Part shown: positions 1 to 64,000 of the stretch, one piece after another
Layout: each line of letters opens with the position of its first letter
How positions within the stretch are numbered: position 1 is the stretch's first letter
Notes under the pieces: model-generated
Told to the model about the DNA's origin: nothing
The model's input: only the letters and a program-made list of their open reading frames with translations
Database searches by the model: none
Assembly (NCBI GenBank): GCA_951813625.1
Contig: CATOTS010000003.1
Span: forward strand, 1 to 64,000
Length of the DNA: 64,000 nucleotides
Source of the DNA: an uncultured Caldilineaceae bacterium
GTDB lineage: Bacteria; Chloroflexota; Anaerolineae; Caldilineales; Caldilineaceae
Direction of reading: 5' to 3'
Made by a program: the position numbers and the translations under genes

Positions 1-357
1 TGGTTGGTGGGCCCGTAGGTGTCTGACGGGGCATGCTCCCCTTGCGCCGCGTGCGTCGTAAGACCGTGGTCCCCATGGTCGGCAATGTCATGGCGTAGGG
101 CGAGTGTGCGGGCCTGACGTCAGCAGTCGTCCTCTTTACCGATGGGCGGCTGAACAGTCTCAGGGGAGGTAAGGGAAGTGTCAGGGTAAAATGTGCGCCT
201 TTTGGGCAGTTCTATATTTTCTGTAGCTGAGACCGACTTCCCGGTACGATCTGGGTGTGCGAAGGAATATTTGGAGTAGCTATTGGGCCAAAGTATAGTT
301 TTGACGTGTCGGGAACGGCAAGGCTGTAGCTTTCATGCATCACTTTGGAGACAACAA
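1..357. other. Non-coding left edge of the window
   Basis: No convincing gene is seen before the Tat-exported protein that starts at 358. The first 25 bases resemble the segment at 6409-6433, which codes for the W-L-V-G-Q-E-V-S motif of a later protein; 22 of 25 positions match by eye. The copy here is broken by a TAG at 16-18, so it may be the relic of a related gene. The rest shows no long reading frame or clear promoter. Confidence 0.4.
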
Positions 358-1644
358 ATGAAGGACCAAATTCTCTCCCGACGTAGTTTCCTCAAGACAT
401 CCGTCGCGGCAGGAATGGGTCTGACTCTGGCTGCTTTTCCGCATATGTCTTCCGCATTGGTCTATGCCAGTGACGCCGACGGCCCAGTAACAGTACCGTT
501 GGGCTTGGAGATTTTGAATCAGCCTGAAGTTCAGAACCATGTGGCAGCAGGAAAGGGTCCGCTGTGGGTGGCAGGCCGGTTTCTGAATTCATTTCGCAAC
601 AATCTTTCTTTTGAGAACCTGCCTGCTGGTTTGAAAGCCAAATACCAATTCGCGGGCGGCGAATATAAGAGCTTGCCAGCGGCACGAGGACTTTGGGAAG
701 GCGTTCCTGCGCCCGTGAGAGCTGCCGGGCCGGAGGCAGTGTGGAAGTTCCACAAGGGCAAGGACTGGTCGCACATTGTGCCGCGTTCAGTTGGAGGACC
801 GGCGACAGCGGACAACGGCATCTGGTGGAGCTCAATCAAGAACAAGCGGTTGGGCCCGAATGCAATGAGCGCCGCCGATCTGGCCGATGCCAAGGCAGTA
901 TTGCGGTCGGAAGGGATTCGTTCTACCCTCAAGCTAACATTGAATGGAATGGTGAAAGGGGCAATGCTTGGTGTTGTTGCGGGCGCCCTCCTGGCTAGTT
1001 TGGAGTGTGGCTTGGCGTATGCGGAGGGAAACATCAGCTGGGACGAGATGGTGGACAAGGTAGTAAAGGTAAGCGTCTATACGGGTCTTGGTGGTCTGGT
1101 CGTTACGGGTTTGGTCATCGGAATCTCTTTGCTTTTTCCATTCTTGATTCCCATATTTGCGCCGCTGATGTTTGCTGTTCAGATCGTTTCGCTACTGTTC
1201 CTGGGGCGGCATCTCTTCAAGCTGGCACAGGGATGGTGGGAGGTGCTGGATGGTTCAGACAAGCTGGCCGACTTTCTTGATATTCTGGGCAACGCGCAGA
1301 ACGTTATGAGAAACGCCTTCAATGAGTTGCGGGAAGAAGGCGCGGGAACGATCATTGGGTGGCTGGAAACATTGGCAGAACGAGTCGGCGCAGATACGGT
1401 GTGGGAGTGGATCGCATCCCGCACGCAGTTTGCAATGGAACAAGCAGGGGAATTGACAGCTTCTCTAGCAGACTGGGACAGCGTCGTGAAATTTGACGTA
1501 GGCGCAATCGGCGAGGCGGTAGCTCGTGTGGTCGCGACTGAGTTTGAGGAAGCCCTTTCGACAACCGAGGGATTGTTGGAGAGCATCTCTGACTACCAAA
1601 GGAATGCGCAGCGTTTGGACCCGATTCGGCCTATTGCGGTATAG
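358..1644 (+). CDS. Tat-exported membrane protein with HNH-like motif
   Basis: The start chosen is ATG 358, with a GGAG seven bases upstream. It puts a twin-arginine signal (SRRSFLK, then a hydrophobic stretch) at the N-terminus of a 428-residue protein. An in-frame earlier start at 283 would bury that signal. Residues about 65-165 form a domain ending in WSHIVPRSVGG...DN...N, which has the spacing of an HNH nuclease motif (H139, N153, N162). Two hydrophobic regions follow, at about 200-225 and 245-290, the second long enough for a hairpin. A helical C-terminus ends the protein. The domain and membrane part are clearly paralogous to the protein at 4673-6277. Family name unknown to me; nuclease activity is inferred from the motif only. 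It lies 47 bases upstream of a secreted Spondin_N protein, probably the same transcript. Confidence 0.72.
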   Translation: MKDQILSRRSFLKTSVAAGMGLTLAAFPHMSSALVYASDADGPVTVPLGLEILNQPEVQNHVAAGKGPLWVAGRFLNSFRNNLSFENLPAGLKAKYQFAGGEYKSLPAARGLWEGVPAPVRAAGPEAVWKFHKGKDWSHIVPRSVGGPATADNGIWWSSIKNKRLGPNAMSAADLADAKAVLRSEGIRSTLKLTLNGMVKGAMLGVVAGALLASLECGLAYAEGNISWDEMVDKVVKVSVYTGLGGLVVTGLVIGISLLFPFLIPIFAPLMFAVQIVSLLFLGRHLFKLAQGWWEVLDGSDKLADFLDILGNAQNVMRNAFNELREEGAGTIIGWLETLAERVGADTVWEWIASRTQFAMEQAGELTASLADWDSVVKFDVGAIGEAVARVVATEFEEALSTTEGLLESISDYQRNAQRLDPIRPIAV

Positions 1645-1691
1645 CAACAGTTGCGGGAATCTCAGCAACGTACCAGTTGAGGGGATTAGAT

Positions 1692-4298
1692 ATGCTTAAC
1701 ACGCGAATCTGGGGAGTTGCATTCTCAATTCTCATGGCTCTAGTTTTTGCGACCACCTATGTGTCGGCGCATCACGAGTCGCGGGCGGCCTTGCAATCAG
1801 GCGAGGAAGACGCGGACGAAACAGTGACTTTCCGAGTCCGCATCCAAAACATTTCCACTAAGAGGGAAACGCCAACACTCTTTGCTCCTGGAGCCTGGGT
1901 ATTGCACAGTGGGGCCGACCCACTATTCACAACCGGTGAAGCGGATCGAGGAGAGGGGCTGGAGGCGCTGGCAGAAGACGGAGATCCTGCAGAACTGGTC
2001 GATGGACTACTTGATAGAGGACTGAAAGCTGGGAGGTTTCATACGCCTGTCTGCGCTGACAGTCCCCGCCCGCTTGAAACAGGAGAGTTTTATGAATTTG
2101 AAGTAACTGCCTCGCCTGAAACGCCTTACCTTTCGTTTGCCACTATGCTGGCGCAATCCAATGATCTATTTCTGGCGCCGGAGGGGACCGGCATTCCTCT
2201 GTTCGATAGTAAAGGTAAGCCCATTAGTGCGCAGTTTGTAACCAATAGACTGATCCTGTGGGACGCGGGCACCGAGGCCAATGAAGTAACAGGGGAAGGC
2301 GGCAACCAGGCCCCCCGTCAGGTGAACCCCAACACAGGTCCTGAAGATGTGAACACGGCAGTTCGTCCAGCCGATGACGAATTCGACCACGTGGAAATTA
2401 CCGAATCGGTCAAAGTCTACATCGTACAGATACCGATGTATAAACGAAACCAGGACAAGGAGTCAGAATCTCCTCCAGAATATTCAATTGGTGATAGGTT
2501 TCGAGTTGGAGACGTAGAGTGGCGAGTTCTTTCTGCCGAGAGCCTTGGACATGAATTGAGGGCCAAGAACGACCTGCGGACGACCAATGAACGATTCATC
2601 AAAGTGCGTTTTCATTTTCTGAATGTGGGCAGTGATCCCTTGGAATTCGAAGCCATTGAGGATCTGCCTTTGCGTGATAGCCAGGGGCGTGGGTATGAAC
2701 ATTATCGGATACCAGGAATCCTCGGTAAAGAGTATCCTAGGGACTTTATTGAGGAAGACGAAGAATGTTTTGGCCGCAGGTGGCTGGGAACATGGCGTCC
2801 CTTCGAGTTAAAGCCAAACAAACCGACGACCTGCGCAACCATCTTTGAAGTCAATGTAGACGCGACTGATTTGGCGGTATCTTTGAGCGGACTTCAGCCA
2901 AATGGAGAGGTGAAACCCAGGACAGTCGGGCTGGGGGTTCCTTCGACTCCACGCAGGGCCGTCGGAAAGGTTTTGCAGGTAGGCGACGTACGCTGGCAGG
3001 TCCTTTCAGCTGAAGATCATGGCCATGTAATCGAAGTCGATGGCGTCAAGGAAAAGACAAGAAAGCGTTTTGTTGAGGTGCGTTTTCAGGTTACGAATAA
3101 GGGGAGCGAATACTTGGAGTTCTCTGGGTCGGTCCTGCGCGATGAACAGGGCCGCGAATACAGGTGGGGAAAGTTCAAACTCATTTCCGAGAGCGAGAGA
3201 TGTCTAGGAGGATTTGGGGGTCCATATAGGCTGCCTCCTAACGAAATAACTACCTGCACAAGCATCTACGAAGTTCCCCAAGATTCGACGAAACTCGTTC
3301 TAATTGCCGATGATCTTGGAGGGGCCGACGCCGGCGCTGAAATCGTATCGCTGGGATTCTCAGACTTACAACATGTTCGACTCTTCCTTATCGATGAAGA
3401 TGTCAAAGTTGGGGACATGTGCTGGCGAGTCCTATCCGTGGAAGAGCTTGGTCAGGAACTGCGCAATGAGGACGGCAGGGAAGAGACCACAGAAGGACGA
3501 TTCGTCCAAGTGCAATTCCAGTTGCTGAACTTGGGGTCCGAAACGCTTGGTTATGACGGTGTGATATTGGAAGACAACAGCGGCCGCAAATACGCTCACT
3601 TCGGCGAGCGCTTGGAATACATTGACGACGAAGTGGAATGCCCTCCTTCCTTGATCCCTCCTCGAGTCTATTCTTTGAAGCCCAACACTCCTACGATTTG
3701 TACGTCTATTCATGAAGTCGCGGGCGACTCTGAACAATTCGCCCTATGGGTATACGACTTGGAAGGATATGAGGCCACCGTAATCGTCTTTGTCAGCGTT
3801 GCAGAAGCTACCCCACCGCAATGCGTTGTTCCTGGTACCTTTAGGGTCGGCGAAGACTGCCCTCCTGGAGTGTACAGAGGGGAAGCAGAAGAGGGTGCTA
3901 TTTGTAAGTGGGCGCGACTGGGGGATCTTAGTGGAGATCCCGAAAGCATCATCGCAATGGGGCAACGTGAAGGGCAGTTCTATGTGGAAGTGCAAGGCAG
4001 CGATGCTGGCTTTACGACGGAATGTGAGTTGACGCCCCTTGAAAGTCTCTCGCCGCGGACACCGATGCCAACTGGATTTCCTCCTGGCATGTATATCGTG
4101 GGTCAGGACATTGCTCCTGGCAAGTATCAAGGAACCCCAGAACAAGAGCTTTTCTGTTTCTGGCAGCGTGTGAAGGATTTGCGAGAAGAGGAAGACAGTA
4201 CTATTGATTGGGACATTCCAGGAGAGAGATTCGTTGTCGAAGTAGCACCGACGGATTTCGCCGTCGAGTTTCATTGCCCCGTTGAAAAAGTAGAGTAA
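1692..4298 (+). CDS. Secreted Spondin_N / DUF4352-like multi-domain protein
   Basis: An 868-residue exported protein. ATG 1692 is preferred over the in-frame TTG at 1677 because GAGGGGA lies 7 bases before it. Residues 1-26 are a Sec signal peptide. Residues about 40-230 match the bacterial Spondin_N domain: LSFATMLAQSNDLF, then WDAGTEANE, are its hallmark motifs. Three beta-rich repeats of about 110 residues follow (beginning near 263, 423 and 566), each with VGD..W.VLSAE and VRF...N.GS, like DUF4352. The C-terminus carries two smaller modules (near 709 and 790) with the pattern VG.D..PG.Y and a conserved C-W-R core, also found in the protein at 6267-8081. Likely extracellular binding or adhesion; ligand unknown. 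Its place between two HNH-like paralogues suggests a shared role. Confidence 0.75.
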   Translation: MLNTRIWGVAFSILMALVFATTYVSAHHESRAALQSGEEDADETVTFRVRIQNISTKRETPTLFAPGAWVLHSGADPLFTTGEADRGEGLEALAEDGDPAELVDGLLDRGLKAGRFHTPVCADSPRPLETGEFYEFEVTASPETPYLSFATMLAQSNDLFLAPEGTGIPLFDSKGKPISAQFVTNRLILWDAGTEANEVTGEGGNQAPRQVNPNTGPEDVNTAVRPADDEFDHVEITESVKVYIVQIPMYKRNQDKESESPPEYSIGDRFRVGDVEWRVLSAESLGHELRAKNDLRTTNERFIKVRFHFLNVGSDPLEFEAIEDLPLRDSQGRGYEHYRIPGILGKEYPRDFIEEDEECFGRRWLGTWRPFELKPNKPTTCATIFEVNVDATDLAVSLSGLQPNGEVKPRTVGLGVPSTPRRAVGKVLQVGDVRWQVLSAEDHGHVIEVDGVKEKTRKRFVEVRFQVTNKGSEYLEFSGSVLRDEQGREYRWGKFKLISESERCLGGFGGPYRLPPNEITTCTSIYEVPQDSTKLVLIADDLGGADAGAEIVSLGFSDLQHVRLFLIDEDVKVGDMCWRVLSVEELGQELRNEDGREETTEGRFVQVQFQLLNLGSETLGYDGVILEDNSGRKYAHFGERLEYIDDEVECPPSLIPPRVYSLKPNTPTICTSIHEVAGDSEQFALWVYDLEGYEATVIVFVSVAEATPPQCVVPGTFRVGEDCPPGVYRGEAEEGAICKWARLGDLSGDPESIIAMGQREGQFYVEVQGSDAGFTTECELTPLESLSPRTPMPTGFPPGMYIVGQDIAPGKYQGTPEQELFCFWQRVKDLREEEDSTIDWDIPGERFVVEVAPTDFAVEFHCPVEKVE

Positions 4299-4316
4299 AC
4301 GAGATCAACGTAGTTG

Positions 4317-4595
4317 TTGATCACGGCGGGCAGCATCGGCGCGGCGGTGGCCTTCACCTTGGAGGAGGCGGTGGAGAAGGTGCAGGAGATGGCTGCGGCG
4401 GGGCGGAAGGTGAACGCGGAGCAGATGGTGATCTGCCACGGGGGCCCGTTTGACGAGCCGGAGAACGTGGGAACGGCGCTGCGGATGATGCCGGGGATTG
4501 CGGGCTTTTTCGGCGCGTCGAGCATCGAGCGGCTGCCGACGGAGCGGGCGATTCGGGGGCAGGTGGAGGCGTTCAAGGGGTTGGGGCTGGGGTGA
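4317..4595 (+). pseudogene. C-terminal fragment of a PEP hydrolase family TIM-barrel gene
   Basis: About 90 codons match the C-terminal end of the phosphoenolpyruvate hydrolase-like TIM-barrel family: GGSIGA-like start, TLEEAVEKVQ, CHGGPFDEPENV, and the signature GFFGASSIERLPTERAI. The rest of the barrel (about 180 residues) is absent upstream; the homology stops within 30 bases of the end of the preceding gene. Base composition here is much richer in GC than on either side. I read it as the stump of a chromosomal gene whose 5' part was lost when the exported-protein module arrived. No good ribosome binding site is seen. A short inverted repeat (GATCAAC/GTTGATC, 4303-4322) sits at the junction. 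Confidence 0.7.
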
Positions 4596-4672
4596 TTTCC
4601 CTCTGTTAACGCGATCTGCTATTGATGCAGAAGTCTGACCATGTAGCAATTCCACAGCGAATGGAGTGAGTA

Positions 4673-6277
4673 GTGACAAAGGGCACCTTTTCGTCCCGCT
4701 GCGGACTCCAGCGGGAGGCCGGCAAACCTGTTTCTACGTCCCGACAAATTCAGAACACAGCCGCCAAGGCCGAAAGGCAGATGACCCGGGTATCTGCTAT
4801 TGCGCATCGCGCATCTTCTCCAGAACGTCTCTATGGCCCGGACATTCAGGACGGACTTGACAACAACTATGTCGGAAACTTTAGGAGCAGCCGCTCCTAT
4901 GGGTCATCGCAAGGTCACAAGAGGCAACATGGCCGCCGCCGCTCTCGCAGCTATGGTAACCGAATCACTCACTGCTTCGGCCGGGAACGCGTCTGCAGCT
5001 ACGGTACGCAACGCGTCTACAGCTATGGCGGCCGAAAAGTCCGAAGCTACGGTCAACGACGCGTCTTCAGTTACGGGGAGCGGCACGGCTACAGCTACGG
5101 CTATGGGGACCGGCGTTTACGCCTGTATGGTCGAGAAAGGCAACATTCCGTTCAACACGGCCACAAGGACATAGGCAAGAAGTTTAAAAGGTTGTTCACG
5201 GCGTCCTATATCGGACGGTTATCGTCAGGTGCAGGGGCGCTTTGGGTGGCGGGGCAATTTATCGGTTCATTTGGCCGCCACCTTAACTTCAGCAGTCTGC
5301 CTGCGAATCTCATAAGGAAGTATCGGTGGGCTGGAAGCGAACGCAAGAATCTGTCTCAGGCCCAAGCGGTCTGGAAGAGCATCCCTGCCCAGGTACGCGC
5401 AGGCGGCCCCGAGGCACTGCGGAATTTCCATCAAGGAAAGAGCTGGTCCCACATCATCGCAAAATCACGGGGAGGACCATCGACCGCGGACAATGCGATT
5501 TGGTGGAGTCATGCGAAGAACCACTCCCTGGGGTCCAGCTCGATGAGCTTGGCCGACATCGCCGACGCCAAGGCTTTCCTTCGCTCCGATGCAATTCGGG
5601 CCGCCGTCAAACAAACGGCAAGCGGTATGGTAAAAGGCGCGATAGTGTCGGTGGTCGTAGGCGGCGCGCTGGCCTGTCTGGAGTGCGGGCTGGACTACGC
5701 GGAAGGCAAAATCACGAAGCGCGAGATGGTGCACAGAGTGGCGCGCGCAGGAGTCATTGATGGTGGTGGGGCGTTCTTCACGACCGGCATAATTGTCGGC
5801 ATCTCCCTGCTTTTCCCTTTATTGATTCCTATACTGAGTCCGGTGCTGTTCGTGCTTCAAGGGGCATCATTCGCCCTCATGGGTGCGCGGGGAGTCAAAT
5901 TGGCCAAAGGGTGGTGGGCCGTTTTGGAAAGGCAGCAGTTTTCAGTACATTCCTCCTTTGGGGCGGCAGTCAAAGCAATTCCAATGAGGGCGAAAAACCT
6001 TCCTGCGATGGCGAATGGCAAAATTATTCGAACTGGAAGTTCCATCAGGGGTGCGGTGCAAAAGCTGTCGGTCGGGAAGACTCGCAAGTTTTCCCAGGAC
6101 GGCCAAACAGAGGGCAAGAGAAGAATCAGTATGCCGGTTCTCCTGGAGCAGGCTAAGGCCAGGACGCGAATCAAAGAACCGCCGATTCGGTCAGAGACGC
6201 CTGAGAATGGGGCAGCCACGAATGGAAAAAGCAATGTCGAATTACAAAAGGTGAGAGGCAGGAACGATGGAGCCTAG
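4673..6277 (+). CDS. HNH-like membrane protein with octapeptide-repeat N-terminus
   Basis: A 534-residue protein starting at GTG 4673, with GGAG 6 bases upstream. Residues about 175-300 and the membrane region after them are paralogous to the protein at 358-1644, including WSHIIAKSRGG...DN...N (H260 as the first HNH position) and the ECGLDYAEGKI segment followed by a long hydrophobic stretch near 360-405. Unlike the paralogue it has no Tat signal. Instead residues about 80-155 are rich in Arg, Ser, Tyr and Gly, with six tandem octapeptides of the form xRRVxSYG. The C-terminus is basic. The tract could bind nucleic acid or anion-rich polymers, but that is inference. Its stop overlaps the next gene by 11 bases, so the two are translationally coupled. 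A second frame is also open through the repeat tract (see findings). Confidence 0.65.
   Translation: MTKGTFSSRCGLQREAGKPVSTSRQIQNTAAKAERQMTRVSAIAHRASSPERLYGPDIQDGLDNNYVGNFRSSRSYGSSQGHKRQHGRRRSRSYGNRITHCFGRERVCSYGTQRVYSYGGRKVRSYGQRRVFSYGERHGYSYGYGDRRLRLYGRERQHSVQHGHKDIGKKFKRLFTASYIGRLSSGAGALWVAGQFIGSFGRHLNFSSLPANLIRKYRWAGSERKNLSQAQAVWKSIPAQVRAGGPEALRNFHQGKSWSHIIAKSRGGPSTADNAIWWSHAKNHSLGSSSMSLADIADAKAFLRSDAIRAAVKQTASGMVKGAIVSVVVGGALACLECGLDYAEGKITKREMVHRVARAGVIDGGGAFFTTGIIVGISLLFPLLIPILSPVLFVLQGASFALMGARGVKLAKGWWAVLERQQFSVHSSFGAAVKAIPMRAKNLPAMANGKIIRTGSSIRGAVQKLSVGKTRKFSQDGQTEGKRRISMPVLLEQAKARTRIKEPPIRSETPENGAATNGKSNVELQKVRGRNDGA
4958..5101 (+). repeat. Six 24-bp tandem repeats coding xRRVxSYG octapeptides
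   Basis: Six consecutive 24-base units in frame with the gene at 4673 encode NRITHCFG, RERVCSYG, TQRVYSYG, GRKVRSYG, QRRVFSYG and ERHGYSYG (residues 96-143). A partial unit lies on either side (RSRSYG before, DRRLRLYG after). The units have diverged at many positions, while the register is exact. Confidence 0.8.
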
Positions 6278-8081
6278 TCGGTTCCTGTCGATAGCGATCT
6301 TAGTGCTTATCATCTTGATCGCTGCGGCCGGGCACGCGTCGGCGCAGGAAGGAACCCCGACGGCCGCGCCGCCCGCAGTCCCACTGACTGCGATTACCGA
6401 CGGGACCTGGTTGGTGGGCCAGGAGGTGTCTCCAGGAATCTACGCAGCACCGGGCGGAGAGCAGTGTTCGTGGAAGCGGCTCAGCGGCTTTGGCGGGACA
6501 ACCGACGATGTCATTGCCAGCGCCTCGGGGGCGGTGCGGCCGATAGTTGAAATTGCGCCGACCGACAGGGGCTTCGAGACAAGCGACTGCGGGCAGTGGA
6601 CTCCAGTTTCTTTGCCGTCAACGCCGACGCCGGTGTCATCTCCCACGCCGGTTTCGACGCCGGCGCCAACTGCTACGTCGACACCGACTGAGATGCCGAC
6701 GGTAACCGCTGTGCCCGCTCTTTTGCCGACCGTAAGGATTCCGCAGGGGTGGAAGCGGATAGAGGACGACCGGCTGGGCTACTCGCTGGCGCTGCCTTTC
6801 CCATGGGTCACCTTCGACCTGCAAGACGGACTCCTGAACCCTATTGCCGGCATACTTGGCGGCGAAGAGGCTTTGGCAACTCTGCATGAAATACTTGACA
6901 TTCTTCATGCCTCTAGTGTCGGCGTCCTCGCCATCGAGCCGGACTTGAGCCAGATCTTTGCGCGGCCGCCGTTCCCCATGTTTGTGAACGTTTCGATGGC
7001 TCCTACACTTGACAAGGTGACGGGCGACGAGCTGGTCGCTCACGTCAAGAAGAGAGTGGGCGATTTCAAAGACGTCCAGTTGCAGAGCATAAAGACAGGG
7101 ACGGTCAACGGGTTGCCCGCGCTGCAGGCGGTCGCCTCCGCAGATCTCAGCGGATTCATGGAGATCGACCTTACGCCACAGCTTGTCTTTACGGTTGTGC
7201 ACGCGAATCAGAAGGCCTACCTGTTGACAATCGCGGTACGGTCGGACAAGGTCGAGGCCAAGCAGGAGCTTATCGATAGGATCGTCGCGACATTTCTGCC
7301 GGAATATGGGGCGCCGCAGGCCAGCCTAACAACTGCTCCCGCCGCGGCGCCGACCTCCGGCCCGACGCAAAGAGCAACACGAGCGCCAGCGGCAACGCTG
7401 ACGCCAACAGCAACGCTGACGCCAACAACAACACTGCCGCCAACTGCAACAGCGACATCAGTGGCGAAGGCGACTCCAACATCAACACCTACACCGACAC
7501 AAGAGCCAACACCGATTGTGACGGTCCCCAGGGGCTGGAGCCGTGTCGTCAACGACCGACTCGGATATTCGTTGGCGGTTCCGCGCGGCTGGCTTGTTTT
7601 TGACGTCCACAGTGCCCAGCTCAGCCAGATCTTGCGTTTCATCGACCCTGCGGCGGCGCAGGAAGCGGGCGGGCTTTTGTCAACGCCCGGAGCAGAAAAC
7701 GCGGGCCATGTTGCCGTGCGATTGGACATTTTTTCGAGGCCGCCGATCAAAGCTGTCGCGGGGGTCGGGATCGCACCGATGGATGATGGGATGACGACTG
7801 AAAGTGTGGTCAAGCAGCTGAGGGACGAGATTGAAACGTTCGACATGGTCCCTCTGAAAGTGCTGCGGCTGGAGGCCGGGACGACCAACAATCTGCCATC
7901 GATTCAGGGCGTTGTCACGGCCGATCTGAGCGAACAGGGTCTCTTCAATGCCCATGCAGTGATGACGGCGCTGCTGGCAAACGATAAAGCCTACCTCATG
8001 TTTGTTGCCGTTCCGGCAAGTGAGGCCGAGGCAATGCAGGAACAGATAGAGCAGATCGTGGGCAGTTTCCGACCCGAATAG
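6267..8081 (+). CDS. Secreted protein with W-module and two PsbP-like domains
   Basis: A 604-residue exported protein with a Sec signal (residues 1-26, cleavage after HASA). Residues about 45-115 are one copy of the small module W.VGQ.V.PG.Y...C.W.RL, the same module that ends the Spondin_N protein. Thr/Pro-rich linkers (about 116-150 and 348-416) separate two related domains of roughly 190 residues, each beginning GW.R...DRLGYSLA.P. This opening resembles the PsbP/DUF1795 alpha-beta sandwich, though the assignment is by pattern only. ATG 6267 has AGGCAGGA upstream and lies inside the end of the preceding gene, so it belongs to the same transcript. Probably surface-exposed and substrate- or partner-binding; no catalytic residues recognised. 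Confidence 0.7.
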   Translation: MEPSRFLSIAILVLIILIAAAGHASAQEGTPTAAPPAVPLTAITDGTWLVGQEVSPGIYAAPGGEQCSWKRLSGFGGTTDDVIASASGAVRPIVEIAPTDRGFETSDCGQWTPVSLPSTPTPVSSPTPVSTPAPTATSTPTEMPTVTAVPALLPTVRIPQGWKRIEDDRLGYSLALPFPWVTFDLQDGLLNPIAGILGGEEALATLHEILDILHASSVGVLAIEPDLSQIFARPPFPMFVNVSMAPTLDKVTGDELVAHVKKRVGDFKDVQLQSIKTGTVNGLPALQAVASADLSGFMEIDLTPQLVFTVVHANQKAYLLTIAVRSDKVEAKQELIDRIVATFLPEYGAPQASLTTAPAAAPTSGPTQRATRAPAATLTPTATLTPTTTLPPTATATSVAKATPTSTPTPTQEPTPIVTVPRGWSRVVNDRLGYSLAVPRGWLVFDVHSAQLSQILRFIDPAAAQEAGGLLSTPGAENAGHVAVRLDIFSRPPIKAVAGVGIAPMDDGMTTESVVKQLRDEIETFDMVPLKVLRLEAGTTNNLPSIQGVVTADLSEQGLFNAHAVMTALLANDKAYLMFVAVPASEAEAMQEQIEQIVGSFRPE

Positions 8082-8118
8082 CGGTTGACAGGTAGGTTTT
8101 CAAGGAGGAGTTTCGCAG

Positions 8119-9078
8119 ATGCTTTTCTCGAAGATTCCTGGCATCGACAAGCCGGTCTCGCGGCTGGTGCAGGGTACGATGTGGATGAAATCCAGTGAAA
8201 TTGATACTGCATTTGCCGCGATGGATGCTTTTCTGGCGGCGGGCGGCAACTGCTTCGACACGGCCCATATCTACGGCCTGGGCGACAACGAGCGCACGGT
8301 CGGCCAGTGGATCCACAGCCGCGGGGTGCGCGACGAGATCGTGATCCTTGGCAAGGGCGCCCACCACAGCCCTGACCGTAAACGGGTGACGCCCTTCGAT
8401 ATCCAGTCGGACATCCACGACAGCCTGGCGCGCTTCAAGATCGACCACATCGACCTCTATCTGCTGCACCGCGACGACCCGGCGCAGCCGGTCGGCCCGA
8501 TCGTCGAGACGCTGCACGCGGCGCGAGAAGCCGGGCAGATCCACGCCTACGGCGGCTCGAACTGGAGCGTCGAGCGGCTGCGGGAGGCCAACGAGTACGC
8601 GGCCGCGCAAGGGCTGACACCCTTCGTGGTCAGCAGCCCACAGTACAGCCTGGCGGTGCAGCAGGTCTCTCCCTGGATAGACTGCGAGAGCCTCAGCGGA
8701 TCGGCGGGTGAGCCGGCGCGCGCCTGGTGCCGGCAGAACGGCGTCAAGCTGTTCGTCTGGTCCAGTTTGGCGGGCGGCTTCTTCAGCGGCCGCTTTCACC
8801 GCGACAACCTCGAAACGTTGACCCAACCGTACGATCAGCTGGCGGTGAAAGTCTACTGCTTCGAGGAGAATTTTCAGCGGATGGACCGGGCGCTGGAGCT
8901 TGCCGAGAGCAAGGGCGTTACGGTGCCGCACATTGCGCTGGCGTATGTGTACAACCAGCCGGAGGGGATACATGCGCTGTCGGGCGCGCGCACGCCGGAC
9001 GAGGTGCGGGTGAACGTGGAGGCGACGGAGATCGAGCTGACGGCGGAGGAGATCGCGTATTTGGAGTTGCGGGATTGA
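8119..9078 (+). CDS. Aldo/keto reductase
   Basis: A 319-residue TIM-barrel oxidoreductase using NADPH. The catalytic tetrad is complete: D47 (CFDTAH), Y52 (IYG), K79 (LGKGA) and H117 (LLHRDD). The C-terminal YVYNQPEGIHALSGARTP segment is the usual cofactor-binding end of the family. The start ATG 8119 follows AAGGAGGAG by 8 bases. It stands alone, 37 bases after the secreted-protein gene and convergent with the decayed toxin-antitoxin pair. Substrate not predictable; aldehydes or sugar ketones are typical. Confidence 0.88.
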   Translation: MLFSKIPGIDKPVSRLVQGTMWMKSSEIDTAFAAMDAFLAAGGNCFDTAHIYGLGDNERTVGQWIHSRGVRDEIVILGKGAHHSPDRKRVTPFDIQSDIHDSLARFKIDHIDLYLLHRDDPAQPVGPIVETLHAAREAGQIHAYGGSNWSVERLREANEYAAAQGLTPFVVSSPQYSLAVQQVSPWIDCESLSGSAGEPARAWCRQNGVKLFVWSSLAGGFFSGRFHRDNLETLTQPYDQLAVKVYCFEENFQRMDRALELAESKGVTVPHIALAYVYNQPEGIHALSGARTPDEVRVNVEATEIELTAEEIAYLELRD

Positions 9079-9093
9079 ACTGAGGGGGCTCTT

Positions 9094-9471
9094 TCAGCGT
9101 TCCTTGGGACCTTCGCCTGCTGTGTCGGGCAAGTTGCGCAGTGCTGGTAGGAGGCGCGGGACGTCGTTACGGACGATGTCCCAGATGACGTCGTCATCCA
9201 GCCCCAACAACGCGTGCGCTACATGGTTGCCCGCTCCGACGATCTGGCGTCAATGAATCTCTGGGCGCGCATCGCGCACTCCGCCGGGAATATGGGTTGC
9301 CGCCCCTCCGATCAGTTCAATGTTGTGAAGGGTCGTGTCGTAGTTGAGGTCTTTGGCGACGAACGCATCCTGGCTCAGACCCTCGGTAAAAGTAAGAGCT
9401 TTTTGTCCGAATTCAATCATGTCCTGAATGTAGAGCCGCCGGTGCCGCCCTTCGTGCCCTTCCTCAGACAC
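9094..9471 (-). pseudogene. Decayed HepT-like (DUF86) toxin gene
   Basis: Read on the minus strand from GTG 9471, the frame gives RLYIQDMIEFGQKALTF, then LNYDTTLHNIELIG, typical of HepT/DUF86 proteins. It then meets TGA where the family has Trp (EIH-stop-RQIVGA in place of EIPWRQIVGA). After the stop the same frame continues with NHVAHALLGLDD and VRNDVPRLLPAL to a normal end at 9094. The arginine of the HepT RX4HXY-type motif is replaced by Gly (GAGNHVAHA), and a conserved Glu in ELIGEAA is Gly. The single nonsense change plus loss of the active-site Arg shows that the toxin is dead. It overlaps the end of the nucleotidyltransferase frame, as in intact MNT/HepT pairs. Confidence 0.75.
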
Positions 9472-9765
9472 CGATGGCCTCCCGTTTCCACAATAGTGCG
9501 GGGCTCCTTGCACAGGGCTTTGGAAGTCACCAGATCGGCGGGACGCCCCGGCAGGTCTTCGATGTAGAATTGAAAGCCTAAGTAGCGCTGCGAAGAAGCG
9601 GGCCCGTCGAACCTCACGAGCATGTCTTCATCGCTCCCTTTTTTTGCGCTGTCGCGTTCGACCGAGCCAAAGAGGGCGAGTTCAATGATCCTGAAGCGTT
9701 CCGCCAGGGTTGGTTCGCGCTCCTTCAGCAAGCCCAGAAGTTGCTCTGTGGTTCATGGTTGACCC
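9417..9765 (-). pseudogene. Frameshifted MNT-type nucleotidyltransferase (antitoxin)
   Basis: The main frame (TTG 9731 to TGA 9417) carries the minimal nucleotidyltransferase motif GSVERD...SDEDMLVRF, then YIEDLPGRPADLVT, as in MntA antitoxins that modify HepT. The natural start appears to be an ATG near 9763 preceded by GGAAGGG. That ATG reads MNHRATSG, while the family-like N-terminus (EQLLGLLKERE) lies in the neighbouring frame. One base has therefore been lost or gained just after the start. Re-initiation at the TTG would give a 104-residue protein with the catalytic SDxD intact, so residual activity cannot be excluded. Confidence 0.65.
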
Positions 9766-9902
9766 TTCCAGTGCTAGCCAGGCCAAACGACAGGCGGTCG
9801 TGCGCACATGACAGGCGTCGCCAGATGAAATGTCACGGCCGGGATTTGCCTTAGCGTTCTGACACCCCAGGGACGATGCCGCAATTCCGCGAAATGGAAA
9901 TC

Positions 9903-9939
9903 AAAAAGCGGTCCGGTTCTTCAACCGGACCGCTTTTTT
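9903..9939. terminator. Strong bidirectional intrinsic terminator of ssrA
   Basis: A perfect 11-bp stem (GCGGTCCGGTT at 9908-9918, AACCGGACCGC at 9923-9933) with a 4-base loop, flanked by five A on the left and six T on the right. It can end transcription on either strand; it lies 36 bases beyond the 3' end of the tmRNA. Confidence 0.9.
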
Positions 9940-9974
9940 CCTGGCGATGGATCCTGGTGAGGTCATCGCCGCTT

Positions 9975-10384
9975 TGGTGGAGATGGCGGGAATCGAACCC
10001 GCGTCCGCAACATCCGCCCTGAAACGTCTACAAGCATAGTCGACCTTCAAGAGATTCACCGGCGGGCCTCGGATCGACGCGAGGCGCTTCTCCGGTTAGC
10101 CGATTCCCTTAGACAGCGCTATCGGCGTACCGCTGCTGCAGCTCACAGTGTATGACGGTGACCGCCCGGCCTGCTGGCCCCACCGGGACGGGCCGCGGCC
10201 CTTGTTAAGGGGCCGGTGGCTTACTTAGGCAGCCACAGCCGCGGAAGCGGCCGGGGTGAAGCCAAAGTTGAAAGCCATGCCTGTGTTCTTGGCATTTGTA
10301 TGTTTTGCGCCTTTTTAACGTAGTCGACGCTCTACGGCTTGCAGTCTCAGGCCTGACAATGCCCCGTCGAAGCCGATCATCCCC
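9975..10384 (-). ncRNA. ssrA: Transfer-messenger RNA (tmRNA)
   Basis: The 410-base RNA begins GGGGATGATCGGCTTCGACG and ends GGTTCGATTCCCGCC-ATCTCCACCA, so the CCA is encoded. The acceptor stem pairs GGGGAUG with CAUCUCC and contains the G3:U70 pair recognised by alanyl-tRNA synthetase. The resume codon GCA and tag reading frame run from 10308 to 10225. The tag is 27 residues, beginning AKHTNAKNTG and ending AASAAVAA before TAA, with the hydrophobic AVAA end expected of a ClpXP degron. It rescues stalled ribosomes. A -35/-10 promoter lies just upstream and a strong terminator downstream. Confidence 0.96.
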
Positions 10385-10394
10385 ATATTAGGAA

Positions 10395-10423
10395 ATAATA
10401 TCCGAAATGGGCGGGAAAGTCAA
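10395..10423 (-). promoter_or_regulatory. Promoter of ssrA
   Basis: On the minus strand TTGACT (10423-10418) and TATTAT (10400-10395) are separated by exactly 17 bases, a near-consensus sigma-70-type promoter. The mature tmRNA 5' end lies 11 bases past the -10 box. Confidence 0.85.
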
Positions 10424-10568
10424 TGTTCCGCTCGAAGAAAAATTGTCGCGTTTTGGAGGCAGCCCACTGTCGAAGCTGCACTAGGCATTTTGAATTGGCC
10501 CCAATTGATGGCATACTTGCACCATAAAACATAGCCAGTTACTCAGCCATTTAGCGAAGGTAGGAGTG

Positions 10569-11507
10569 ATGTCAAAGTCCGAAGAGAATTCTAAGAACGA
10601 CGCCGAAGATTTAGAGGCTGATGAAAAGGACCCGGAAACTATTGAGGGAATCGACGAGGCATTAGAAAAGCTTCTTGACGAACTTGGTGATACTTTTGGG
10701 GAAAATGTGGCGTGTCATCCCTTTCTATTAGCCGACACTCCAATTACGCCTCGCACTGTAGACAAAGTGTTTGACGAGTTGCAGGACATTTCAGACTTAT
10801 GCTTAGAAGAAGGGCGATTGATAGTTGTGGTCGACTCTGGCGGTGGCAATATTGACGCTGCCTATAACTTGTCTATGTTGTTTCGCAATTATGGGAAAAA
10901 TCAACTTACTTTTGTTGTTCCTCGTTGGGCGAAGAGCGCCGCGACGCTACTTGTATGCGGTGGCGACTCTGTGATGATGACACCGGTAGCTGAGTTAGGC
11001 CCGTTAGACCCGCAGATTACACAGATCAATCCTTTTGAGCAGAGGGTGGAGGAATTTTCTCCCCTGCACATCGAATCTACTCTAGAAATGATAAGAAGTG
11101 AGTTCCAGGAAGGCAACAATGAACTTGCCAATGGACTGTTGCAACGACTCCAGTTTCCGATAACTCTAGGAAGCCTAAAGAAGTCGCTTGACATAAGCAA
11201 GCGTTATGCTGCTAAACTTCTGGCATCTCGAATGCACCAGGGGAAAGAAGAACTAGCCGAAGAGATCGCGAATAAGCTTGTAGAGAACTATGCAAATCAC
11301 GGGTTCTGTATCAACATTGACGAAGCAAGGGACTTGGGATTGGCCGTTCAACCTCCTAGCCCGCAACAACTGCCTCTGGTTTGGAGAATCCACAAACTGG
11401 TGCGAAAGAAGGCAGATTTGTTGGCCGAACAAGAAAAAAGTGAGATGAGAGAACGTCTCAAAGAATTGCCTACTAGCTTACAGACCGGACTACTTCCTGA
11501 GGTGTAG
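10569..11507 (+). CDS. SDH-type serine protease of the ClpP/crotonase fold
   Basis: A 312-residue protein matching the serine dehydrogenase proteinase family. VVVDSGGGNIDAAYNL (near residue 87-102) is the oxyanion region, PRWAKSAATLLVCGG carries the likely nucleophile S123, and ELGPLDPQI (142-150) is the family signature. The N-terminal 35 residues are acidic and probably disordered; the C-terminus is charged and helical. No signal peptide or membrane segment, so it is cytosolic. ATG 10569 is preferred; GTG 10566 is directly before it. GC content is visibly lower than in the surrounding genes, which with the neighbouring ssrA and IS suggests acquisition. A 75-residue gene follows with a strong ribosome site and probably shares the transcript. 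Confidence 0.8.
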   Translation: MSKSEENSKNDAEDLEADEKDPETIEGIDEALEKLLDELGDTFGENVACHPFLLADTPITPRTVDKVFDELQDISDLCLEEGRLIVVVDSGGGNIDAAYNLSMLFRNYGKNQLTFVVPRWAKSAATLLVCGGDSVMMTPVAELGPLDPQITQINPFEQRVEEFSPLHIESTLEMIRSEFQEGNNELANGLLQRLQFPITLGSLKKSLDISKRYAAKLLASRMHQGKEELAEEIANKLVENYANHGFCINIDEARDLGLAVQPPSPQQLPLVWRIHKLVRKKADLLAEQEKSEMRERLKELPTSLQTGLLPEV

Positions 11508-11548
11508 AACGAGGAAGAAAAAGAGATCGAGAAAGGAGGAGACTTACA

Positions 11549-11776
11549 ATGCCTGACACATTTTCCGTCTCGGTTCGACAGGCGGAAATGCTTCTATTGA
11601 ACGATGCCCACATTTCGCTCAAAGAAATCCAAGCCCTTCCATTCATTGACGATCAGCAGGAAGCATTGGCTGTCGCCCAGAGGCTGATCAAGAATCTCGC
11701 GCCCAATTATAATGTCGAGATTACATCGGATCCTTGGGACACAGATGATGTAAGACTTTCGCTGATGCCGAGCTAA
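11549..11776 (+). CDS. Small hypothetical protein
   Basis: A 75-residue acidic protein without recognisable family, signal peptide or membrane segment. The start is firm: AAAGGAGGA lies 8 bases before ATG 11549. It follows the SDH-type protease by 41 bases, with no terminator between them, so it may be a partner or regulator of it. It ends 31 bases before the insertion sequence; the stop is natural, not created by the insertion. Confidence 0.6.
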   Translation: MPDTFSVSVRQAEMLLLNDAHISLKEIQALPFIDDQQEALAVAQRLIKNLAPNYNVEITSDPWDTDDVRLSLMPS

Positions 11777-11805
11777 GTCAATACGAGTGCTCTCCCTCTA
11801 CAGGC

Positions 11806-12411
11806 CTAGGGCTCGTTGACATTTCGTTCAAGCCATATGAGAGTAGCGGCAAAGTGCAGGAAAGCCATGAAGCGTCGAGCTAGTTTTTCATAGCGGGTGA
11901 AAATGCGTCGGAACCACTTGATTCTGTTGATGAAGCGTTCGACAATGTTGCGCTGGTGGTAACGGAGTCGGTCATAGTCATGTGGTTGTTTGCGATAGCG
12001 GCGAGAAGGGATGACCACCTCGACCTGTTTGGCTGTGAGCAGTTCTCTTAACGGGTCAGAATCATAGCCTTTATCGGCAATGACAGCGTCAAAATGGAAA
12101 GGTGCGAGCAACGATTCAGCTTGGGTAAGGTCATGGCGCTCACCGCCAGTCAAGATGAACTGCAAGGGGAAGCCAACCGCATCGACGAGGAGATGGATCT
12201 TGCTGCTGAAGCCACCCCGGCTCCGACCTAGGCTCTGTTCGTGCTGGCGCCCCCCTTTTTGGAACCGCCCGCTGCGCACATATGGGCGCGTACAACTGTG
12301 CTGTCGGGCATAACCGCTGCCATGTCCGGGTCTTGGGCAAACTGTTCGAACATGTCGGCCCAAACACCGTTTTCTTCCCAGCCTGCGTAACGTTTGAAAA
12401 CGGTGTTCCAC
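11806..12411 (-). CDS. IS5-family transposase, DDE part (orfB)
   Basis: This frame supplies the catalytic C-terminal half of an IS427-group transposase: RSRGGFSSKIHLLVDA, then VIADKGYDSDPLRE (second Asp region) and NIVERFINRIKWFRRI with the final Glu. It has no credible start of its own. It should be made as the -1 frameshift extension of the upstream frame at the A5G6 run (12260-12250), where AAG-GGG can slip to AAA-GGG. The reading frame ends at the very edge of the element: its TAG stop (11808-11806) uses target-site bases outside the inverted repeat. All three acidic regions look intact, so the element may be active. Confidence 0.85.
   Translation of the reverse strand: MEHRFQTLRRLGRKRCLGRHVRTVCPRPGHGSGYARQHSCTRPYVRSGRFQKGGRQHEQSLGRSRGGFSSKIHLLVDAVGFPLQFILTGGERHDLTQAESLLAPFHFDAVIADKGYDSDPLRELLTAKQVEVVIPSRRYRKQPHDYDRLRYHQRNIVERFINRIKWFRRIFTRYEKLARRFMAFLHFAATLIWLERNVNEP
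11809..11824. repeat. IS inverted repeat, transposase 3' side
   Basis: GGGCTCGTTGACATTT, matching the other end with one mismatch; the flanking target bases TA are at 11807-11808. Confidence 0.88.
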
Positions 12412-12584
12412 TTCCCAAGATCGGCTGGCAGTTCACGCCACTGCGCGCCGGTGCGCAGAATCCAGTGAACTGCTTCGACGAAACGGCGACACTTTTCCTC
12501 TCGCCCCGCATAGGCACGAGGGTGTCCTTGCAAAAATGCGTACAGTTTCTGCCACTGATGGTCGGCAATTTTATTGGTAGACAT
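12228..12584 (-). CDS. IS5-family transposase, N-terminal part (orfA)
   Basis: The DUF4096-type N-terminal half: HQWQKLYAFLQ, then VEAVHWILRTGAQWRELP and FKRYAGWEENGVWADMF, followed by DSTVVRAH with the first catalytic Asp. The start is ATG 12584, after an in-frame extension that is not conserved. It terminates shortly after the A5G6 slippery run, where a -1 shift joins it to orfB. Confidence 0.85.
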   Translation of the reverse strand: MSTNKIADHQWQKLYAFLQGHPRAYAGREEKCRRFVEAVHWILRTGAQWRELPADLGKWNTVFKRYAGWEENGVWADMFEQFAQDPDMAAVMPDSTVVRAHMCAAGGSKKGGASTNRA

Positions 12585-12617
12585 CCTACTATTGTCGCCA
12601 AAATGACAGATTCCTTC

Positions 12618-12633
12618 AAATGTCAACGAGACC
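12618..12633. repeat. IS inverted repeat, transposase 5' side
   Basis: Read inward on the minus strand it is GGTCTCGTTGACATTT; the flanking duplicated TA is at 12634-12635. Confidence 0.88.
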
Positions 12634-12726
12634 TAGCTTTCTGCGTTTGTGAAGGAGAGTGTTTCTCCTAACAAACCCATCTCATCGTAACTCTCTCTGG
12701 ACTCTTCCACTAGGTTCTTGGCTGCC

Positions 12727-13962
12727 CTATTCCAATTCATGTCGCGGCTGTTCTCCACCCCGCGCCAGCGCCAGCAGCCACTGCGCCGGCAGCAGCAGCA
12801 GCGACGAGACGGTGAGCGCGGCGGGAATGCGTGCGACCGTTCCGATCCAGCCGACAAAGGGACCGCCGACGACCTGGCCGAAGGAGTTCGCCTGCCCCCA
12901 CAAGGAGATGACCGTTGCCCGCTGCGCGCTGGGCGTGATGCGGACGATCCATGCGCTTTCCAGCGGGTTGAGCGTGTTGCGGCAGAGGTTGATCAGCCAG
13001 AGCGCAAGCAGCGCAAGCCAGAAGGTGCGGGTCCAAGCGAGGAGCAGGAGGCTTGCCGGCAGCAGCGCGTAGAGCAGCGTCAGCCAACTGATCAGGCGCG
13101 CGTGTACTTCTACAGCCTTCCCGCGGCGGGCCAGCTCGTTTGCGGCGATGCCGGTCGCGGTCGCGCCCACACCGATGATGCCAAACCAGATGACGTGCCC
13201 GCCTTCGCCGAATGAAAAGGGGAAACTGAAATTTTGCAACAGATGCGGCGTCCACAGGCGTTCGTAGCCCTCGCTGTAGAGTCCTGTTACCAGACTGAGC
13301 CCGACGAGGACGCGCAGGGTAGGATGGCCCCGGACGGCGTTCAGACCGGCACGGGCAGTGCCTGCCAACTGCTTCCACGTATCGCGTTCTGCGGCGGGCG
13401 CGGGGCGGAATCCCCGCTCCGGCATCGTCAACGCCAGGTAGGCGGCGAGGGCGATGTAGAGCGCGCCGCCGGCGAGGATCGGCAGTTGCAGCCAGCCGCG
13501 CGCCAACCAGGCGCTCAGGCCGGTGCCGACAAGTCCGGCGGCCAGCCCCACCTGCGACGAGCGCAGGAAAACCGGCCCGGCAGCATCGGCGCCGATTTCG
13601 TCGGCCAGCCAGGCCTGCAAGGCGCCGCTGATGAAGGTATAGCCGGTCCCCCACAAGACCTGCGCTCCCAGCACAGCCCAGAACCGGGGAATGGATCCTT
13701 CGAGGAGAAAGCCACAGCCGATGAGCGCCATGCCCACGATGACCGACAGCCGTCGCGAGTAGAGGTCCGCGACCGCGCCGGTCGGCACCTCGAAGAGGAC
13801 GACGGTCACTTCCAGAACGGTACCGACCAGCACGAGCTGCAGCGGGTCCAGCCCGACCGTCTCGACCTGGTAGACCAGGTTGACTGTGAAGACCAGCGCG
13901 TTGAAGAACGCGCGTCCGCCGCTGATGACAAGAAAGAGATGTGTTGGACTGTGCTTGGGCAA
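12727..13962 (-). CDS. MFS transporter
   Basis: A 411-residue major facilitator protein with about twelve hydrophobic segments. Motif A between helices 2 and 3 is degenerate (VADLYSRRLSVIVG), and TLNPLESAWIVRITPSAQRAT resembles the second-half motif. This sequence type is common among putative drug/metabolite exporters; substrate unknown. The only in-frame start is TTG 13962, with no good ribosome site, so the N-terminus is uncertain by a few residues. It lies downstream of the SRP RNA and tRNA-Ser genes on the same strand. The insertion sequence is 93 bases past its end and has not damaged it. Confidence 0.82.
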   Translation of the reverse strand: MPKHSPTHLFLVISGGRAFFNALVFTVNLVYQVETVGLDPLQLVLVGTVLEVTVVLFEVPTGAVADLYSRRLSVIVGMALIGCGFLLEGSIPRFWAVLGAQVLWGTGYTFISGALQAWLADEIGADAAGPVFLRSSQVGLAAGLVGTGLSAWLARGWLQLPILAGGALYIALAAYLALTMPERGFRPAPAAERDTWKQLAGTARAGLNAVRGHPTLRVLVGLSLVTGLYSEGYERLWTPHLLQNFSFPFSFGEGGHVIWFGIIGVGATATGIAANELARRGKAVEVHARLISWLTLLYALLPASLLLLAWTRTFWLALLALWLINLCRNTLNPLESAWIVRITPSAQRATVISLWGQANSFGQVVGGPFVGWIGTVARIPAALTVSSLLLLPAQWLLALARGGEQPRHELE

Positions 13963-14094
13963 GGGGCTTCAGGTCCGTAAGCGCGCGCGGAACTACTCTG
14001 GCGCCAGGTCCGGCTGCGCGGAAGTCGATTCGGTTTCGAAGTGGGTTGGGACGGCAGGGGACGGACAAAGAGAGTCGCGTGTTCGCACCGCTCC

Positions 14095-14202
14095 GCCAGC
14101 CACCAGGCGCCCCCGTGGCACCCAGGACGAATCGCTTACCGCTGCTGCCTTCCGGCCCTGACGGAGTTCACGGTGTCCTGCCGCACAGGACCCGGCAACT
14201 GA
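14095..14202 (-). ncRNA. ffs: Small signal recognition particle RNA (4.5S type)
   Basis: The minus strand carries the universal SRP domain IV motif GTCAGGGCCGGAAGGCAGCA, with the GGAA tetraloop and the asymmetric internal loop. It is flanked by CCTGTGCGGCAGGACACCGTGA on the 5' side and GGTGCCACGGGGGCGCC on the 3' side, which close the rod. The length of about 108 bases fits the short bacterial form without an Alu domain. Exact ends are estimated from pairing. It lies 23 bases downstream of tRNA-Ser. Confidence 0.88.
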
Positions 14203-14223
14203 CGAAGCGATGCAAACACGCGA

Positions 14224-14312
<89 letters not shown>

Positions 14313-14436
14313 GAACTGGAAGAGCGGCCAGCCGACCTGATGTAGGCAACTCTATCCAAGAGCCGAATCAGTATAGCCAAAGGGGTTGGTATCGGCAAAT
14401 CTAGCATGCATCTCCCGGTCTGCCACTGGCCACCGG

Positions 14437-15501
14437 TTACTGACCACCGTCCAGCCAGCCGGCCGCGTCCTTGGCAAAATAGGTGAGGATCATGTCGGCG
14501 CCGGCGCGTTTGATGCCGGTCAGGCTTTCGAGCGCGCACTTGCGCAGGTCGAGCCAACCGTTGGCCGCGGCCGCATGGAGCATGGCGTACTCGCCGCTGA
14601 CCTGGTAGGCGGCGGTGGGCAGGTTGAACTGCTGCCGCACGGCGGCGAGCACGTCGAGGTAGGGCAGCGCCGGCTTGACCATGATCATGTCGGCGCCTTC
14701 GTCGACGTCGAGCGCAACCTCCTTCAGCGCCTCGCGGCGGTTGGCGGGGTCCATCTGATACTGGCTGCGGTCGCCGAAGGAGGGCGGGCTTTCGGCTGCG
14801 TCGCGGAATGGGCCGTAGAAGCTGCTGGCGTACTTGGCGGCGTAGCTCAGAATCGACACATGCTCGAGGCCGGCCTCGTCGAGGGCGCGGCGGACGGCGG
14901 CCACCATGTGGTCCAGCATCGCCGAGGGCGCGATCACGTCGGCGCCGGCCTCGGCGTGGACAACCGAGGCCCGGCCCAACAGTTCCAGCGACGGGTCGTT
15001 GAGCACATAGCCCTCGGGGAGTTGGGCGCTGTAGTCGTCGGCGCCGGGCGTGTTGATCAGCCCGCAGTGGCCGTGGTCGGTATATTCGCAGAAGCACATG
15101 TCGGAGATGACGATCAATTCGGGCGCGGCCGCCTTGAGGGCGCGGATGGCTTCGGGAACGACGCCATGGGGACTGAAGTTGTCGCTGCCGCACCAGTCCT
15201 TTTCGGCCGGAATGCCGAACAGGATCACCGCGGGGATGCCCAGTTCCAGGATAAGTTCGGCTTCGGCAGCCAGCTGGTCGACCGAGAGCTGGAACTGGCC
15301 CGGCATCGAGGCGATCGGCCGCCGCTCTCCGCTGCCGTGGCGGACGAAGAGGGGATAGATGAAGTCCGCCGGTGACAGCGTCGTCTCGCGCACCATGCGC
15401 CGCAGAGCGGGGCTGATGCGCGTTCGCCGCGGGCGTTGCACGGTGTCCGGCGCGGCCGGATGCCTGTAGACGGTGGCAGGCATTGGTTGGAGTAGATTCA
15501 T
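14437..15501 (-). CDS. hemB: Delta-aminolevulinic acid dehydratase (porphobilinogen synthase)
   Basis: Condenses two 5-aminolevulinate molecules to porphobilinogen. The zinc-type cysteine cluster is intact ([11 protein letters not shown]). Both Schiff-base lysines are present, in [16 protein letters not shown] and [11 protein letters not shown] chose ATG 15501 (354 residues). A longer start at ATG 15573 would overlap the hemD stop as ATGA and could be used through coupling, but those 24 residues are unlike the family. Last gene of hemC-hemD-hemB. It ends 125 bases before tRNA-Ser. Confidence 0.93.
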
Positions 15502-15569
15502 TGTTGATTCGCCCTTTGCTATAGGTCGAGCGCGCCATCGCTCAAGCGGGGCGCTGTATCCCCGGTCTT

Positions 15570-16394
15570 TCATCCTGTGCGACCGGCAATGTAGGTTTTC
15601 AGGCCGTCGACCAACCCTTCGACTGTTCGAGTTTTGGCCACCACCTGGACTGGAAGTGCGTGTTTCCGCGCCGCCTCAGCCGTCAGCGGGCCGATGCAGG
15701 CGACCGCCGCGCCGCGCAGCGATACGGCATCACCGCCCTCGCCCTTCAAGCGGGCGATGAAGTAGTCTACCGTGGACGCGCTCGTGAAGAGGACGGCATC
15801 GACGCGTCGACGGCAGAGATGCACGGTCAGATCGTCGCCTCCCTGGCCCACCTTTGTATGGTAGGCTGCCACCTGCGTCACTTCGGCCCCGGCTGTGTGC
15901 AGCGCCTGGGCCAGCGCCGGCCGTGCAATCGTCGATTGGGGCAGGAAGACCCGGCTTCCGCCGACAACATGCAGGCCTTCCGCCAGGGACTCGGCCACGT
16001 ATTCGTCCGGCACGAGGTCTGCGGCGCGGTGCAACTCCTCTCTGATCGCGGCGGCGGAGGCCGGACCGACCGCGGCCACCCGGGTGTTGGACCAGGCCCC
16101 TTCCCCCGGGCGGATGCCCAACGCCCGCATCCGTTCTGACAGGACGTAGACCGTGTTTGCGCTCGTGATCACCAGCCAGTCGAACTGTCCGGCCGCCAAT
16201 GCCCTGATCGCAGCGTCAAGCTGTCCGCCATCCGTGCACGGCGCGACTTCGACCGCTGGATAGTGCAGGACCTCGGCGCCCTCTGCCTTTAGCCGCCGGG
16301 TCAGGGGGGGCGCTTGGCGCGCGGCACGCGTATTGACGATGTGAAGTCCTGCCAGTGGTTGCGCGCCCATCTGCCCAGGCTGTTCTCCCTCCAT
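15570..16394 (-). CDS. hemD: Uroporphyrinogen-III synthase
   Basis: A 274-residue protein that closes hydroxymethylbilane with inversion of ring D. Sequence identity in this family is low, but the typical elements are present: [16 protein letters not shown] at the start, [26 protein letters not shown], and [16 protein letters not shown] with [13 protein letters not shown]. Its position between hemC and hemB confirms it. It begins 20 bases after hemC and its stop overlaps an ATG of the next frame (ATGA). Confidence 0.9.
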
Positions 16395-16414
16395 TCGCAG
16401 CCGGTGGCTTCCAG

Positions 16415-17473
16415 CTAGAGCTGCCGGCCTGTTCCTGTTGACTCGACAAACTCGGGAACCTGATCGATGATCTCCTGTGCGCCTTCGCGCAGGGCCAATT
16501 GTGCCAGGCGCCGGCCCAACTGCGCGGCTTCGCTGGAAGGCCCGGTCAACTGCGCGTCGATCTGGCGGCTGCCGTCCAAGGAGTTGACGCGTCCCCTCAA
16601 CAGCAGCTCTTTTTGTGTCTCTTGTTCTCCTGCTGCGTCCCCCCCGGATCGCTCTCCCAGCGCGGCGACCGGCGCGCGACAGCCGCCGCCGAGTCCGGCC
16701 AGAAAGGCGCGTTCGGCGGTTACGGCTGCACGCGCATCGCGGTCATCGATGGCGGCGAACAGCCCGAGCATTTCGGCGTCATCCCGGCACTGCACTGCCA
16801 GCGCGCCCTGGCCTGGGGCCGGCAACATCATCTGGCGCGGCAGCGCAAGGGAAATATGCCCTTCCAGGCCCAGACGCGTGAGACCGGCGGTTGCCAGAAC
16901 CGCGGCATCATAGGGGCCGTCCGGGTCGAGCGTTTTACGAATGCGTGTATCCACGTTGCCTCGAATGTCGAGGATGCGCAGGTCAGGGCGTCGCGCCAGA
17001 AGTTGGGCGGCGCGGCGCCGGCTGCCTGTCCCGACTACGGCGCCCTCCGGCAGCAAGGCAAGATCCCGGCGCGCTGTCGTCGCTGGCTCGCCGGAGCGGA
17101 CCGGTTCGGTTGGTTCCGCGACCTTTGCACGTTCGCCGCGCACGACCAGGGCATCGGTCACATCACCCCTGACTGGAACTGCGCCCAGCGCCAGCCCCGG
17201 CGGATCGGCGACGGGCAGGTCCTTCAGGCTGTGGACGGCGCCGTCGATGCCGCCGTTGCGCAGACTCTCCTCCAGTTCCAGCGTGAACAGACCCTTTGCC
17301 CCGATGCTGGGCAACGGCCTGTCCTGGAACCGGTCGCCCCTGGTCTTGAACACAACCGTTTCGATTGTCAGGTCAGGAAAGCGGGCGCGCAAGCAGGCTG
17401 CCACGTGTTCGGTCTGCCAGAGCGCCAGAGCCGAACCGCGGCTGCCGAGCCGGATGTGACGAGGCGTAGACAT
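16415..17473 (-). CDS. hemC: Hydroxymethylbilane synthase (porphobilinogen deaminase)
   Basis: Polymerises four porphobilinogen units. The start is IRLGSRGSALALWQTEHV, the substrate-binding region is GAVHSLKDLP, and the dipyrromethane-anchoring cysteine lies in LGGGCRAPVA. ATG 17473 (352 residues) is preferred to the upstream ATG at 17521 because it has AGG at the right distance and matches the family N-terminus. Between VRGE and LPEGAVVGTGS there is an insertion of about 20 residues, rich in Glu, Pro and Arg, not usual in the family. First gene of the operon; promoter at 17580-17608. Confidence 0.94.
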   Translation of the reverse strand: MSTPRHIRLGSRGSALALWQTEHVAACLRARFPDLTIETVVFKTRGDRFQDRPLPSIGAKGLFTLELEESLRNGGIDGAVHSLKDLPVADPPGLALGAVPVRGDVTDALVVRGERAKVAEPTEPVRSGEPATTARRDLALLPEGAVVGTGSRRRAAQLLARRPDLRILDIRGNVDTRIRKTLDPDGPYDAAVLATAGLTRLGLEGHISLALPRQMMLPAPGQGALAVQCRDDAEMLGLFAAIDDRDARAAVTAERAFLAGLGGGCRAPVAALGERSGGDAAGEQETQKELLLRGRVNSLDGSRQIDAQLTGPSSEAAQLGRRLAQLALREGAQEIIDQVPEFVESTGTGRQL

Positions 17474-17579
17474 TTCAAGCCTGACTGAACCTTTTGCAGC
17501 GCCGTCAATTGTAAAGCCCATGACCGGAGAACATCCTGGTCAGGACCTCACGGGAAGGCCACACATCAGAGATTTGGTT

Positions 17580-17608
17580 AGGATAGCAGCAGCGTATACC
17601 CCGGTCAA
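17580..17608 (-). promoter_or_regulatory. Promoter of the hemCDB operon
   Basis: Minus-strand TTGACC (17608-17603) and TATCCT (17585-17580) with a 17-base spacer, 107 bases before the hemC start. Confidence 0.7.
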
Positions 17609-17655
17609 GTGTTACCGCTTTGTGAGGGCATACCAATCCAGGTTGCACGCGTCTG

Positions 17656-17684
17656 TTGCCGCCTGCGCGACATTCAAGTAAAAT
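17656..17684 (+). promoter_or_regulatory. Promoter of the pyrimidine genes
   Basis: TTGCCG (17656-17661), 17-base spacer, TAAAAT (17679-17684). It is divergent from the hemC promoter; the pyrC start is 33 bases further on. Confidence 0.65.
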
Positions 17685-17717
17685 TGGGCAGTTTGTTTTG
17701 CAACAGGCAGGCGAGAA

Positions 17718-18866
17718 ATGGCGACCATACGGCTGCCCGGTCTGATTGATGCGCACGTCCACCTGCGCGAGCCGGGCTACACGCACAAAGAGGACATTCA
17801 CTCCGGCACGTGCGCGGCCCTGGCCGGCGGCGTCACGACCGTACTGGACATGCCCAACACCGAGCCGCCAACCTCGACTCCGCGGCGGTTGCGGGAGAAG
17901 GTCGATCTGGCGCGGGCGAAGTCTGTCTGCGACGTGGGGTTATTCGTCGGCGCGACCGTGGCCGATCTTGACGCCTATCTGCCGGCCGCGACGCGGGCCT
18001 GCGGCCTCAAGATTTACGTCAATGAGACTTTTGGCAGTCTGCGCATCGAGGAGCTGGGTCTGCTCCACCGCCTCTTTCGGACGTGGGCGGCGCGTGCGAT
18101 GGAGTTGGACGGCTGGCGACCGGCTGCATCTCCCGCCACATCGCTTGGCCCGATCGCAGTCCACGCCGAGGACCTGATGGTCCCCGTCTGTCTCAGCCTC
18201 AGCCAACTCTACAATGTGCCGCTCCACATCGTCCATGTCAGCCGCCGCAGCGAGATCGAGTTGATCCGCGCCGCCAAGGGACGGGGTCTCGCTGTCACCT
18301 GCGAGGCGACTCCCCATCACCTTTTTCTCAGCGAAGAGGCGTACAAAGGCGGCGGAAATCGTTTCGATATGCGGCCTAAACTGGCGGCGCCCGACGATGT
18401 CGCGGCCCTGTGGGAGAATCTGGACGTGATCGATATTTTCGCCACTGATCATGCGCCCCACACGCTTTCGGAGAAGGGCATGGCAGAGGAGCCGGCGGCC
18501 TCATCCGAACAGGCCACCATGCCGGGCGTGCCCGGCGTTGAAACGATGCTGCCCCTGCTGCTGACAGCCGTGGACGCGGGCCGGCTTGAGCTGGACGATC
18601 TACTGCTGCGCTGCGTCGAGAATCCACGCCGCATCTATGCTCTGCCCAAACAGCCGCAGACATGGATCGAGGTGGATGTGGATGCGGTTCATACGTTGAG
18701 CGACGAGATGACGCGGGCTCGCTGCGGCTGGACACCCTTTGCTGGGGCGCAGGTGAAGGGCCGCTTGGAGAAGGTCGTCTTGCGCGGCGAGACCGTTTTT
18801 GACGGCGAACAGGTGCTGGCCGCGCCGGGCAGTGGGCGCGTCCTTTTTCAAGACGGAGTACAGTAA
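17718..18866 (+). CDS. pyrC: Dihydroorotase
   Basis: A 382-residue cyclic amidohydrolase that forms dihydroorotate from carbamoyl aspartate. Metal ligands are visible: H13 and H15 in [10 protein letters not shown], a candidate carboxylated Lys in GLKIYVNE, His in VHAED and VHVSRR, and Asp in FATDHAPHT. It begins directly at the barrel (no N-terminal beta domain), like the dihydroorotase domain of the CAD type. pyrB follows 24 bases later, supporting pyrimidine synthesis over a hydantoinase role. Start ATG 17718 is preceded by AGGCGAG. Confidence 0.9.
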
Positions 18867-18890
18867 CGGGAGGTCAGGGGAAAGGTTCAT

Positions 18891-19832
18891 ATGGCAGATA
18901 CGATAGAGAGTTTTGCGGGGCAGGACATCCTTAGCGTCGATCAGTTTAATCGAGCCGCTTTGAATGCGGTTTTCGGGGTCGCGCACGAAATGCGTGTTTT
19001 GGTCGAGCGGTTCGGCGGCGCGGAGCTACTGCAGGGTAAGATTCTGGCCAACCTGTTCTATGAGCCGTCAACGCGGACCAGCTCCAGCTTTACGGCGGCC
19101 ATGCAACGCCTTGGCGGCCAGGTCATTGCAATCAACAACGTACAGTACAGTTCGGTCAGCAAGGGAGAGAGCCTGCCCGATACGGTGCGCACACTCGAAT
19201 GTTACGCCGACGTGATCGTAATCCGCCATCCCGAAGTGGGCGCCGCGGCCACGGCAGCCTACTATGCCGATAAGCCGGTCATCAACGCCGGTGACGGGAT
19301 CGGCGAGCATCCGACGCAGGCCCTTCTCGATCTCTTCACAGTGCAGGAGGAGTTGCAGCAGATCGACGGCCTGACGGTCGTAATGGTCGGCGACCTGCGC
19401 TATGGCCGCACCGTCCACAGTCTGACTAAACTGCTGCTGAACTATGAAGTCTCTTTTGTCTTCGTCAGCCCGGAGATTCTACGGCTGCCGGCCGATCTGA
19501 TCGAGGCGGTCGAGGCGTCCGGCCATTCATGCCGGCAGGTGCAGGATTTGAATTCGGTCATCGGCGAGGCGGATGTGCTCTATATGACGCGTGTGCAAAG
19601 GGAGCGGTTCACCGATCTGGCCGAATATGACAGGGTCAAAGATTTTTTCGTGGTCGACAAGGAGTTGATGGCGCGGGCGAGAAGGAAGATGATCGTCATG
19701 CATCCGCTGCCGCGCGTAGGAGAAATCAGCTACGCCATGGATGACGATCCGCGCGCCGCCTACTTTCGCCAGATGCGCAACGGCATGTATATTCGAATGG
19801 CGTTGCTCGCTGCTCTACTGGGCAAAGCGTAA
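18891..19832 (+). CDS. pyrB: Aspartate carbamoyltransferase catalytic chain
   Basis: A 313-residue enzyme joining carbamoyl phosphate and aspartate, the committed step of pyrimidine synthesis. The carbamoyl-phosphate motif [12 protein letters not shown], the mobile-loop region [15 protein letters not shown], the [10 protein letters not shown] motif and HPLPRVGEI near the C-terminus are all present. ATG 18891 follows GGGGAAAGG. Co-transcribed with pyrC; no pyrI is seen in this window. Confidence 0.95.
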
Positions 19833-20156
19833 CGCACGCCGAAGGTGTGGCTACGGGAGAAGATCGCGGCGGAGTGCGCGCCCAAGACCCTTTGACTCTG
19901 CTTTGGGACCGGTGCATTTCTTTGCGGCTTGCCGCCCGCAAACCACAGATTTTTCCAAAAATGGACCACAGTTCTTGACGTCATGAAAGCTCTCCTCTAT
20001 AATTTTCGGAATTCTGCCCGAAAGTTGAACGCAGAAAGTCCAATTGGCGCCTAAGGCGTTTGTCGCGATTGAGTTCTGCGTCCCCGATTCGTGCCGCTGC
20101 CTGGAATCTGTATCTTCGCAACAGAGAAGCGATTTGGATGAAGAAGGAAGGATGGT
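19833..20156 (+). other. Intergenic region between pyrB and the ketosynthase gene
   Basis: 324 bases without a gene. A 7-bp hairpin (TTTGCGG/CCGCAAA, 19921-19942), with T5 at 19950-19954, may be a weak terminator for pyrCB. A near-consensus promoter follows at 19975-20003. Then comes a leader of about 145 bases in which no known riboswitch was recognised. Confidence 0.5.
19975..20003 (+). promoter_or_regulatory. Promoter of the fabF-like gene
   Basis: TTGACG (19975-19980), exactly 17 bases, then a perfect TATAAT (19998-20003). Confidence 0.85.
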
Positions 20157-21386
20157 ATGAAACGGATTGTGATCACAGGCATGGGCGCGATCACACCCAT
20201 TGGTAATGACCCCTGCACCTTCTGGCAAAACCTCCTCATTGGCAAGTCCGGCGCCGGTCCACTGACTTTGTTCGAAGCCGGCGAAATGCCGTACAACATC
20301 GCCTGTGAGGTGAAGGGATTCGACGCCCGGCAGTACATGGACCGAAAGGTCATTCGCCGCACGGCCCGCGCGACGCAGTTTGCCGTCGCTTCTACGATTC
20401 AGGCCCTGTCCGACGCCGGGCTGGAGATCAACGAGGAGAACCGGGATGAGGTCGGCGTCATGATGGCGACCGGCGGCGGCGGCATCATAGAGATTGAGTT
20501 TGCCACCGAAAAACTGGTGCAGAAGTCATGGAAGACTGTCGGGCCGTTCGTCGTTCCCAGCGCCATGGCCAACGCGGCCAGCTGCGTCGTATCGATGGCC
20601 GTCGGCGCGCGCGGGCCGGTAATGACGAGCGCGGCGGCGTGCGCCAGCGGCAATTACTCGATTCTGGAGGCCTATCACTTTTTGCAGCGGGGCGAAGCCG
20701 ACGTCATGATCGCCGGCGGCACCGAGTCGGCCGTCTCCATGTTAACTTTTGCCGCCTTCGGCAACATGGGGCCGCTGTCGAAAGACACGCACAAACCGGA
20801 GAAGGCCTGCCGTCCATTCTCCATCGACCGCAATGGGTTTGTCAGTGGTGAAGGGGCGGTCTCAATGATCATGGAGACCGAGGAGCACGCCAAGGCACGC
20901 GGCGCAGACATCTATGCTGAAGTGCTTGGCGGCGCGTTGACGGGGGACGCCTACCATCTGACCGCGCCCGATCCCAGCGCGGACGGCGCCAGCCGAGCAA
21001 TTCGAAAGGCCCTGCGCTATTCCGGTCTTGCCCGCGAGGATGTCGACGTCATCCTGGCCCACGGCACCGGCACCGAACTGAACGACGAGGTCGAGGCCCT
21101 AGCCATCCGGCAAGTCTTTGGTCAGCCGACGCCGAAAACGACCAGTATTAAGTGCATGGTCGGCCACGCGCTCGGTGCCGCGGGGGCCGAATCGGCACTT
21201 GCCGCGGTCATGGCCATCCGTGAGAATACAATCCCGCCGACGATAAACTATACCGAAGACCCGGCGCTGGGCGTCAATGTCGTCGGCAACGCGTCCATCT
21301 CCCATCCCGTACGCCATGCAATTGTCAACGCCTTTGGATTTGGCGGGCAGAACGTCGTGGCCGTCTTCGGCGAATACGACGGTTGA
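20157..21386 (+). CDS. fabF: Beta-ketoacyl-ACP synthase II
   Basis: A 409-residue condensing enzyme that elongates acyl-ACP with malonyl-ACP. The Cys-His-His triad is complete: C162 in AAACASGNYSI, His in AHGTGTELND and His in MVGHALGAAGA. Length and the N-terminal VITGMGAITPIG are typical of FabF. No acpP or fabG lies next to it, so it may be a second copy or serve a specialised pathway. It has its own strong promoter and a ribosome site (AAGGAAGG). Confidence 0.9.
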   Translation: MKRIVITGMGAITPIGNDPCTFWQNLLIGKSGAGPLTLFEAGEMPYNIACEVKGFDARQYMDRKVIRRTARATQFAVASTIQALSDAGLEINEENRDEVGVMMATGGGGIIEIEFATEKLVQKSWKTVGPFVVPSAMANAASCVVSMAVGARGPVMTSAAACASGNYSILEAYHFLQRGEADVMIAGGTESAVSMLTFAAFGNMGPLSKDTHKPEKACRPFSIDRNGFVSGEGAVSMIMETEEHAKARGADIYAEVLGGALTGDAYHLTAPDPSADGASRAIRKALRYSGLAREDVDVILAHGTGTELNDEVEALAIRQVFGQPTPKTTSIKCMVGHALGAAGAESALAAVMAIRENTIPPTINYTEDPALGVNVVGNASISHPVRHAIVNAFGFGGQNVVAVFGEYDG

Positions 21387-21471
21387 TAGGAGCGGCGACG
21401 AAACGCAGGGGCGTGAAACTATGACCCAACGCCCGGCGCAGTTGCGCTACCTGCGCCAGGCCCTCACGGCC

Positions 21472-21876
21472 TTAGAAAATTACCCCGATGCGGTTCAGAC
21501 CGGCCAGCACGAGAAGCCCCACGACGACAAAGGTTATCGCGCCATTGCGCAGCCGCGCTGACTCATCCGACCGCTTCGTCCAGATCCAGCCGGCGTGCAG
21601 CAGAATGATGGCGATCAGCATCGTGAAGGGGTGTTCGATCGTACGCGCCGCATTGGCTCCTACGATGCCCAAGCTCGCGCCCACGCCCCACAGAATCAAT
21701 CCAAGCAGCAACTGAATGTCCACGACGATGATGGCAACGGTGCCAACGCGCTGTTCCAGCTTGCCCCACGTCTGGCCGCGCAGCCAGTTGACCAGAAAGA
21801 CCGCTACTGCCACAGCCAGCGCCAGCGAAGCAAGATAGTGCCATCCATCATGGGCCTCAGTCATGAAATTGTACAT
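21472..21876 (-). CDS. Small four-helix membrane protein
   Basis: About 134 residues from ATG 21876 with GAGAGGA upstream; a GTG at 21915 is possible. Four hydrophobic helices are visible (near residues 13-30, 45-65, 75-95 and 105-125). His residues occur before helix 1 (EAHDGWHYL), between helices 2 and 3 (TIEHPFTML) and in helix 3 (LLHAGWIW), reminiscent of small haem-b membrane proteins, but that is only a resemblance. It is convergent with fabF. Family not recognised. Confidence 0.65.
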   Translation of the reverse strand: MYNFMTEAHDGWHYLASLALAVAVAVFLVNWLRGQTWGKLEQRVGTVAIIVVDIQLLLGLILWGVGASLGIVGANAARTIEHPFTMLIAIILLHAGWIWTKRSDESARLRNGAITFVVVGLLVLAGLNRIGVIF

Positions 21877-22147
21877 TTGAATTCGTTCCTCTCTATCTTC
21901 CAGAAATCTCGTCACGGGCGCCCTTTCCCTGCGCCACCTTAGATATTATCCCACGCGCTGCGGCATAACGGTATTGTGCAACCCAAAAATTATGGATTCG
22001 GCGCGCTTCTGGTAAACTTCACACCGATTGAGCGCCCTCTTACGGCGCACGGCAGTATCAGGTCAACCATTCACAAGAGCTGGCCGTCCGCGTTCAGTTG
22101 GCGCGGCGGCTACGAAACACACAACCATGGCGCAGCGCCGAACATCC

Positions 22148-22945
22148 ATGAAACTTCAGGGGCAGGTAGCGATCATCACCGGCGGCGGTCGGGGAATCGG
22201 CGCGGCCGCCGGCCGTTTGCTGGCCGAGGCCGGCGCGAACGTGGTCCTCAGCGCGCGCAGTGAGGATCAGATCGAAGCTGTGGCCGGAGAGATCCGCAAG
22301 AGCGGCGCGCGCGCCATCGCTGTGCCCTGCGATGTCTCCAGCGCCGAGCAGATCGAGGAGGTCGTCGAGGCGGCCCTGACGCAGTTCGACCGCGTCGACA
22401 TCCTGGTGAATAACGCCGCCGTCGTCTGGCCTGTCGACCATGTATTTGAGGCTGATCCCGAGGAATGGGCCTACAACATTCACTGCAACCTGGTCGGTCC
22501 TTTCCAGATGGCCCGCAACGTGCTTCCCGTGATGCTCGAACAGGGCTACGGGCGCATTGTCAATGTTTCCAGCGGCGCAGGCCAAAATCCATCGCCCGGC
22601 TGGAGCGCCTATTGTGCGTCGAAGGCGGGGCTCAATATGCTCACACGTTGCCTTGCCGTGGAGCTGCAAGCCGAACGGATCAGCGGCGTGACCGTCAACG
22701 CGCTTTCCCCCGGCATGGTCGACACCGAAATGCAGGCTGACATTCGCAGCGTCGACACACACGGATCCAGTCTGGACTTCAGCCGATTCCACGAGGCCCA
22801 CCGCCTGGGCGACCTACTGACCCCGGAATCGGCCGCGCGCCTGATCTATTGGTTGGTCGGTCCATGGAGCCGGCACTGCACAGGCGAAATCTTCAGCCGC
22901 GCAGACGCGCAGTGGGTTGCACAAGTAGAGAAAGACCTGGCATAA
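22148..22945 (+). CDS. Short-chain dehydrogenase/reductase
   Basis: A 265-residue Rossmann enzyme. TGGGRGIG near the N-terminus binds NAD(P), NNAA follows in the central strand, and the catalytic Ser-Tyr-Lys is in VNVSSGAG and YCASKAG. I chose ATG 22148 because the family begins here (MKLQGQVAIITGG); the frame is open to 22028, with another ATG at 22127, and none of the three has a clear ribosome site. Similar to FabG-like 3-oxoacyl reductases; substrate not assignable. Confidence 0.85.
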   Translation: MKLQGQVAIITGGGRGIGAAAGRLLAEAGANVVLSARSEDQIEAVAGEIRKSGARAIAVPCDVSSAEQIEEVVEAALTQFDRVDILVNNAAVVWPVDHVFEADPEEWAYNIHCNLVGPFQMARNVLPVMLEQGYGRIVNVSSGAGQNPSPGWSAYCASKAGLNMLTRCLAVELQAERISGVTVNALSPGMVDTEMQADIRSVDTHGSSLDFSRFHEAHRLGDLLTPESAARLIYWLVGPWSRHCTGEIFSRADAQWVAQVEKDLA

Positions 22946-22984
22946 AGACAGTTCCACTTAGTTCCATAGGGAGGCGAAACACTG

Positions 22985-24250
<1,266 letters not shown>

Positions 24251-24281
24251 TGTTGCGTGTTGCAGTACAGTGAATAGAATA

Positions 24282-24319
24282 GGGGTGGCCCGCGCCGCGT
24301 GCGCGAGTCGCCCCTTTTT
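24282..24319 (+). terminator. Terminator after icd
   Basis: GGGGTGG (24282-24288) pairs with TCGCCCC (24308-24314, with wobbles); an inner CGCG/CGCG pairing extends the stem, and T5 follows. Confidence 0.7.
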
Positions 24320-24370
24320 CGTTTGCGTTGGTCGCGAAAAGCTTTCTACATCCGAGCGTGAGACTCTCAG

Positions 24371-25957
24371 ATGGCAGAGACACTCTACAGGCGCTGCCCT
24401 AATTGCGGCCGATTCCTTCCGGAGACTGAGCAACTCTGCACGCAATGCGGACAATCGTTGGAGGTAGCGTCACCAAAGAAGTTCGCCAAGCGCTGGCGGA
24501 TTCGCAGCGCGGTTGTCGCCGTCCTCGTTGTTTTGCTCATTGTGTCTTTCTTTATTGAGGACCGCTCCACCCGCGAAGCCTCCAATTTACCCGCTGAGCC
24601 ACATCCTACCTGGACCAGCACGCCTCTCCATTCAACTCCGGCACAGAGTGGTAAGACGATTGTCGAGGCGGAAGCCACCGATACTCCCGATCCTGGTCCG
24701 TATGTAAAGGTGGGGCGAGACATGAACGTTAGGGGAGGGCCCGGGACTTATTATCCAATCGTCGGTTCTGCTTGGCCGGGCGAAGAATTCCTCATTATTG
24801 GCAAGAATTTCGCCGGCGACTGGTGGCAGATTAACTATGAAGGATCGCCCAGCTGGATCTATGCTCCGCTTGTCGACGCGATTGGAACAGAGAAGGCATT
24901 GATAGGTGTCGTTATCCCGCCAAAGCTCACCTCCGCACAGATTTTTAGCAAGGTTTCACCGGCAATCGCTTACATCCAGACGGATGAGGCGAGCGGCAGC
25001 GGTGTGCTGATCGAGGGCAGATACCTTGTTACTAACCACCACGTCGTTTTTCCATTCGATTCGGCTCGCGTAGTGTTTCCCAGCGGAGCAGAGTACGATG
25101 CCGTACCTGTGAGGGGATGGAACCGTGAGGCAGACTTGGCAGTGCTCGGCCCCATCAACATTTCTGTCGAACCATTGCCACTCATTAATGGAGAGAGTAC
25201 TCCCATCGGCGCCGATATGTACCTGATCGGCTATCCAGCCGAATTTGAGTCTTTTCCGCAGCCGACGATTGCGAAAGGGATCCTGTCCCGTCTGCGTCAA
25301 AATGGTACGGGGGGAATCACCTATTTTCAGACTGATGCCACAATTGCAGGGGGACAGAGCGGAGGTGCTCTTGTTTCGGACACGGGGGCGGTGGTAGGAA
25401 TCAGCGGCTCCAGCATTGCCGAAGGGAAATTCGCGCTGGTAGCCTCGTCAGCCGACCTGCTGCCTCGAATCAGGCAACTGATTGCCGGGGGCGGCGATCC
25501 CGTTCCCGACGAGCGCCGCCGGAAGGCAGCGGTACACTTTGACGGAGGCATTGACCTGCTGGGGCTTGCCCTGGAACAGGGGGAGGAGCGGCTTTCATCG
25601 CGTGAAGTGATCAGTCTGAGAAGGGATCTGCCACTTTGGGTGGGTATGCGGTGGCAGACCGCGCCAGGACTGGGCGTCGACTACGCGGTCTCCCTGCGCC
25701 TCCATGATAGGAACGGCGCCAGAGCACTTCAACAGGACGAGGTGCTTACAGACAGGGATTCCATGACAACAAGCCAATGGTCGGCACACGAACCGGTCGA
25801 TACGTGGTTTAGCATTGAGTTTCTGTCCCACATGCCACCGGGAGAATACGAACTGCGGCTGGTCGTCTACAACATCAGGACTCTGACACCGACCGTGGAG
25901 ATCGACGTCTGGGAGCCGGACATTCTCCTGGCAAGGGTGTGGTGGGAGGAACGGTAG
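24371..25957 (+). CDS. Membrane-anchored trypsin-like protease with zinc ribbon and SH3 domain
   Basis: A 528-residue protein with four parts. Residues 9-26 form a zinc ribbon (CPNC...CTQC). Residues 46-62 are a single membrane helix. Residues about 110-170 are a bacterial SH3 domain ([15 protein letters not shown]...GDWWQI). A chymotrypsin-fold protease follows with the full triad: H224 in TNHHVV, D255 in READLAVL and S330 in [12 protein letters not shown]-terminal beta domain (about 390-528) of unknown type follows. The topology puts the ribbon inside and the protease outside. No PDZ domain, so it differs from DegP. It sits alone between icd and sdh. Confidence 0.82.
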
Positions 25958-25996
25958 CAGAGAAACCGGACGAGGTAATCCAAAAGACGGTTTGAA

Positions 25997-26025
25997 TTGA
26001 CAGGATCGCGGGTCAAGATTATGAT
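25997..26025 (+). promoter_or_regulatory. Promoter of the sdh operon
   Basis: Consensus TTGACA (25997-26002), 17-base spacer, TATGAT (26020-26025); sdhC starts 89 bases further. Confidence 0.85.
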
Positions 26026-26114
26026 TCGAATAGAGATTCCTGTTCACTAGGTAAGAGAGTCCTGAACCCAACACCAGTCGTCATTTCAGCGCGGCGAAAA
26101 GGAGGTCCCAGCCC

Positions 26115-26501
26115 ATGGCTGCCTTGGCGGCATCGATCTACAGAGGCATTTCCTACAAAGGAGCGGAGGGCCAGTGGGCCTGGATTCTGCACCGGGCCAG
26201 CGGGCTTGGCATCGTGCTCTTCCTCTATATGCACATTGTCAGCATCTTCGTCGCCGCCATCGGGCCGGGGCCGTATGAATGGGTCCACAAGACCTTGTAC
26301 ACCTCACCGCCGGCGAAAGTCCTGGAAGTCTTTCTGCTCTTCGGCGTCCTCTATCACGCCTTTAACGGCATGCGGATCATCATCATCGATTTCTTTCCTG
26401 CGTTGGGCAGGTACCAGCGGACAATCGTGCGCATCGAGCTGGTGCTCGTAGTCCTTGTTCTTGTGCCGGCTGCCATCATCACGCTGCGCGGCATGTTTTG
26501 A
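26115..26501 (+). CDS. sdhC: Succinate dehydrogenase cytochrome b subunit
   Basis: A 128-residue membrane anchor with three hydrophobic helices. The motif HRASGLGIVLFLYMHI, with a likely haem-ligating His, marks the SdhC family, and YHAFNGMRIIIIDF is the second conserved helix. ATG 26115 follows AAAGGAGG. First gene of sdhCDAB. The pair of anchor genes predicts a haem-containing quinone-reducing complex II. Confidence 0.88.
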   Translation: MAALAASIYRGISYKGAEGQWAWILHRASGLGIVLFLYMHIVSIFVAAIGPGPYEWVHKTLYTSPPAKVLEVFLLFGVLYHAFNGMRIIIIDFFPALGRYQRTIVRIELVLVVLVLVPAAIITLRGMF

Positions 26502-26511
26502 GGAGCGGATA

Positions 26512-26943
26512 ATGGCTACTTCTTCGAGTCGACCTGTCCAGGGGAAAATCCGCTACGGCGCGCCCAATCACGAGAGCAAAATATGGCTTTTCATGCGTCT
26601 GAGCGGGCTGGTGATGTTCGTCACGGTTGTCTTCCACCTGCTCTATATGCACATGGCCGTGGGCGTTGAAAACATCACGTTCGACAACATTGACGAGCGC
26701 TGGTCAGGACCGGCCGGCGTGTTCTGGCGTCTGTTTGACGCCTCGCTTCTGTTCATTGGCATGGCGCACGGCATGAACGGCGTTCGTTTCTCGATCAACG
26801 ACTACGTGCACAACAGGATTCTCAATTTTCTGCTCACCGCACTTGTCTACGGCCTCGGGCTGTTCTTGATATTTCTCGGGAGCCTGGCCATCATACTGGG
26901 CGCCGGTGGTCTCGGGCGGCTGTTTACAAGCCTGACGGGCTAG
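26512..26943 (+). CDS. sdhD: Succinate dehydrogenase hydrophobic anchor subunit
   Basis: A 143-residue three-helix protein; the start is ATG 26512 with AGGAGCGGA upstream, 10 bases after sdhC. RLSGLVMFVTVVFHLLYMHM and MAHGMNGVRFSINDY contain the conserved His residues of the second anchor. The two anchors resemble each other, as in other four-subunit enzymes. Confidence 0.87.
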   Translation: MATSSSRPVQGKIRYGAPNHESKIWLFMRLSGLVMFVTVVFHLLYMHMAVGVENITFDNIDERWSGPAGVFWRLFDASLLFIGMAHGMNGVRFSINDYVHNRILNFLLTALVYGLGLFLIFLGSLAIILGAGGLGRLFTSLTG

Positions 26944-26980
26944 CACAAAGCGTTCTTCCCCTTCGCTACATGAGGACGAG

Positions 26981-28714
26981 ATGATCCACACGCACAAGTT
27001 CGAAACGATCGTTGTCGGCGCCGGCGGCGCTGGCCTGATGGCGGCGCTCTACGCCGGGCAGGGTAGCGATACAGCTGTCCTCACCAAGCTCTACCCCACT
27101 CGCAGCCATACCGGCACCGCGCAGGGCGGGATCGGCGCAGCCCTCGGGAACCTTGAAGAAGACCGCGCCGAGTGGCATACTTTCGACACGATCAAGGGAA
27201 GCGATTATCTCGCCGACCAGGACGCGGTTGACCTCATGTGCGAGGAGGCGGTCGAGGTCATCTACGAACTCGAGCACATGGGCCTGCCCTTCGACCGCAC
27301 CGCAGAGGGGAAGATCGCTCAGCGCCCGTTCGGCGGCCACACCAGCAATTTCGGTGAAAAACCGGTGCGCCGCGCCTGTCACGCCGCCGACCGCACCGGC
27401 CACATGATCCTGCAGACCCTCTATCAGCAGTGCATCGCCCGCAACGTGCGCTTCTTCGACGAGTTTCACGTTCTCGACCTGCTGCTCGGCGACGACGGGC
27501 AGGCCACTGGCGTCGTCGCCTACGAGATCGACAGCGGCGACCTGCATGTCTTCCACGGCAAGGCGTTGATCTTTGCCACCGGCGGCTTTGGCCGTATGTG
27601 GGAGATTACCAGCAACGCGCACAGCCTTACCGGTGACGGCCCCGCCATTGCCCTGCACAGGGGCATTCCGCTTGAGGACATGGAGTTCTTCCAGTTTCAC
27701 CCCACCGGTATCTATAAGATGGGCATCCTAATCACCGAAGGCGTGCGCGGCGAGGGCGGCATCCTGCGCAACCGCGAAGGCGAGCGGTTCATGGAGCGCT
27801 ACGCGCCCAATTTGAAGGACCTCGCCAGCCGCGATGTGGTCAGCCGCGCCATCTATCTCGAGGTCCGCGACAACAAGGGCATCGACGGCGCCCGCTACGT
27901 CCATCTAGACGCCACGCACTTAGGCCGCGAGGTGGTCGAGACGAAACTGGCCGACAGCGCCGAATTTTGCAAGACCTATCTCGGAATCGATCCCGCAGTT
28001 GAGCCGATGCCTGTTCAGCCCACCGCGCACTACGCCATGGGCGGCATCCCCACCAACGTCGACGGCGAAGTGCAGCGCAGCGCCCAGGGCGACGTCGTTC
28101 CCGGGTTTTACGCAGCCGGCGAAGTGGCCTGCGTCAGCGTTCACGGCGCCAATCGCCTCGGCACCAACAGCCTGGTCGATCTTGTCGTATTCGGGAAGCG
28201 CGCCGGTAAAGCTGCGGTGGCTTTTTGCAATGAAAACGACTTTGCAGAACTTCCGGCAGAAACGTGGGAACCTACGCAGGCGATGCTGCAGCGGATGCAG
28301 GAACATACCGGCCAATACAATGTCGCCGATCTGCGCGCAGAGATGCAGGCCCTTATGATGGACAACGTGGGCGTCTTTCGCACCGAAGAGGGCGTCGAAG
28401 CCGCCCTGGCCCGCATACGCGAGATGCAGGAGTGCGCCGGCGACATCACCGTCATGGACAAGGGCAAGCGATTCAACACCGACATCCTGGAGGCGATCGA
28501 GTTGCGCAACCTGCTCGACCTGGCGGAGATCACCGCTGCCAGCGCGCTTGCCCGCCAGGAGAGTCGCGGCGCCCACAGCCGCGAAGACTACAAAGAGCGC
28601 GACGACGAGAACTGGCTCAAGCACACGTACGCATCGAAAGTGGATGGAGAGATCAGCCTGGAATATGCGCCGGTGAACATTTCAATCCACCATCCGAAGG
28701 AGCGAACCTACTAA
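26981..28714 (+). CDS. sdhA: Succinate dehydrogenase flavoprotein subunit
   Basis: A 577-residue flavoprotein oxidising succinate to fumarate. The FAD site is VVGAGGAGLMAAL; the His that links FAD covalently is in RSHTGTAQGG. The substrate-binding QFHPTG and active-site region RGEGGILRNREGERFME are present, as are AHYAMGGIPTNVDGEV and GANRLGTNSLVDLVVFG. ATG 26981. The stop lies one base before the sdhB start, so the subunits are made together. Confidence 0.96.
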   Translation: MIHTHKFETIVVGAGGAGLMAALYAGQGSDTAVLTKLYPTRSHTGTAQGGIGAALGNLEEDRAEWHTFDTIKGSDYLADQDAVDLMCEEAVEVIYELEHMGLPFDRTAEGKIAQRPFGGHTSNFGEKPVRRACHAADRTGHMILQTLYQQCIARNVRFFDEFHVLDLLLGDDGQATGVVAYEIDSGDLHVFHGKALIFATGGFGRMWEITSNAHSLTGDGPAIALHRGIPLEDMEFFQFHPTGIYKMGILITEGVRGEGGILRNREGERFMERYAPNLKDLASRDVVSRAIYLEVRDNKGIDGARYVHLDATHLGREVVETKLADSAEFCKTYLGIDPAVEPMPVQPTAHYAMGGIPTNVDGEVQRSAQGDVVPGFYAAGEVACVSVHGANRLGTNSLVDLVVFGKRAGKAAVAFCNENDFAELPAETWEPTQAMLQRMQEHTGQYNVADLRAEMQALMMDNVGVFRTEEGVEAALARIREMQECAGDITVMDKGKRFNTDILEAIELRNLLDLAEITAASALARQESRGAHSREDYKERDDENWLKHTYASKVDGEISLEYAPVNISIHHPKERTY

Positions 28715-28715
28715 G

Positions 28716-29408
28716 ATGCGCATCAAAATGCGAATTCTCAGATTCAACCCGGAGATCGATTCCATACCTTGGTGGGGAGAGTACTGGGTTGACGTGGAGG
28801 AGTCGGATCGCGTACTGGACGCTCTGCACCAGGTCAAGTGGTATCAGGACGGCACGCTGACACTGCGCCGTTCATGCGCCCACGGCATCTGCGGCAGCGA
28901 CGCCATGGTGATCAACGGGCGCAACGCCTTGGCCTGCAAAGTGCTGATGCAGGATGTGGGTGAGGTCTGCCAGGTCGAGCCGCTGCGTTCGATGCCGCTG
29001 ATCAAGGACCTTGTGGTGGATATGGAGCCCTTTTTTGCCAAATACCGGGCGGTGCTGCCCTATCTGATCAACGACCAGATTCCGGAGTCCGGTGAGCGGG
29101 TGCAAAGCCAGGAAGCCCGCGCCCGTTTCGACGATACGACCAAATGTATTTTGTGCGCGGCCTGTACCACCTCGTGTCCCAGCTTTTGGGCCAACGAGGA
29201 CTACATCGGCCCGGCCGCGATCGTGCAGGCCCATCGCTTCATCTTCGACGATCGCGACACCGCGGCTGACCTGCGGCTGCGCGTGCTCAATGACGCCGAT
29301 GGCGTCTGGCGCTGCCGCACCGTCTTCAACTGTGTTCAGGCCTGCCCGCGCGAGATAGACGTTACGCGGGCGATTGGCGAGGTCAAGCTGGCATTGATGT
29401 CAGGGTAG
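28716..29408 (+). CDS. sdhB: Succinate dehydrogenase iron-sulfur subunit
   Basis: A 230-residue protein with all three clusters. The 2Fe-2S site is SCAHGICGSD...LACK, in which the usual third Cys is Asp, as in several SdhB proteins. The 4Fe-4S site is CILCAACTTSCP and the 3Fe-4S site is CRTVFNCVQACP. The start is ATG 28716, with GAAGGAG 13 bases away; ATG 28728 is an alternative. Last gene of the operon. Confidence 0.95.
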   Translation: MRIKMRILRFNPEIDSIPWWGEYWVDVEESDRVLDALHQVKWYQDGTLTLRRSCAHGICGSDAMVINGRNALACKVLMQDVGEVCQVEPLRSMPLIKDLVVDMEPFFAKYRAVLPYLINDQIPESGERVQSQEARARFDDTTKCILCAACTTSCPSFWANEDYIGPAAIVQAHRFIFDDRDTAADLRLRVLNDADGVWRCRTVFNCVQACPREIDVTRAIGEVKLALMSG

Positions 29409-29459
29409 GTTCTCGTCCGTCAGGACAAAGATCGTTCCGACTTCGCCCCGCGTTGCAGT

Positions 29460-30371
29460 TCACTCGGGTCGTACATTGTCCTGCAGCCACGACCGCAGAC
29501 GTGTTGCCAGTCTCGGTTTCGGCGTTTCCGTCTCCACTTCGACGCCCCTCAGCGCAAGCGCAAAGGCTTCGCCGCTCTCGAAGCGCTCTTCGCGCGACTT
29601 GGCAAGCGCCTTCAGAATGACCTTCTCCAATTCAGGCGAAACCCAACCGAACTCCGAAGGTGGGGGCGGCTCTTGCTTGAGATGCGCTTCCAAAACCTCT
29701 TCGCGCGAGCCGTAGAACGGCCTGCGCCCGGCAACCATCAGATAAAGCACAATTCCCAGGCTGTACAGATCTGCGCGTCCGTCCAGGGGCTCCTCGCCCT
29801 CGATCTGTTCCGGGGCCAGAAAGGCCGGCGTTCCGTAGACGCCCTGCGCGTTTTCGGCTGGTTCATAGATGTTGTAGACCGTGCCAAAATCGAAAAGGAC
29901 CGCCCGGCCTGCCGGGCCGAGCAGAATGTTGGAGGTTTTTACGTCGCGGTGGACATGGCCCGTCCCGTGGAGATAGTCCAGCGCCTCGGCCGCCTGGCGG
30001 GCAATGTCGATCGCGGCGACCTCGCCGATCGCGTTTGCGCGCTGCAGGAACTGCTCGAGCGTGCCCCCTTCGATCAGCTCCATCGCGATGAAGAGGCGGC
30101 CATTGGCCTCGCCGCTGTCGTGGACCCGCAGGATCCCGGGATGGCTCAGCCGGGCCATCGTGCGGTACTCCAACTGAAAACATGCGCGCATATGGGGCTG
30201 GCTCGCCGCCATCGGATTGAGGACTTTCAGCGCCACCCGCCGGCCTGTCAGGTCCTGCGCAAGGTAGACCACGGCCGTTGCACCCTGTCCCAAAGGGTCC
30301 AGAACGCGGTACCGGCCCACCTGTGAGGTCATGGGCAGCAGGTTGGCTTCACCAAGTACGCCGTAGGACAT
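29460..30371 (-). CDS. Serine/threonine protein kinase
   Basis: A 303-residue soluble Hanks-type kinase consisting of little more than the catalytic domain. GQGATAVVYLA is the glycine loop, VALKVL holds the ATP-binding Lys, HVHRDVKTSNILL the catalytic loop, DFGTVYNI the metal loop, and GTPAFLAPEQIEG the P+1 region. There is no membrane segment or sensor domain. ATG 30371 is used; M14 (30332) is also possible. It lies 167 bases downstream of the VWA gene on the same strand and may act on that cluster, but its own transcription is likely. Confidence 0.87.
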   Translation of the reverse strand: MSYGVLGEANLLPMTSQVGRYRVLDPLGQGATAVVYLAQDLTGRRVALKVLNPMAASQPHMRACFQLEYRTMARLSHPGILRVHDSGEANGRLFIAMELIEGGTLEQFLQRANAIGEVAAIDIARQAAEALDYLHGTGHVHRDVKTSNILLGPAGRAVLFDFGTVYNIYEPAENAQGVYGTPAFLAPEQIEGEEPLDGRADLYSLGIVLYLMVAGRRPFYGSREEVLEAHLKQEPPPPSEFGWVSPELEKVILKALAKSREERFESGEAFALALRGVEVETETPKPRLATRLRSWLQDNVRPE

Positions 30372-30538
30372 GTCAGTTACTTAAGTGGCAGGGAGAGGCG
30401 CAACACCTTTGGCTTGGGGAAATGCCATCCACGCATCGCTGTATCACATTATAGCCGATGGGACGGTCAATGTAAATTGCTATTGGATTTTTCAGGGCGC
30501 GGTTGGCACGGCTTCACTGCATCTGAAACAGGGGGCGC

Positions 30539-31711
30539 CTACGCCGGGGCGAAGGGTTCGGCGATGGCGATGTCTGCGCTCGCGGCCCACTGGGCAATAT
30601 CCGATCGGTTTATGGCCGCGGCCATCAAGTCGGGGAAAAGGTCGGGCGTGCAGGCGAACGCGGGAACTCCCAGTTCTGCCATTGCAGCCGCGATGCTGTG
30701 GTCATAGCTGGGCGCGCCTTCGTCATCCAGGGCCAGCAGTACGACCATCTGTACGCCGGCGCCGACCAGGCTGGCTGCCCGTTTGTGCAGCTCCTCTACG
30801 TCGCCTCCTTCATAGAGGTCGCTGATAAGGACCAGTATCGTGTCTTCGGGCTGGCGAATGAGGCCCTGGCAGTAGGTCAGGGCCCGGGCGATGTCGGTCC
30901 CGCCGCCTAACTGCGTGCCGAAGAGGAGCTCGACCGGGTTATCGAGCTGGTCGGTCAGGTCGACAACGGCGGTGTCGAATACAACGATATGGGTCTCCAG
31001 GGAAGGGAGGGAGGCCAGCACCGCGCCAAAGATGCCGGCGTAGACGACCGATGCGGCCATTGAGCCGCTCTGGTCCACGCAGAGCATGACATTGCGCAAG
31101 GCCGAGCGCCCGCGGCCGAATCCGATACGTTGCTCGGGGACAACCGTTTTGTATTCGGGCTGGTAATGTTTGAGGTTGGCCTGGATCGTCCGCGGCCAGT
31201 CGATATCGCGCGGCCGCGGCCGCCGGGTGCGCGCGGCGCGGTTCAAGCTGCTCCCAATGGATTGGCGCGCAGGATTTTGGAGCTTGCGTTGTAGTTCTTC
31301 AACAACGTTTCGCACAACCGTGCGCGCTGTCTCCATTGTTTTGGCGGGCATGACGCTCCGCAGCGTCAGCAGGTTGGCCACCAGGTGAACGTCGGCCTCC
31401 ACGCTCTGGAGTAACTCCGGTTCCAGAAGCATTCGATGCAGATTCAGGCGTTCCATAGCGTCGCGCTGCATCAGCTGGACAACCGATTTGGGAAAGTAGG
31501 TGCGAATATCGGCGAGCCAGCGCGCGACTGTGGGCGATGATGCGCCCAAGCCTCCCGTTCTCCCCGCATCATAGAGTGAGTTGAGGGCATTATCGATGGA
31601 AAGATCATCGCCGGCGAGCGAATATCCGGTCCCGTCAGCATCGTCGCTGCCCAGCAGGAGCCGCCACCGCCGCAGCCGTTCGTCCTCTCCGGCAAACGTT
31701 TCAGTTGGCAT
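30539..31711 (-). CDS. VWA domain protein of the MoxR cluster
   Basis: A 390-residue protein. Residues about 205-380 are a von Willebrand A domain with a complete metal site: D213, S215 and S217 in CVDQSGSM, Thr in GGGTDIARAL and Asp in LISDLYEGG. The helical N-terminal half has no known name. The start is ATG 31711 with GGAGGAGGAG upstream, overlapping the preceding gene by 11 bases; an open stretch further upstream lies inside that gene. In MoxR/VWA systems the ATPase and the VWA protein work together as a chaperone or effector switch. Confidence 0.85.
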   Translation of the reverse strand: MPTETFAGEDERLRRWRLLLGSDDADGTGYSLAGDDLSIDNALNSLYDAGRTGGLGASSPTVARWLADIRTYFPKSVVQLMQRDAMERLNLHRMLLEPELLQSVEADVHLVANLLTLRSVMPAKTMETARTVVRNVVEELQRKLQNPARQSIGSSLNRAARTRRPRPRDIDWPRTIQANLKHYQPEYKTVVPEQRIGFGRGRSALRNVMLCVDQSGSMAASVVYAGIFGAVLASLPSLETHIVVFDTAVVDLTDQLDNPVELLFGTQLGGGTDIARALTYCQGLIRQPEDTILVLISDLYEGGDVEELHKRAASLVGAGVQMVVLLALDDEGAPSYDHSIAAAMAELGVPAFACTPDLFPDLMAAAINRSDIAQWAASADIAIAEPFAPA

Positions 31712-34046
31712 CCATCTCCTCCTCCTGCAGCCCGAGCAGATTCGTGATCGTGGGCAGAACGAGCGCGGCGCGGTTGCTGTCAAATTGCTGTTCTGTGTCG
31801 TTTGCCTGCGCTGCGCGACCTCTACCGGCCGCCATTTCGCCAAGGCGCCGTCGTTCAGGTTGGGTAAATGTGGCAAAAGTTCGGCGCAAGAGGGGCAACG
31901 TCTCGACAAAAAGGTCCGCTGGCAGATTGGTCACCCACTGATCAATCAGATTCCACAAGTGACGGTCATAGAGCAGGATTGTACCGCTGGCGCGCAGGAA
32001 GCCGTCGATCCAATGCGCTGCCTTAAGAGGCGCGGCTGACGCCGAAAGGGCTACGCTCAACTGCCGTGCTGTCTCCGTACTGTCGTACAGTTTTCTGTCC
32101 CGCAAGAGTCTACATGCCCGTCCCGCTATCAGCGCATGGGTCTGAGTCCCCTGCGCGATGGTTGCCAGCGCTGAGAGCCACCGCTCCAGCTGTTCGGCTG
32201 CGCCGTTCGCTGGTCTTCCATCCGGGTCTGACTCCAGCAGCGAGATGCTCTGGTGCATGTGGTTGAGCTGCCCGGAGATTCCAACCGCCTCTTCGTCCGC
32301 GATGCCCGCGCAGGCGAAAGGCAGACCGATACAGATGCGCACGCCCAATCCGTCTAACACGTGGGTTACCATTTCCACGTCGGTGCCGCGTACGTCTCCG
32401 TAACGCAGAATACGGACCAGCGGGGGAAAGGCCGCCATGAGGACCCGTACATCACCGGCCATCGCGGCCATCTCCGAAACGCGGGCAAGCGCGGCGGAGA
32501 GGGCATCGGGCAGATTGGCGAGCAACAGTGTGTGAGCGAGACGGGTCAGGTCGGCAAGATTCCGCTCGGCTTGGGCCTGGTGACTGGCGCGAGCAGTGGC
32601 CGCGTCCTCTACGCTATTTCCCCAGACGCTCGCCTCGATAACCGACATGGCAAGGTCAGGGCGCCACTCCAACTTCCAATTTTCTCGGAAGGTGCCCCGC
32701 CCGGAGCCCTCTACCCGAAAAACGCCCCAGTTAATGTCCAGCAGCGACAGCCTGTGCAGAAGTTGGCTGCGGCCCAGTCCGATGGGTCTGCGAAGATCCA
32801 AGTCAAGATCGCGTGCAGCAGCTTCCGGCTTCAGCCGCAAGCTCTTCTGTAATCTTGACAGGTCTGCCTGCAGGGGAACGGTTGGGACGGCTGCCGGGAC
32901 CGAACCCAGCGTGTCGCCGATGAGTAGCTTTTCGCCGACAACCGCGAGCGGCAGGCTTTCTCCAAAGCAGAAGACGCTCTGCGCAGATTCCATGAGTTCA
33001 TCAAGGCCCGGTGTTGGCCGCCCGCGCAGCGCGGCTAGCGCCTCGGCCAGGCGAACGGCCTCGATCACGTGGGCAGAGGAGATTACGAGCCCTTCTGCGC
33101 GCATGAGCTGCGCGATTCTGGTGAGCCAGCCTGAGGCTAACCGGGAGTCGTTATCTGTCTGCGCGTCCCAGAGATGGTGATACCAGCCGGGCGAACTGAT
33201 TCCGGCGCCGTATCCGCTGCGGGTTGCAAGCCGCTTGTAGGTCCAGGGCACCCACGTAGCCGCCACATCCGTGCTCGGCAGCTTTGCCAGCAAAGCCCTG
33301 TCGCCCTTCTGGTCCTCCAGGTCCATGAGAGCCGGCGTGTGCCACGCTCCGCAGACAACGGCGACCCTGTGGAAGTCCTGGTCGTAGGCCTTTCGGATCG
33401 CCTCCCGCATCGCCGCCTCGCGCAGGAGAGTGTTCGACTGCTGGCTTTGCTCGGCATCTTGCTTCGAGCTTTCCTCCGAATCGACCTCGGAGCGCAGTGC
33501 TACCATGAGCTCGGAGATTGCGCTGAAGAGATGGCGGCTGTCTCTCCTTTCTTCGATCTGCAGTTCCCACCAGCGCTCGCTGTCGGCATAGCCGGCGGCC
33601 GCGGCGACCCATGCCAGTGGATCCTGACGGACGGGAGCGAGAGATGATAGGTCGTCGTCTTGATCAGGGGTCGTCGGTTCGCTATGCGCATGATTCTGGA
33701 CTGCCCGGCGCTCCAAGGCGAACTGCGTTGCCTGGGGGAGGTCGATGAAGAGGACGGGCACGTCGAAGCGGCGTGCCTGCTGCACGGCTTGCCACTCCGG
33801 CGAAAATCGGGCGAACGGATAGTAGGCGGCCTGGCTCGGCTCTTTCGGACTGTAGATCAGCATCGCCACTGGGGGAACGAGGTCGGCGTCGGCAGCCCAA
33901 GCCAGCAGGTCCTGGCCATCCGGCGGTCCTTCGATAAGGACGATGTCGGGTTTCAAATCCGCTAGCGCGTTGCGAACGGTGCGCGCCGAGCCGGGCCCGT
34001 GGTGGCGGACACCCATAAGGTGAGGTTTGGGGTATTTGCTCGACAT
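31701..34046 (-). CDS. DUF5682 family protein
   Basis: A 781-residue cytosolic protein. The N-terminus GVRHHGPGSARTV (H15, H16), then DIVLIEGPPDG and later VVCGAWHTPAL, is the DUF5682 pattern. This set resembles the His/Glu layout of the TraB/TIKI/EreA fold, which is my inference. The remaining 500 residues are mostly helical. The start is M13 of the open frame (34046), where homology begins; the ribosome site is weak. It is the fourth gene of the SWIM-DUF5691-MoxR-DUF5682-VWA cluster and overlaps the VWA gene. Confidence 0.82.
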   Translation of the reverse strand: MSSKYPKPHLMGVRHHGPGSARTVRNALADLKPDIVLIEGPPDGQDLLAWAADADLVPPVAMLIYSPKEPSQAAYYPFARFSPEWQAVQQARRFDVPVLFIDLPQATQFALERRAVQNHAHSEPTTPDQDDDLSSLAPVRQDPLAWVAAAAGYADSERWWELQIEERRDSRHLFSAISELMVALRSEVDSEESSKQDAEQSQQSNTLLREAAMREAIRKAYDQDFHRVAVVCGAWHTPALMDLEDQKGDRALLAKLPSTDVAATWVPWTYKRLATRSGYGAGISSPGWYHHLWDAQTDNDSRLASGWLTRIAQLMRAEGLVISSAHVIEAVRLAEALAALRGRPTPGLDELMESAQSVFCFGESLPLAVVGEKLLIGDTLGSVPAAVPTVPLQADLSRLQKSLRLKPEAAARDLDLDLRRPIGLGRSQLLHRLSLLDINWGVFRVEGSGRGTFRENWKLEWRPDLAMSVIEASVWGNSVEDAATARASHQAQAERNLADLTRLAHTLLLANLPDALSAALARVSEMAAMAGDVRVLMAAFPPLVRILRYGDVRGTDVEMVTHVLDGLGVRICIGLPFACAGIADEEAVGISGQLNHMHQSISLLESDPDGRPANGAAEQLERWLSALATIAQGTQTHALIAGRACRLLRDRKLYDSTETARQLSVALSASAAPLKAAHWIDGFLRASGTILLYDRHLWNLIDQWVTNLPADLFVETLPLLRRTFATFTQPERRRLGEMAAGRGRAAQANDTEQQFDSNRAALVLPTITNLLGLQEEEMDAN

Positions 34047-34121
34047 AATGTGGGATCCAGGACGACGCCGGCCTCGGAGCAACCGGGGCCTACTCCGCTC
34101 AGGCCTGACTGCAGCTCTACG

Positions 34122-35213
34122 TCAACTGTCTGTCGCCTCTACATCACGGCCAGCGCGGTAGAGGTCGCTCCATCCCTTCCGTTCTCTTACGACGGTCTCC
34201 ATGTATTCCTGCCAGACGATGCGGTCCTGCACCGGGTCCTTGATTACCGCGCCGATCAACCCGGAGGCAACGTCGCCGGCGTGCATGTTGCCGTCGCCGA
34301 AGTGCGCGGCCAGGGCCAACCCGCTACTCACAACCGAGATTGCCTCAGCCGTGCTCAGCGTACTGCTGGGAGACTTGATTTTGGTGCGTCCGTCGGCGGT
34401 CAGTCCGCTGCGCAGCTCGCGAAAAATTGTCACGATGCGCCGGACTTCGTCCAGTGCAGGTGGCTCAGCCGGCAGTTCAAGCGTGCGGCCCAGGGCCTCG
34501 ACGCGGTGTAGGACGATCTCCACCTCCTCCTCTGCAGTCGCCGGCAGCGGAAGCACGACGGTGTTGAAGCGTCGCTTCAGTGCGCTGGAGAGTTCGTTTA
34601 CGCCCCGGTCCTGGCTGTTTGCCGTGGCGATGACGTTGAACCCTTTCTGCGCCCTGACCTCGATATTCAGCTCGGGCACGGGCAGGCTCTTCTCCGAGAG
34701 AATCGAGATGAGCGTATCCTGGACGTCGGCGGGGATGCGTGTCAGTTCTTCGACGCGTGCCACCGCGCCCGCGGACATGGCGCGCATAAGCGGACTGGCG
34801 ACGAGCGCCTCCTGGCTCGGGCCCTCCGCCAGCAGACGCGCATAGTTCCAGCCATAGCGAAGCGTCTCCTCGCTGGTTCCGGCCGTGCCCTGGATGAGTA
34901 GGGTGGAATCGCCCGAAATGGCCGCGCTGATGTGCTCAGAAACCCAGGTCTTTGCCGTGCCCGGCACGCCGAGTAGCAGCAACGCCCTTTCGGTGGTAAG
35001 CGTCGCAATCGCGATTTGGATGAGGCGGCGGTTGCCGAAGTATTTGGGCTCAATCTGAAATCCGTCCTCGAGTTCGCCGCCCATCAGATAGGTCTCGACC
35101 GCCCAGGGCGAGAGCCGCCAGCTGGGCGGGCGGGAATGCGCGTCGGCGCGCTCGAGGGCCGACAGCTCTTCGGCAAACTGCTCTTCTGCGTGCTGGCGCA
35201 ACAAAAGGGTCAT
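34122..35213 (-). CDS. MoxR-type AAA+ ATPase
   Basis: A 363-residue AAA+ protein. Walker A is GVPGTAKT (residues 82-89). The Walker B/sensor region includes ARVEELTRIPADVQ and VIATANSQDRGVNELS (sensor 1 Asn), with the arginine finger in SSALKRRFNTVVL. The start ATG 35213 overlaps the stop of the DUF5691 gene as ATGA. It presumably powers remodelling of a target chosen by the VWA and DUF partners. Confidence 0.9.
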   Translation of the reverse strand: MTLLLRQHAEEQFAEELSALERADAHSRPPSWRLSPWAVETYLMGGELEDGFQIEPKYFGNRRLIQIAIATLTTERALLLLGVPGTAKTWVSEHISAAISGDSTLLIQGTAGTSEETLRYGWNYARLLAEGPSQEALVASPLMRAMSAGAVARVEELTRIPADVQDTLISILSEKSLPVPELNIEVRAQKGFNVIATANSQDRGVNELSSALKRRFNTVVLPLPATAEEEVEIVLHRVEALGRTLELPAEPPALDEVRRIVTIFRELRSGLTADGRTKIKSPSSTLSTAEAISVVSSGLALAAHFGDGNMHAGDVASGLIGAVIKDPVQDRIVWQEYMETVVRERKGWSDLYRAGRDVEATDS

Positions 35214-36763
35214 TCGTCCTGTAACTCCTTCCACATCATATGGCGAATCTTCAGGATGTTCACCAATTCGGAATGCAGCATCTCCAAACGAAGGGAGGCA
35301 TAGCCGAAGTTCGGCCCCCTCGGCACTCTGTCGATTTCCGTGTGCACCGCAGGCGATAATCGCATCTTCAGTTGATGGACATGGTCGGCGAACTGGGGAG
35401 GAGCGCTTGACCGTGAACTTGCTAACGAATTCAATAAGCGGTCAAGTCCCATCGCTATAGCCCTGCTCGTCTGCAGATCCCACTGGGTATCGGCTGTGGC
35501 GGCCCATGACAGGGCGTTGAAGGGATCCTTGCCTGCCATCTGTTTCAGTACCAGCTGTGCACGAAGGGGACGAGATATCGTATTGATCAACTCGCTTCGA
35601 TCCGAGTCTTGGCGAAGAAGCGCGATTGCCCAACTCTCGTCCCGGTGTTGCAGGGTGGCCTGAAACCAGGCGTCCAGAATCAGCTCCTTCCAATGCGAGC
35701 CAGTTACATGTCGAATCGCCATTTCCGGGCTGCATTGCCACTGCTGGCACCATATGGATGGCGGGGCAGCGCTAAGGACAGCTGCTGCCCAATCCGACCT
35801 GCGTTTGCCCCTGTCGCGGGCTCGCAAGGCGATACCGTCTCTCACGGCGGAGTCGTCAAGCTCCTCCGGCAGGTTCAGGGACAGACGCCGGCGTCTCCTC
35901 AGGCCGCCACCCACTTCCAACGCGAGAATCGTTTGGGCGCGGGCGGCCATTCGGCTGACGAATCGAGACGAAGCCAGCCGTGACAGAAGATCGGCGGCGG
36001 CCGTTTTCACTGTCTTGGCGCGATCGTCTAGAGCGGCTTCGAGAAGAGACTCGTCCTCCATCGAAAGGCCGATGTGAAAAGCTTTGAGTTGTGCAGCTCG
36101 CTCGCGCGCCGTTTCGTCCTTCCAGGTCGACTGAACAAACTCGCGCGCCTTGGCCGGGTCTTTAGCCCGCAAATAACGCAGCAGGAGTTGCCGGTGGAAA
36201 CGCTCGCCGGTCTGCCAGGTCAGTTCCGGGTCTGCCATGTCGGCGTAGCTCCATGCCGGGTTCTGGGCCGCAAGCCACAGCCCGCGGCGGCCGAGAATCG
36301 GCAGGATTTCAATAGCAACGTCCAGGTTCTTCGATCCAGCGTCCAGCAGTTTGGGCAACAGGATATCGGGCGCCCGCTTGCCAGCCCGGGCCGCAAGGAC
36401 GCACCATTCGCTGACCAAGCCCGGCCGCCGCCGGCGGAACGAGTCCGACAGTCGCCACTCAGCCGCAGGTGAACACGGGGGTAGGTCATCTTCTTCAAGC
36501 GGCGGTAGGGCTTTGTGAGGGAGTTTGGCGGGGTGCCAACCAGCCCGCCGGTAACCATAGACACAAGCCGCCGCACCGAGCAACTGCTCCTCTCGATCTC
36601 CAATTTTCTGCCGCCGAATCGACTCCAGGACCGACTCCAACTCATCTGTACCGTTCCAGCTTTCCGACTGCTGACGCGCTGTGCCGACGAGAGCGGTTGT
36701 CAATAACCTTTTCCAGATCGATTCGATTCCGCCAGCGTTACTCGTCATCTCTTTGGTGGTCAC
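35210..36763 (-). CDS. DUF5691 family protein
   Basis: A 517-residue helical protein with the family start WKRLLTTALVGTARQ and the motif AAACVYGYRRAGWHP. The middle part (about 130-290) looks like helical repeats rich in Arg, Ala and Leu. The start is GTG 36763, overlapping the SWIM gene by 26 bases; ATG 36748 is an alternative. Function unknown; the family is known to travel with SWIM, MoxR and VWA genes. Confidence 0.8.
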   Translation of the reverse strand: MTTKEMTSNAGGIESIWKRLLTTALVGTARQQSESWNGTDELESVLESIRRQKIGDREEQLLGAAACVYGYRRAGWHPAKLPHKALPPLEEDDLPPCSPAAEWRLSDSFRRRRPGLVSEWCVLAARAGKRAPDILLPKLLDAGSKNLDVAIEILPILGRRGLWLAAQNPAWSYADMADPELTWQTGERFHRQLLLRYLRAKDPAKAREFVQSTWKDETARERAAQLKAFHIGLSMEDESLLEAALDDRAKTVKTAAADLLSRLASSRFVSRMAARAQTILALEVGGGLRRRRRLSLNLPEELDDSAVRDGIALRARDRGKRRSDWAAAVLSAAPPSIWCQQWQCSPEMAIRHVTGSHWKELILDAWFQATLQHRDESWAIALLRQDSDRSELINTISRPLRAQLVLKQMAGKDPFNALSWAATADTQWDLQTSRAIAMGLDRLLNSLASSRSSAPPQFADHVHQLKMRLSPAVHTEIDRVPRGPNFGYASLRLEMLHSELVNILKIRHMMWKELQDE

Positions 36764-38114
36764 GTAAGGTCAGGGCGGTTATGTCTGTCCAGCGATTGTA
36801 CGACAAGACGCTCAGGGGTTCGAACTCATGTCCATCCCATTCGCCGCAACAGACCATCGGGGCGCCGCCCGCCAAGGCGATCAGCTCCCACCCCTGTGCG
36901 AAGCCTTTGGCGAGAGGTAACGTATGACCTTCCTCATCTTGCAGAAACCATGTATCTTCATGGCGGGCAGGACCGACTCCGCCCAGTCTCAGCAACATGC
37001 GGTCGAGCCAGGGCATCCTCGCCACCGCGTTACTGTAGCTGGCCGTCGCGGCGAGAATCGTCGTCGCCCCTGGGGCGTGAGAGGCCGGTCCATGCGGGCC
37101 GCGGGGCTCTCTGAAGAGTGCGCGCAGGGGGAAAGCAGATGGGTAGAAGACGGCTGTACCGTTGAAGCTGTTGCCGACGTGAAAGCTGAAGTCAAGAGGT
37201 TGACCAGGCGGCGCGAAGTGAATATAGAGGGCCAGTTTGCGGCTGTTTTGGCCGGCCAGCCAGATGCGTTGTACTCGCATGGCGCTGCCATAATTTCGGT
37301 CTCCAACCTCGATTTCAGAAATGCCCTGGCCCAGTACCGTCCACCTGTCTTCTACGCCCGGCTGCGCCAGAAGGTCCTGTTTGTTATCGGCCCACCCGAT
37401 CAAACGTCGCAGGTCGGGCCACAGTTCGGGGGCGTTCGGTTCGCCCAGGCGATATCCGCATATCAGAAGGTGGATTTGAGCAAGCCGTTCCAGGAGCTTC
37501 TCCTGCCAATTTACGTCCACCTGCACGATTTCATCCAGTTCCTCCACCATGCGGGCCAGACCGCCGGCCTGAGAATCCACCAGGCGCGCGGCCGCTTTGT
37601 CCCAGTAGCCAAAAGGCAAGTTCGGCGCGTCGGCCAGTCCTTGGCGGATCAGATCGCGCATCCAGACGCTCAGGTCTTCGATTCCCCGTTCCACTTTCGC
37701 TTCGCGCTGGGCAGCGCGGCGGGCGGCCGCTTTGGGGTCTGCCACGCGTTTCGCGGGAGTTTCTGGCTGCTGCGCGCGTTCTCTCCGCTTAGATATCCAC
37801 TCTTCAGCCCAATGCGGAGGCGCTGCGCTCTCAAATTGGTCTGCCTCAGTCGCGAGAAGCAGAAGCAGCCCCAGCGCGTGTTTGCAGGGGAATTTCCGGC
37901 TCGGGCAGGAGCAGCGGAATGCTGGTCCGATCAGGTCGATTTGGGTCTGGTAGGGGTCTTTGCCGCTTCCCTTGCAGAGTCCCCAAACCGCAGCTTCCTT
38001 AATGCCGCGCTCGCTCCATTTCCTGGATACTGCCTGACTCTTACCGGCTTTGAGGGCGCGTTCATCCGGCGCAAGCGCGTGAACCTGTTCGATCGTGTAG
38101 TTGGGCGTTGTCAT
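36738..38114 (-). CDS. SWIM zinc-finger protein
   Basis: A 458-residue protein. The SWIM motif is FRCSCPSRKFPCKHALGLLL (C68, C70, C77, H79), a zinc-binding nucleic-acid or protein interaction module. A charged stretch (about 110-140) and a long C-terminal domain of unknown fold follow. First gene of the cluster. There is no ribosome site before ATG 38114, and the -10 box lies only 11 bases upstream, so its mRNA is probably almost leaderless. Confidence 0.85.
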   Translation of the reverse strand: MTTPNYTIEQVHALAPDERALKAGKSQAVSRKWSERGIKEAAVWGLCKGSGKDPYQTQIDLIGPAFRCSCPSRKFPCKHALGLLLLLATEADQFESAAPPHWAEEWISKRRERAQQPETPAKRVADPKAAARRAAQREAKVERGIEDLSVWMRDLIRQGLADAPNLPFGYWDKAAARLVDSQAGGLARMVEELDEIVQVDVNWQEKLLERLAQIHLLICGYRLGEPNAPELWPDLRRLIGWADNKQDLLAQPGVEDRWTVLGQGISEIEVGDRNYGSAMRVQRIWLAGQNSRKLALYIHFAPPGQPLDFSFHVGNSFNGTAVFYPSAFPLRALFREPRGPHGPASHAPGATTILAATASYSNAVARMPWLDRMLLRLGGVGPARHEDTWFLQDEEGHTLPLAKGFAQGWELIALAGGAPMVCCGEWDGHEFEPLSVLSYNRWTDITALTLRDHQRDDE

Positions 38115-38125
38115 TGCGTAACCGC

Positions 38126-38154
38126 AGTAAACCTGAGAGATGTCTCGCCGTCAA
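38126..38154 (-). promoter_or_regulatory. Promoter of the SWIM-MoxR-VWA cluster
   Basis: Minus-strand TTGACG (38154-38149), 17-base spacer, TTTACT (38131-38126). The expected transcript start would leave a 5' leader of about five bases before ATG 38114. Confidence 0.6.
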
Positions 38155-38345
38155 ACCGGGTTCTGAGGGTGGACCCTCCTGTCAATCCAATCGGAATCTC
38201 TACAAAAATGCAGCCTCTCGCAACACTCGAATGCCCCAATTGCCAATGCCACTTGGGGCGGTCGTACCGATTCCCGAAACGAGGGGTATCGTGCGCGCTT
38301 CAGGCGAATTGACGCGCCTCGCGCGGAATCATTTTCTGTTCAGCG

Positions 38346-39215
38346 CTAGTCCTCACGAGGACCCAATTCGGGATAGAATGGCTTCGCCCCCCGCAGCCCG
38401 GTCTGGGCGTTCATCCCGATATGCCAGCGGCCCAGGTTGGCCCAGAACAGCACTGACAGTTTCGGCCCGCCGAAACAGACGTTGGTCGGCGCGCCCAAGG
38501 CTGTTCCCTCGTAGTCGTCCATCAGTACGGTGAGGTCGCCATTGGGCAGGACGCGCAGGATGGTGTCGGGCCGGTAGCAGGAGATCAGAAAGCCGCCGTC
38601 GGCGCAGAAGGCCAGCCCGTCCGGGACGACCCGCGGCAACTCGACGATTGTTTCGGTCGGCCCCGTCTTGCGGCCGTCCTCGACCGGGAAGCGGACGATT
38701 CGCGGCGGACTGAGCGACATGGCGACGTAGAGGAACCGGCCGTCCGGGCTGAGCGCGCAGCCGTTGGGGAACTGGCTGTTCTCGGTATCGATCACCGTGG
38801 TTGTGCCATCGGGCGCCACGCAGAAGATACAGCCGTCATCGCCGTACCAGGTGCCCGAGTCGGTCACATAGAGGTTGCCATGGGCGTCGAACGCGGGGTA
38901 GTTGGGCGTGCGCATTGGGCGTTCCTCACTGCCCGCGCTGTACTCGCTGACCTTCCCCGCCGGCGTCACCTTGTAGACTGCGCCCCGGTCGGCCGTGCAG
39001 ACGTACAGATTGGCCGCCGCGTCCAGCGCCATACCCAGGTTGAGGCCGCCCGTGTCGGCATAGGTTTCAAGCTGGCGCGAGGAGACGTCGACTCGGTAGA
39101 CCTGCCCTGCTTCGCCGCCGGCGTATATCTTCCCGTCAGGCCCCAGCGCCACCCCTTCGGGATGGTCAAGACCCTCGACGAACGTTTCGGCTTGTTTCAA
39201 ATTGATCAACGGCAT
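38346..39215 (-). CDS. SMP-30/gluconolactonase-like beta-propeller
   Basis: A 289-residue six-bladed propeller of the SMP-30 type: HPEGVALGPDGKIYAGG opens it, then GLNLGMALDAAANLYVC, PNYPAFDAHGNLYVTD (metal-site Asn region), FPNGCALSPDGRFLYVA (second metal-site Asn) and PDGLAFCADGGFLIS (Asp). Members hydrolyse sugar or small organic lactones using one divalent metal. ATG 39215 with AAGGAG. Last gene of the long minus-strand cluster, where it could open a lactone made by the oxygenases or dehydrogenase. Confidence 0.85.
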   Translation of the reverse strand: MPLINLKQAETFVEGLDHPEGVALGPDGKIYAGGEAGQVYRVDVSSRQLETYADTGGLNLGMALDAAANLYVCTADRGAVYKVTPAGKVSEYSAGSEERPMRTPNYPAFDAHGNLYVTDSGTWYGDDGCIFCVAPDGTTTVIDTENSQFPNGCALSPDGRFLYVAMSLSPPRIVRFPVEDGRKTGPTETIVELPRVVPDGLAFCADGGFLISCYRPDTILRVLPNGDLTVLMDDYEGTALGAPTNVCFGGPKLSVLFWANLGRWHIGMNAQTGLRGAKPFYPELGPRED

Positions 39216-39317
39216 CTCCTGTCTCCTTACATTGACTGAATCCCGCGCCTATCCGAGATTCGGCGTCGTCGCAGAAGCCGCATTCTGCAGTTCTGGATCC
39301 TCCTCGGACTACAATTG

Positions 39318-40079
39318 CTAATAATTATTGCTTACAACGCCCGGCTGCCACTGGTTGGCGCCCATCAGCTGCTGCACGACCTCTGACGGGCTGTCCAGTT
39401 CGGCCAGTTGGGCGCGCATATCCTCCTGTGTGACGTAAAACGGGCGCGTGTACATCCCCAGCAGGACGGAACGCGGCTTGTCGGTGGTGTTGGGGCGGGC
39501 GGTGTGCCAGGTCTTACCGTTCATCACCATCACGCTGCCGCGCTGCCCGGTCAGAATCTCGCCGCCATCAATCCACTGGTTGGCGATTTCGGGCGGCGGC
39601 CGGTGGCCTTTGCGATGGCTGCGGGGCATGATGCCGGTGCCCCCGTTTTCGACGGTCAGGTCGTCGAGCAGCCACATCGTCTGCCCGCTCACGTTGTCGG
39701 ACGGCCAGGGGTGATTCACGCGCTGGAATGGAAAATCCGGGTGCCAGCCGTAGCGGTTGTAACCGGGATAGGCGGTGTTGGCGGTCCAGGTGGAGCAGAT
39801 CACATCTTCATCGAGGTACTGTTTCCAGATCGCGTGAACCAGTGGATGGGCCATCAGTTCCACGAAGATCGGGTCCTTTACTGCGATGCGGGCGACGCGC
39901 TGGGTGCGCGTGCGCCATGTGCCTTCGGTCGCCTCTTCGGCCAGCAGGAGTTCGAGCACGGCGCGGGCCTGATCTGCCTTCTCAGTGCAGATAACTCCTG
40001 GAATCACGCAATAACCGCGTTCGTCCATCTCGGCGATGATACCGGCTATGTCATGTTTGCCGTTCGAACTCGAATCCAC
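39318..40079 (-). CDS. PhyH-type 2-oxoglutarate/iron oxygenase
   Basis: A 253-residue phytanoyl-CoA dioxygenase family protein. The facial triad is visible: His and Asp in GWHPDFPF, and the distal His in WHTARPNTTDKPRSVLL, with the Arg that binds 2-oxoglutarate. LDDLTVENGGTGIMPRSHRKGH is the usual core. GTG 40079 is preferred: AAGGAG precedes it by 8 bases, whereas the open frame's first GTG (40088) overlaps that site. One of four PhyH genes in the cluster. Confidence 0.86.
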   Translation of the reverse strand: MDSSSNGKHDIAGIIAEMDERGYCVIPGVICTEKADQARAVLELLLAEEATEGTWRTRTQRVARIAVKDPIFVELMAHPLVHAIWKQYLDEDVICSTWTANTAYPGYNRYGWHPDFPFQRVNHPWPSDNVSGQTMWLLDDLTVENGGTGIMPRSHRKGHRPPPEIANQWIDGGEILTGQRGSVMVMNGKTWHTARPNTTDKPRSVLLGMYTRPFYVTQEDMRAQLAELDSPSEVVQQLMGANQWQPGVVSNNY

Positions 40080-40124
40080 CAGTTGCACTCCTTAGTCCGA
40101 ATTATAAACAGTTGCCTGTTCCGA

Positions 40125-40877
40125 TTACGCAGGGGACAGCGGCGGCTGGCCGTGTGCGATCAGCCAGGTCACGAACCTGGTCCGCATCGACGGCGAGCGC
40201 GTGTGGCCAACCTCTGGGTCTACGAAATGCTCGGCCTGCCCACCCTGCTGGTTGATCAGGCGTACCGTCTCTGCGTTGGTCGCTGCCGGGCAATCGTCAT
40301 CGAGGCCGCCGTCGATGAAGAGCACGGGCCTGTCGGCAAAACGCTCCGGATGCAGCTGCGTCGCGTAGTCGGCGCACCCTTCGTCGCACCAAGTCCCCCG
40401 CTGCGCCTGGCGGCACCACTCGTCCGCCTGGAAAAAACTTGAACGGCCTACGATCGAGACCATCGAGGCAAACGCTTTGTTCTCGGCGAAGACCATCTGC
40501 GCGATCAGGCCGCCCATCGACGTTCCGCATACCTGCGGGTTTTCGCGTGAGACGAACGGCAACGCCGTCGCCGCGTCGAAGAGTTCCGGCGCCTCCTGGC
40601 GCGTCCGGTCCATCGCCTGGCAGACAAAGGCCCAGCCGTTGAACTGGACGCGAAACCAGGCGCCGCTCCTGCGCTCGCCGTGCTCGTAGCAGTCCGGCGC
40701 CACAACGCAGAATCCGGCCGATGCCAGCTGCACGAGCGACTGATCGAGGTTTTCGAGACTGCCCTTGTCGCCCGTCCAGCCGTGGTAGTGGATGACGACC
40801 GGGGCTTTCTCTATGTTGTTCTCGCGTATGATGAGCGAGGGGATTCCGGCCAGTTCCACCCTGTCAATGGCAAGCAT
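40125..40877 (-). CDS. Alpha/beta hydrolase
   Basis: A 250-residue hydrolase of the dienelactone-hydrolase/acyl-peptidase type. The oxyanion strand is VIHYHGWTGDKGSLE. The nucleophile Ser is in CGTSMGGLIAQM, the acid in LFIDGGLDDDCP, and the His in EVGHTRSPS. The start ATG 40877 lies 8 bases after the upstream PhyH gene; the open frame extends further but into that gene. A serine esterase or lactonase step in the pathway is plausible. Confidence 0.84.
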   Translation of the reverse strand: MLAIDRVELAGIPSLIIRENNIEKAPVVIHYHGWTGDKGSLENLDQSLVQLASAGFCVVAPDCYEHGERRSGAWFRVQFNGWAFVCQAMDRTRQEAPELFDAATALPFVSRENPQVCGTSMGGLIAQMVFAENKAFASMVSIVGRSSFFQADEWCRQAQRGTWCDEGCADYATQLHPERFADRPVLFIDGGLDDDCPAATNAETVRLINQQGGQAEHFVDPEVGHTRSPSMRTRFVTWLIAHGQPPLSPA

Positions 40878-40884
40878 GACGAAT

Positions 40885-41745
40885 CTATCCCATTCCGCCT
40901 TCCCCCACCGGCGCCGGTTCGACCATATCCGGCCAGGCGCGGAAAAGCCGGCGCTGCCCCGGCGAAAAACGCGCAAAGGTCTGTGGCAGGATATACTGTT
41001 CTTCGTCCATTGTTGCGATATTCTGTGACTTCATCCAGAACGGGCCATACCCGATATGGACGGTCTTGCGTGTCTGGTCCGACAGGTTGGTCAGCCCGCC
41101 GTGGCGCAGATTCTCGGTGAACAGAATGCCGTCTCCGGCGCGCGCCGGCAGCCCAGTCATGCCCGGCTCTTCGTCGGGGTTGCGGCCCTCGTATGGGACG
41201 GGCACATTACTCTTGTGGGTCGCTGGCACAACGCTGAACGGTCCATCTTCCGGGCCTACATCATGGACGAAGTATATCATTCGCACCATCATGCAGTTGA
41301 TGCCGGTGCGGTTAAAAGAGTAGGCATGTTTGACGCTGACCTGCCCGCCCATGTGCGTTCCGGTCTGGTTGCCGGGGTAGCGAATACGGATCTCTGAGTT
41401 GTTAATCGTCGGCCGTTCCTGAACAATCGCATTGATGTAGGCCATGGTGGGCGGATGGTCAACCAGCAGATCGAAGGTGGGATCGGCGTTGAAAAAGTCC
41501 TCGATGATCATGGTGTTCCCCGGCTCCCTGGCGCCGTTGACATAGTAGCCTCTTTCGGCGTTATGATGATACTCCAGACGTCCCGTCGGGCTCATCCGTC
41601 GCGGCGGACGGTCGGCGCGTTCGGCCGCCTCCTCTTCCAGCGCGTCGATCGCGGCCGCGAGGCAAGTGACCTGCTCTTCTGTCAGCAGGCCGGGTACTGA
41701 AAGAAAACCCACGCGATCGAACTCGTAACGTTCCACTTCATTCAT
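40885..41745 (-). CDS. PhyH-like protein with His-x-Gly in place of the iron facial triad
   Basis: A 286-residue protein of the phytanoyl-CoA dioxygenase fold. ATG 41745 follows GGGGGAG. The metal motif expected as H-x-D reads GTHMGGQ: H131 is present, but position 133 is Gly. The distal His (H215, LRHGGLTN) and an Arg 11 residues later (R226) are retained. Loss of the carboxylate is the hallmark of non-haem iron halogenases, but it also occurs in inactive or altered relatives. FVHDVGPEDGPFSVVPATHKSN confirms the family. It lies between a TPP enzyme and a hydrolase. Confidence 0.82.
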   Translation of the reverse strand: MNEVERYEFDRVGFLSVPGLLTEEQVTCLAAAIDALEEEAAERADRPPRRMSPTGRLEYHHNAERGYYVNGAREPGNTMIIEDFFNADPTFDLLVDHPPTMAYINAIVQERPTINNSEIRIRYPGNQTGTHMGGQVSVKHAYSFNRTGINCMMVRMIYFVHDVGPEDGPFSVVPATHKSNVPVPYEGRNPDEEPGMTGLPARAGDGILFTENLRHGGLTNLSDQTRKTVHIGYGPFWMKSQNIATMDEEQYILPQTFARFSPGQRRLFRAWPDMVEPAPVGEGGMG

Positions 41746-41835
41746 TTGACTCCCCCTGTGCACCACCCCACTTGTCCCGACATAACTCTTAGGACCGGTC
41801 GTTGCCTGAAGTAAGTACGGGCAGTAACCTCACAT

Positions 41836-43485
41836 CTAGCTGAAGTTGGCGAAACCGTGGGGCGTTTTGACGTCGATTACTGTAACCGTCTCTGCGTTCA
41901 ACGCTTCCTCCAACGTTTCCAACATCTCCGCCAGCGACGCCACCTGTACGCCGCGCGCGCCATAGGCCGCGGCCAAACCGGCGAAATCGGGACCTCGCAA
42001 GTCACTGGCGATGTATCGTCCATTGTAGCGGCTCTTCTGATAGTGGCGCAGCAGCCCCCACGCGTTGTCATTGAAGATGAGAACGATCGGTTTGAGCCCA
42101 TACTGTACGCACGTGCCCAGCTCCTGGATGTTGAACTGCACGCCGCCGTCGCCCGTGATACAGACGACCTGCCGTTCCGGCGCGCTCGCCTGGGCGCCCG
42201 CAGCCGCGGGCAAGCCGAATCCCAGGCCGCCCCACGCCGGCGCAATGTAGCTCCGTTGCGCGTAGATGTCGAGGCAATAGTTCGCCCCGCGGTGATTGCA
42301 GACGCCGACATCGCCGACAAAGATGGCATCTCTGGCCGCAGCTGCGCGGATCGCCTCCATGATTTGCGTCTCGTTGGGCATCGTCCTGCGCTTAAATTTG
42401 ATAATCCTGCGCCTGGTCTCGCTGATTTCGCGGGAAAAGGCGGCCTCACGGCGTACGCACCTGTCTGACAGCGCAGCGTCCAGTTGTCCAAGCACCGTCA
42501 TTGCATCGCCCACCAGTTGCACATCAGCGGTGTACCATTTGCCTATCGAAGCCTGGTCAATGTCCAGGTGTATGAGTTGTGAGGGCTGGCGCAGACCCTG
42601 TGACTTTGCCCTGAAGTAGGAGAGACTCGAACCCACGACCAGCAGCGTGTCGAGGCTGTTGGCGAGAACCTGCCGCGGATCTTCCAGCCCGCCCGGCGGA
42701 AAGTTGTACTCGCCCCCATACATGCCCAGGCTCAACGGGTGATCTTCGGGAATCGCGCCCTTTCCGTTGGCAGTGGTGAATACCGGCGCGTCGAGCCGCT
42801 CAGCCAGGCGCGTCAGATCGGGCGCCGCCCCCGAGCGGTGAACGCCTGTCCCGGCCAGCACGCCGATCCGCCCGCCGGCCGCCAGGATGTCGGCCGCCGC
42901 TCCGACCGCGTCCTCATCTGCCGCCTCTGCCGGAATGCGGACCGGAGGCGGAATCTCCACCTCGGCAACTTGCTCCTGAACGTCTGCAGGAATCTCGATC
43001 GCGATCGGGCGCGGCCGCCGGCGCTGAAAACGTTCGAAGGCCGCGCGTACCTGCTCCGGCACAGCTTCGGCACTGCTGACGTGGACGCTGTGCTGCGTGA
43101 CGGTCGAGAGCATGCCCAGCTGGTCCTTGGTCTCGTGCATCGCGCCCAGGCCGCGCTCGTACATGGCGTCTTCCGGAGTGCTGGTGATCGTCAGCACAGC
43201 CGAGGAAGCGAAATAGGCCTCTCCCAGGCCCCCCATCGCATTGGCCGCGCCCGGTCCTGTGCTGGTCAGGCAGATGCCGGGCTTGCCGCTGGCCCTGGCG
43301 TAGCCGTCTGCCATCATCGCGGCGGCGTGTTCGTGGCGGGCGCTGATGAAGCGGATGGCGTCCCGGTGGTCGTAGAGCGCGTCGAAAATCTCCATCGTGT
43401 GGCTGGAGATGATCCCGAAAACGGTGTCCACGCCTTGCTCACGCAGCGATTCGACAAGCGCCTGCGCGGCTGTCATTCTTGCCAT
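41836..43485 (-). CDS. Thiamine diphosphate-dependent synthase/decarboxylase
   Basis: A 549-residue enzyme of the acetolactate synthase/benzoylformate decarboxylase superfamily. The cofactor-activating Glu is in ARHEHAAAMMADGYAR, and the diphosphate/Mg site is ITGDGGVQFNIQELG...NDNAWG. It lacks the regulatory partner IlvN and stands among catabolic genes, so it is more likely a 2-oxoacid decarboxylase or carboligase of the pathway than an isoleucine-valine enzyme. ATG 43485 with GGGAGG. Confidence 0.86.
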   Translation of the reverse strand: MARMTAAQALVESLREQGVDTVFGIISSHTMEIFDALYDHRDAIRFISARHEHAAAMMADGYARASGKPGICLTSTGPGAANAMGGLGEAYFASSAVLTITSTPEDAMYERGLGAMHETKDQLGMLSTVTQHSVHVSSAEAVPEQVRAAFERFQRRRPRPIAIEIPADVQEQVAEVEIPPPVRIPAEAADEDAVGAAADILAAGGRIGVLAGTGVHRSGAAPDLTRLAERLDAPVFTTANGKGAIPEDHPLSLGMYGGEYNFPPGGLEDPRQVLANSLDTLLVVGSSLSYFRAKSQGLRQPSQLIHLDIDQASIGKWYTADVQLVGDAMTVLGQLDAALSDRCVRREAAFSREISETRRRIIKFKRRTMPNETQIMEAIRAAAARDAIFVGDVGVCNHRGANYCLDIYAQRSYIAPAWGGLGFGLPAAAGAQASAPERQVVCITGDGGVQFNIQELGTCVQYGLKPIVLIFNDNAWGLLRHYQKSRYNGRYIASDLRGPDFAGLAAAYGARGVQVASLAEMLETLEEALNAETVTVIDVKTPHGFANFS

Positions 43486-43588
43486 CCACCTGCCTCCCTA
43501 CAGGGAAAGAACCGGAATTTGCGGGGAGAATGTCCTGACTTTTTCATCCACCCCGGTCTTCAAACGAACAGACGTTGGCCCGGGGGGA

Positions 43589-44725
43589 TCAATGGGGAGC
43601 GACGCGAAACCGTTTCACCACATCTTCATTCAGTTCAAAGCCCAGCCCCGGCCGTTTTGGAACTTCGATCATCCCGTTCGCATCGACCTCGATTTCAGGC
43701 GCGAGCAGCTCCGAGATAATCGGCGAATCGGGATACGCGATCGGCAATTCGAAATAGGGCATATTGGGCAAGACCGCGGCCAGGTGAATTTCCGCCGCGA
43801 CCCCGACCATGTGGCACCAGGCATGGGGAACGCAGATCAGCCCGCGGCGGTACGCGGCCTCGGCGATGCGGGCAATCTCGCGCATGCCCCCCGAGCGCAC
43901 CGAACTGGGCTGGACCACGTCAACCCGCCCTTTCTCCATGATCTCTTCGAATTCGAACCGGGTCGTAAAGCCCCAGTCGCCGACGGCGATGCGCGTCTCC
44001 ACCGTATCCGCCAGCCGCGCCAGGCCGGCCAGGTTGTCGGCCGGCAGCGGCGCCTCGATGAAGTACGGGCGATACTCGGCGATTGCCCTGATCGAGTCGA
44101 GCGCCTGCCCCACCTCGGACCAGCGGTTCTGCACGTCAATCATCAGGTCGCGGTCTTCGCCGATCGTTTCGCGCGCCGCCCGCACGACTTCCGCGTCGCG
44201 CTGGGGGCTGACATGGGCAAAGCCTCCCGGCCACTCTTCAAGCTTCATGGCGCGCAGGCCGCGTTCTCTGGCAAGACCAAACCGTTCCGCAATCTCGCCT
44301 ACGTCCTCTCCTGGCGGGTAGACGGTGGCGTAGGGCCGCACCTTCTCCCGGATCTCGCTCGGTTCCGTGACGGTGCAACAGGCCTGCCAGATCAGTTCAC
44401 AGACGGGCTTGCCCAACGCCTTGCCGGCGATGTCCCACAGCGCCGTCTCCACGGCACCGATCGCTGCGATCGTGACCCCGCGGCGGCCAAAGAGCCCTGT
44501 GGCGGCGTACATCTTCTGCCAGAGCCGCTCGACCTGCAGCGGATCTTCGCCGCGCACCAGCTCCTCGAGGCCGCCGTTGCAGCGGATGATCGCGTCGATT
44601 ACCAGCGACGGCGACTCGGCCTGCCCGATGCCGCTGACGCCCTCATCGGTATGCACGCGCACGACCGTCTCCTGTGCCTTTCCCGGGTCGAGCAACGCGA
44701 CCGTTTCGATGGCTGTGATTTTCAC
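43589..44725 (-). CDS. Enolase superfamily (mandelate racemase/muconate lactonizing type)
   Basis: A 378-residue protein that abstracts a proton alpha to a carboxylate. Metal ligands are visible in LMIDVQNRW (Asp), FIEAPLPADN (Glu) and the following RIAVGDWG strand; candidate base residues are in MKLEEW (Lys) and CVPHAWCHMVG (His). This set is typical of sugar-acid dehydratases. GTG 44725 is the start. Downstream of the propeller genes and upstream of the TPP enzyme, which fits sugar-acid dehydration followed by 2-oxoacid cleavage. Confidence 0.86.
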   Translation of the reverse strand: MKITAIETVALLDPGKAQETVVRVHTDEGVSGIGQAESPSLVIDAIIRCNGGLEELVRGEDPLQVERLWQKMYAATGLFGRRGVTIAAIGAVETALWDIAGKALGKPVCELIWQACCTVTEPSEIREKVRPYATVYPPGEDVGEIAERFGLARERGLRAMKLEEWPGGFAHVSPQRDAEVVRAARETIGEDRDLMIDVQNRWSEVGQALDSIRAIAEYRPYFIEAPLPADNLAGLARLADTVETRIAVGDWGFTTRFEFEEIMEKGRVDVVQPSSVRSGGMREIARIAEAAYRRGLICVPHAWCHMVGVAAEIHLAAVLPNMPYFELPIAYPDSPIISELLAPEIEVDANGMIEVPKRPGLGFELNEDVVKRFRVAPH

Positions 44726-44765
44726 AGAACGCGACCCCCAGTCGGCAATTGGTGCAGTTCGCAGA

Positions 44766-46310
44766 TCACTCGAGAAATCGGAAAGAATAGATGTCGGCGT
44801 CTTTCAGCACAAAGCGCAGCCTCACCGGCGCACCGGCCAGGCTGCCCAGTTCGCGTCCACCGTTCCAACGCACGACGCGCTCAAGATCGTCGCCCAGCAT
44901 TTCAACACATTCTTTGAGGCTGAAGCCCTCAACCGGCGAGTTCATCTGATCGCGCAGCAGCTCGACGCGGACGCTGCCGGCCGCAGAGGCCGAGAAGTTG
45001 AGCGCCAGTTTACGGCCGGAGAAGATCAGCGGCTTCGTGATCAGCTCGCCGCCGCTCAGCGGCGCCTGCAGCGAGGCGAACCCGTCGACGCGCAGGGTAT
45101 AGCGACGCAGGTTCGTACTCTCGCCGCGCCAGTAGCCTTCGTTAACGTAGATCGACAGTTCGTCCGGCGCGCCGGCAAACGGCGAGCGCGTTGTAACGAT
45201 ACCCCAGTTCTGATGGTTGTCGCCGTAGGTCCAGTTGTCTACCGGCCGCAGCCCCGGCCGGATGAAAGACTCCTGCCACAGGTGGAAGTTATAGCCGTCG
45301 CGGCTGCTCATAAGCAAGCTGTCGGTGATCGCCGCGCCGTAACGCTCGGAAATGGCGGACCTCATGCGCCGGTGCTCGACCTCCGGCAGCCCCTCGATCG
45401 CCTCCGACCATGTACGTTCGACATAGCGGGTAGGGAACCCCAGGAGAATGTGCGGAGCGCGGAAGTAGGGCCAGACCTGGTTGGTGTAGAGCTCGTCGGG
45501 GCGTCCTTCGTTGTAGCTGACGTAGACCTGATCGGTCCAGTGGAGATAGTCGGGGGAGGTGGCCGTGAGGATATCGCGGCCGTAGCGCGACCCACGCAAA
45601 CTGTCGTCAGCGCCATCCTCGCGTCTGCCTGCGGGATGAGCGCCGTAGGGTTCCTCGCCGGTCTGCGGCAGCCGGAACTCGTTGCGCTGGTAGGACCGGT
45701 ACTCGCCGCGGGCCCCGTCCCAGAAGGCCAGGTTCTGGGTATCGAACGGGCCGAATGTCAGAACGGGGCCGTCGCTCATCTCCTTCCAGTGGAGGCCGTC
45801 CGGCGAGCTGAAGGCCCACAGTCCTCGCTCGTCGCCGCGCTCCATCAGCGCGAGTGATTTGTAGCGCTCCTCGGGGCGGCAGGCTGGATTCGCGTCCTTA
45901 AACGGGGAGAACAGACCGTTCAGGATCTCCTTCCCGTCGATGACTATGTTGTTTCTTTTCGACCCGTTGAACTCAACCAGCCCCAGCTCCGGCTTGACCC
46001 AATCGATACCGTTCTCGCTCTCGGCATAGCAGATGCACTTGTCATGGGGCAGGCTGAGGCAATTGCCGCTGTAGTCAAATTGCTGCCCGCGGTAATACAT
46101 ACGAAAGAGGCCGTCGTCCTCGAAAACGGTGAAGCCGCCGCAGGCGTTGCCCTCCCAGGGCGCGTCGGTCCGCAGCGCAATCTCCTGCGGCACAGGCCGG
46201 TTCAGGCGCAGCTGCGCGCCTCCGACGAGTTGGGCAATCAGATGGTCGTCAACCATGAGTTCAAGACGGCTGCCAATGTCGATTGGCGCTGTGCTATCCA
46301 GAATGGTCAT
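44766..46310 (-). CDS. Glycoside hydrolase-like five-bladed propeller protein, copy 1
   Basis: A 514-residue soluble protein, close paralogue of its neighbour. Repeated propeller-blade patterns such as FRMYYRGQ, ICYAESENGIDWVKPELG, ALMERGD and FSSPDGLHWKEM resemble GH32/GH43/GH68-type enzymes. The C-terminal 120 residues (YTLRVDGFASLQAP...) look like a beta-sandwich as in GH32. No catalytic residues can be fixed by eye, and no signal peptide is seen, so it may act on an imported glycoside. ATG 46310 with AAGGGA; it follows copy 2 by 26 bases. Confidence 0.72.
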   Translation of the reverse strand: MTILDSTAPIDIGSRLELMVDDHLIAQLVGGAQLRLNRPVPQEIALRTDAPWEGNACGGFTVFEDDGLFRMYYRGQQFDYSGNCLSLPHDKCICYAESENGIDWVKPELGLVEFNGSKRNNIVIDGKEILNGLFSPFKDANPACRPEERYKSLALMERGDERGLWAFSSPDGLHWKEMSDGPVLTFGPFDTQNLAFWDGARGEYRSYQRNEFRLPQTGEEPYGAHPAGRREDGADDSLRGSRYGRDILTATSPDYLHWTDQVYVSYNEGRPDELYTNQVWPYFRAPHILLGFPTRYVERTWSEAIEGLPEVEHRRMRSAISERYGAAITDSLLMSSRDGYNFHLWQESFIRPGLRPVDNWTYGDNHQNWGIVTTRSPFAGAPDELSIYVNEGYWRGESTNLRRYTLRVDGFASLQAPLSGGELITKPLIFSGRKLALNFSASAAGSVRVELLRDQMNSPVEGFSLKECVEMLGDDLERVVRWNGGRELGSLAGAPVRLRFVLKDADIYSFRFLE

Positions 46311-46336
46311 TGTAAGATTCCCTTAACGGAACCGGC

Positions 46337-47920
46337 TCAGCCGGCAACAAACTGGAACGCGTAAAGGTCGGCATCGCGCAGAACAATGCGCATGCGGATG
46401 GGGACGCCGGCCAGTCGGCTGACGTCGCCGCCGCCGGTCCAGCGCACCGTGCGATCGATGTCGTCGCCGAGCAGCTCGACGCAGTCCTCGAGACTGAAGC
46501 CCTCAATTGGCGTGTTCATCTGGTCTCGCAACAGCTCGACGCGCACGCTGCCCGCGGCGGAGGCTGAGAAGTTGACCTGCAGCTGCTCGCCGGCAAAGAT
46601 CAGCGGCTTTGTGACCATTTCGCCCCCGCTCAGAGGGGCATTTACCGACGCGAAGCCATCGACGCGCAGCGTGTAGCGCCGAAGGTTGGTGCTCTCGCCG
46701 CGCCAGTAGCCTTCACTCGTGTAAATCGAGAGTTCATCCGGGGCGCCGGCAAAGTAGGAGCGGGTCGCTACTATGCCTTGCGCGGGAAAGCCGTCGCCGT
46801 ACACCCAATTGTCAACAGGCCGCAGGCCCGGGCGGATGAAAGATTCCGGCCACAGGTTGAAGGTCTGGCCGTCGCGGCTGCTCATGAACATGCCGTCGGT
46901 CAGCGCGCTGCCGAAACGCTCCTCCACGGCGGCGCGCACACGGCGTTCCTCCAACTCCGGCAGTTCCTCCACCGCTCGCGACCAGCCGGGGTCGATGTAG
47001 CGGGTCGGCAGCCCGACAAAGAGGTGCGGGGCGCGGGCGTAGGGAATGATCGAGTTGTTGTAGATCTCGTCGGTGCGGCCCTGGTTGTAGTTGACAAAAG
47101 ACGGCTCGCTCCAGTTGATGAAGTCGCTTGACGTGGCCGTGCGCAGGTCGCGGCCGTGGCGTGAACCGCGTGCGGCCTGGCCGCTCTGCGCCTGGGCCGC
47201 ATAGGGCTCTTCGCCCGTCTTTTCGCTGCGGAACTCGTTGCGGTGGTAGTCGCGGTACTCGCCGCGCACGGTGTCCCAGAAGGCCACGTTCTGCGAATCC
47301 AGCAGGCCGTCGGCGATGACCGGTCCATCGTGCATCGGGGCCCAGTGGATGCCGTCCGGTGATTTGAGCGCGTGCAGACCATCCGGGACTTCTGGGCTGT
47401 GTCCCGGACGCGGCGCCGAGCCGTCAATTCGTGGAATTCGTACCGTCCACGCCTTGTACAGGGCGTCTGCATCCGCAGCCGGGTTCGCATCCTTGAAGGG
47501 AGCAAACGCCCGCACGGGAAAGGGGTGGTCCTCGCTGCTGAGGATGATGTTGTTTCTGCTTGAGCCCTCGAACTCGACCAGCCCAAGCTCCGGCCTGACC
47601 CAGTTGATGCCGTCGCTGCTCTCGGCATAGCAGACGAAATCGGGGTGGGGGTTTTCGTCCAGCCCGTCTTTGGTCGTTATGAATTGGCGGGCTATATAGT
47701 ACATGCGATAGGCGCCGCCGGCCTGGACGACGGCAAACGACGTGCAGGCGTTTCCTTCCCACGGCCTGTCGGTGACCAGCACCACCTCGCGGGGAATCGG
47801 CCTGCTCAGGCGCAGCTCCGCACCTCCGCTGAGACGTGCTATCAGAAAATCGTCCACCAGCGGCTCCAGCCGCTCGCCAATGTCGGTCGGGCCGTCGCTC
47901 ATGGTCTGAATTCGGGTCAT
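46337..47920 (-). CDS. Glycoside hydrolase-like five-bladed propeller protein, copy 2
   Basis: A 527-residue protein collinear with copy 1 from end to end. Shared strings include FIRPGLRPVDNW, EGYWRGESTNLRRYTLRV and LNFSASAAGSVRVELLRD-like segments. The differences cluster in blades 1-3, so the two may accept different substrates. ATG 47920 with GGAGG. No signal peptide. Tandem duplication within the operon is the simplest origin. Confidence 0.72.
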   Translation of the reverse strand: MTRIQTMSDGPTDIGERLEPLVDDFLIARLSGGAELRLSRPIPREVVLVTDRPWEGNACTSFAVVQAGGAYRMYYIARQFITTKDGLDENPHPDFVCYAESSDGINWVRPELGLVEFEGSSRNNIILSSEDHPFPVRAFAPFKDANPAADADALYKAWTVRIPRIDGSAPRPGHSPEVPDGLHALKSPDGIHWAPMHDGPVIADGLLDSQNVAFWDTVRGEYRDYHRNEFRSEKTGEEPYAAQAQSGQAARGSRHGRDLRTATSSDFINWSEPSFVNYNQGRTDEIYNNSIIPYARAPHLFVGLPTRYIDPGWSRAVEELPELEERRVRAAVEERFGSALTDGMFMSSRDGQTFNLWPESFIRPGLRPVDNWVYGDGFPAQGIVATRSYFAGAPDELSIYTSEGYWRGESTNLRRYTLRVDGFASVNAPLSGGEMVTKPLIFAGEQLQVNFSASAAGSVRVELLRDQMNTPIEGFSLEDCVELLGDDIDRTVRWTGGGDVSRLAGVPIRMRIVLRDADLYAFQFVAG

Positions 47921-47960
47921 TCTGGCTCACCCTCCAATCTTTGAACTGCGCAAGGTCAAG

Positions 47961-48575
47961 TTACTTCTCTGGCGGCTTGTCCGGCGAGATCTCAAACTTG
48001 CCCAGCGCCAGCCTGCCCTGGACCTCCCTGTCGAAGCCGATAAGCGAGAAGCCGTAGCTGTGTGCCTCACCCAGTACGTCGTCGAGCCGCGGCCCGCCCT
48101 CGGCGTAGCTGCGGCGCTGGAACTCTGCGCTGCTGTAGCTGCGGTTCCACAGGCTCTCGTCGTTCTCCAACACAAATCGGCTCGGTTCCGGCGCCCAGCT
48201 CCCGTGTGAAATCGGAACCGGGAGGCCGGTATAGTGCCAGCGAACGCCCGGCGCGTGGACCCAGAAGTGGCACTCGGCCCCATACAGGTCGAGATCGAAA
48301 CCCCGCAGATAGACCGACACCATCGCCTGTCTCAGGTCGACCGGTTTCAGGCCGACCCAGCCGCGGTAGTGAATCAGCGCCAGAATCGATATCGGCCTCT
48401 CCGGTACGTCGGCGCTCCAGCGCGACTGGTCAGCCCAGACAAACCCTGCGTTGTCGACGCCGCCCTGCCTCTCCCACGTCGTCAGCACGAAGATGCCCGA
48501 CCCGGCAACGATCGAACCGTGATAATCATACGAGTGCCACCCTTCCGGCCCCAGTTCAAAACTGTTCTTGATCAT
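47961..48575 (-). CDS. Hypothetical beta-rich protein
   Basis: A 204-residue protein without known family. ATG 48575 has AAGGAG upstream and replaces an open extension that overlaps the dehydrogenase gene. Many aromatic residues in short strands (GWHSYDYHGS, LIHYRGWVGLKPVDLR, CHFWVHAPGVRWHYTG) suggest a jelly-roll like a carbohydrate-binding or concanavalin-type domain. No signal peptide. Its place before the two propeller genes suggests a carbohydrate partner. Confidence 0.6.
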   Translation of the reverse strand: MIKNSFELGPEGWHSYDYHGSIVAGSGIFVLTTWERQGGVDNAGFVWADQSRWSADVPERPISILALIHYRGWVGLKPVDLRQAMVSVYLRGFDLDLYGAECHFWVHAPGVRWHYTGLPVPISHGSWAPEPSRFVLENDESLWNRSYSSAEFQRRSYAEGGPRLDDVLGEAHSYGFSLIGFDREVQGRLALGKFEISPDKPPEK

Positions 48576-48624
48576 TTCTCGTCTCCTTTTGCGGTCACGC
48601 GAGTCCCCGCCGGATGGCGCTCTG

Positions 48625-49629
48625 TCAGTCCCATTCGAGCACAATGCCCAGTGAACTCTCCCGCCGGTTCACGATCAGGTCCCACGCTGTCCTCGCTTCC
48701 CGGGCCGGAAAACGATGTGTGATCAGCGACTTCGTCTCCAGCTCGCCGCGCGCGATATGCTGCAGCGTCCGGTCCATGCGCGGGCGGCTCCAGCCGGAGG
48801 GACAGTGTAGCGTCTGCTCTCCCCGCCGCAGCTTCTGGATGTCGATCACTCCCTCTGTCCCGTAGAAGCCGGCGGAGACGATGTGCCCGTCGTGCTTCAT
48901 CAGCGGCAGGCTCTCGTTCACCGCGTGGATGGCACCCACCGTATCCACAAGGATGGCGATGCCTTCCGACGAATCGGAAGCCACATGCTGCAACGCTTCA
49001 GTCGAGTCGGTGTCGTTCGCGTTGATGGTAATGGCCCCGTCAATTTGCAGAAGCTGCAGACGGAAGCCGTGCCGCCCGATCATCGCGACCCGCGCGCCCC
49101 GCAGGCCCAGCGTCTGCGAGGCCCAGTGGCCGACCAGCCCGTCACCGATGACAACACCCAAATCGCCCGCCTCCACCAGGGGCCGGGCGCCGCAGTTAAA
49201 GCCCACCTGCGTCAGCACGAGACCACTAGCCGCCTCCGGGTCCACGTTGTCGGGCAGTTTCCAGATGCTGTCAGGCGCCGCCACTGCGGGGGACACGTGC
49301 CCGCCCGCCGCCGTCACCCCGTAGTCCACGCGGCTGCTCGCAACGAAGACCCAGTCGCCGCGGCGCAGGCCGTCTACCTGGGAGCCGACCCATTCGACCG
49401 TGCCGGTCTTCTGATAACCCGGTACACGCGGAAATACGGGCGGGCCCCCCGCGCGGTAGGGGCTCTCGCCGTTGCTTCTCTCGCCCCGTAGATACGAGCC
49501 TTCCGTCCCGTTGCTGATCCACGAGAATCGCGTCCGGACAACCACGTCGGCGGCGGTCGGATCGGGCACCTGGATTTCCCGGAATCCGACCTGGTTCCGG
49601 TCCTCGAAGACCACCGCTTCCGCCTTCAC
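48625..49629 (-). CDS. MDR-family dehydrogenase (zinc-less type)
   Basis: A 334-residue medium-chain dehydrogenase/reductase. VPGYQKTGTVEWVGSQVDGLRRGDWV is the GroES-like part and VVIGDGLVGHWASQTLGLRGA the NAD(P)-binding part. The catalytic-zinc Cys-His pattern of classical alcohol dehydrogenases is not visible, as in BchC-like and other sugar-linked members. GTG 49629 follows GGAGGA. Its role may be oxidation of a sugar hydroxyl in the pathway. Confidence 0.82.
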   Translation of the reverse strand: MKAEAVVFEDRNQVGFREIQVPDPTAADVVVRTRFSWISNGTEGSYLRGERSNGESPYRAGGPPVFPRVPGYQKTGTVEWVGSQVDGLRRGDWVFVASSRVDYGVTAAGGHVSPAVAAPDSIWKLPDNVDPEAASGLVLTQVGFNCGARPLVEAGDLGVVIGDGLVGHWASQTLGLRGARVAMIGRHGFRLQLLQIDGAITINANDTDSTEALQHVASDSSEGIAILVDTVGAIHAVNESLPLMKHDGHIVSAGFYGTEGVIDIQKLRRGEQTLHCPSGWSRPRMDRTLQHIARGELETKSLITHRFPAREARTAWDLIVNRRESSLGIVLEWD

Positions 49630-49743
49630 TCTAGAGTTTCCTCCAGTTGCGGCTGGTAACCAATGTGTGCCGGCAATTCGATTGCTGTGACCGCGTACCG
49701 GGTTAGAATCTACGCCGCCAAAGCGAGGCTCGGCCTCGCCCGC

Positions 49744-50967
49744 CTACGATTCGGCGGCCACGCGTTCCACCGCGTCCGCGATCGCGGCGGCGATGTACTC
49801 GTTTTCCTCTTCCGTAAGAAGCGCGTGAATCAGTGTGCAAATGATCCTCTCGCTGATCTCGTCGGAGACAGGCAGCGCCTGTCCGCCCACGAGCTGGCGG
49901 TAGAACCCGCGGGTCTTGTACAGCTCCGCCGATGCCATCCAAGACTCGACCATGTACTCCTGCTTGAGAAGCTCCATCAAGCGGTCGCGTTTCTCCCCCG
50001 CCCACTGACGCGGAACCAGCATCGGATAGACGTAGTAGACATGGCCGCAGTCGGGCGGCTCGTAGGGCAGAGTCAACTCGTCGACGTCTTTCAGCAGGGC
50101 AGTCCGTTCGTGCGCCCGTTGCACCCGCATCGCGTTGGTTTCATCGAGCCGCCGCAGCTGCACGTTCCCGACCGCAGCCTGCACCTTGGTCATCTTGTAG
50201 TTGGTCCCCCAGCTATCGGTCGTGTTCCCGAACTGGCGAATGTCGCACAGCCGCGCGTTCAACTCAGGATCGTCGGTCGTGATCATCCCGCCTTCGCCCA
50301 AAGTGGACATATGTTTGCGCGTGTGCAGGCTGAAAACCGTCATCCAGCCCTTCTTGCCCACCGCCGTGCCGCGGTAGGTTGCGCCGCAGGCGCGGGCCGC
50401 GTCGCCTATCACCTTGAGCGGCCCGTGCTTCGGGTGCGGAAATCGTTCGGCGATATCCTGAAGGTCGTCCATCGGCGAGGAGAGGCCGACGAAATGGACG
50501 GGGAAGATGGCGCGCGTGCGCGGCGAAATGAGCCGCTCGACGTCTTCCGGGTCCAGGTTGAGCGTCTTGGGATCGATGTCGCATGCGACCAGCTTTCCGC
50601 CCTGGCTGACGATTGAGTAGGCAGAGGCAATGAAATTGACGGCCGGGCAGATGACCTCGTCTCCCGGCTCGAGGTCGAGGCACATCATCGCCATGTCGAG
50701 CCCGGAACCGGCGCCGTTGATCGAGATCGCATATTCCGTGCCGACATAGTCGGCGAATGAGCGCTCGAAGCTTTGGATCTCCTCGGCGCCGATAAAACCG
50801 AAGCCTCCTTCGCGCCAGTCCATCGAAGCGCGCATCGCCCGGACAGCCGCCTCGACCTCTTCTTCGGTATAGACGCCGCCGAGTTCAGGCTCGTAGCGAA
50901 TCGGCCTTTGCGGACGCCGGCTCTCCAGGATCTCCCGTCGCTGGCTTTTGTCCAAAATGTTGGCCAT
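49744..50967 (-). CDS. DegT/DnrJ/EryC1/StrS family aminotransferase
   Basis: A 407-residue PLP enzyme of the sugar aminotransferase family. INGAGSGLDMAMM binds phosphate, VIGDAARACGATYRG carries the pyridine Asp, and FSLHTRKHMSTLGEGG holds the Lys that forms the aldimine. Members transaminate keto-sugars or act as PLP-dependent dehydratases. ATG 50967 with AAAGGAG. It follows a PhyH gene by 26 bases. An amino sugar or aminocyclitol step is likely, though not proven. Confidence 0.87.
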   Translation of the reverse strand: MANILDKSQRREILESRRPQRPIRYEPELGGVYTEEEVEAAVRAMRASMDWREGGFGFIGAEEIQSFERSFADYVGTEYAISINGAGSGLDMAMMCLDLEPGDEVICPAVNFIASAYSIVSQGGKLVACDIDPKTLNLDPEDVERLISPRTRAIFPVHFVGLSSPMDDLQDIAERFPHPKHGPLKVIGDAARACGATYRGTAVGKKGWMTVFSLHTRKHMSTLGEGGMITTDDPELNARLCDIRQFGNTTDSWGTNYKMTKVQAAVGNVQLRRLDETNAMRVQRAHERTALLKDVDELTLPYEPPDCGHVYYVYPMLVPRQWAGEKRDRLMELLKQEYMVESWMASAELYKTRGFYRQLVGGQALPVSDEISERIICTLIHALLTEEENEYIAAAIADAVERVAAES

Positions 50968-50993
50968 TCTCCGCTCCTTTCCTTTTTCGCTTT

Positions 50994-51734
50994 TCAGCCA
51001 GGATAATCATCGCGCAGAAAATAGGCGTTGGCGAGAGAGTCGTCTTCGCAGGTTACGCCCTCGGTCACCCAGTGCGTAGCGTAGCCCCGCCGCCAGCGGT
51101 CCGATTCATTGCGATATGAGGTATGCAACGTGCGGCTGTGATGGAAAACGACCCCGCCTTTGCCTACCGGGGCCAGCGCCTCCTTCGAGAAATCAATCTG
51201 GTCTGGATTCGGAACCAGATTGTACGGTTCGCCGGGGAGCGGTTCGTGGGGCAGCAGCGGCTCTTTGTGGCTGCCCTCGATATATCGCAGGCAGCCGTTG
51301 GCCTTATCCACGTCGTCCAGCGCGATCCAGGCGGTGATCAGGTGATCGGCAGGGTGGATGCGAAAGTAAAAATTGTCTTGATGATACGGTTTGGCTGAGC
51401 CAAATCGCGGCGGTTTCATCAGGATCTGATCGCCTTTCAGCAAAGGACGTTTGCCTCCCAGCAACGCTGACAACAGCGTCGTCAATCGTTTGTCCAGCAC
51501 CAGTTCCTTGAATGCGGAATGCTTGAGAAACGGCGTGTCGATTTTCCGGGGGGCCACCTGCCCGTCGTCTGAACGGTCAACGTGATAGGACGAATCGCTC
51601 GCGTCCAACTCGGAGATGCTGACGGAAAGAGCGACTTCGGCCACCCTTTCGGCTTCATGCGCGGCAAAAACATTCTCCACGGCCACCCAACCTCTTTCCC
51701 AATAGTTATCGTACAGTTCCTGACTGATTCTCAC
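50994..51734 (-). CDS. PhyH-type 2-oxoglutarate/iron oxygenase
   Basis: A 246-residue oxygenase. The facial triad is intact: KPYHQDNFYF gives H-x-D and VVFHHSRTLHTSYRN the distal His. ITAWIALDDVDKANGCLRYIEGSHKE is the conserved core, like ectoine hydroxylase and related enzymes. GTG 51734 has GGAGG 6 bases upstream. Probably hydroxylates or demethylates a pathway intermediate. Confidence 0.86.
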   Translation of the reverse strand: MRISQELYDNYWERGWVAVENVFAAHEAERVAEVALSVSISELDASDSSYHVDRSDDGQVAPRKIDTPFLKHSAFKELVLDKRLTTLLSALLGGKRPLLKGDQILMKPPRFGSAKPYHQDNFYFRIHPADHLITAWIALDDVDKANGCLRYIEGSHKEPLLPHEPLPGEPYNLVPNPDQIDFSKEALAPVGKGGVVFHHSRTLHTSYRNESDRWRRGYATHWVTEGVTCEDDSLANAYFLRDDYPG

Positions 51735-51847
51735 CGTTGCCTCCGAGAACTATTATGCCCACAAGCGCCCTTCCTCGATCGCAGCAAGTGCCTTCTGGCG
51801 GGCAACTGACCAATGGTGAACAAGCGCTGACCAGCGCCTAAAGGCCA

Positions 51848-52672
51848 TTACGCTGTCACAAGCGGCTTCACAGGATGATAGATCAGGGGGTTCTGTTCAT
51901 CACTGTCAAGGGGCGCGCCGATTTTCAGTGTTGCCACGTATGAATCAGGCAGTACGTCCTGATTGCCGTTGAAGACGCTGCCGTCGGGCATGTAGAGACA
52001 GGTCATCGCCCGCCGCCAACCTGGTGTCATGTTGGCCCCGGCGGCATGGGCGACCAGACCGTTGTGAAAAGAGCACGATCCCGCTTTCATCGGCGCGGCC
52101 ACAGTAGGATTGTTCTTCCATTGGGGGTAGACATTGAAGAGATCGCCGAGATTCTCGCCGATGCCCGAGCTGTTGAAGGTTGCTCTCTTGTGGGTGCCCG
52201 GCATGAAGTAGAGACAGCCGTTCTCCAAGGTTGAGTCATCGAGCGCCACCCAAATGCTGATCGCGTCGGGCGAACTGAAAGACCAGAACGGGTCGTCCAG
52301 GTGCCAAGCGGTCGGGTTGGCCCAGGGGGCTTTGTGAAGCGCTTGGTCATGGTAGAGGCGAATGCCTTCGACGCCGGACAACTGTGCCGCCATTCTGCCC
52401 AAGCGGGGATCAAGCATCACCTGGCGCACCTTTTCGTTGGCTTGCCATAGATTGATGCGTTGCACAAAGACCCTGTCGTAATAGCTGTCACCTTCCTGCC
52501 AGCGTTCATTTCCTTCTTGACCGGCAAGTTTCCATTGGCCAAGTTCGGCAACGGCCTCTTCCACTGCATCGCGCCATGTTTCCAGTTCGTCCGCAGTCAG
52601 AAAGTCGTGAATCACGATGAAACCGTTGTTACGGTAAGAATCGATCTGCGCTTGGGTCAGGTCTGTGTACAC
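51848..52672 (-). CDS. PhyH-type 2-oxoglutarate/iron oxygenase
   Basis: A 274-residue oxygenase. GTG 52672 is chosen because a perfect AGGAGG lies 6 bases upstream; the open frame extends to 52774, but those residues are not family-like. AWHLDDPFW supplies H-x-D, and CSFHNGLVAHAAGANMTPGWRR the distal His and Arg. WVALDDSTLENGCLYFMPGTHK is the core. It follows the third propeller gene by 126 bases. Confidence 0.86.
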   Translation of the reverse strand: MYTDLTQAQIDSYRNNGFIVIHDFLTADELETWRDAVEEAVAELGQWKLAGQEGNERWQEGDSYYDRVFVQRINLWQANEKVRQVMLDPRLGRMAAQLSGVEGIRLYHDQALHKAPWANPTAWHLDDPFWSFSSPDAISIWVALDDSTLENGCLYFMPGTHKRATFNSSGIGENLGDLFNVYPQWKNNPTVAAPMKAGSCSFHNGLVAHAAGANMTPGWRRAMTCLYMPDGSVFNGNQDVLPDSYVATLKIGAPLDSDEQNPLIYHPVKPLVTA

Positions 52673-52798
52673 AGATGGCCTCCTATTCATCTTAGCTCTC
52701 TGCGCCGGCATGGAATAGAGCCCTGCGCCTGGCCCGTCTTTCACCGAGGCGCCTTGCCATCGCGGCTTCTTCACCGTGATTAATGCAATCTGATGCGC

Positions 52799-54232
52799 TC
52801 ACCAGAGGGTCGGCAGAGGTTCGCAGGCATAGTATGCCTCGCACTTGTTGCGGATGGCGAACAGTTCCGCTTCGCGCATGGCGATCTCGATGCGGACCGG
52901 CCTGTCGATCAGTTCCGAGATGTCGCTGCGTTCCTGCCAACGGGGCTTGGCATAGAGATGGTCGCCGCTGACTGGCAGCGCCTCGTCCCACGTGTATCCG
53001 GCAATTGGCTGGGCCGTCTCGCCGTCCAGCATCTGCACCCGGATATGTGAATGTGCCATGGTGCGCACGTTGAGGCTGATCTCGCCATCCTTAGGGATGA
53101 GCACTTTGGTGCGCATTACTCCATCGCGGCCCCAAGTCTTGAGTGAACAGAACCCATCCAGTCGCATCTCGTACAGCAGCGGATTGCTGTCGCCGGAGTA
53201 ATCCAGCCCGGCCTCCTGCATTTCGAGAAAATCGGCGTGCCCGCCTTTGTTGGCCTGCGCGTAGAACAACAGCTTGTCTTCCGTGGTTCGCAGCATCTCC
53301 ATGCCGTAGACGGAGCCACCGCCCTGCAGCCCGTAGGGTCGAATCGGCATGAAAGGCGCGTTGCGCGCGGTGCGATACCAATAAGACCCGTTGTAGCTGT
53401 AGGTCAACTCCGTCTCGATGCGGCCAAAGTACTTGAGATGGGGCCACCTGGGGCTGACATTGCTCACCTCCTCGAAGCGATCTGTGCTGAAGATGTGGAG
53501 CAGCCCGATGAACATGCCTTCGTAGGGACGCGCCGGCATGTCGTAAAATTCGGCGCCAACGCGGTCCATACTGTCCGGCTGCAGGATTGTGGTCGGACGC
53601 GAAAACTCCTGGAAATCCTCTGTCACAGAGATGGCCACCCGCCGGTCGGTATATACGGGGCGCACAAAGAGTTGAAACAGCCCGGCTTGCTCATTCCACA
53701 GGATATCGCCGGCTGTATCCGAACCTGGATCCAACCATGGGCGCTCGGCATCGACCGCGAACTGCAAGCCGTCATCGGAGAACCCTCCCAGGGTGACATG
53801 GCGCGGCCAGCCAAGCACGGTCGTGACGTAGCCCCGCTCCGCCAAGGGTGTGTCGGCCAGCGAGTGGATCGCATAGGCCCAGATAGGCTGGCCGTTCTGA
53901 TCCACCACCACGTCCTTGAAGCCCTTCCAGCCCTGGTTGGCCGCGCCTTTCCAGCCGAGAGCGGCCGCGGGATCATAGCTCGGGTTGGGCCAGTCGTAGG
54001 GGTTGTCGGACTGCAACCGAAATACGACTCTGCCTTTATGAGTAAAGAGGTACATCACATAGCGCCCGAGCCGCTGGTCGTAGAACACAGTGATATATCC
54101 GCCATAACCTTCCGATCCGAGCGGTTTGAACTCGGTGAAGATCTCTTTTACAAAGGTTGGCTTGCCCCACACTCGCTCCAGGCAGTCGGCGCGTTCGAGC
54201 ATCCAGTTGTCAAAGAACCAGATTCCGTTCAT
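52799..54232 (-). CDS. Glycoside hydrolase-like propeller protein, copy 3 (divergent)
   Basis: A 477-residue protein related in layout to the two tandem copies but much diverged. The N-terminus IWFFDNWMLERADCLER, blade patterns (YITVFYDQRLGRYVMYLF, FRLQSDNPYDWPNP) and the C-terminal beta-sandwich opening LLYEMRLDGFCSLKTW are recognisable. It lacks a signal peptide. ATG 54232 follows GGAGAGGG. First enzyme gene after the transporter, separated from it by a hairpin that may end part of the transcripts. Confidence 0.7.
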   Translation of the reverse strand: MNGIWFFDNWMLERADCLERVWGKPTFVKEIFTEFKPLGSEGYGGYITVFYDQRLGRYVMYLFTHKGRVVFRLQSDNPYDWPNPSYDPAAALGWKGAANQGWKGFKDVVVDQNGQPIWAYAIHSLADTPLAERGYVTTVLGWPRHVTLGGFSDDGLQFAVDAERPWLDPGSDTAGDILWNEQAGLFQLFVRPVYTDRRVAISVTEDFQEFSRPTTILQPDSMDRVGAEFYDMPARPYEGMFIGLLHIFSTDRFEEVSNVSPRWPHLKYFGRIETELTYSYNGSYWYRTARNAPFMPIRPYGLQGGGSVYGMEMLRTTEDKLLFYAQANKGGHADFLEMQEAGLDYSGDSNPLLYEMRLDGFCSLKTWGRDGVMRTKVLIPKDGEISLNVRTMAHSHIRVQMLDGETAQPIAGYTWDEALPVSGDHLYAKPRWQERSDISELIDRPVRIEIAMREAELFAIRNKCEAYYACEPLPTLW

Positions 54233-54259
54233 GTCCCTCTCCAAGCATCAGACGTTAAT

Positions 54260-54305
54260 AAAAAGACAGTTACCGCTGGGCGGGATGGGCGTGGCAGTCT
54301 TTTTT
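54260..54305 (-). terminator. Intrinsic terminator-like hairpin between transporter and enzyme genes
   Basis: AAAAAGAC (54260-54267) pairs with GTCTTTTT (54297-54304), extended by TGCC/GGTA with a small bulge. U-rich tails occur on both strands. It could reduce read-through from the permease genes into the enzyme genes. Confidence 0.5.
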
Positions 54306-54474
54306 GTACGCAAGGCGGTCTGGTTCGCCTTCACAGCCCCGAACGCGCCCCCGGCGTCAGACGCGGCTGCAATGTCTGGCAGTCGGGCGTGCAACATGAT
54401 CGGGCAGGGGCTATGCGTGACCCAGGGCAGGCGGTGTCGGCACAGAAGCAGCGGGGTCAGACCTGTCGTCACCG

Positions 54475-55383
54475 CTAGTCGCGTATCAGGCGCGGATCCA
54501 GCGCATCGCGTAGGCCGTCGCCGATGAAGTTGATGCTCAGCACGCACAGCGTAATGGCCAGCCCGGGGGGCACCCACAGCCACAGATAGTCCTGGATGAT
54601 CGCCGGGGACCTCGCCTCATTGATCATTTGTCCCCAACTGGGCACCGGTATCCTGACACCGAGTCCCAGGAAGCTCAGGCCGGCCTCCAGCAAGATAGCG
54701 CCTGCGACCCCGAAGCTCGCCGCTACAATGATCGGCGCCATTGTGTTCGGCAAAACGTGGCGGAGGATGATCCCTTTGGCCGGCACGCCTGTGGCCCGGG
54801 CGGCCATCACATAGTCCTGGGCGCGCACCGACAATACCTGGCCGCGCACCAGACGGGCGATGCCTGTCCATCCCAACAGCCCGATGGCCAACATCGAGTT
54901 AAAAAGCCCCGGTCCGATAAAGGCCACAATCGTGATCAGCATCACATATCCGGGGATAGACATGACAGTCTCGGTGACGCGCATGATGATCGAGTCAACC
55001 ATCCCACCGTAGAATCCGGCCAGACTGCCCAGCACGATTCCAATGCTCATGTAGATTACGACCGCAACCAGCCCAACGGCGAGCGACACCCGCCCGCCGT
55101 AGACCACGCGGCTCCACATGTCCCGCCCCGTCAAGTCGGTGCCCAGCAGGTGATCAGCGCTGGGCGGTTGCCCTATTTCTCTCAAATTGGTTGCGTGCGG
55201 ATCCTGGGGGGCGACAACCTTCGCCAGCGGAAAGACCAGCGGCACTACGACCAGCATAAAGGCCGCGCCGGCCACTGCGGCTCTGTTGCGCATGAAGCGG
55301 CGCACGATTCGACCTTTGTGCGTCGATCCGGCAATCTCCTCCACCATTATGCTTTCGGCTGCGCTGTTCTCATCGGAGGCCAT
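54475..55383 (-). CDS. ABC transporter permease (DppC/OppC type)
   Basis: A 302-residue inner-membrane protein with six hydrophobic segments and an N-terminal OppC_N-like region (RRFMRNRAAVAGAAFMLV). The EAA-loop segment is YVMAARATGVPAKGIILRHVLPN, which contacts the ATPase. ATG 55383 is used; the frame is open from TTG 55416. With the adjacent DppB-type permease and binding protein it forms an uptake system for peptides or oligosaccharides. Confidence 0.9.
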   Translation of the reverse strand: MASDENSAAESIMVEEIAGSTHKGRIVRRFMRNRAAVAGAAFMLVVVPLVFPLAKVVAPQDPHATNLREIGQPPSADHLLGTDLTGRDMWSRVVYGGRVSLAVGLVAVVIYMSIGIVLGSLAGFYGGMVDSIIMRVTETVMSIPGYVMLITIVAFIGPGLFNSMLAIGLLGWTGIARLVRGQVLSVRAQDYVMAARATGVPAKGIILRHVLPNTMAPIIVAASFGVAGAILLEAGLSFLGLGVRIPVPSWGQMINEARSPAIIQDYLWLWVPPGLAITLCVLSINFIGDGLRDALDPRLIRD

Positions 55384-55469
55384 GGTTTTTGGATGCGCTG
55401 CAACGCTGTTTCGCAAGCGCGCGGTGTACAGTGCGCGGCCGCTGCGCAGCTACCGCCCGCAGCCGCACT

Positions 55470-56450
55470 TCATTCGTAGCGAATCCGCGGGTCCACTACC
55501 ACATAGGCGAGGTCGGTCAGCAGAGTGCTCAGCACGATCAGCACTGTCGAGAACAGCCCGATGCCCATGATCAGCGGATAGTCCCGTCTCTCCACACCGG
55601 CCATGAACAGGATTGACATCCCCGGCCAACCGAAAATCGTCTCAATGACCAGCGCTCCGCCAAAAAGCTCAGGCAGATGAAGCCCCGTTATCGTGATCAC
55701 AGGCAAGAGGGCGTTGCGTAGCACGTGCCTGTATATAACAACGGTCTCCTTCAAACCCTTGCTACGCGCCACCGTTGCATAGTCCTGGAGAAGATGCTCC
55801 AGCATGCTTGAACGACTGTAGCGCATGAAGCTGGCCATACCTGGGATGCCTAACGCCGTCGCCGGAAGAATCAGGTATTTCAGTCGATCCAGCATACCAT
55901 CCCAGAATCCGAAATCGCGCGTCACCGTCGAGTAGCCGAAGGTGGGCAGCAGGTCCAGGTTGAGCGCAAACAGATACATCAGCAGAATCGCGGAGAAGAA
56001 GCTCGGCAATGCTATCGCCACATAGGTCCACCACGTCGCGAAGTAGTCCAGAAAGGAATACTGTCTAACGGCTGTGATGACGCCCAGCGGAATCCCCAGT
56101 GTCAACGATATGAGCAGAGCCGTCACCGTCAGCTTCAGGGTCGCAGGCAGCCGGCGCACGATCTCTTCTGTCACCGGAGTTCTGGTTACAAAGGATTTGC
56201 CCAGGTTGCCGCGCAGTACGCCTCCCAGCCATTTGAGATAGCGGATTGGGGCCGGCTTGTCCAGCCCATACGAGGCCCTCAGCGCCTGCATCCTATCTTC
56301 GTCCATGTCCGCCATAACTCCTATGTCAGGCACGAACATGGCGGTCACAGCGTCTCCGGGAGCAAGCTCTACCAGCGTGAAGATGATTACCGTGATCCCA
56401 AACAGCACTGGCACAGCCTGCAGGAGTCTACGCGCGATGTACCTGGACAT
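55470..56450 (-). CDS. ABC transporter permease (DppB/OppB type)
   Basis: A 326-residue membrane protein. RYIARRLLQAVPVLFGITVIIF starts it, as in the DppB family. The ATPase-contact loop is DYATVARSKGLKETVVIYRHVLRN, and VIETIFGWPGMSILF follows. ATG 56450 with GGAG 8 bases upstream. It lies between the binding-protein gene and the second permease. Confidence 0.91.
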   Translation of the reverse strand: MSRYIARRLLQAVPVLFGITVIIFTLVELAPGDAVTAMFVPDIGVMADMDEDRMQALRASYGLDKPAPIRYLKWLGGVLRGNLGKSFVTRTPVTEEIVRRLPATLKLTVTALLISLTLGIPLGVITAVRQYSFLDYFATWWTYVAIALPSFFSAILLMYLFALNLDLLPTFGYSTVTRDFGFWDGMLDRLKYLILPATALGIPGMASFMRYSRSSMLEHLLQDYATVARSKGLKETVVIYRHVLRNALLPVITITGLHLPELFGGALVIETIFGWPGMSILFMAGVERRDYPLIMGIGLFSTVLIVLSTLLTDLAYVVVDPRIRYE

Positions 56451-56526
56451 GCACGTTTCTCCGTCTTCATTGGCTCGGCGCCAGGCAAGCGGGACGCTCG
56501 CGCCTCCAAGGTACTAGCTGAAAGAA

Positions 56527-56567
56527 GAGATGTTTGCAGTGTGGGGTCTTCCGCCTGCAAACATCTC
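56527..56567 (-). promoter_or_regulatory. 13-bp hairpin between binding-protein and permease genes
   Basis: GAGATGTTTGCAG (56527-56539) and CTGCAAACATCTC (56555-56567) are perfect inverted repeats around a 15-base loop. In transcript direction the stem is followed by a U-rich TTCTTTC. Such hairpins commonly protect binding-protein mRNA and lower permease expression. Confidence 0.7.
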
Positions 56568-56678
56568 CTGAGCTATTCCATCTCCTAGCGGGTGAAACGG
56601 CGTGGGGAATTAGCCAGAGCGCATACACTCTCGCAATACACAATCCTGCAAGGCGTCGGTTTCCAATCTTAACCTTTT

Positions 56679-58391
56679 CTACTCACTTCTCAGATACCAC
56701 CTGTCGGGATGCTGGTCCGAGAAGACAAGCAGGTATTCGCGATACGTGTAATTGCACAGGTCTTTACTGATGGCGTACCTGCGGTCCGGGCGGAAAAGCG
56801 CAACCTGATACGCCGACTCTGTGGCTATCTCAGTCGCCTGATAGAACAGATCCCGGCGTTTCTCCGGGTCTGGTTCCGCGATGCCGCTGACGACCAAGGC
56901 GTCCATTTCTTCGTTGCAGTTCCGGCTCCAATTGGGGTATGGGCTTTTATCGCACGAATCGCGCGTGTACTCGTATGGGGCGGCAGGCCCACCACAACAC
57001 GCGTATCCAATGTCGTAGTCGCCCGCCTCTCGGCTACGCTCTATGAATGCGGGTGTATCCAATACGTTCACCTCGACCTTGACCCCAACCTGGCCCCACT
57101 GGTCCTGCAGGGCGGCAAGGACGCGCCGGTCCAGGTCGCCCTGGTAATAGGTGATGAGCGAAAGTTCGCGGTCGGGGTCCCAGCCGGCCTCCTCCAGCAG
57201 CGTCTTGGCCTTTTCCGGGTCGTAATCGTAAATCGTAATGTCGGGGCTGACCCATTCTCCGGCCGGATCGTTGTCTCGCAGGTCAAAAGCTTCGGCGTGT
57301 CCGAGCCAAATGCCCTCGGCGATGGCCTCCTTGTCGATCGCGAACATGAGCGCCTGACGCACTTTGTGTTCAACCCTTTCCGTGTTCATGTTCAGGTACA
57401 TGCCGCCGGCCGTGGGTCCTGCGATCAACACGACATTCGGGTCCTCCTGCAAGCGGACGCGATCCAGTCCCGACGCCAGGTATCCTGTCTGGATTTCGCC
57501 CTTTTCAAGCGCGGCGATCCAGGTCGCAGTGCTGCCGGTCACGCCGATGCGATAGACCGCCCGGTCCAGGTACGGTCTTCCGCCATAGTAGTCTTCGAAG
57601 GCTTCAAAAGAGGTGTATTCGCTTGGCACATGCTCGACGAACTTGAAAGGCCCCGTGCCAATCGGATGGCCGACCAGCTCGGAATCCTTAAGCTCGCCAA
57701 AGGGGATGTCTTGCATCAAGTGGGCCGGCAGGAGGTTGATCGTTGCGATCAGATATTCGAGGTGCATCTGAGGTTCAAGCACGCTAATCTGCAGGGTAAA
57801 GTCATCCAGCGCCACGATGCCTGAGATCTCATCGGCGCTGCCGTCCAGAAACTCGGTCCCGCCGGAAAAGGCGCGGTAGGGCATCCAACCGGCATTCCAC
57901 GCCCCGACTTCAGGATGGGCATGCACCTCGAACGAATACTTTACGTGGTCAGCTGTCAGCAGTTCGCCATCGTGGAACTTGACATCGTTGCGCAGATTAA
58001 ACGTGTAGGTAAGGCCGTCCGCGGAGATTTCCCACGACTCGGCCGCGTCGGGTTCAAGGGTTACACCGTCACCCAGGACGTCATACAACTGGCTGAAAGA
58101 GTAGAACATGGGGTAGCCCGTACCCCACCAGGTCGGGTTTGACTCCCCCCACCCAAAGAAGATGTCGGTCGCAACTCCACCGTAGGTCGGCGGGGCATCG
58201 GTGCAGATATTGATCCATGACTCGCCTACGTGATCGGGGTTATACCAGAGACCTTCTTCCGGCCCAGGTGATTCTGCGGCAACCTCTTTGGATTCCGTTT
58301 CCGCGGCCATCTCCGGCGCAGCCGCAACACAAGCCGATAGCAACAACCCCATCGCGAACAAGATACTGACAACGAGCGTCAACCGTTTCAT
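56679..58391 (-). CDS. ABC transporter substrate-binding lipoprotein (SBP_bac_5)
   Basis: A 570-residue family-5 binding protein. The signal peptide ends in the lipobox LSAC (Cys about residue 21). The domain opens with ESWEISADGLTYTFNLRNDVKFHDGELL, the usual signature, and VEHKVRQALMFAIDKEAIAEG is the second conserved region. Family members bind peptides, nickel, or plant oligosaccharides such as xyloglucan fragments; ligand not predictable. ATG 58391 with AGGAGG. First gene of the 20-kb cluster. Confidence 0.91.
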   Translation of the reverse strand: MKRLTLVVSILFAMGLLLSACVAAAPEMAAETESKEVAAESPGPEEGLWYNPDHVGESWINICTDAPPTYGGVATDIFFGWGESNPTWWGTGYPMFYSFSQLYDVLGDGVTLEPDAAESWEISADGLTYTFNLRNDVKFHDGELLTADHVKYSFEVHAHPEVGAWNAGWMPYRAFSGGTEFLDGSADEISGIVALDDFTLQISVLEPQMHLEYLIATINLLPAHLMQDIPFGELKDSELVGHPIGTGPFKFVEHVPSEYTSFEAFEDYYGGRPYLDRAVYRIGVTGSTATWIAALEKGEIQTGYLASGLDRVRLQEDPNVVLIAGPTAGGMYLNMNTERVEHKVRQALMFAIDKEAIAEGIWLGHAEAFDLRDNDPAGEWVSPDITIYDYDPEKAKTLLEEAGWDPDRELSLITYYQGDLDRRVLAALQDQWGQVGVKVEVNVLDTPAFIERSREAGDYDIGYACCGGPAAPYEYTRDSCDKSPYPNWSRNCNEEMDALVVSGIAEPDPEKRRDLFYQATEIATESAYQVALFRPDRRYAISKDLCNYTYREYLLVFSDQHPDRWYLRSE

Positions 58392-58550
58392 CGTTTCCTC
58401 CTCGTGATTTGGTCCCTTTCATTGCGGTCGGAATGTTTGAAACGCGCTGTGTTTCCTCCCCTAGCCAGATTCCAAACTGCTAGATTCGGCAACGGGCATC
58501 TCCCGCAGCAGTGGATGGTTGACCCATCGTTGCCGGTTCAGACACGCTCT

Positions 58551-58579
58551 AAGGTAGTACAGGACACGGGCTGTGTCAA
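58551..58579 (-). promoter_or_regulatory. Possible promoter of the transporter cluster
   Basis: Minus-strand TTGACA (58579-58574), 17-base spacer, TACCTT (58556-58551). The -35 box is perfect and the -10 box weak, which would fit an activator-dependent promoter. The gene starts 160 bases further. Confidence 0.45.
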
Positions 58580-58687
58580 ACACAGTTCGCGCGGTCTGGT
58601 CGGCCGTTTGCTGTGGCGCCTCCTGTCTGCCGTGCAGGCGGGACACCTGCGCTTCCTGGCAGCCAAAGATCCATCTTGCCGGTGCGC

Positions 58688-59686
58688 TCAATCCAATGCG
58701 TGGGCCTGCTGCACCAGTGAGATAACCTCTTCTTCCGCCCGGCTCATCGGGTTGGCCAGGGCCGTTTGGCGCATGCGCTCAAGAACAGTCGAGCCTTCGG
58801 CCTGTTCCCGGCTCCACTCTTCGATGAAGGCCCCGCCCTTGATGTCATTAACAATGCTATGGCGCATCTTGGCGCGTATCTCGTCGTTGAGCAGACCGGC
58901 GGAACGCGTGAGCGTGCCATACTGGCTGGTCGTCGAGTGGTGCGCCATCTGCCGGTAGAAGCCGTTGCGGGCCATCAGGCCCAGGATCTCGGAGGCCTCA
59001 CCGGAGGCGTACAGCTCGAGCACCATCAGCTCGGGCGAGAAGCCCTGCTCGACGCCCAGCTTGAAACACTCTTCAAACCAGGCCACCAGCCCGGACCAAA
59101 CGATCTGCTCGGCAAAAAGGTCAAGCTCGGCCTCTTCACGAAACGAAGACTCGATCACGCCGCCGCGGGTGGCGCCGATGCCTTTGGCGATCGCCATCAT
59201 CCGCGCCCGCGCCTGACCGCTCGCATCCTGGTGTACCGCCGCCTGCGCCATTGCCCCTTTGCCCTCTGCAAAAAGCGTACGCACCATATTCCCCGTCATC
59301 CGCGGCGCCACCAGCACCACATCCACATCGGAACGCGGCTTGATCAGGTCGTAGCCGACATTGTATCCGCTCGCCCAGACCAGTGTATCACCAGCGCTGA
59401 CCCCCGGCGCGATCTGCTCATCCCAAATCAGGGGCTGCGACTCGTCGGTCGTCAGAATGAACAGAAGGTCCCCGGCGGCAGCCGCATCCGCGATGGTCAA
59501 CAGGTCAAATCCATCGGCCCGCGCCTGTTCGCCATAACTGTCTTCTCGATTGCCCACCAGCACAGTTACGCCGCTGTCGCGCAGGTTCAGCGCCTGCGCC
59601 CGTCCTTGATTCCCATAACCCAGGATGGCTACCGTCTTTCCGGATAGTGGTTCCAATGAAGCATCGTCGTCAAAATAGATTTTCAT
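58688..59686 (-). CDS. Divergent ketol-acid reductoisomerase-like protein
   Basis: A 332-residue protein collinear with class I IlvC. GYGNQGRAQALNLRDSG is the NADPH Rossmann motif, VHQDASGQARARMMAIAKGIG and ESSFREEAELDLFAEQ match the knotted domain (Asp and Glu ligands kept), and STTSQYG is retained. The motif APKGPGH of true enzymes reads APRMTGN here, replacing the catalytic Lys. ATG 59686 follows AAGGAG. No ilvB, ilvN or leu genes are nearby. It may use a different substrate, so no gene symbol is given. Confidence 0.8.
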   Translation of the reverse strand: MKIYFDDDASLEPLSGKTVAILGYGNQGRAQALNLRDSGVTVLVGNREDSYGEQARADGFDLLTIADAAAAGDLLFILTTDESQPLIWDEQIAPGVSAGDTLVWASGYNVGYDLIKPRSDVDVVLVAPRMTGNMVRTLFAEGKGAMAQAAVHQDASGQARARMMAIAKGIGATRGGVIESSFREEAELDLFAEQIVWSGLVAWFEECFKLGVEQGFSPELMVLELYASGEASEILGLMARNGFYRQMAHHSTTSQYGTLTRSAGLLNDEIRAKMRHSIVNDIKGGAFIEEWSREQAEGSTVLERMRQTALANPMSRAEEEVISLVQQAHALD

Positions 59687-59806
59687 ACGCGGCTCTCCTT
59701 GTTTGGCCAACGATACGCTACAATTCTCGGCGCCGGATTGTAAGACCTGCCGTCCGGCTCTGCAAACGCGGCCTGTGGCGTCATCTTGTACGGGCCATGT
59801 GTCCCT

Positions 59807-60538
59807 CTATTGGCCCAAGACGACATAGGATGTGTAAAGACCCGTATGCGCCAACGAGTCCCATTGCGCAACCGTCGTCTGCACAAGGGAGGAGTCCAAC
59901 CACTGCTGCATCTCGCGGGAGAGTTCGCCGCCGCTGGTAGACCGGCGATTGCGCACCTCCACCCTATCGTAGGCAATGAGGAGCATATACTTGCCTGCGC
60001 GGTCGCCTCGATCCCCTTTTAGGAGAAAGCCTTCCTCTTCGGACAGGCGGGACATTGCGTAGTACTGCTCGGTTACAAACCGCTCGAAATCGGCCTCGCT
60101 AACCCCCGGACGCAGCATGACCGGCTCGATCAGGACCTCCTCCGGCATTTGCGTCATCGCCTTCCCAACGGTTCTGTATGCGGTATAGAGACCCGTCTGT
60201 GCCCGCGAATCCCATTTCTCAGCCGTTGCCCGACCAAGGCCGGACCGAATCAACTGTAGGATTTCATTGGGTGGGTCTCCGGCGTCCCATTCAGGAAGCT
60301 GTGGGTGGAGCGGTTCCTCGCTGCGCCTATTTCGAGTAGAGGCGCTTGCAACAGCTTCGCTTCTCACCAGGTGCAGATAACCGTCTGTCCGGTCGCCCCG
60401 CACTCCTTTGAGGATGTAGTTCTCTGTTCCCGGCTGCTGGCCGGGCTCATTGATCTCTGCGGCCGCGAACTTCTCAAAGTCGGCCGCGTCGACCCCGCCC
60501 GGCAGCATGACTTCGCCGATAGTTATCACGCTGGGCAT
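59807..60538 (-). CDS. Hypothetical protein with two repeats
   Basis: A 243-residue protein made of two similar halves of about 110 residues. Each runs GEVMLPGGVDAADFEKF / EPVMLRPGVSEADFERF, then ILKGVRGDR / LLKGDRGDR, and ends KWDSRAQTGLYTAYRTVG / QWDSLAHTGLYTSYVVLG. The layout suggests a dimeric alpha-beta barrel fold formed within one chain. ATG 60538 has AGGAGG 9 bases upstream; the earlier ATG 60547 directly abuts that site. Function unknown. Confidence 0.7.
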   Translation of the reverse strand: MPSVITIGEVMLPGGVDAADFEKFAAAEINEPGQQPGTENYILKGVRGDRTDGYLHLVRSEAVASASTRNRRSEEPLHPQLPEWDAGDPPNEILQLIRSGLGRATAEKWDSRAQTGLYTAYRTVGKAMTQMPEEVLIEPVMLRPGVSEADFERFVTEQYYAMSRLSEEEGFLLKGDRGDRAGKYMLLIAYDRVEVRNRRSTSGGELSREMQQWLDSSLVQTTVAQWDSLAHTGLYTSYVVLGQ

Positions 60539-60672
60539 GGCGTCCATCCTCCTGTTAGCTAACGTATCTCATACGCGTATCAAGCATCGAGAGGGCGCCG
60601 TTGCCTTCCATTAGCGGAGCCACGGTCCTTCTGACGGTAAAGTATAGCCGAATGTGAAGAGCCTGCAAGCGA

Positions 60673-60725
60673 AAAGACAACGTCCCCCTCGCCTTCAGAT
60701 TCTCGGCGAGGGGGACGCTGTCTTT
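60673..60725. terminator. Long terminator hairpin after amt
   Basis: AAAGACA-A-CGTCCCCCTCGCC (60673-60693) pairs with GGCGAGGGGGACG-C-TGTCTTT (60705-60725), a 21-position stem with one mismatch and an 11-base loop. It lies 117 bases past the end of the ammonium transporter gene and can act on both strands. Confidence 0.82.
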
Positions 60726-60841
60726 CTATATTCGTATGCTACTACGTTATGCCTTCAGTAAGACCTTTCTGGGGCTCGGTGTTACCCGAAATGAACCACC
60801 ATGGCAACATCAGTAGATCGCGGGCATCTCGCCCACGTGCG

Positions 60842-62176
60842 TCAGGCCTCCTCGCCGGCAATATGATATGCGCCGACACCGTGCTCGGAAAGGTCCAGCC
60901 CGGCCTGTTCTTCCTCCGGCGAGACCCGCAGCACACCCAGCGCTTTGATTACCTTGAACAGAACGAAGGCGGTGACGAACGCCCACACCGGAATCGCGAT
61001 CGAACCCACGATCTGCGCAACCAGCGGATGGCCGCCGAAGATGCCGGTGGCGATGCCGCCCCAGATGCCGCACAGGCCATGGACGGACCACGCGCCGACG
61101 GCATCGTCGATCTTCAGGTTTTCGAGCAGCTCCATGCCGACACAGACCAGCACGCCGGCCACCGCGCCGATGATGAGGCCTTCGATGTTGTTGACTGAAT
61201 CACAGTTGGCGGTGATGCCCACCAGTCCGCCCAGCGCGCCGTTCAGGGTGTAGCTCAGATTCGGCTTACCGGTCTTCACCCAGCCGTAGAGCATGGCAAA
61301 CAGGGTACCGGTTGCCGCTGCCAGCGTCGTGTTGGTTGCGATCAGCATCACCGCGTCAGCGTTTACCGCGCCGGCGAAAGCAAGCTGGCTGCCCGGGTTG
61401 AAACCGTACCAGCCGACCCACAGGATGAAGACGCCCAGCGCCGCCATCGCCATGTTGCTCGGGGGCAAGGGGTTGGTTGAGCTGCCGCCGAAGCGCCCGA
61501 TGCGAGGGCCGAGCACTATCACTGCGGCCAGCGCTGCAAATCCGCCAACGGCATGAACGACCAGCGAGCCGGCAAAGTCATAGAAACCCATCTGGTCCAG
61601 CCAGCCGCCGCCCCATTTCCAGAAGCCGCTTATCGGGTAGATAATGGCTGTCAGGACAATGCTGTAGATCAGGTAGCCCGAAATCTTCATGCGGCCGGCC
61701 ACCGCGCCGGATACGATCGTTGCTGCCGTGGCCGCGAAGACCGCCTGGAACAGAAAGTCGACCTGCGGGTGCAGGTTGCCGGCAACTGCATCAGGCGATT
61801 CGGCCGAGACGCCCAGGCCGCCGAAGCCCAGGAATCCGCCCAGCACCGAACTGCCGTACATCAGGCCGTAGCCGATCAGAAAATAGAAGAAAACACCACT
61901 CGCCAGGTCGATGATGTTTTTGAACATGATGTTGACGGTATTCTTGGCCGAATTGAATCCCGACTCCACCATTGCGAAGCCAGCCTGCATGAACAGGACC
62001 AGCACAGCCGAGAGGAATAGGATCAGGTTGTCTATCGAATAGGCAATCTCATCCACACTCAGCGGGGCGGCATCCTGGGCGAAAGCCGAGGGAGCAAAGA
62101 CGATCAGCCCAAGAAAGGCGATAGGAATGGCACGTAACTTGGTATTGTGTTTCATGGCGCGAACAAGCGTTGACAT
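60842..62176 (-). CDS. amt: Ammonium transporter (Amt family)
   Basis: A 444-residue membrane protein with a cleavable signal (ending PSAFA) and eleven helices. Conserved segments: FMQAGFAMVESGFNSAKN, FSLVVHAVGGF-like AGSLVVHAVGGFAALA with the first pore His, SNMAMAALGVFILWVGWYGFNPGS, and GAWSVHGLCGIWGGIATGIFG with the second pore His. ATG 62176 follows AAGGAG. No glnB/glnK gene is adjacent, unlike most amt genes. Confidence 0.94.
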   Translation of the reverse strand: MSTLVRAMKHNTKLRAIPIAFLGLIVFAPSAFAQDAAPLSVDEIAYSIDNLILFLSAVLVLFMQAGFAMVESGFNSAKNTVNIMFKNIIDLASGVFFYFLIGYGLMYGSSVLGGFLGFGGLGVSAESPDAVAGNLHPQVDFLFQAVFAATAATIVSGAVAGRMKISGYLIYSIVLTAIIYPISGFWKWGGGWLDQMGFYDFAGSLVVHAVGGFAALAAVIVLGPRIGRFGGSSTNPLPPSNMAMAALGVFILWVGWYGFNPGSQLAFAGAVNADAVMLIATNTTLAAATGTLFAMLYGWVKTGKPNLSYTLNGALGGLVGITANCDSVNNIEGLIIGAVAGVLVCVGMELLENLKIDDAVGAWSVHGLCGIWGGIATGIFGGHPLVAQIVGSIAIPVWAFVTAFVLFKVIKALGVLRVSPEEEQAGLDLSEHGVGAYHIAGEEA

Positions 62177-62551
62177 CGAAAAGTTCTCCTTCCTCAAGTG
62201 AGACTCAACAATACTGCCCACCTCCTGCCGATTTTTCGTGCAGCGACCGTTCCTGGTTCAGTCGCCGTCAGCGCGCATCGTGCCGTTGATGGGCCAGCCG
62301 AGAAATTTGGGGCCTGAGTTTTCAAAGTTGCCAGGTAAAGCAGTTCCGCCTTTTCCGAACAGCGGTACCGTTTACACGCCATTACCCGGCGACTGCATGC
62401 AAGGATACTCGATCGCAAAGTAGAATCCACTGCTCATCCTGCATGAATTTGATCGCATCTTTTTGGGCAACTTGCACACAAAGCGTATATTCTAACGCAG
62501 TCTGGCCGGCACGTTGCCCACTTTTTGCCGATTCAAGCCCGCATATTGACC
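62177..62551. other. Divergent intergenic region between amt and the DUF72 gene
   Basis: 375 bases without a supported gene. A possible plus-strand promoter for the DUF72 gene is TTGGGC (62463-62468), 17 bases, TATATT (62486-62491). No amt promoter, sigma-54 site or riboswitch was recognised. Confidence 0.4.
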
Positions 62552-63430
62552 ATGTCGCACAACAACCTGGGCGTGTTGCGTATCGGCACCTCTTCCTGGA
62601 GCTTCCCCGATTGGCGCGGCGTATTCTATCCTCGCGGGACGCCTGCCGACCGCCAGCTCAACCATTACGCCTCAACGTTCAACAGTGTCGAGATCAACAC
62701 CAGCTTCTACGCCCTGCCCGCGCCCAAAACCGTGCGCCGCTGGCTGGAGAGCGTGCCAGCTGAGTTCACATTCTCGCTCAAAGCCCCGAGAGAGATCACC
62801 CATGAAAGGCAGCTGGTGGATGTGGACGAGCTGGTCGGGGCCTACCTCGATGTCGTGCGCTCATTCGGGACGACCGCAGGCCCCGGCCTGATCCAGTTCC
62901 CCGCCGCCGTCTCGCGGGCACGCGCCGGCCGCCGCCTCGCCAACTTTTTGGACCGCCTTGCACCGGTCGCGGTCTCGCTCCCTCTTTCGGTCGAGGTGCG
63001 TGCTGTCGATCTCATGACGCCCGCATTTGCCCGCTTTCTCATGGAGAGGCGGATTGGGTTTGTGACTGTCGAACGCTTCGGTCAGCCGGATACTTTCGGC
63101 CACTGGCAAGCCGCCTCCGAAAACGCCGACCCCGGCATCCCCCTGCATATCCGCCTGATCGGCCACGACCGCGACCCGCTGCCCGACGACAGTATGCTTC
63201 GCCGGCCCCAGGACGACCTCCTGGACAAGTGGGCACAGCGCATTGCCGATGCCATGCTGGCCGGAAGGAATGTCTTCTGCTATGTCCACAATCCCTTTGA
63301 GGGACACGCGCCCGAGACGGTCCGACGCCTGCGCGCCAGGGTCGGTAAGCGCGTGCCCCTGCCCAAGTGGAATCCCCACATCGAGAAGCCGCCCGATAAC
63401 GAAGAAAGAGGTCAACTGGGCCTGTTTTGA
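62552..63430 (+). CDS. DUF72 family protein
   Basis: A 292-residue TIM-barrel protein. RIGTSSWSFPDWRGVFYP at the start, then ASTFNSVEINTSFYALP and FSLKAPREITHERQL, are the DUF72 signature; FCYVHNPFEGHAPETV ends the barrel. The start is ATG 62552, where the family begins; the ribosome site is weak and the frame is open from 62525. Function of the family is unsettled. Confidence 0.85.
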   Translation: MSHNNLGVLRIGTSSWSFPDWRGVFYPRGTPADRQLNHYASTFNSVEINTSFYALPAPKTVRRWLESVPAEFTFSLKAPREITHERQLVDVDELVGAYLDVVRSFGTTAGPGLIQFPAAVSRARAGRRLANFLDRLAPVAVSLPLSVEVRAVDLMTPAFARFLMERRIGFVTVERFGQPDTFGHWQAASENADPGIPLHIRLIGHDRDPLPDDSMLRRPQDDLLDKWAQRIADAMLAGRNVFCYVHNPFEGHAPETVRRLRARVGKRVPLPKWNPHIEKPPDNEERGQLGLF

Positions 63431-63433
63431 AGT

Positions 63434-63461
63434 GTTAACCCCGGTTAACTCCAGTGTTAAC
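63434..63461. repeat. Three spaced GTTAAC palindromes
   Basis: GTTAAC occurs at 63434, 63444 and 63456, within two copies of AGTGTTAACC (63431-63440, 63453-63462) flanking an inverted GGTTAACT. It starts just after the DUF72 stop, upstream of a small membrane-protein gene. Confidence 0.55.
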
Positions 63462-63634
63462 CAAACTTGCAACGATTCCTTTACCCCCGCAGCGAATATT
63501 TTGGTCAAAACGCGGGCTCACCGCCCGTTTGTGGATGATATACTGTTCCCTGCTGCAAATCGAGTTTCTTCCGGGTAGACGAACAGTCTTCAGTCCCAAA
63601 GGTTCTACGCGGACAAGCGCAGCAGAGGAGCAAA

Positions 63635-63811
63635 ATGGATATCCTTGAGATTCCGCAGCTTATCCTCCTGTTTGGCCTGGTTCTGGCGGTCGGCTTTCTG
63701 CTTCTCTATGTTCGCAAAGTTCGACCCCTTTCGAACGCATTCAACATGGACGACAAGAGTCGACCAGAACAGCTGCCCGCGCACCGCAGCAGTGGGCAAG
63801 AAGTCCGGTAA
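63635..63811 (+). CDS. Small single-pass membrane protein
   Basis: A 58-residue frame, MDILEIPQLILLFGLVLAVG and onward, with a strong ribosome site (AGAGGAG, 4 bases before ATG 63635). One hydrophobic helix (about residues 8-26) is followed by a basic stop-transfer segment (YVRKVR) and a hydrophilic tail. No family recognised. After it, 63812-64000 shows nothing I can support. Confidence 0.6.
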   Translation: MDILEIPQLILLFGLVLAVGFLLLYVRKVRPLSNAFNMDDKSRPEQLPAHRSSGQEVR

Positions 63812-64000
63812 GCGGATGAAACATAGCCCGCCCACTTAGTACCGACCCTCCAGTGTTACCCCGCTTGAGACGTTGATCGTTTGAATGCTATAGCCAAAGC
63901 AATTGCATTCGGTCTGCCGCGCTCTCCGTTCCCGGATTGAATGCCAGGTTACCCTCCCCGTTTGGTCAAATCGGCGCCGCTGGTGCAAGATAGGGCGCAG

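Follow-up and report, generated by a model that had tools for sequence, protein, structure and literature searches.

A probable carbohydrate-type catabolic locus in a sponge-associated Caldilineaceae genus, its enzymatic core conserved and its import module exchangeable

In the Chloroflexota, SAR202 is known for non-phosphorylative sugar-acid pathways and for an expansion of enolase-superfamily paralogues (PMC6946804, PMC10444878). The locus described here shares with SAR202 the MR/MLE enzymes, dehydrogenases and DHDPS-type lyases, which were proposed there for sugars, lactones and sugar acids, as well as paralogue expansion as a lifestyle. It differs in belonging to another class, in the expansion of PhyH instead of COG4948, in the linkage of glycoside hydrolase (GH)-like propellers with PhyH proteins and, in the genome analyzed, in a TPP enzyme that replaces the aldolase. 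A second likeness is found in Opp-type oligosaccharide loci of Firmicutes and Thermotogota. In contigs of Lachnospiraceae, Oscillospiraceae and Thermotogota (L081-L086), SBP-OppB-OppC is directly followed by the same propeller family, but homologues of the PhyH, MLE and TPP proteins of this locus are absent within the flanks examined. Poribacteria, sponge symbionts of another phylum, show a comparable PhyH expansion: the family makes up >1.9% of their genes, most of these members lacking a known function, versus <0.049% in all other genomes then available (PMC3909097). Bayer et al. report routes for uronates and sugars in Caldilineae, this locus not being among them, and a literature search of papers outside subscription found no report of the PhyH expansion or of the locus in sponge Caldilineaceae. 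No described operon matches the genus-wide locus, in agreement with the sequence-only reading, which likewise could name no such catabolic operon.

The window, the whole stretch of 64,000 nucleotides that was analyzed, belongs to a Caldilineaceae MAG, several relatives of which resemble sponge MAGs. Seventeen same-strand genes had been read at 38346-58391, and all of them are present on the minus strand (Table 1), separated by 7-230 bp, with gaps of 228 and 230 bp in the upstream part and a purine-rich stretch before many of the starts. The gene classes that had been named are backed by Pfam, which assigns SBP_bac_5, two BPD_transp_1 permeases, four PhyH, DegT, ADH, MR_MLE, three TPP domains, an alpha/beta hydrolase and SGL. 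The count also holds, the seventeenth gene, which had been left unnamed, encoding a 227-residue protein (hyp227). Neither hyp227 nor the three propellers have a match in Pfam. Promoter-like and terminator-like sites were no more frequent in the array than in shuffled sequences, so that its transcription as one unit is a presumption.

Table 1. Features of the array and of its conserved boundaries, in the direction of the minus strand.
Feature	Position	Strand	Evidence
Ammonium transporter gene, conserved left boundary	60842..62221	-	Pfam E 1e-121; upstream of core wherever relatives' contigs reach
SBP5, Opp/Dpp-family solute-binding lipoprotein (PF00496)	56679..58391	-	Pfam E 1e-76
OppB-type permease	55470..56450	-	Pfam; C9-locus paralogue at 59%; missing from this site in sister genome
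OppC-type permease	54475..55416	-	Pfam incl. OppC_N; absent here in sister genome
prop1, GH-like propeller, second copy unique to window genome	52799..54244	-	Aligns with prop2 family
PhyH1, Fe(II)/2-oxoglutarate oxygenase family, with intact HxD and distal H	51848..52774	-	Pfam E 3e-36; motif HLD; not at this site in other genomes
PhyH2, HxD kept	50994..51734	-	Pfam; motif HQD; 87% in G011
DegT/DnrJ/EryC1/StrS aminotransferase, PLP-lysine motif	49744..50967	-	Pfam E 7e-85; 94% in G011
Medium-chain dehydrogenase (ADH_zinc_N)	48625..49629	-	Pfam and NCBIfam
hyp227, conserved small protein; genus core	47961..48575	-	No Pfam; 73-80% over 13 genomes
prop2, predicted five-bladed GH-like propeller with C-terminal beta domain; genus core	46337..47920	-	76-87% orthologues in 14 genomes
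prop3, tandem paralogue of prop2 (62%); genus core	44766..46310	-	
MR/MLE (enolase superfamily) enzyme; genus core	43589..44725	-	Pfam E 8e-51; 85-93% in relatives
TPP-dependent enzyme, acetolactate-synthase/benzoylformate-decarboxylase group; genus core	41836..43485	-	Three TPP domains
PhyH3, HxG instead of HxD; genus core	40885..41745	-	THMGG in 17/17 genomes; nearest PDB 4xc9/4xcb
Alpha/beta hydrolase (esterase-like); genus core	40125..40877	-	Pfam S9/DLH; 78-88% in 16/17 genomes
PhyH4, HxD kept; genus core	39318..40088	-	One orthologue per genome (77-92%), 17/17
SGL (SMP-30/gluconolactonase-like) propeller; genus core	38346..39215	-	Pfam E 4e-27; 81-89% in relatives
Ser/Thr kinase-like gene, conserved right boundary	29460..30371	-	Cluster c14 adjoins SGL in relatives; then sdhBA there

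Synteny was compared between the window genome and 16 members of its genus. Nine genes (hyp227, prop2, prop3, MR/MLE, TPP enzyme, PhyH3, alpha/beta hydrolase, PhyH4 and SGL) form a genus-wide core between the ammonium-transporter gene and sdhBA, in the order Amt-hyp227-prop2-prop3-MLE-TPP ... PhyH3-abH-PhyH4-SGL-kinase-sdhBA. The array is not a chance assembly, because all over the genus these nine genes have the same order and lie on the same strand. At this site PhyH2, DegT and the dehydrogenase are common only to the window genome and its sister genome G011 (absent from 15 relatives), and the SBP, the two permeases, prop1 and PhyH1 occur in the window genome only, being absent there from 16/16 relatives, even the sister genome. 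A single inherited operon of 17 genes was dropped after this comparison. A supposed lack of the PhyH3-abH-PhyH4-SGL block in six relatives was dropped as well, given that the block is present in 17/17 genomes, split off by an insertion in G015 and located on another contig in several other relatives. The block inserted in G015, G014, G009 and others encodes a DHDPS-type lyase, BNR proteins and an amidohydrolase.

At the locus, most relatives have another Opp importer together with a GH-like gene (GHL10-like protein) and a Gfo/Idh/MocA oxidoreductase, the last in 14 relatives, while G004 has SBP-OppB-OppC-OppD-OppF with a GH2 enzyme. Uptake and breakdown is therefore the right theme, with the importer swapped in the window genome, and the locus is a composite in which the enzymatic core is conserved and the import module can be exchanged. 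From the sequence it had been proposed that a glycoside is imported and oxidized step by step. The genus-wide locus has the combination predicted by this proposal, bringing together in conserved order an Opp-type importer and GH-like proteins with a NAD-type oxidoreductase, an enzyme of a dehydratase family, a TPP enzyme, PhyH oxygenases and a protein resembling lactonases, but the comparison does not bear out the 17 genes as one conserved unit. Scattering in relatives, which had been named as what would speak against the proposal, was observed for eight genes and not for the other nine.

It is unlikely that the block of eight upstream genes, from SBP5 to ADH, has a function separate from that of the nine-gene core and is only its neighbour in the window genome. 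Such a reading would fit the absence of the eight from most or all relatives at this site and the gaps of 228 and 230 bp in the upstream part. However, in other genomes an importer and a dehydrogenase accompany the core, and both are lost here, so that the upstream additions look like replacements, and GHL10 is absent from the whole window genome. The additions are also same-strand and tightly packed, and include one more propeller of the family that is found in the core.

The array contains SBP_bac_5 together with OppB and OppC, which is the combination that identifies an Opp/Dpp ABC importer. The best relatives of SBP5 in the genus are 43-45% identical and lie at other loci. No OppD/OppF ATPase is found in the cluster, and the 32 oligo_HPY matches in the genome include none on contig C3; oligosaccharide ABC importers may be without a linked ATPase (PMC12838199). 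Genome-wide, 23/45 SBP_bac_5 genes and 17/24 propeller genes lie within 10 kb of PhyH, versus 29% expected and with neighbours that are not independent, an association that is only moderate.

The propeller call, made beforehand for three proteins, was checked with an AlphaFold prediction for prop2 that was then searched against known structures, and prop1 and prop3 align with prop2. Residues 20-424 of the model (pLDDT 83) match GH130/GH137/GH43/GH32-type folds with Z of 20-25, including the 1,2-beta-oligomannan phosphorylase 9fj8 (Z 24.6, rmsd 2.9, 277 aligned residues), the GH137 BT_0996 (Z 23.6) and GH43 (Z 22), and a five-bladed GH130/GH43/GH32-type fold is predicted for the propellers. Unlike these enzymes, prop2 belongs to no Pfam family and has an extra C-terminal beta domain, and its identity to them in alignments is 11-19%. 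By sequence it has no named GH family, the best E in the PDB sequence search being 0.19 and the match to a beta-1,2-mannobiose phosphorylase model in NCBIfam being weak. Several acids are near-invariant (D22, E54, D143, D188, D207 and D265), any of which may be catalytic. The propellers have no signal peptide here, whereas their Bacteroidota relatives have one. Prop1 has one homologue of 66-72% in other genus members, at another locus. For hyp227, mostly beta strands are predicted with low confidence (pLDDT 57).

The window genome has ~130 PhyH matches, and first-look candidates number about 105-159 per genome in the genus. PhyH1, PhyH2 and PhyH4 keep the HxD...H metal triad, and PhyH3 has HxG. 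All PhyH3 orthologues carry THMGG...LRHGG...R, in which HxG/A replaces HxD/E and the distal His and 2OG-binding Arg are kept, as in the motif used to recognize Fe(II)/2OG halogenases (PMC11186838), although the motif by itself does not prove such an activity. Other HxG PhyH proteins were found on C2 (two), C14 and C21 (one each) and, with uncertainty, on C5; part of the further odd motifs in the survey came from antisense ORFs and was discarded. Removal of O-methyl groups from the ribose of nucleosides is carried out by PhyH-family enzymes, one of them a Poribacteria protein (PMC12709175).

The MR/MLE enzyme has the two-domain enolase-superfamily architecture (PF02746 and PF13378, 16/16 genomes). 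In the alignment, the Asp-Glu-Glu ligands and the His-Asp dyad of a standard acid-sugar dehydratase are not intact, with GDW and QPS in 16/16 (third ligand Glu to Asp, dyad Asp to Ser) and the His of PHAW kept, and the galactonate dehydratase equivalog model scores 172.5 bits, below its cut-off of 311. The PDB relatives of the TPP enzyme are BbmA, acetolactate synthase, glyoxylate carboligase and benzoylformate decarboxylase, and we know of no precedent for a TPP step downstream of an acid-sugar dehydratase. Judging from its neighbours, the ADH may fill the role of the Gfo/Idh/MocA gene of relatives. DegT is nearest in the PDB to perosamine synthase and scyllo-inositol transaminase, and its homologues outside G011 (60-61%) lie elsewhere in the genomes. 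This gene, which is outside the genus core, had prompted the "amino" in the substrate suggested by the sequence-only reading, a glycoside with amino, methoxy or ring substituents.

Mandelate-like catabolism of a non-sugar carboxylic acid or peptide-like compound, by a racemase, an oxidation and a TPP decarboxylase, with Opp importing a peptide or opine, is rather improbable. The MR/MLE gene adjoins that of a TPP enzyme related to benzoylformate decarboxylase and having a 5-guanidino-2-oxopentanoate decarboxylase model among its NCBIfam matches, and SBP_bac_5/Opp transporters are classical peptide importers, which carry other ligands too. Nonetheless, no NCBIfam equivalog cut-off is reached, and two or three GH-like propellers, SGL and Gfo/Idh/MocA are hard to fit. 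The relatives of the mandelate pathway in the array are MR and TPP, at family level only, and no mandelate dehydrogenase family member was seen among its Pfam-assigned genes. Biosynthesis at this locus of an amino-sugar or cyclitol natural product, in which DegT, the dehydrogenase, a TPP carboligase and tailoring PhyH would act together and the Opp genes serve another purpose, is more doubtful still: it would suit the PDB relatives of DegT, the best PDB matches of the TPP enzyme (BbmA, then acetolactate synthase) and the oxidase/hydroxylase group nearest to PhyH3 (4xc9, which we take to be HygX of hygromycin biosynthesis), but DegT is not in the core, NRPS, PKS, glycosyltransferase and sugar-nucleotide enzyme are all absent from the cluster according to Pfam, and the genus version has importer, GH-like and lyase genes.

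We consider it probable that this array serves a sponge-associated Caldilineaceae genus as a catabolic locus of the carbohydrate type, combining the conserved core with the exchangeable import module. On the best reading, held with the same fair confidence, a decorated oligosaccharide or glycoside is imported, oxidatively trimmed, and then taken from lactone to acid to keto-acid; the substrate, each reaction and the order of the steps are those that we infer. The binding protein and OppBC, powered by an ATPase encoded elsewhere, would import a short decorated oligosaccharide or glycoside, which the propellers may cleave or phosphorolyse in the cytosol. The alpha/beta hydrolase would take off ester groups, and the PhyH oxygenases would hydroxylate the compound or remove O-methyl groups and similar substituents by oxidation. 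The dehydrogenase (ADH here, Gfo/Idh/MocA in most relatives) could then convert the sugar to a lactone, SGL the lactone to an acid, and the enolase-superfamily enzyme the acid to a 2-keto acid by dehydration or isomerisation, to be decarboxylated or cleaved by the TPP enzyme. Counted in favour of this catabolic reading were the conserved core order, the single PhyH4 orthologue in every genome, the genus locus with its own importer, GHL10-like protein and Gfo/Idh/MocA, the propeller model, the propeller family after SBP-OppB-OppC, PhyH O-demethylation (PMC12709175) and ATPase-less importers (PMC12838199). Counted against it were the MR/MLE site that departs from that of standard acid-sugar dehydratases, the peptides and other ligands also taken by SBP_bac_5 importers, the absence of the locus from the Caldilineae routes of Bayer et al., and the lack of a known precedent for the TPP step. 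That the locus encodes an undescribed oxidative glycan-utilisation pathway, in which the HxG PhyH3 would act on a sugar-derived substrate in a 2-oxoglutarate-dependent reaction of the halogenase type or of another kind other than hydroxylation, and a remodelled enolase-superfamily enzyme and a TPP enzyme replacing an aldolase would come next, is highly speculative.

If the catabolic reading is true, the locus would provide a testable gene set for feeding on glycans, from the host or from seawater, by an abundant uncultured lineage of sponge symbionts. It would also provide a catabolic setting for the PhyH oxygenases, the expansion of which in sponge symbionts has been unexplained since the Poribacteria genomes. 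Within a single genus, importers are exchanged next to a catabolic core that stays fixed, a possible route by which diet may change while the downstream enzymes are kept.

The window forms part of a 5.4 Mb genome (G000) with 59 contigs and a completeness of 96%. The sequence-only reading had described seventeen genes on one strand of the locus, and the analysis confirmed 17 ORFs on a single strand, separated by gaps of 7-230 bp, with Pfam and NCBIfam bearing out the gene classes that had been named. None of the enzymes tested reached a family-specific NCBIfam cut-off and, for this reason, the exact substrates cannot be read from the annotation. The nearest named relatives of prop2, one of the GH-like propeller proteins of the locus, are found in the Caldilineaceae (Chloroflexota) MAGs JAJDTL010000036, VXOE01000215, JAPOVP010000021, and OY282381, for which the bin names and the literature are read as indicating a sponge origin.

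Synteny across the genus was established by tblastn and ORF clustering. The consensus locus starts with an ammonium transporter (Amt), hyp227, prop2, prop3, an MR/MLE enolase-superfamily enzyme, a TPP enzyme, a Gfo/Idh/MocA oxidoreductase, and SBPx, a binding protein different from that of the window. It continues with a GH-like protein (GHL10-like), OppB, OppC, PhyH3, an alpha/beta hydrolase, PhyH4, SGL, a kinase, sdhB, and sdhA. Orthologues of prop2 with 76-87% identity are present in 14 of the 16 genus members, while the copy of G004 is 66% identical and that of G003 is fragmented; beyond the genus, almost no strong matches were found among 100 relatives. The Gfo/Idh/MocA gene occurs in 14 genomes and is absent from G000 and its sister genome G011. 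In most relatives SGL directly adjoins the kinase gene, while in G000 five genes intervene (see the table). In G015, the locus is split into two halves by an inserted reverse-strand block containing DHDPS, BNR, OppC, OppB, SBP, BNR, propeller, amidohydrolase, and two KARI-like genes. KARI-like proteins are also encoded in the window and in stretch L103 next to propeller or amidohydrolase genes; these genes have no obvious branched-chain amino acid context and occur in pairs in several relatives.

The module formed by SBPx, GHL10, and OppBC is present in nine genomes (G012, G002, G007, G016, G006, G015, G009, G001, and G005), with G001 and G005 counted although SBPx falls outside their examined stretches. 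In G008 and G003, part of it is seen where the contigs end; in G014, GHL10 lies near by. G000, G011, G010, and G013 lack GHL10. G004 keeps the GHL10-like gene only as a 3' (C-terminal) remnant, which is evidence of decay of an ancestral importer module. When three core proteins were used to build a phylogeny with FastTree, G010 paired with G015, and G013 fell in a group with G009 and G008. Given that these partners retain all or part of the module, repeated loss is inferred to be more likely than repeated gain.

The version of the locus found in the window retains nine core genes (hyp227, prop2, prop3, the MR/MLE and TPP enzymes, PhyH3, the alpha/beta hydrolase, PhyH4, and SGL) and has lost the Gfo/Idh/MocA gene, SBPx, and GHL10. 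Ahead of this core, PhyH2, DegT (94%), and a medium-chain dehydrogenase are common to G000 and G011, while the SBP_bac_5 binding protein, OppB, OppC, prop1, and PhyH1 are found at the locus in G000 alone. Within the genus, the relatives of the binding protein do not exceed 45% identity, and prop1 is an extra copy in G000, the single copy of the other members being at another site. Both permeases share 59-66% identity with their counterparts at a locus on contig C9 that carries two SBPs, OppBC, two PhyH proteins, and propellers. Because of these relationships, the upstream part of the locus appears to be a mosaic, put together from modules that were recruited. No linked ATPase gene for the importer was found at the locus; the 32 oligo_HPY matches of G000 are dispersed elsewhere in the genome.

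The AlphaFold model of prop2 (pLDDT 83, pTM 0.85) resembles five-bladed carbohydrate enzymes, namely GH130 phosphorylases (Z 24-25) and GH137 BT_0996 (Z 23.6), with Z 20-22 against GH43 and GH62. A five-bladed carbohydrate-enzyme fold is predicted for prop2; sharing a fold is not proof of activity. The family is spread over many phyla, often with signal-peptide-like starts that its members in the G000 locus lack. Family members accompany importer genes elsewhere: in several Firmicutes contigs and one Thermotogota contig, the propeller gene lies immediately 3' of SBP-OppB-OppC. Propeller homologues with 55-57% identity were also seen in Acidobacteriota and Aminicenantes MAGs (stretches L050-L052), whose sample prefixes (jk18x, COS) match those of Caldilineaceae MAGs. 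These homologues and common prefixes suggest exchange between symbionts that live together.

The MR/MLE enzyme retains the superfamily-site Lys, Asp, Glu, and His; in 16 of 16 genomes its third metal ligand is Asp and the Asp of the dyad is replaced by Ser. The TPP enzyme falls in the acetolactate synthase/benzoylformate decarboxylase group. PhyH1, PhyH2, and PhyH4 keep the HxD motif and the distal His. PhyH3 carries THMGG in all 17 genomes and retains the distal His and Arg; at the level of the motif only, this HxG fits the HxG/A criterion used for choosing 2OG halogenases (PMC11186838). Outside the locus, G000 encodes a PhyH subfamily with HSGG replacing HxD and a mutual identity of 45-66%.

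PhyH matches number 133 in G000, fragments among them. At first look, genus members have 105-159 candidates per genome, other Caldilineaceae 0-88 (52-88 in g16, g11, and g5), and the rest of the class 0-9. A comparable expansion has been described in Poribacteria (PMC3909097). Given that 2'-O-methyl nucleosides are demethylated by PhyH-family enzymes, including one from Poribacteria (PMC12709175), it is a reasonable guess, by analogy, that some PhyH proteins of G000 may O-demethylate methylated sugars.

Coordinates of the features discussed (L, sequence stretches examined; C, contigs; plain numbers, positions in the window)
Feature	Position	Strand
Block of five genes separating SGL from the kinase gene (products include SWIM zinc finger, MoxR-type ATPase, and VWA-like proteins)	30539-38114	minus
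MR/MLE enzyme	43589-44725	minus
KARI-like protein	58688-59710	
KARI-like protein	L103:14349-15963	
PhyH member with HSGG	L131:3779-4855	
PhyH member with HSGG	L129:4713-5657	
PhyH member with HSGG	L121:12231-13739	
PhyH member with HSGG	L149:3932-4789	
GHL10-like remnant	G004:C1:1600873-1601235	

Taken as a whole, the finding is real, and the evidence points to the 17 genes being a carbohydrate-type catabolic locus. Synteny across the genus does not uphold their description as a single unit, given that the arrangement is a composite that arose recently in a single lineage. Study is better directed at the genus-level locus with its exchangeable importer.
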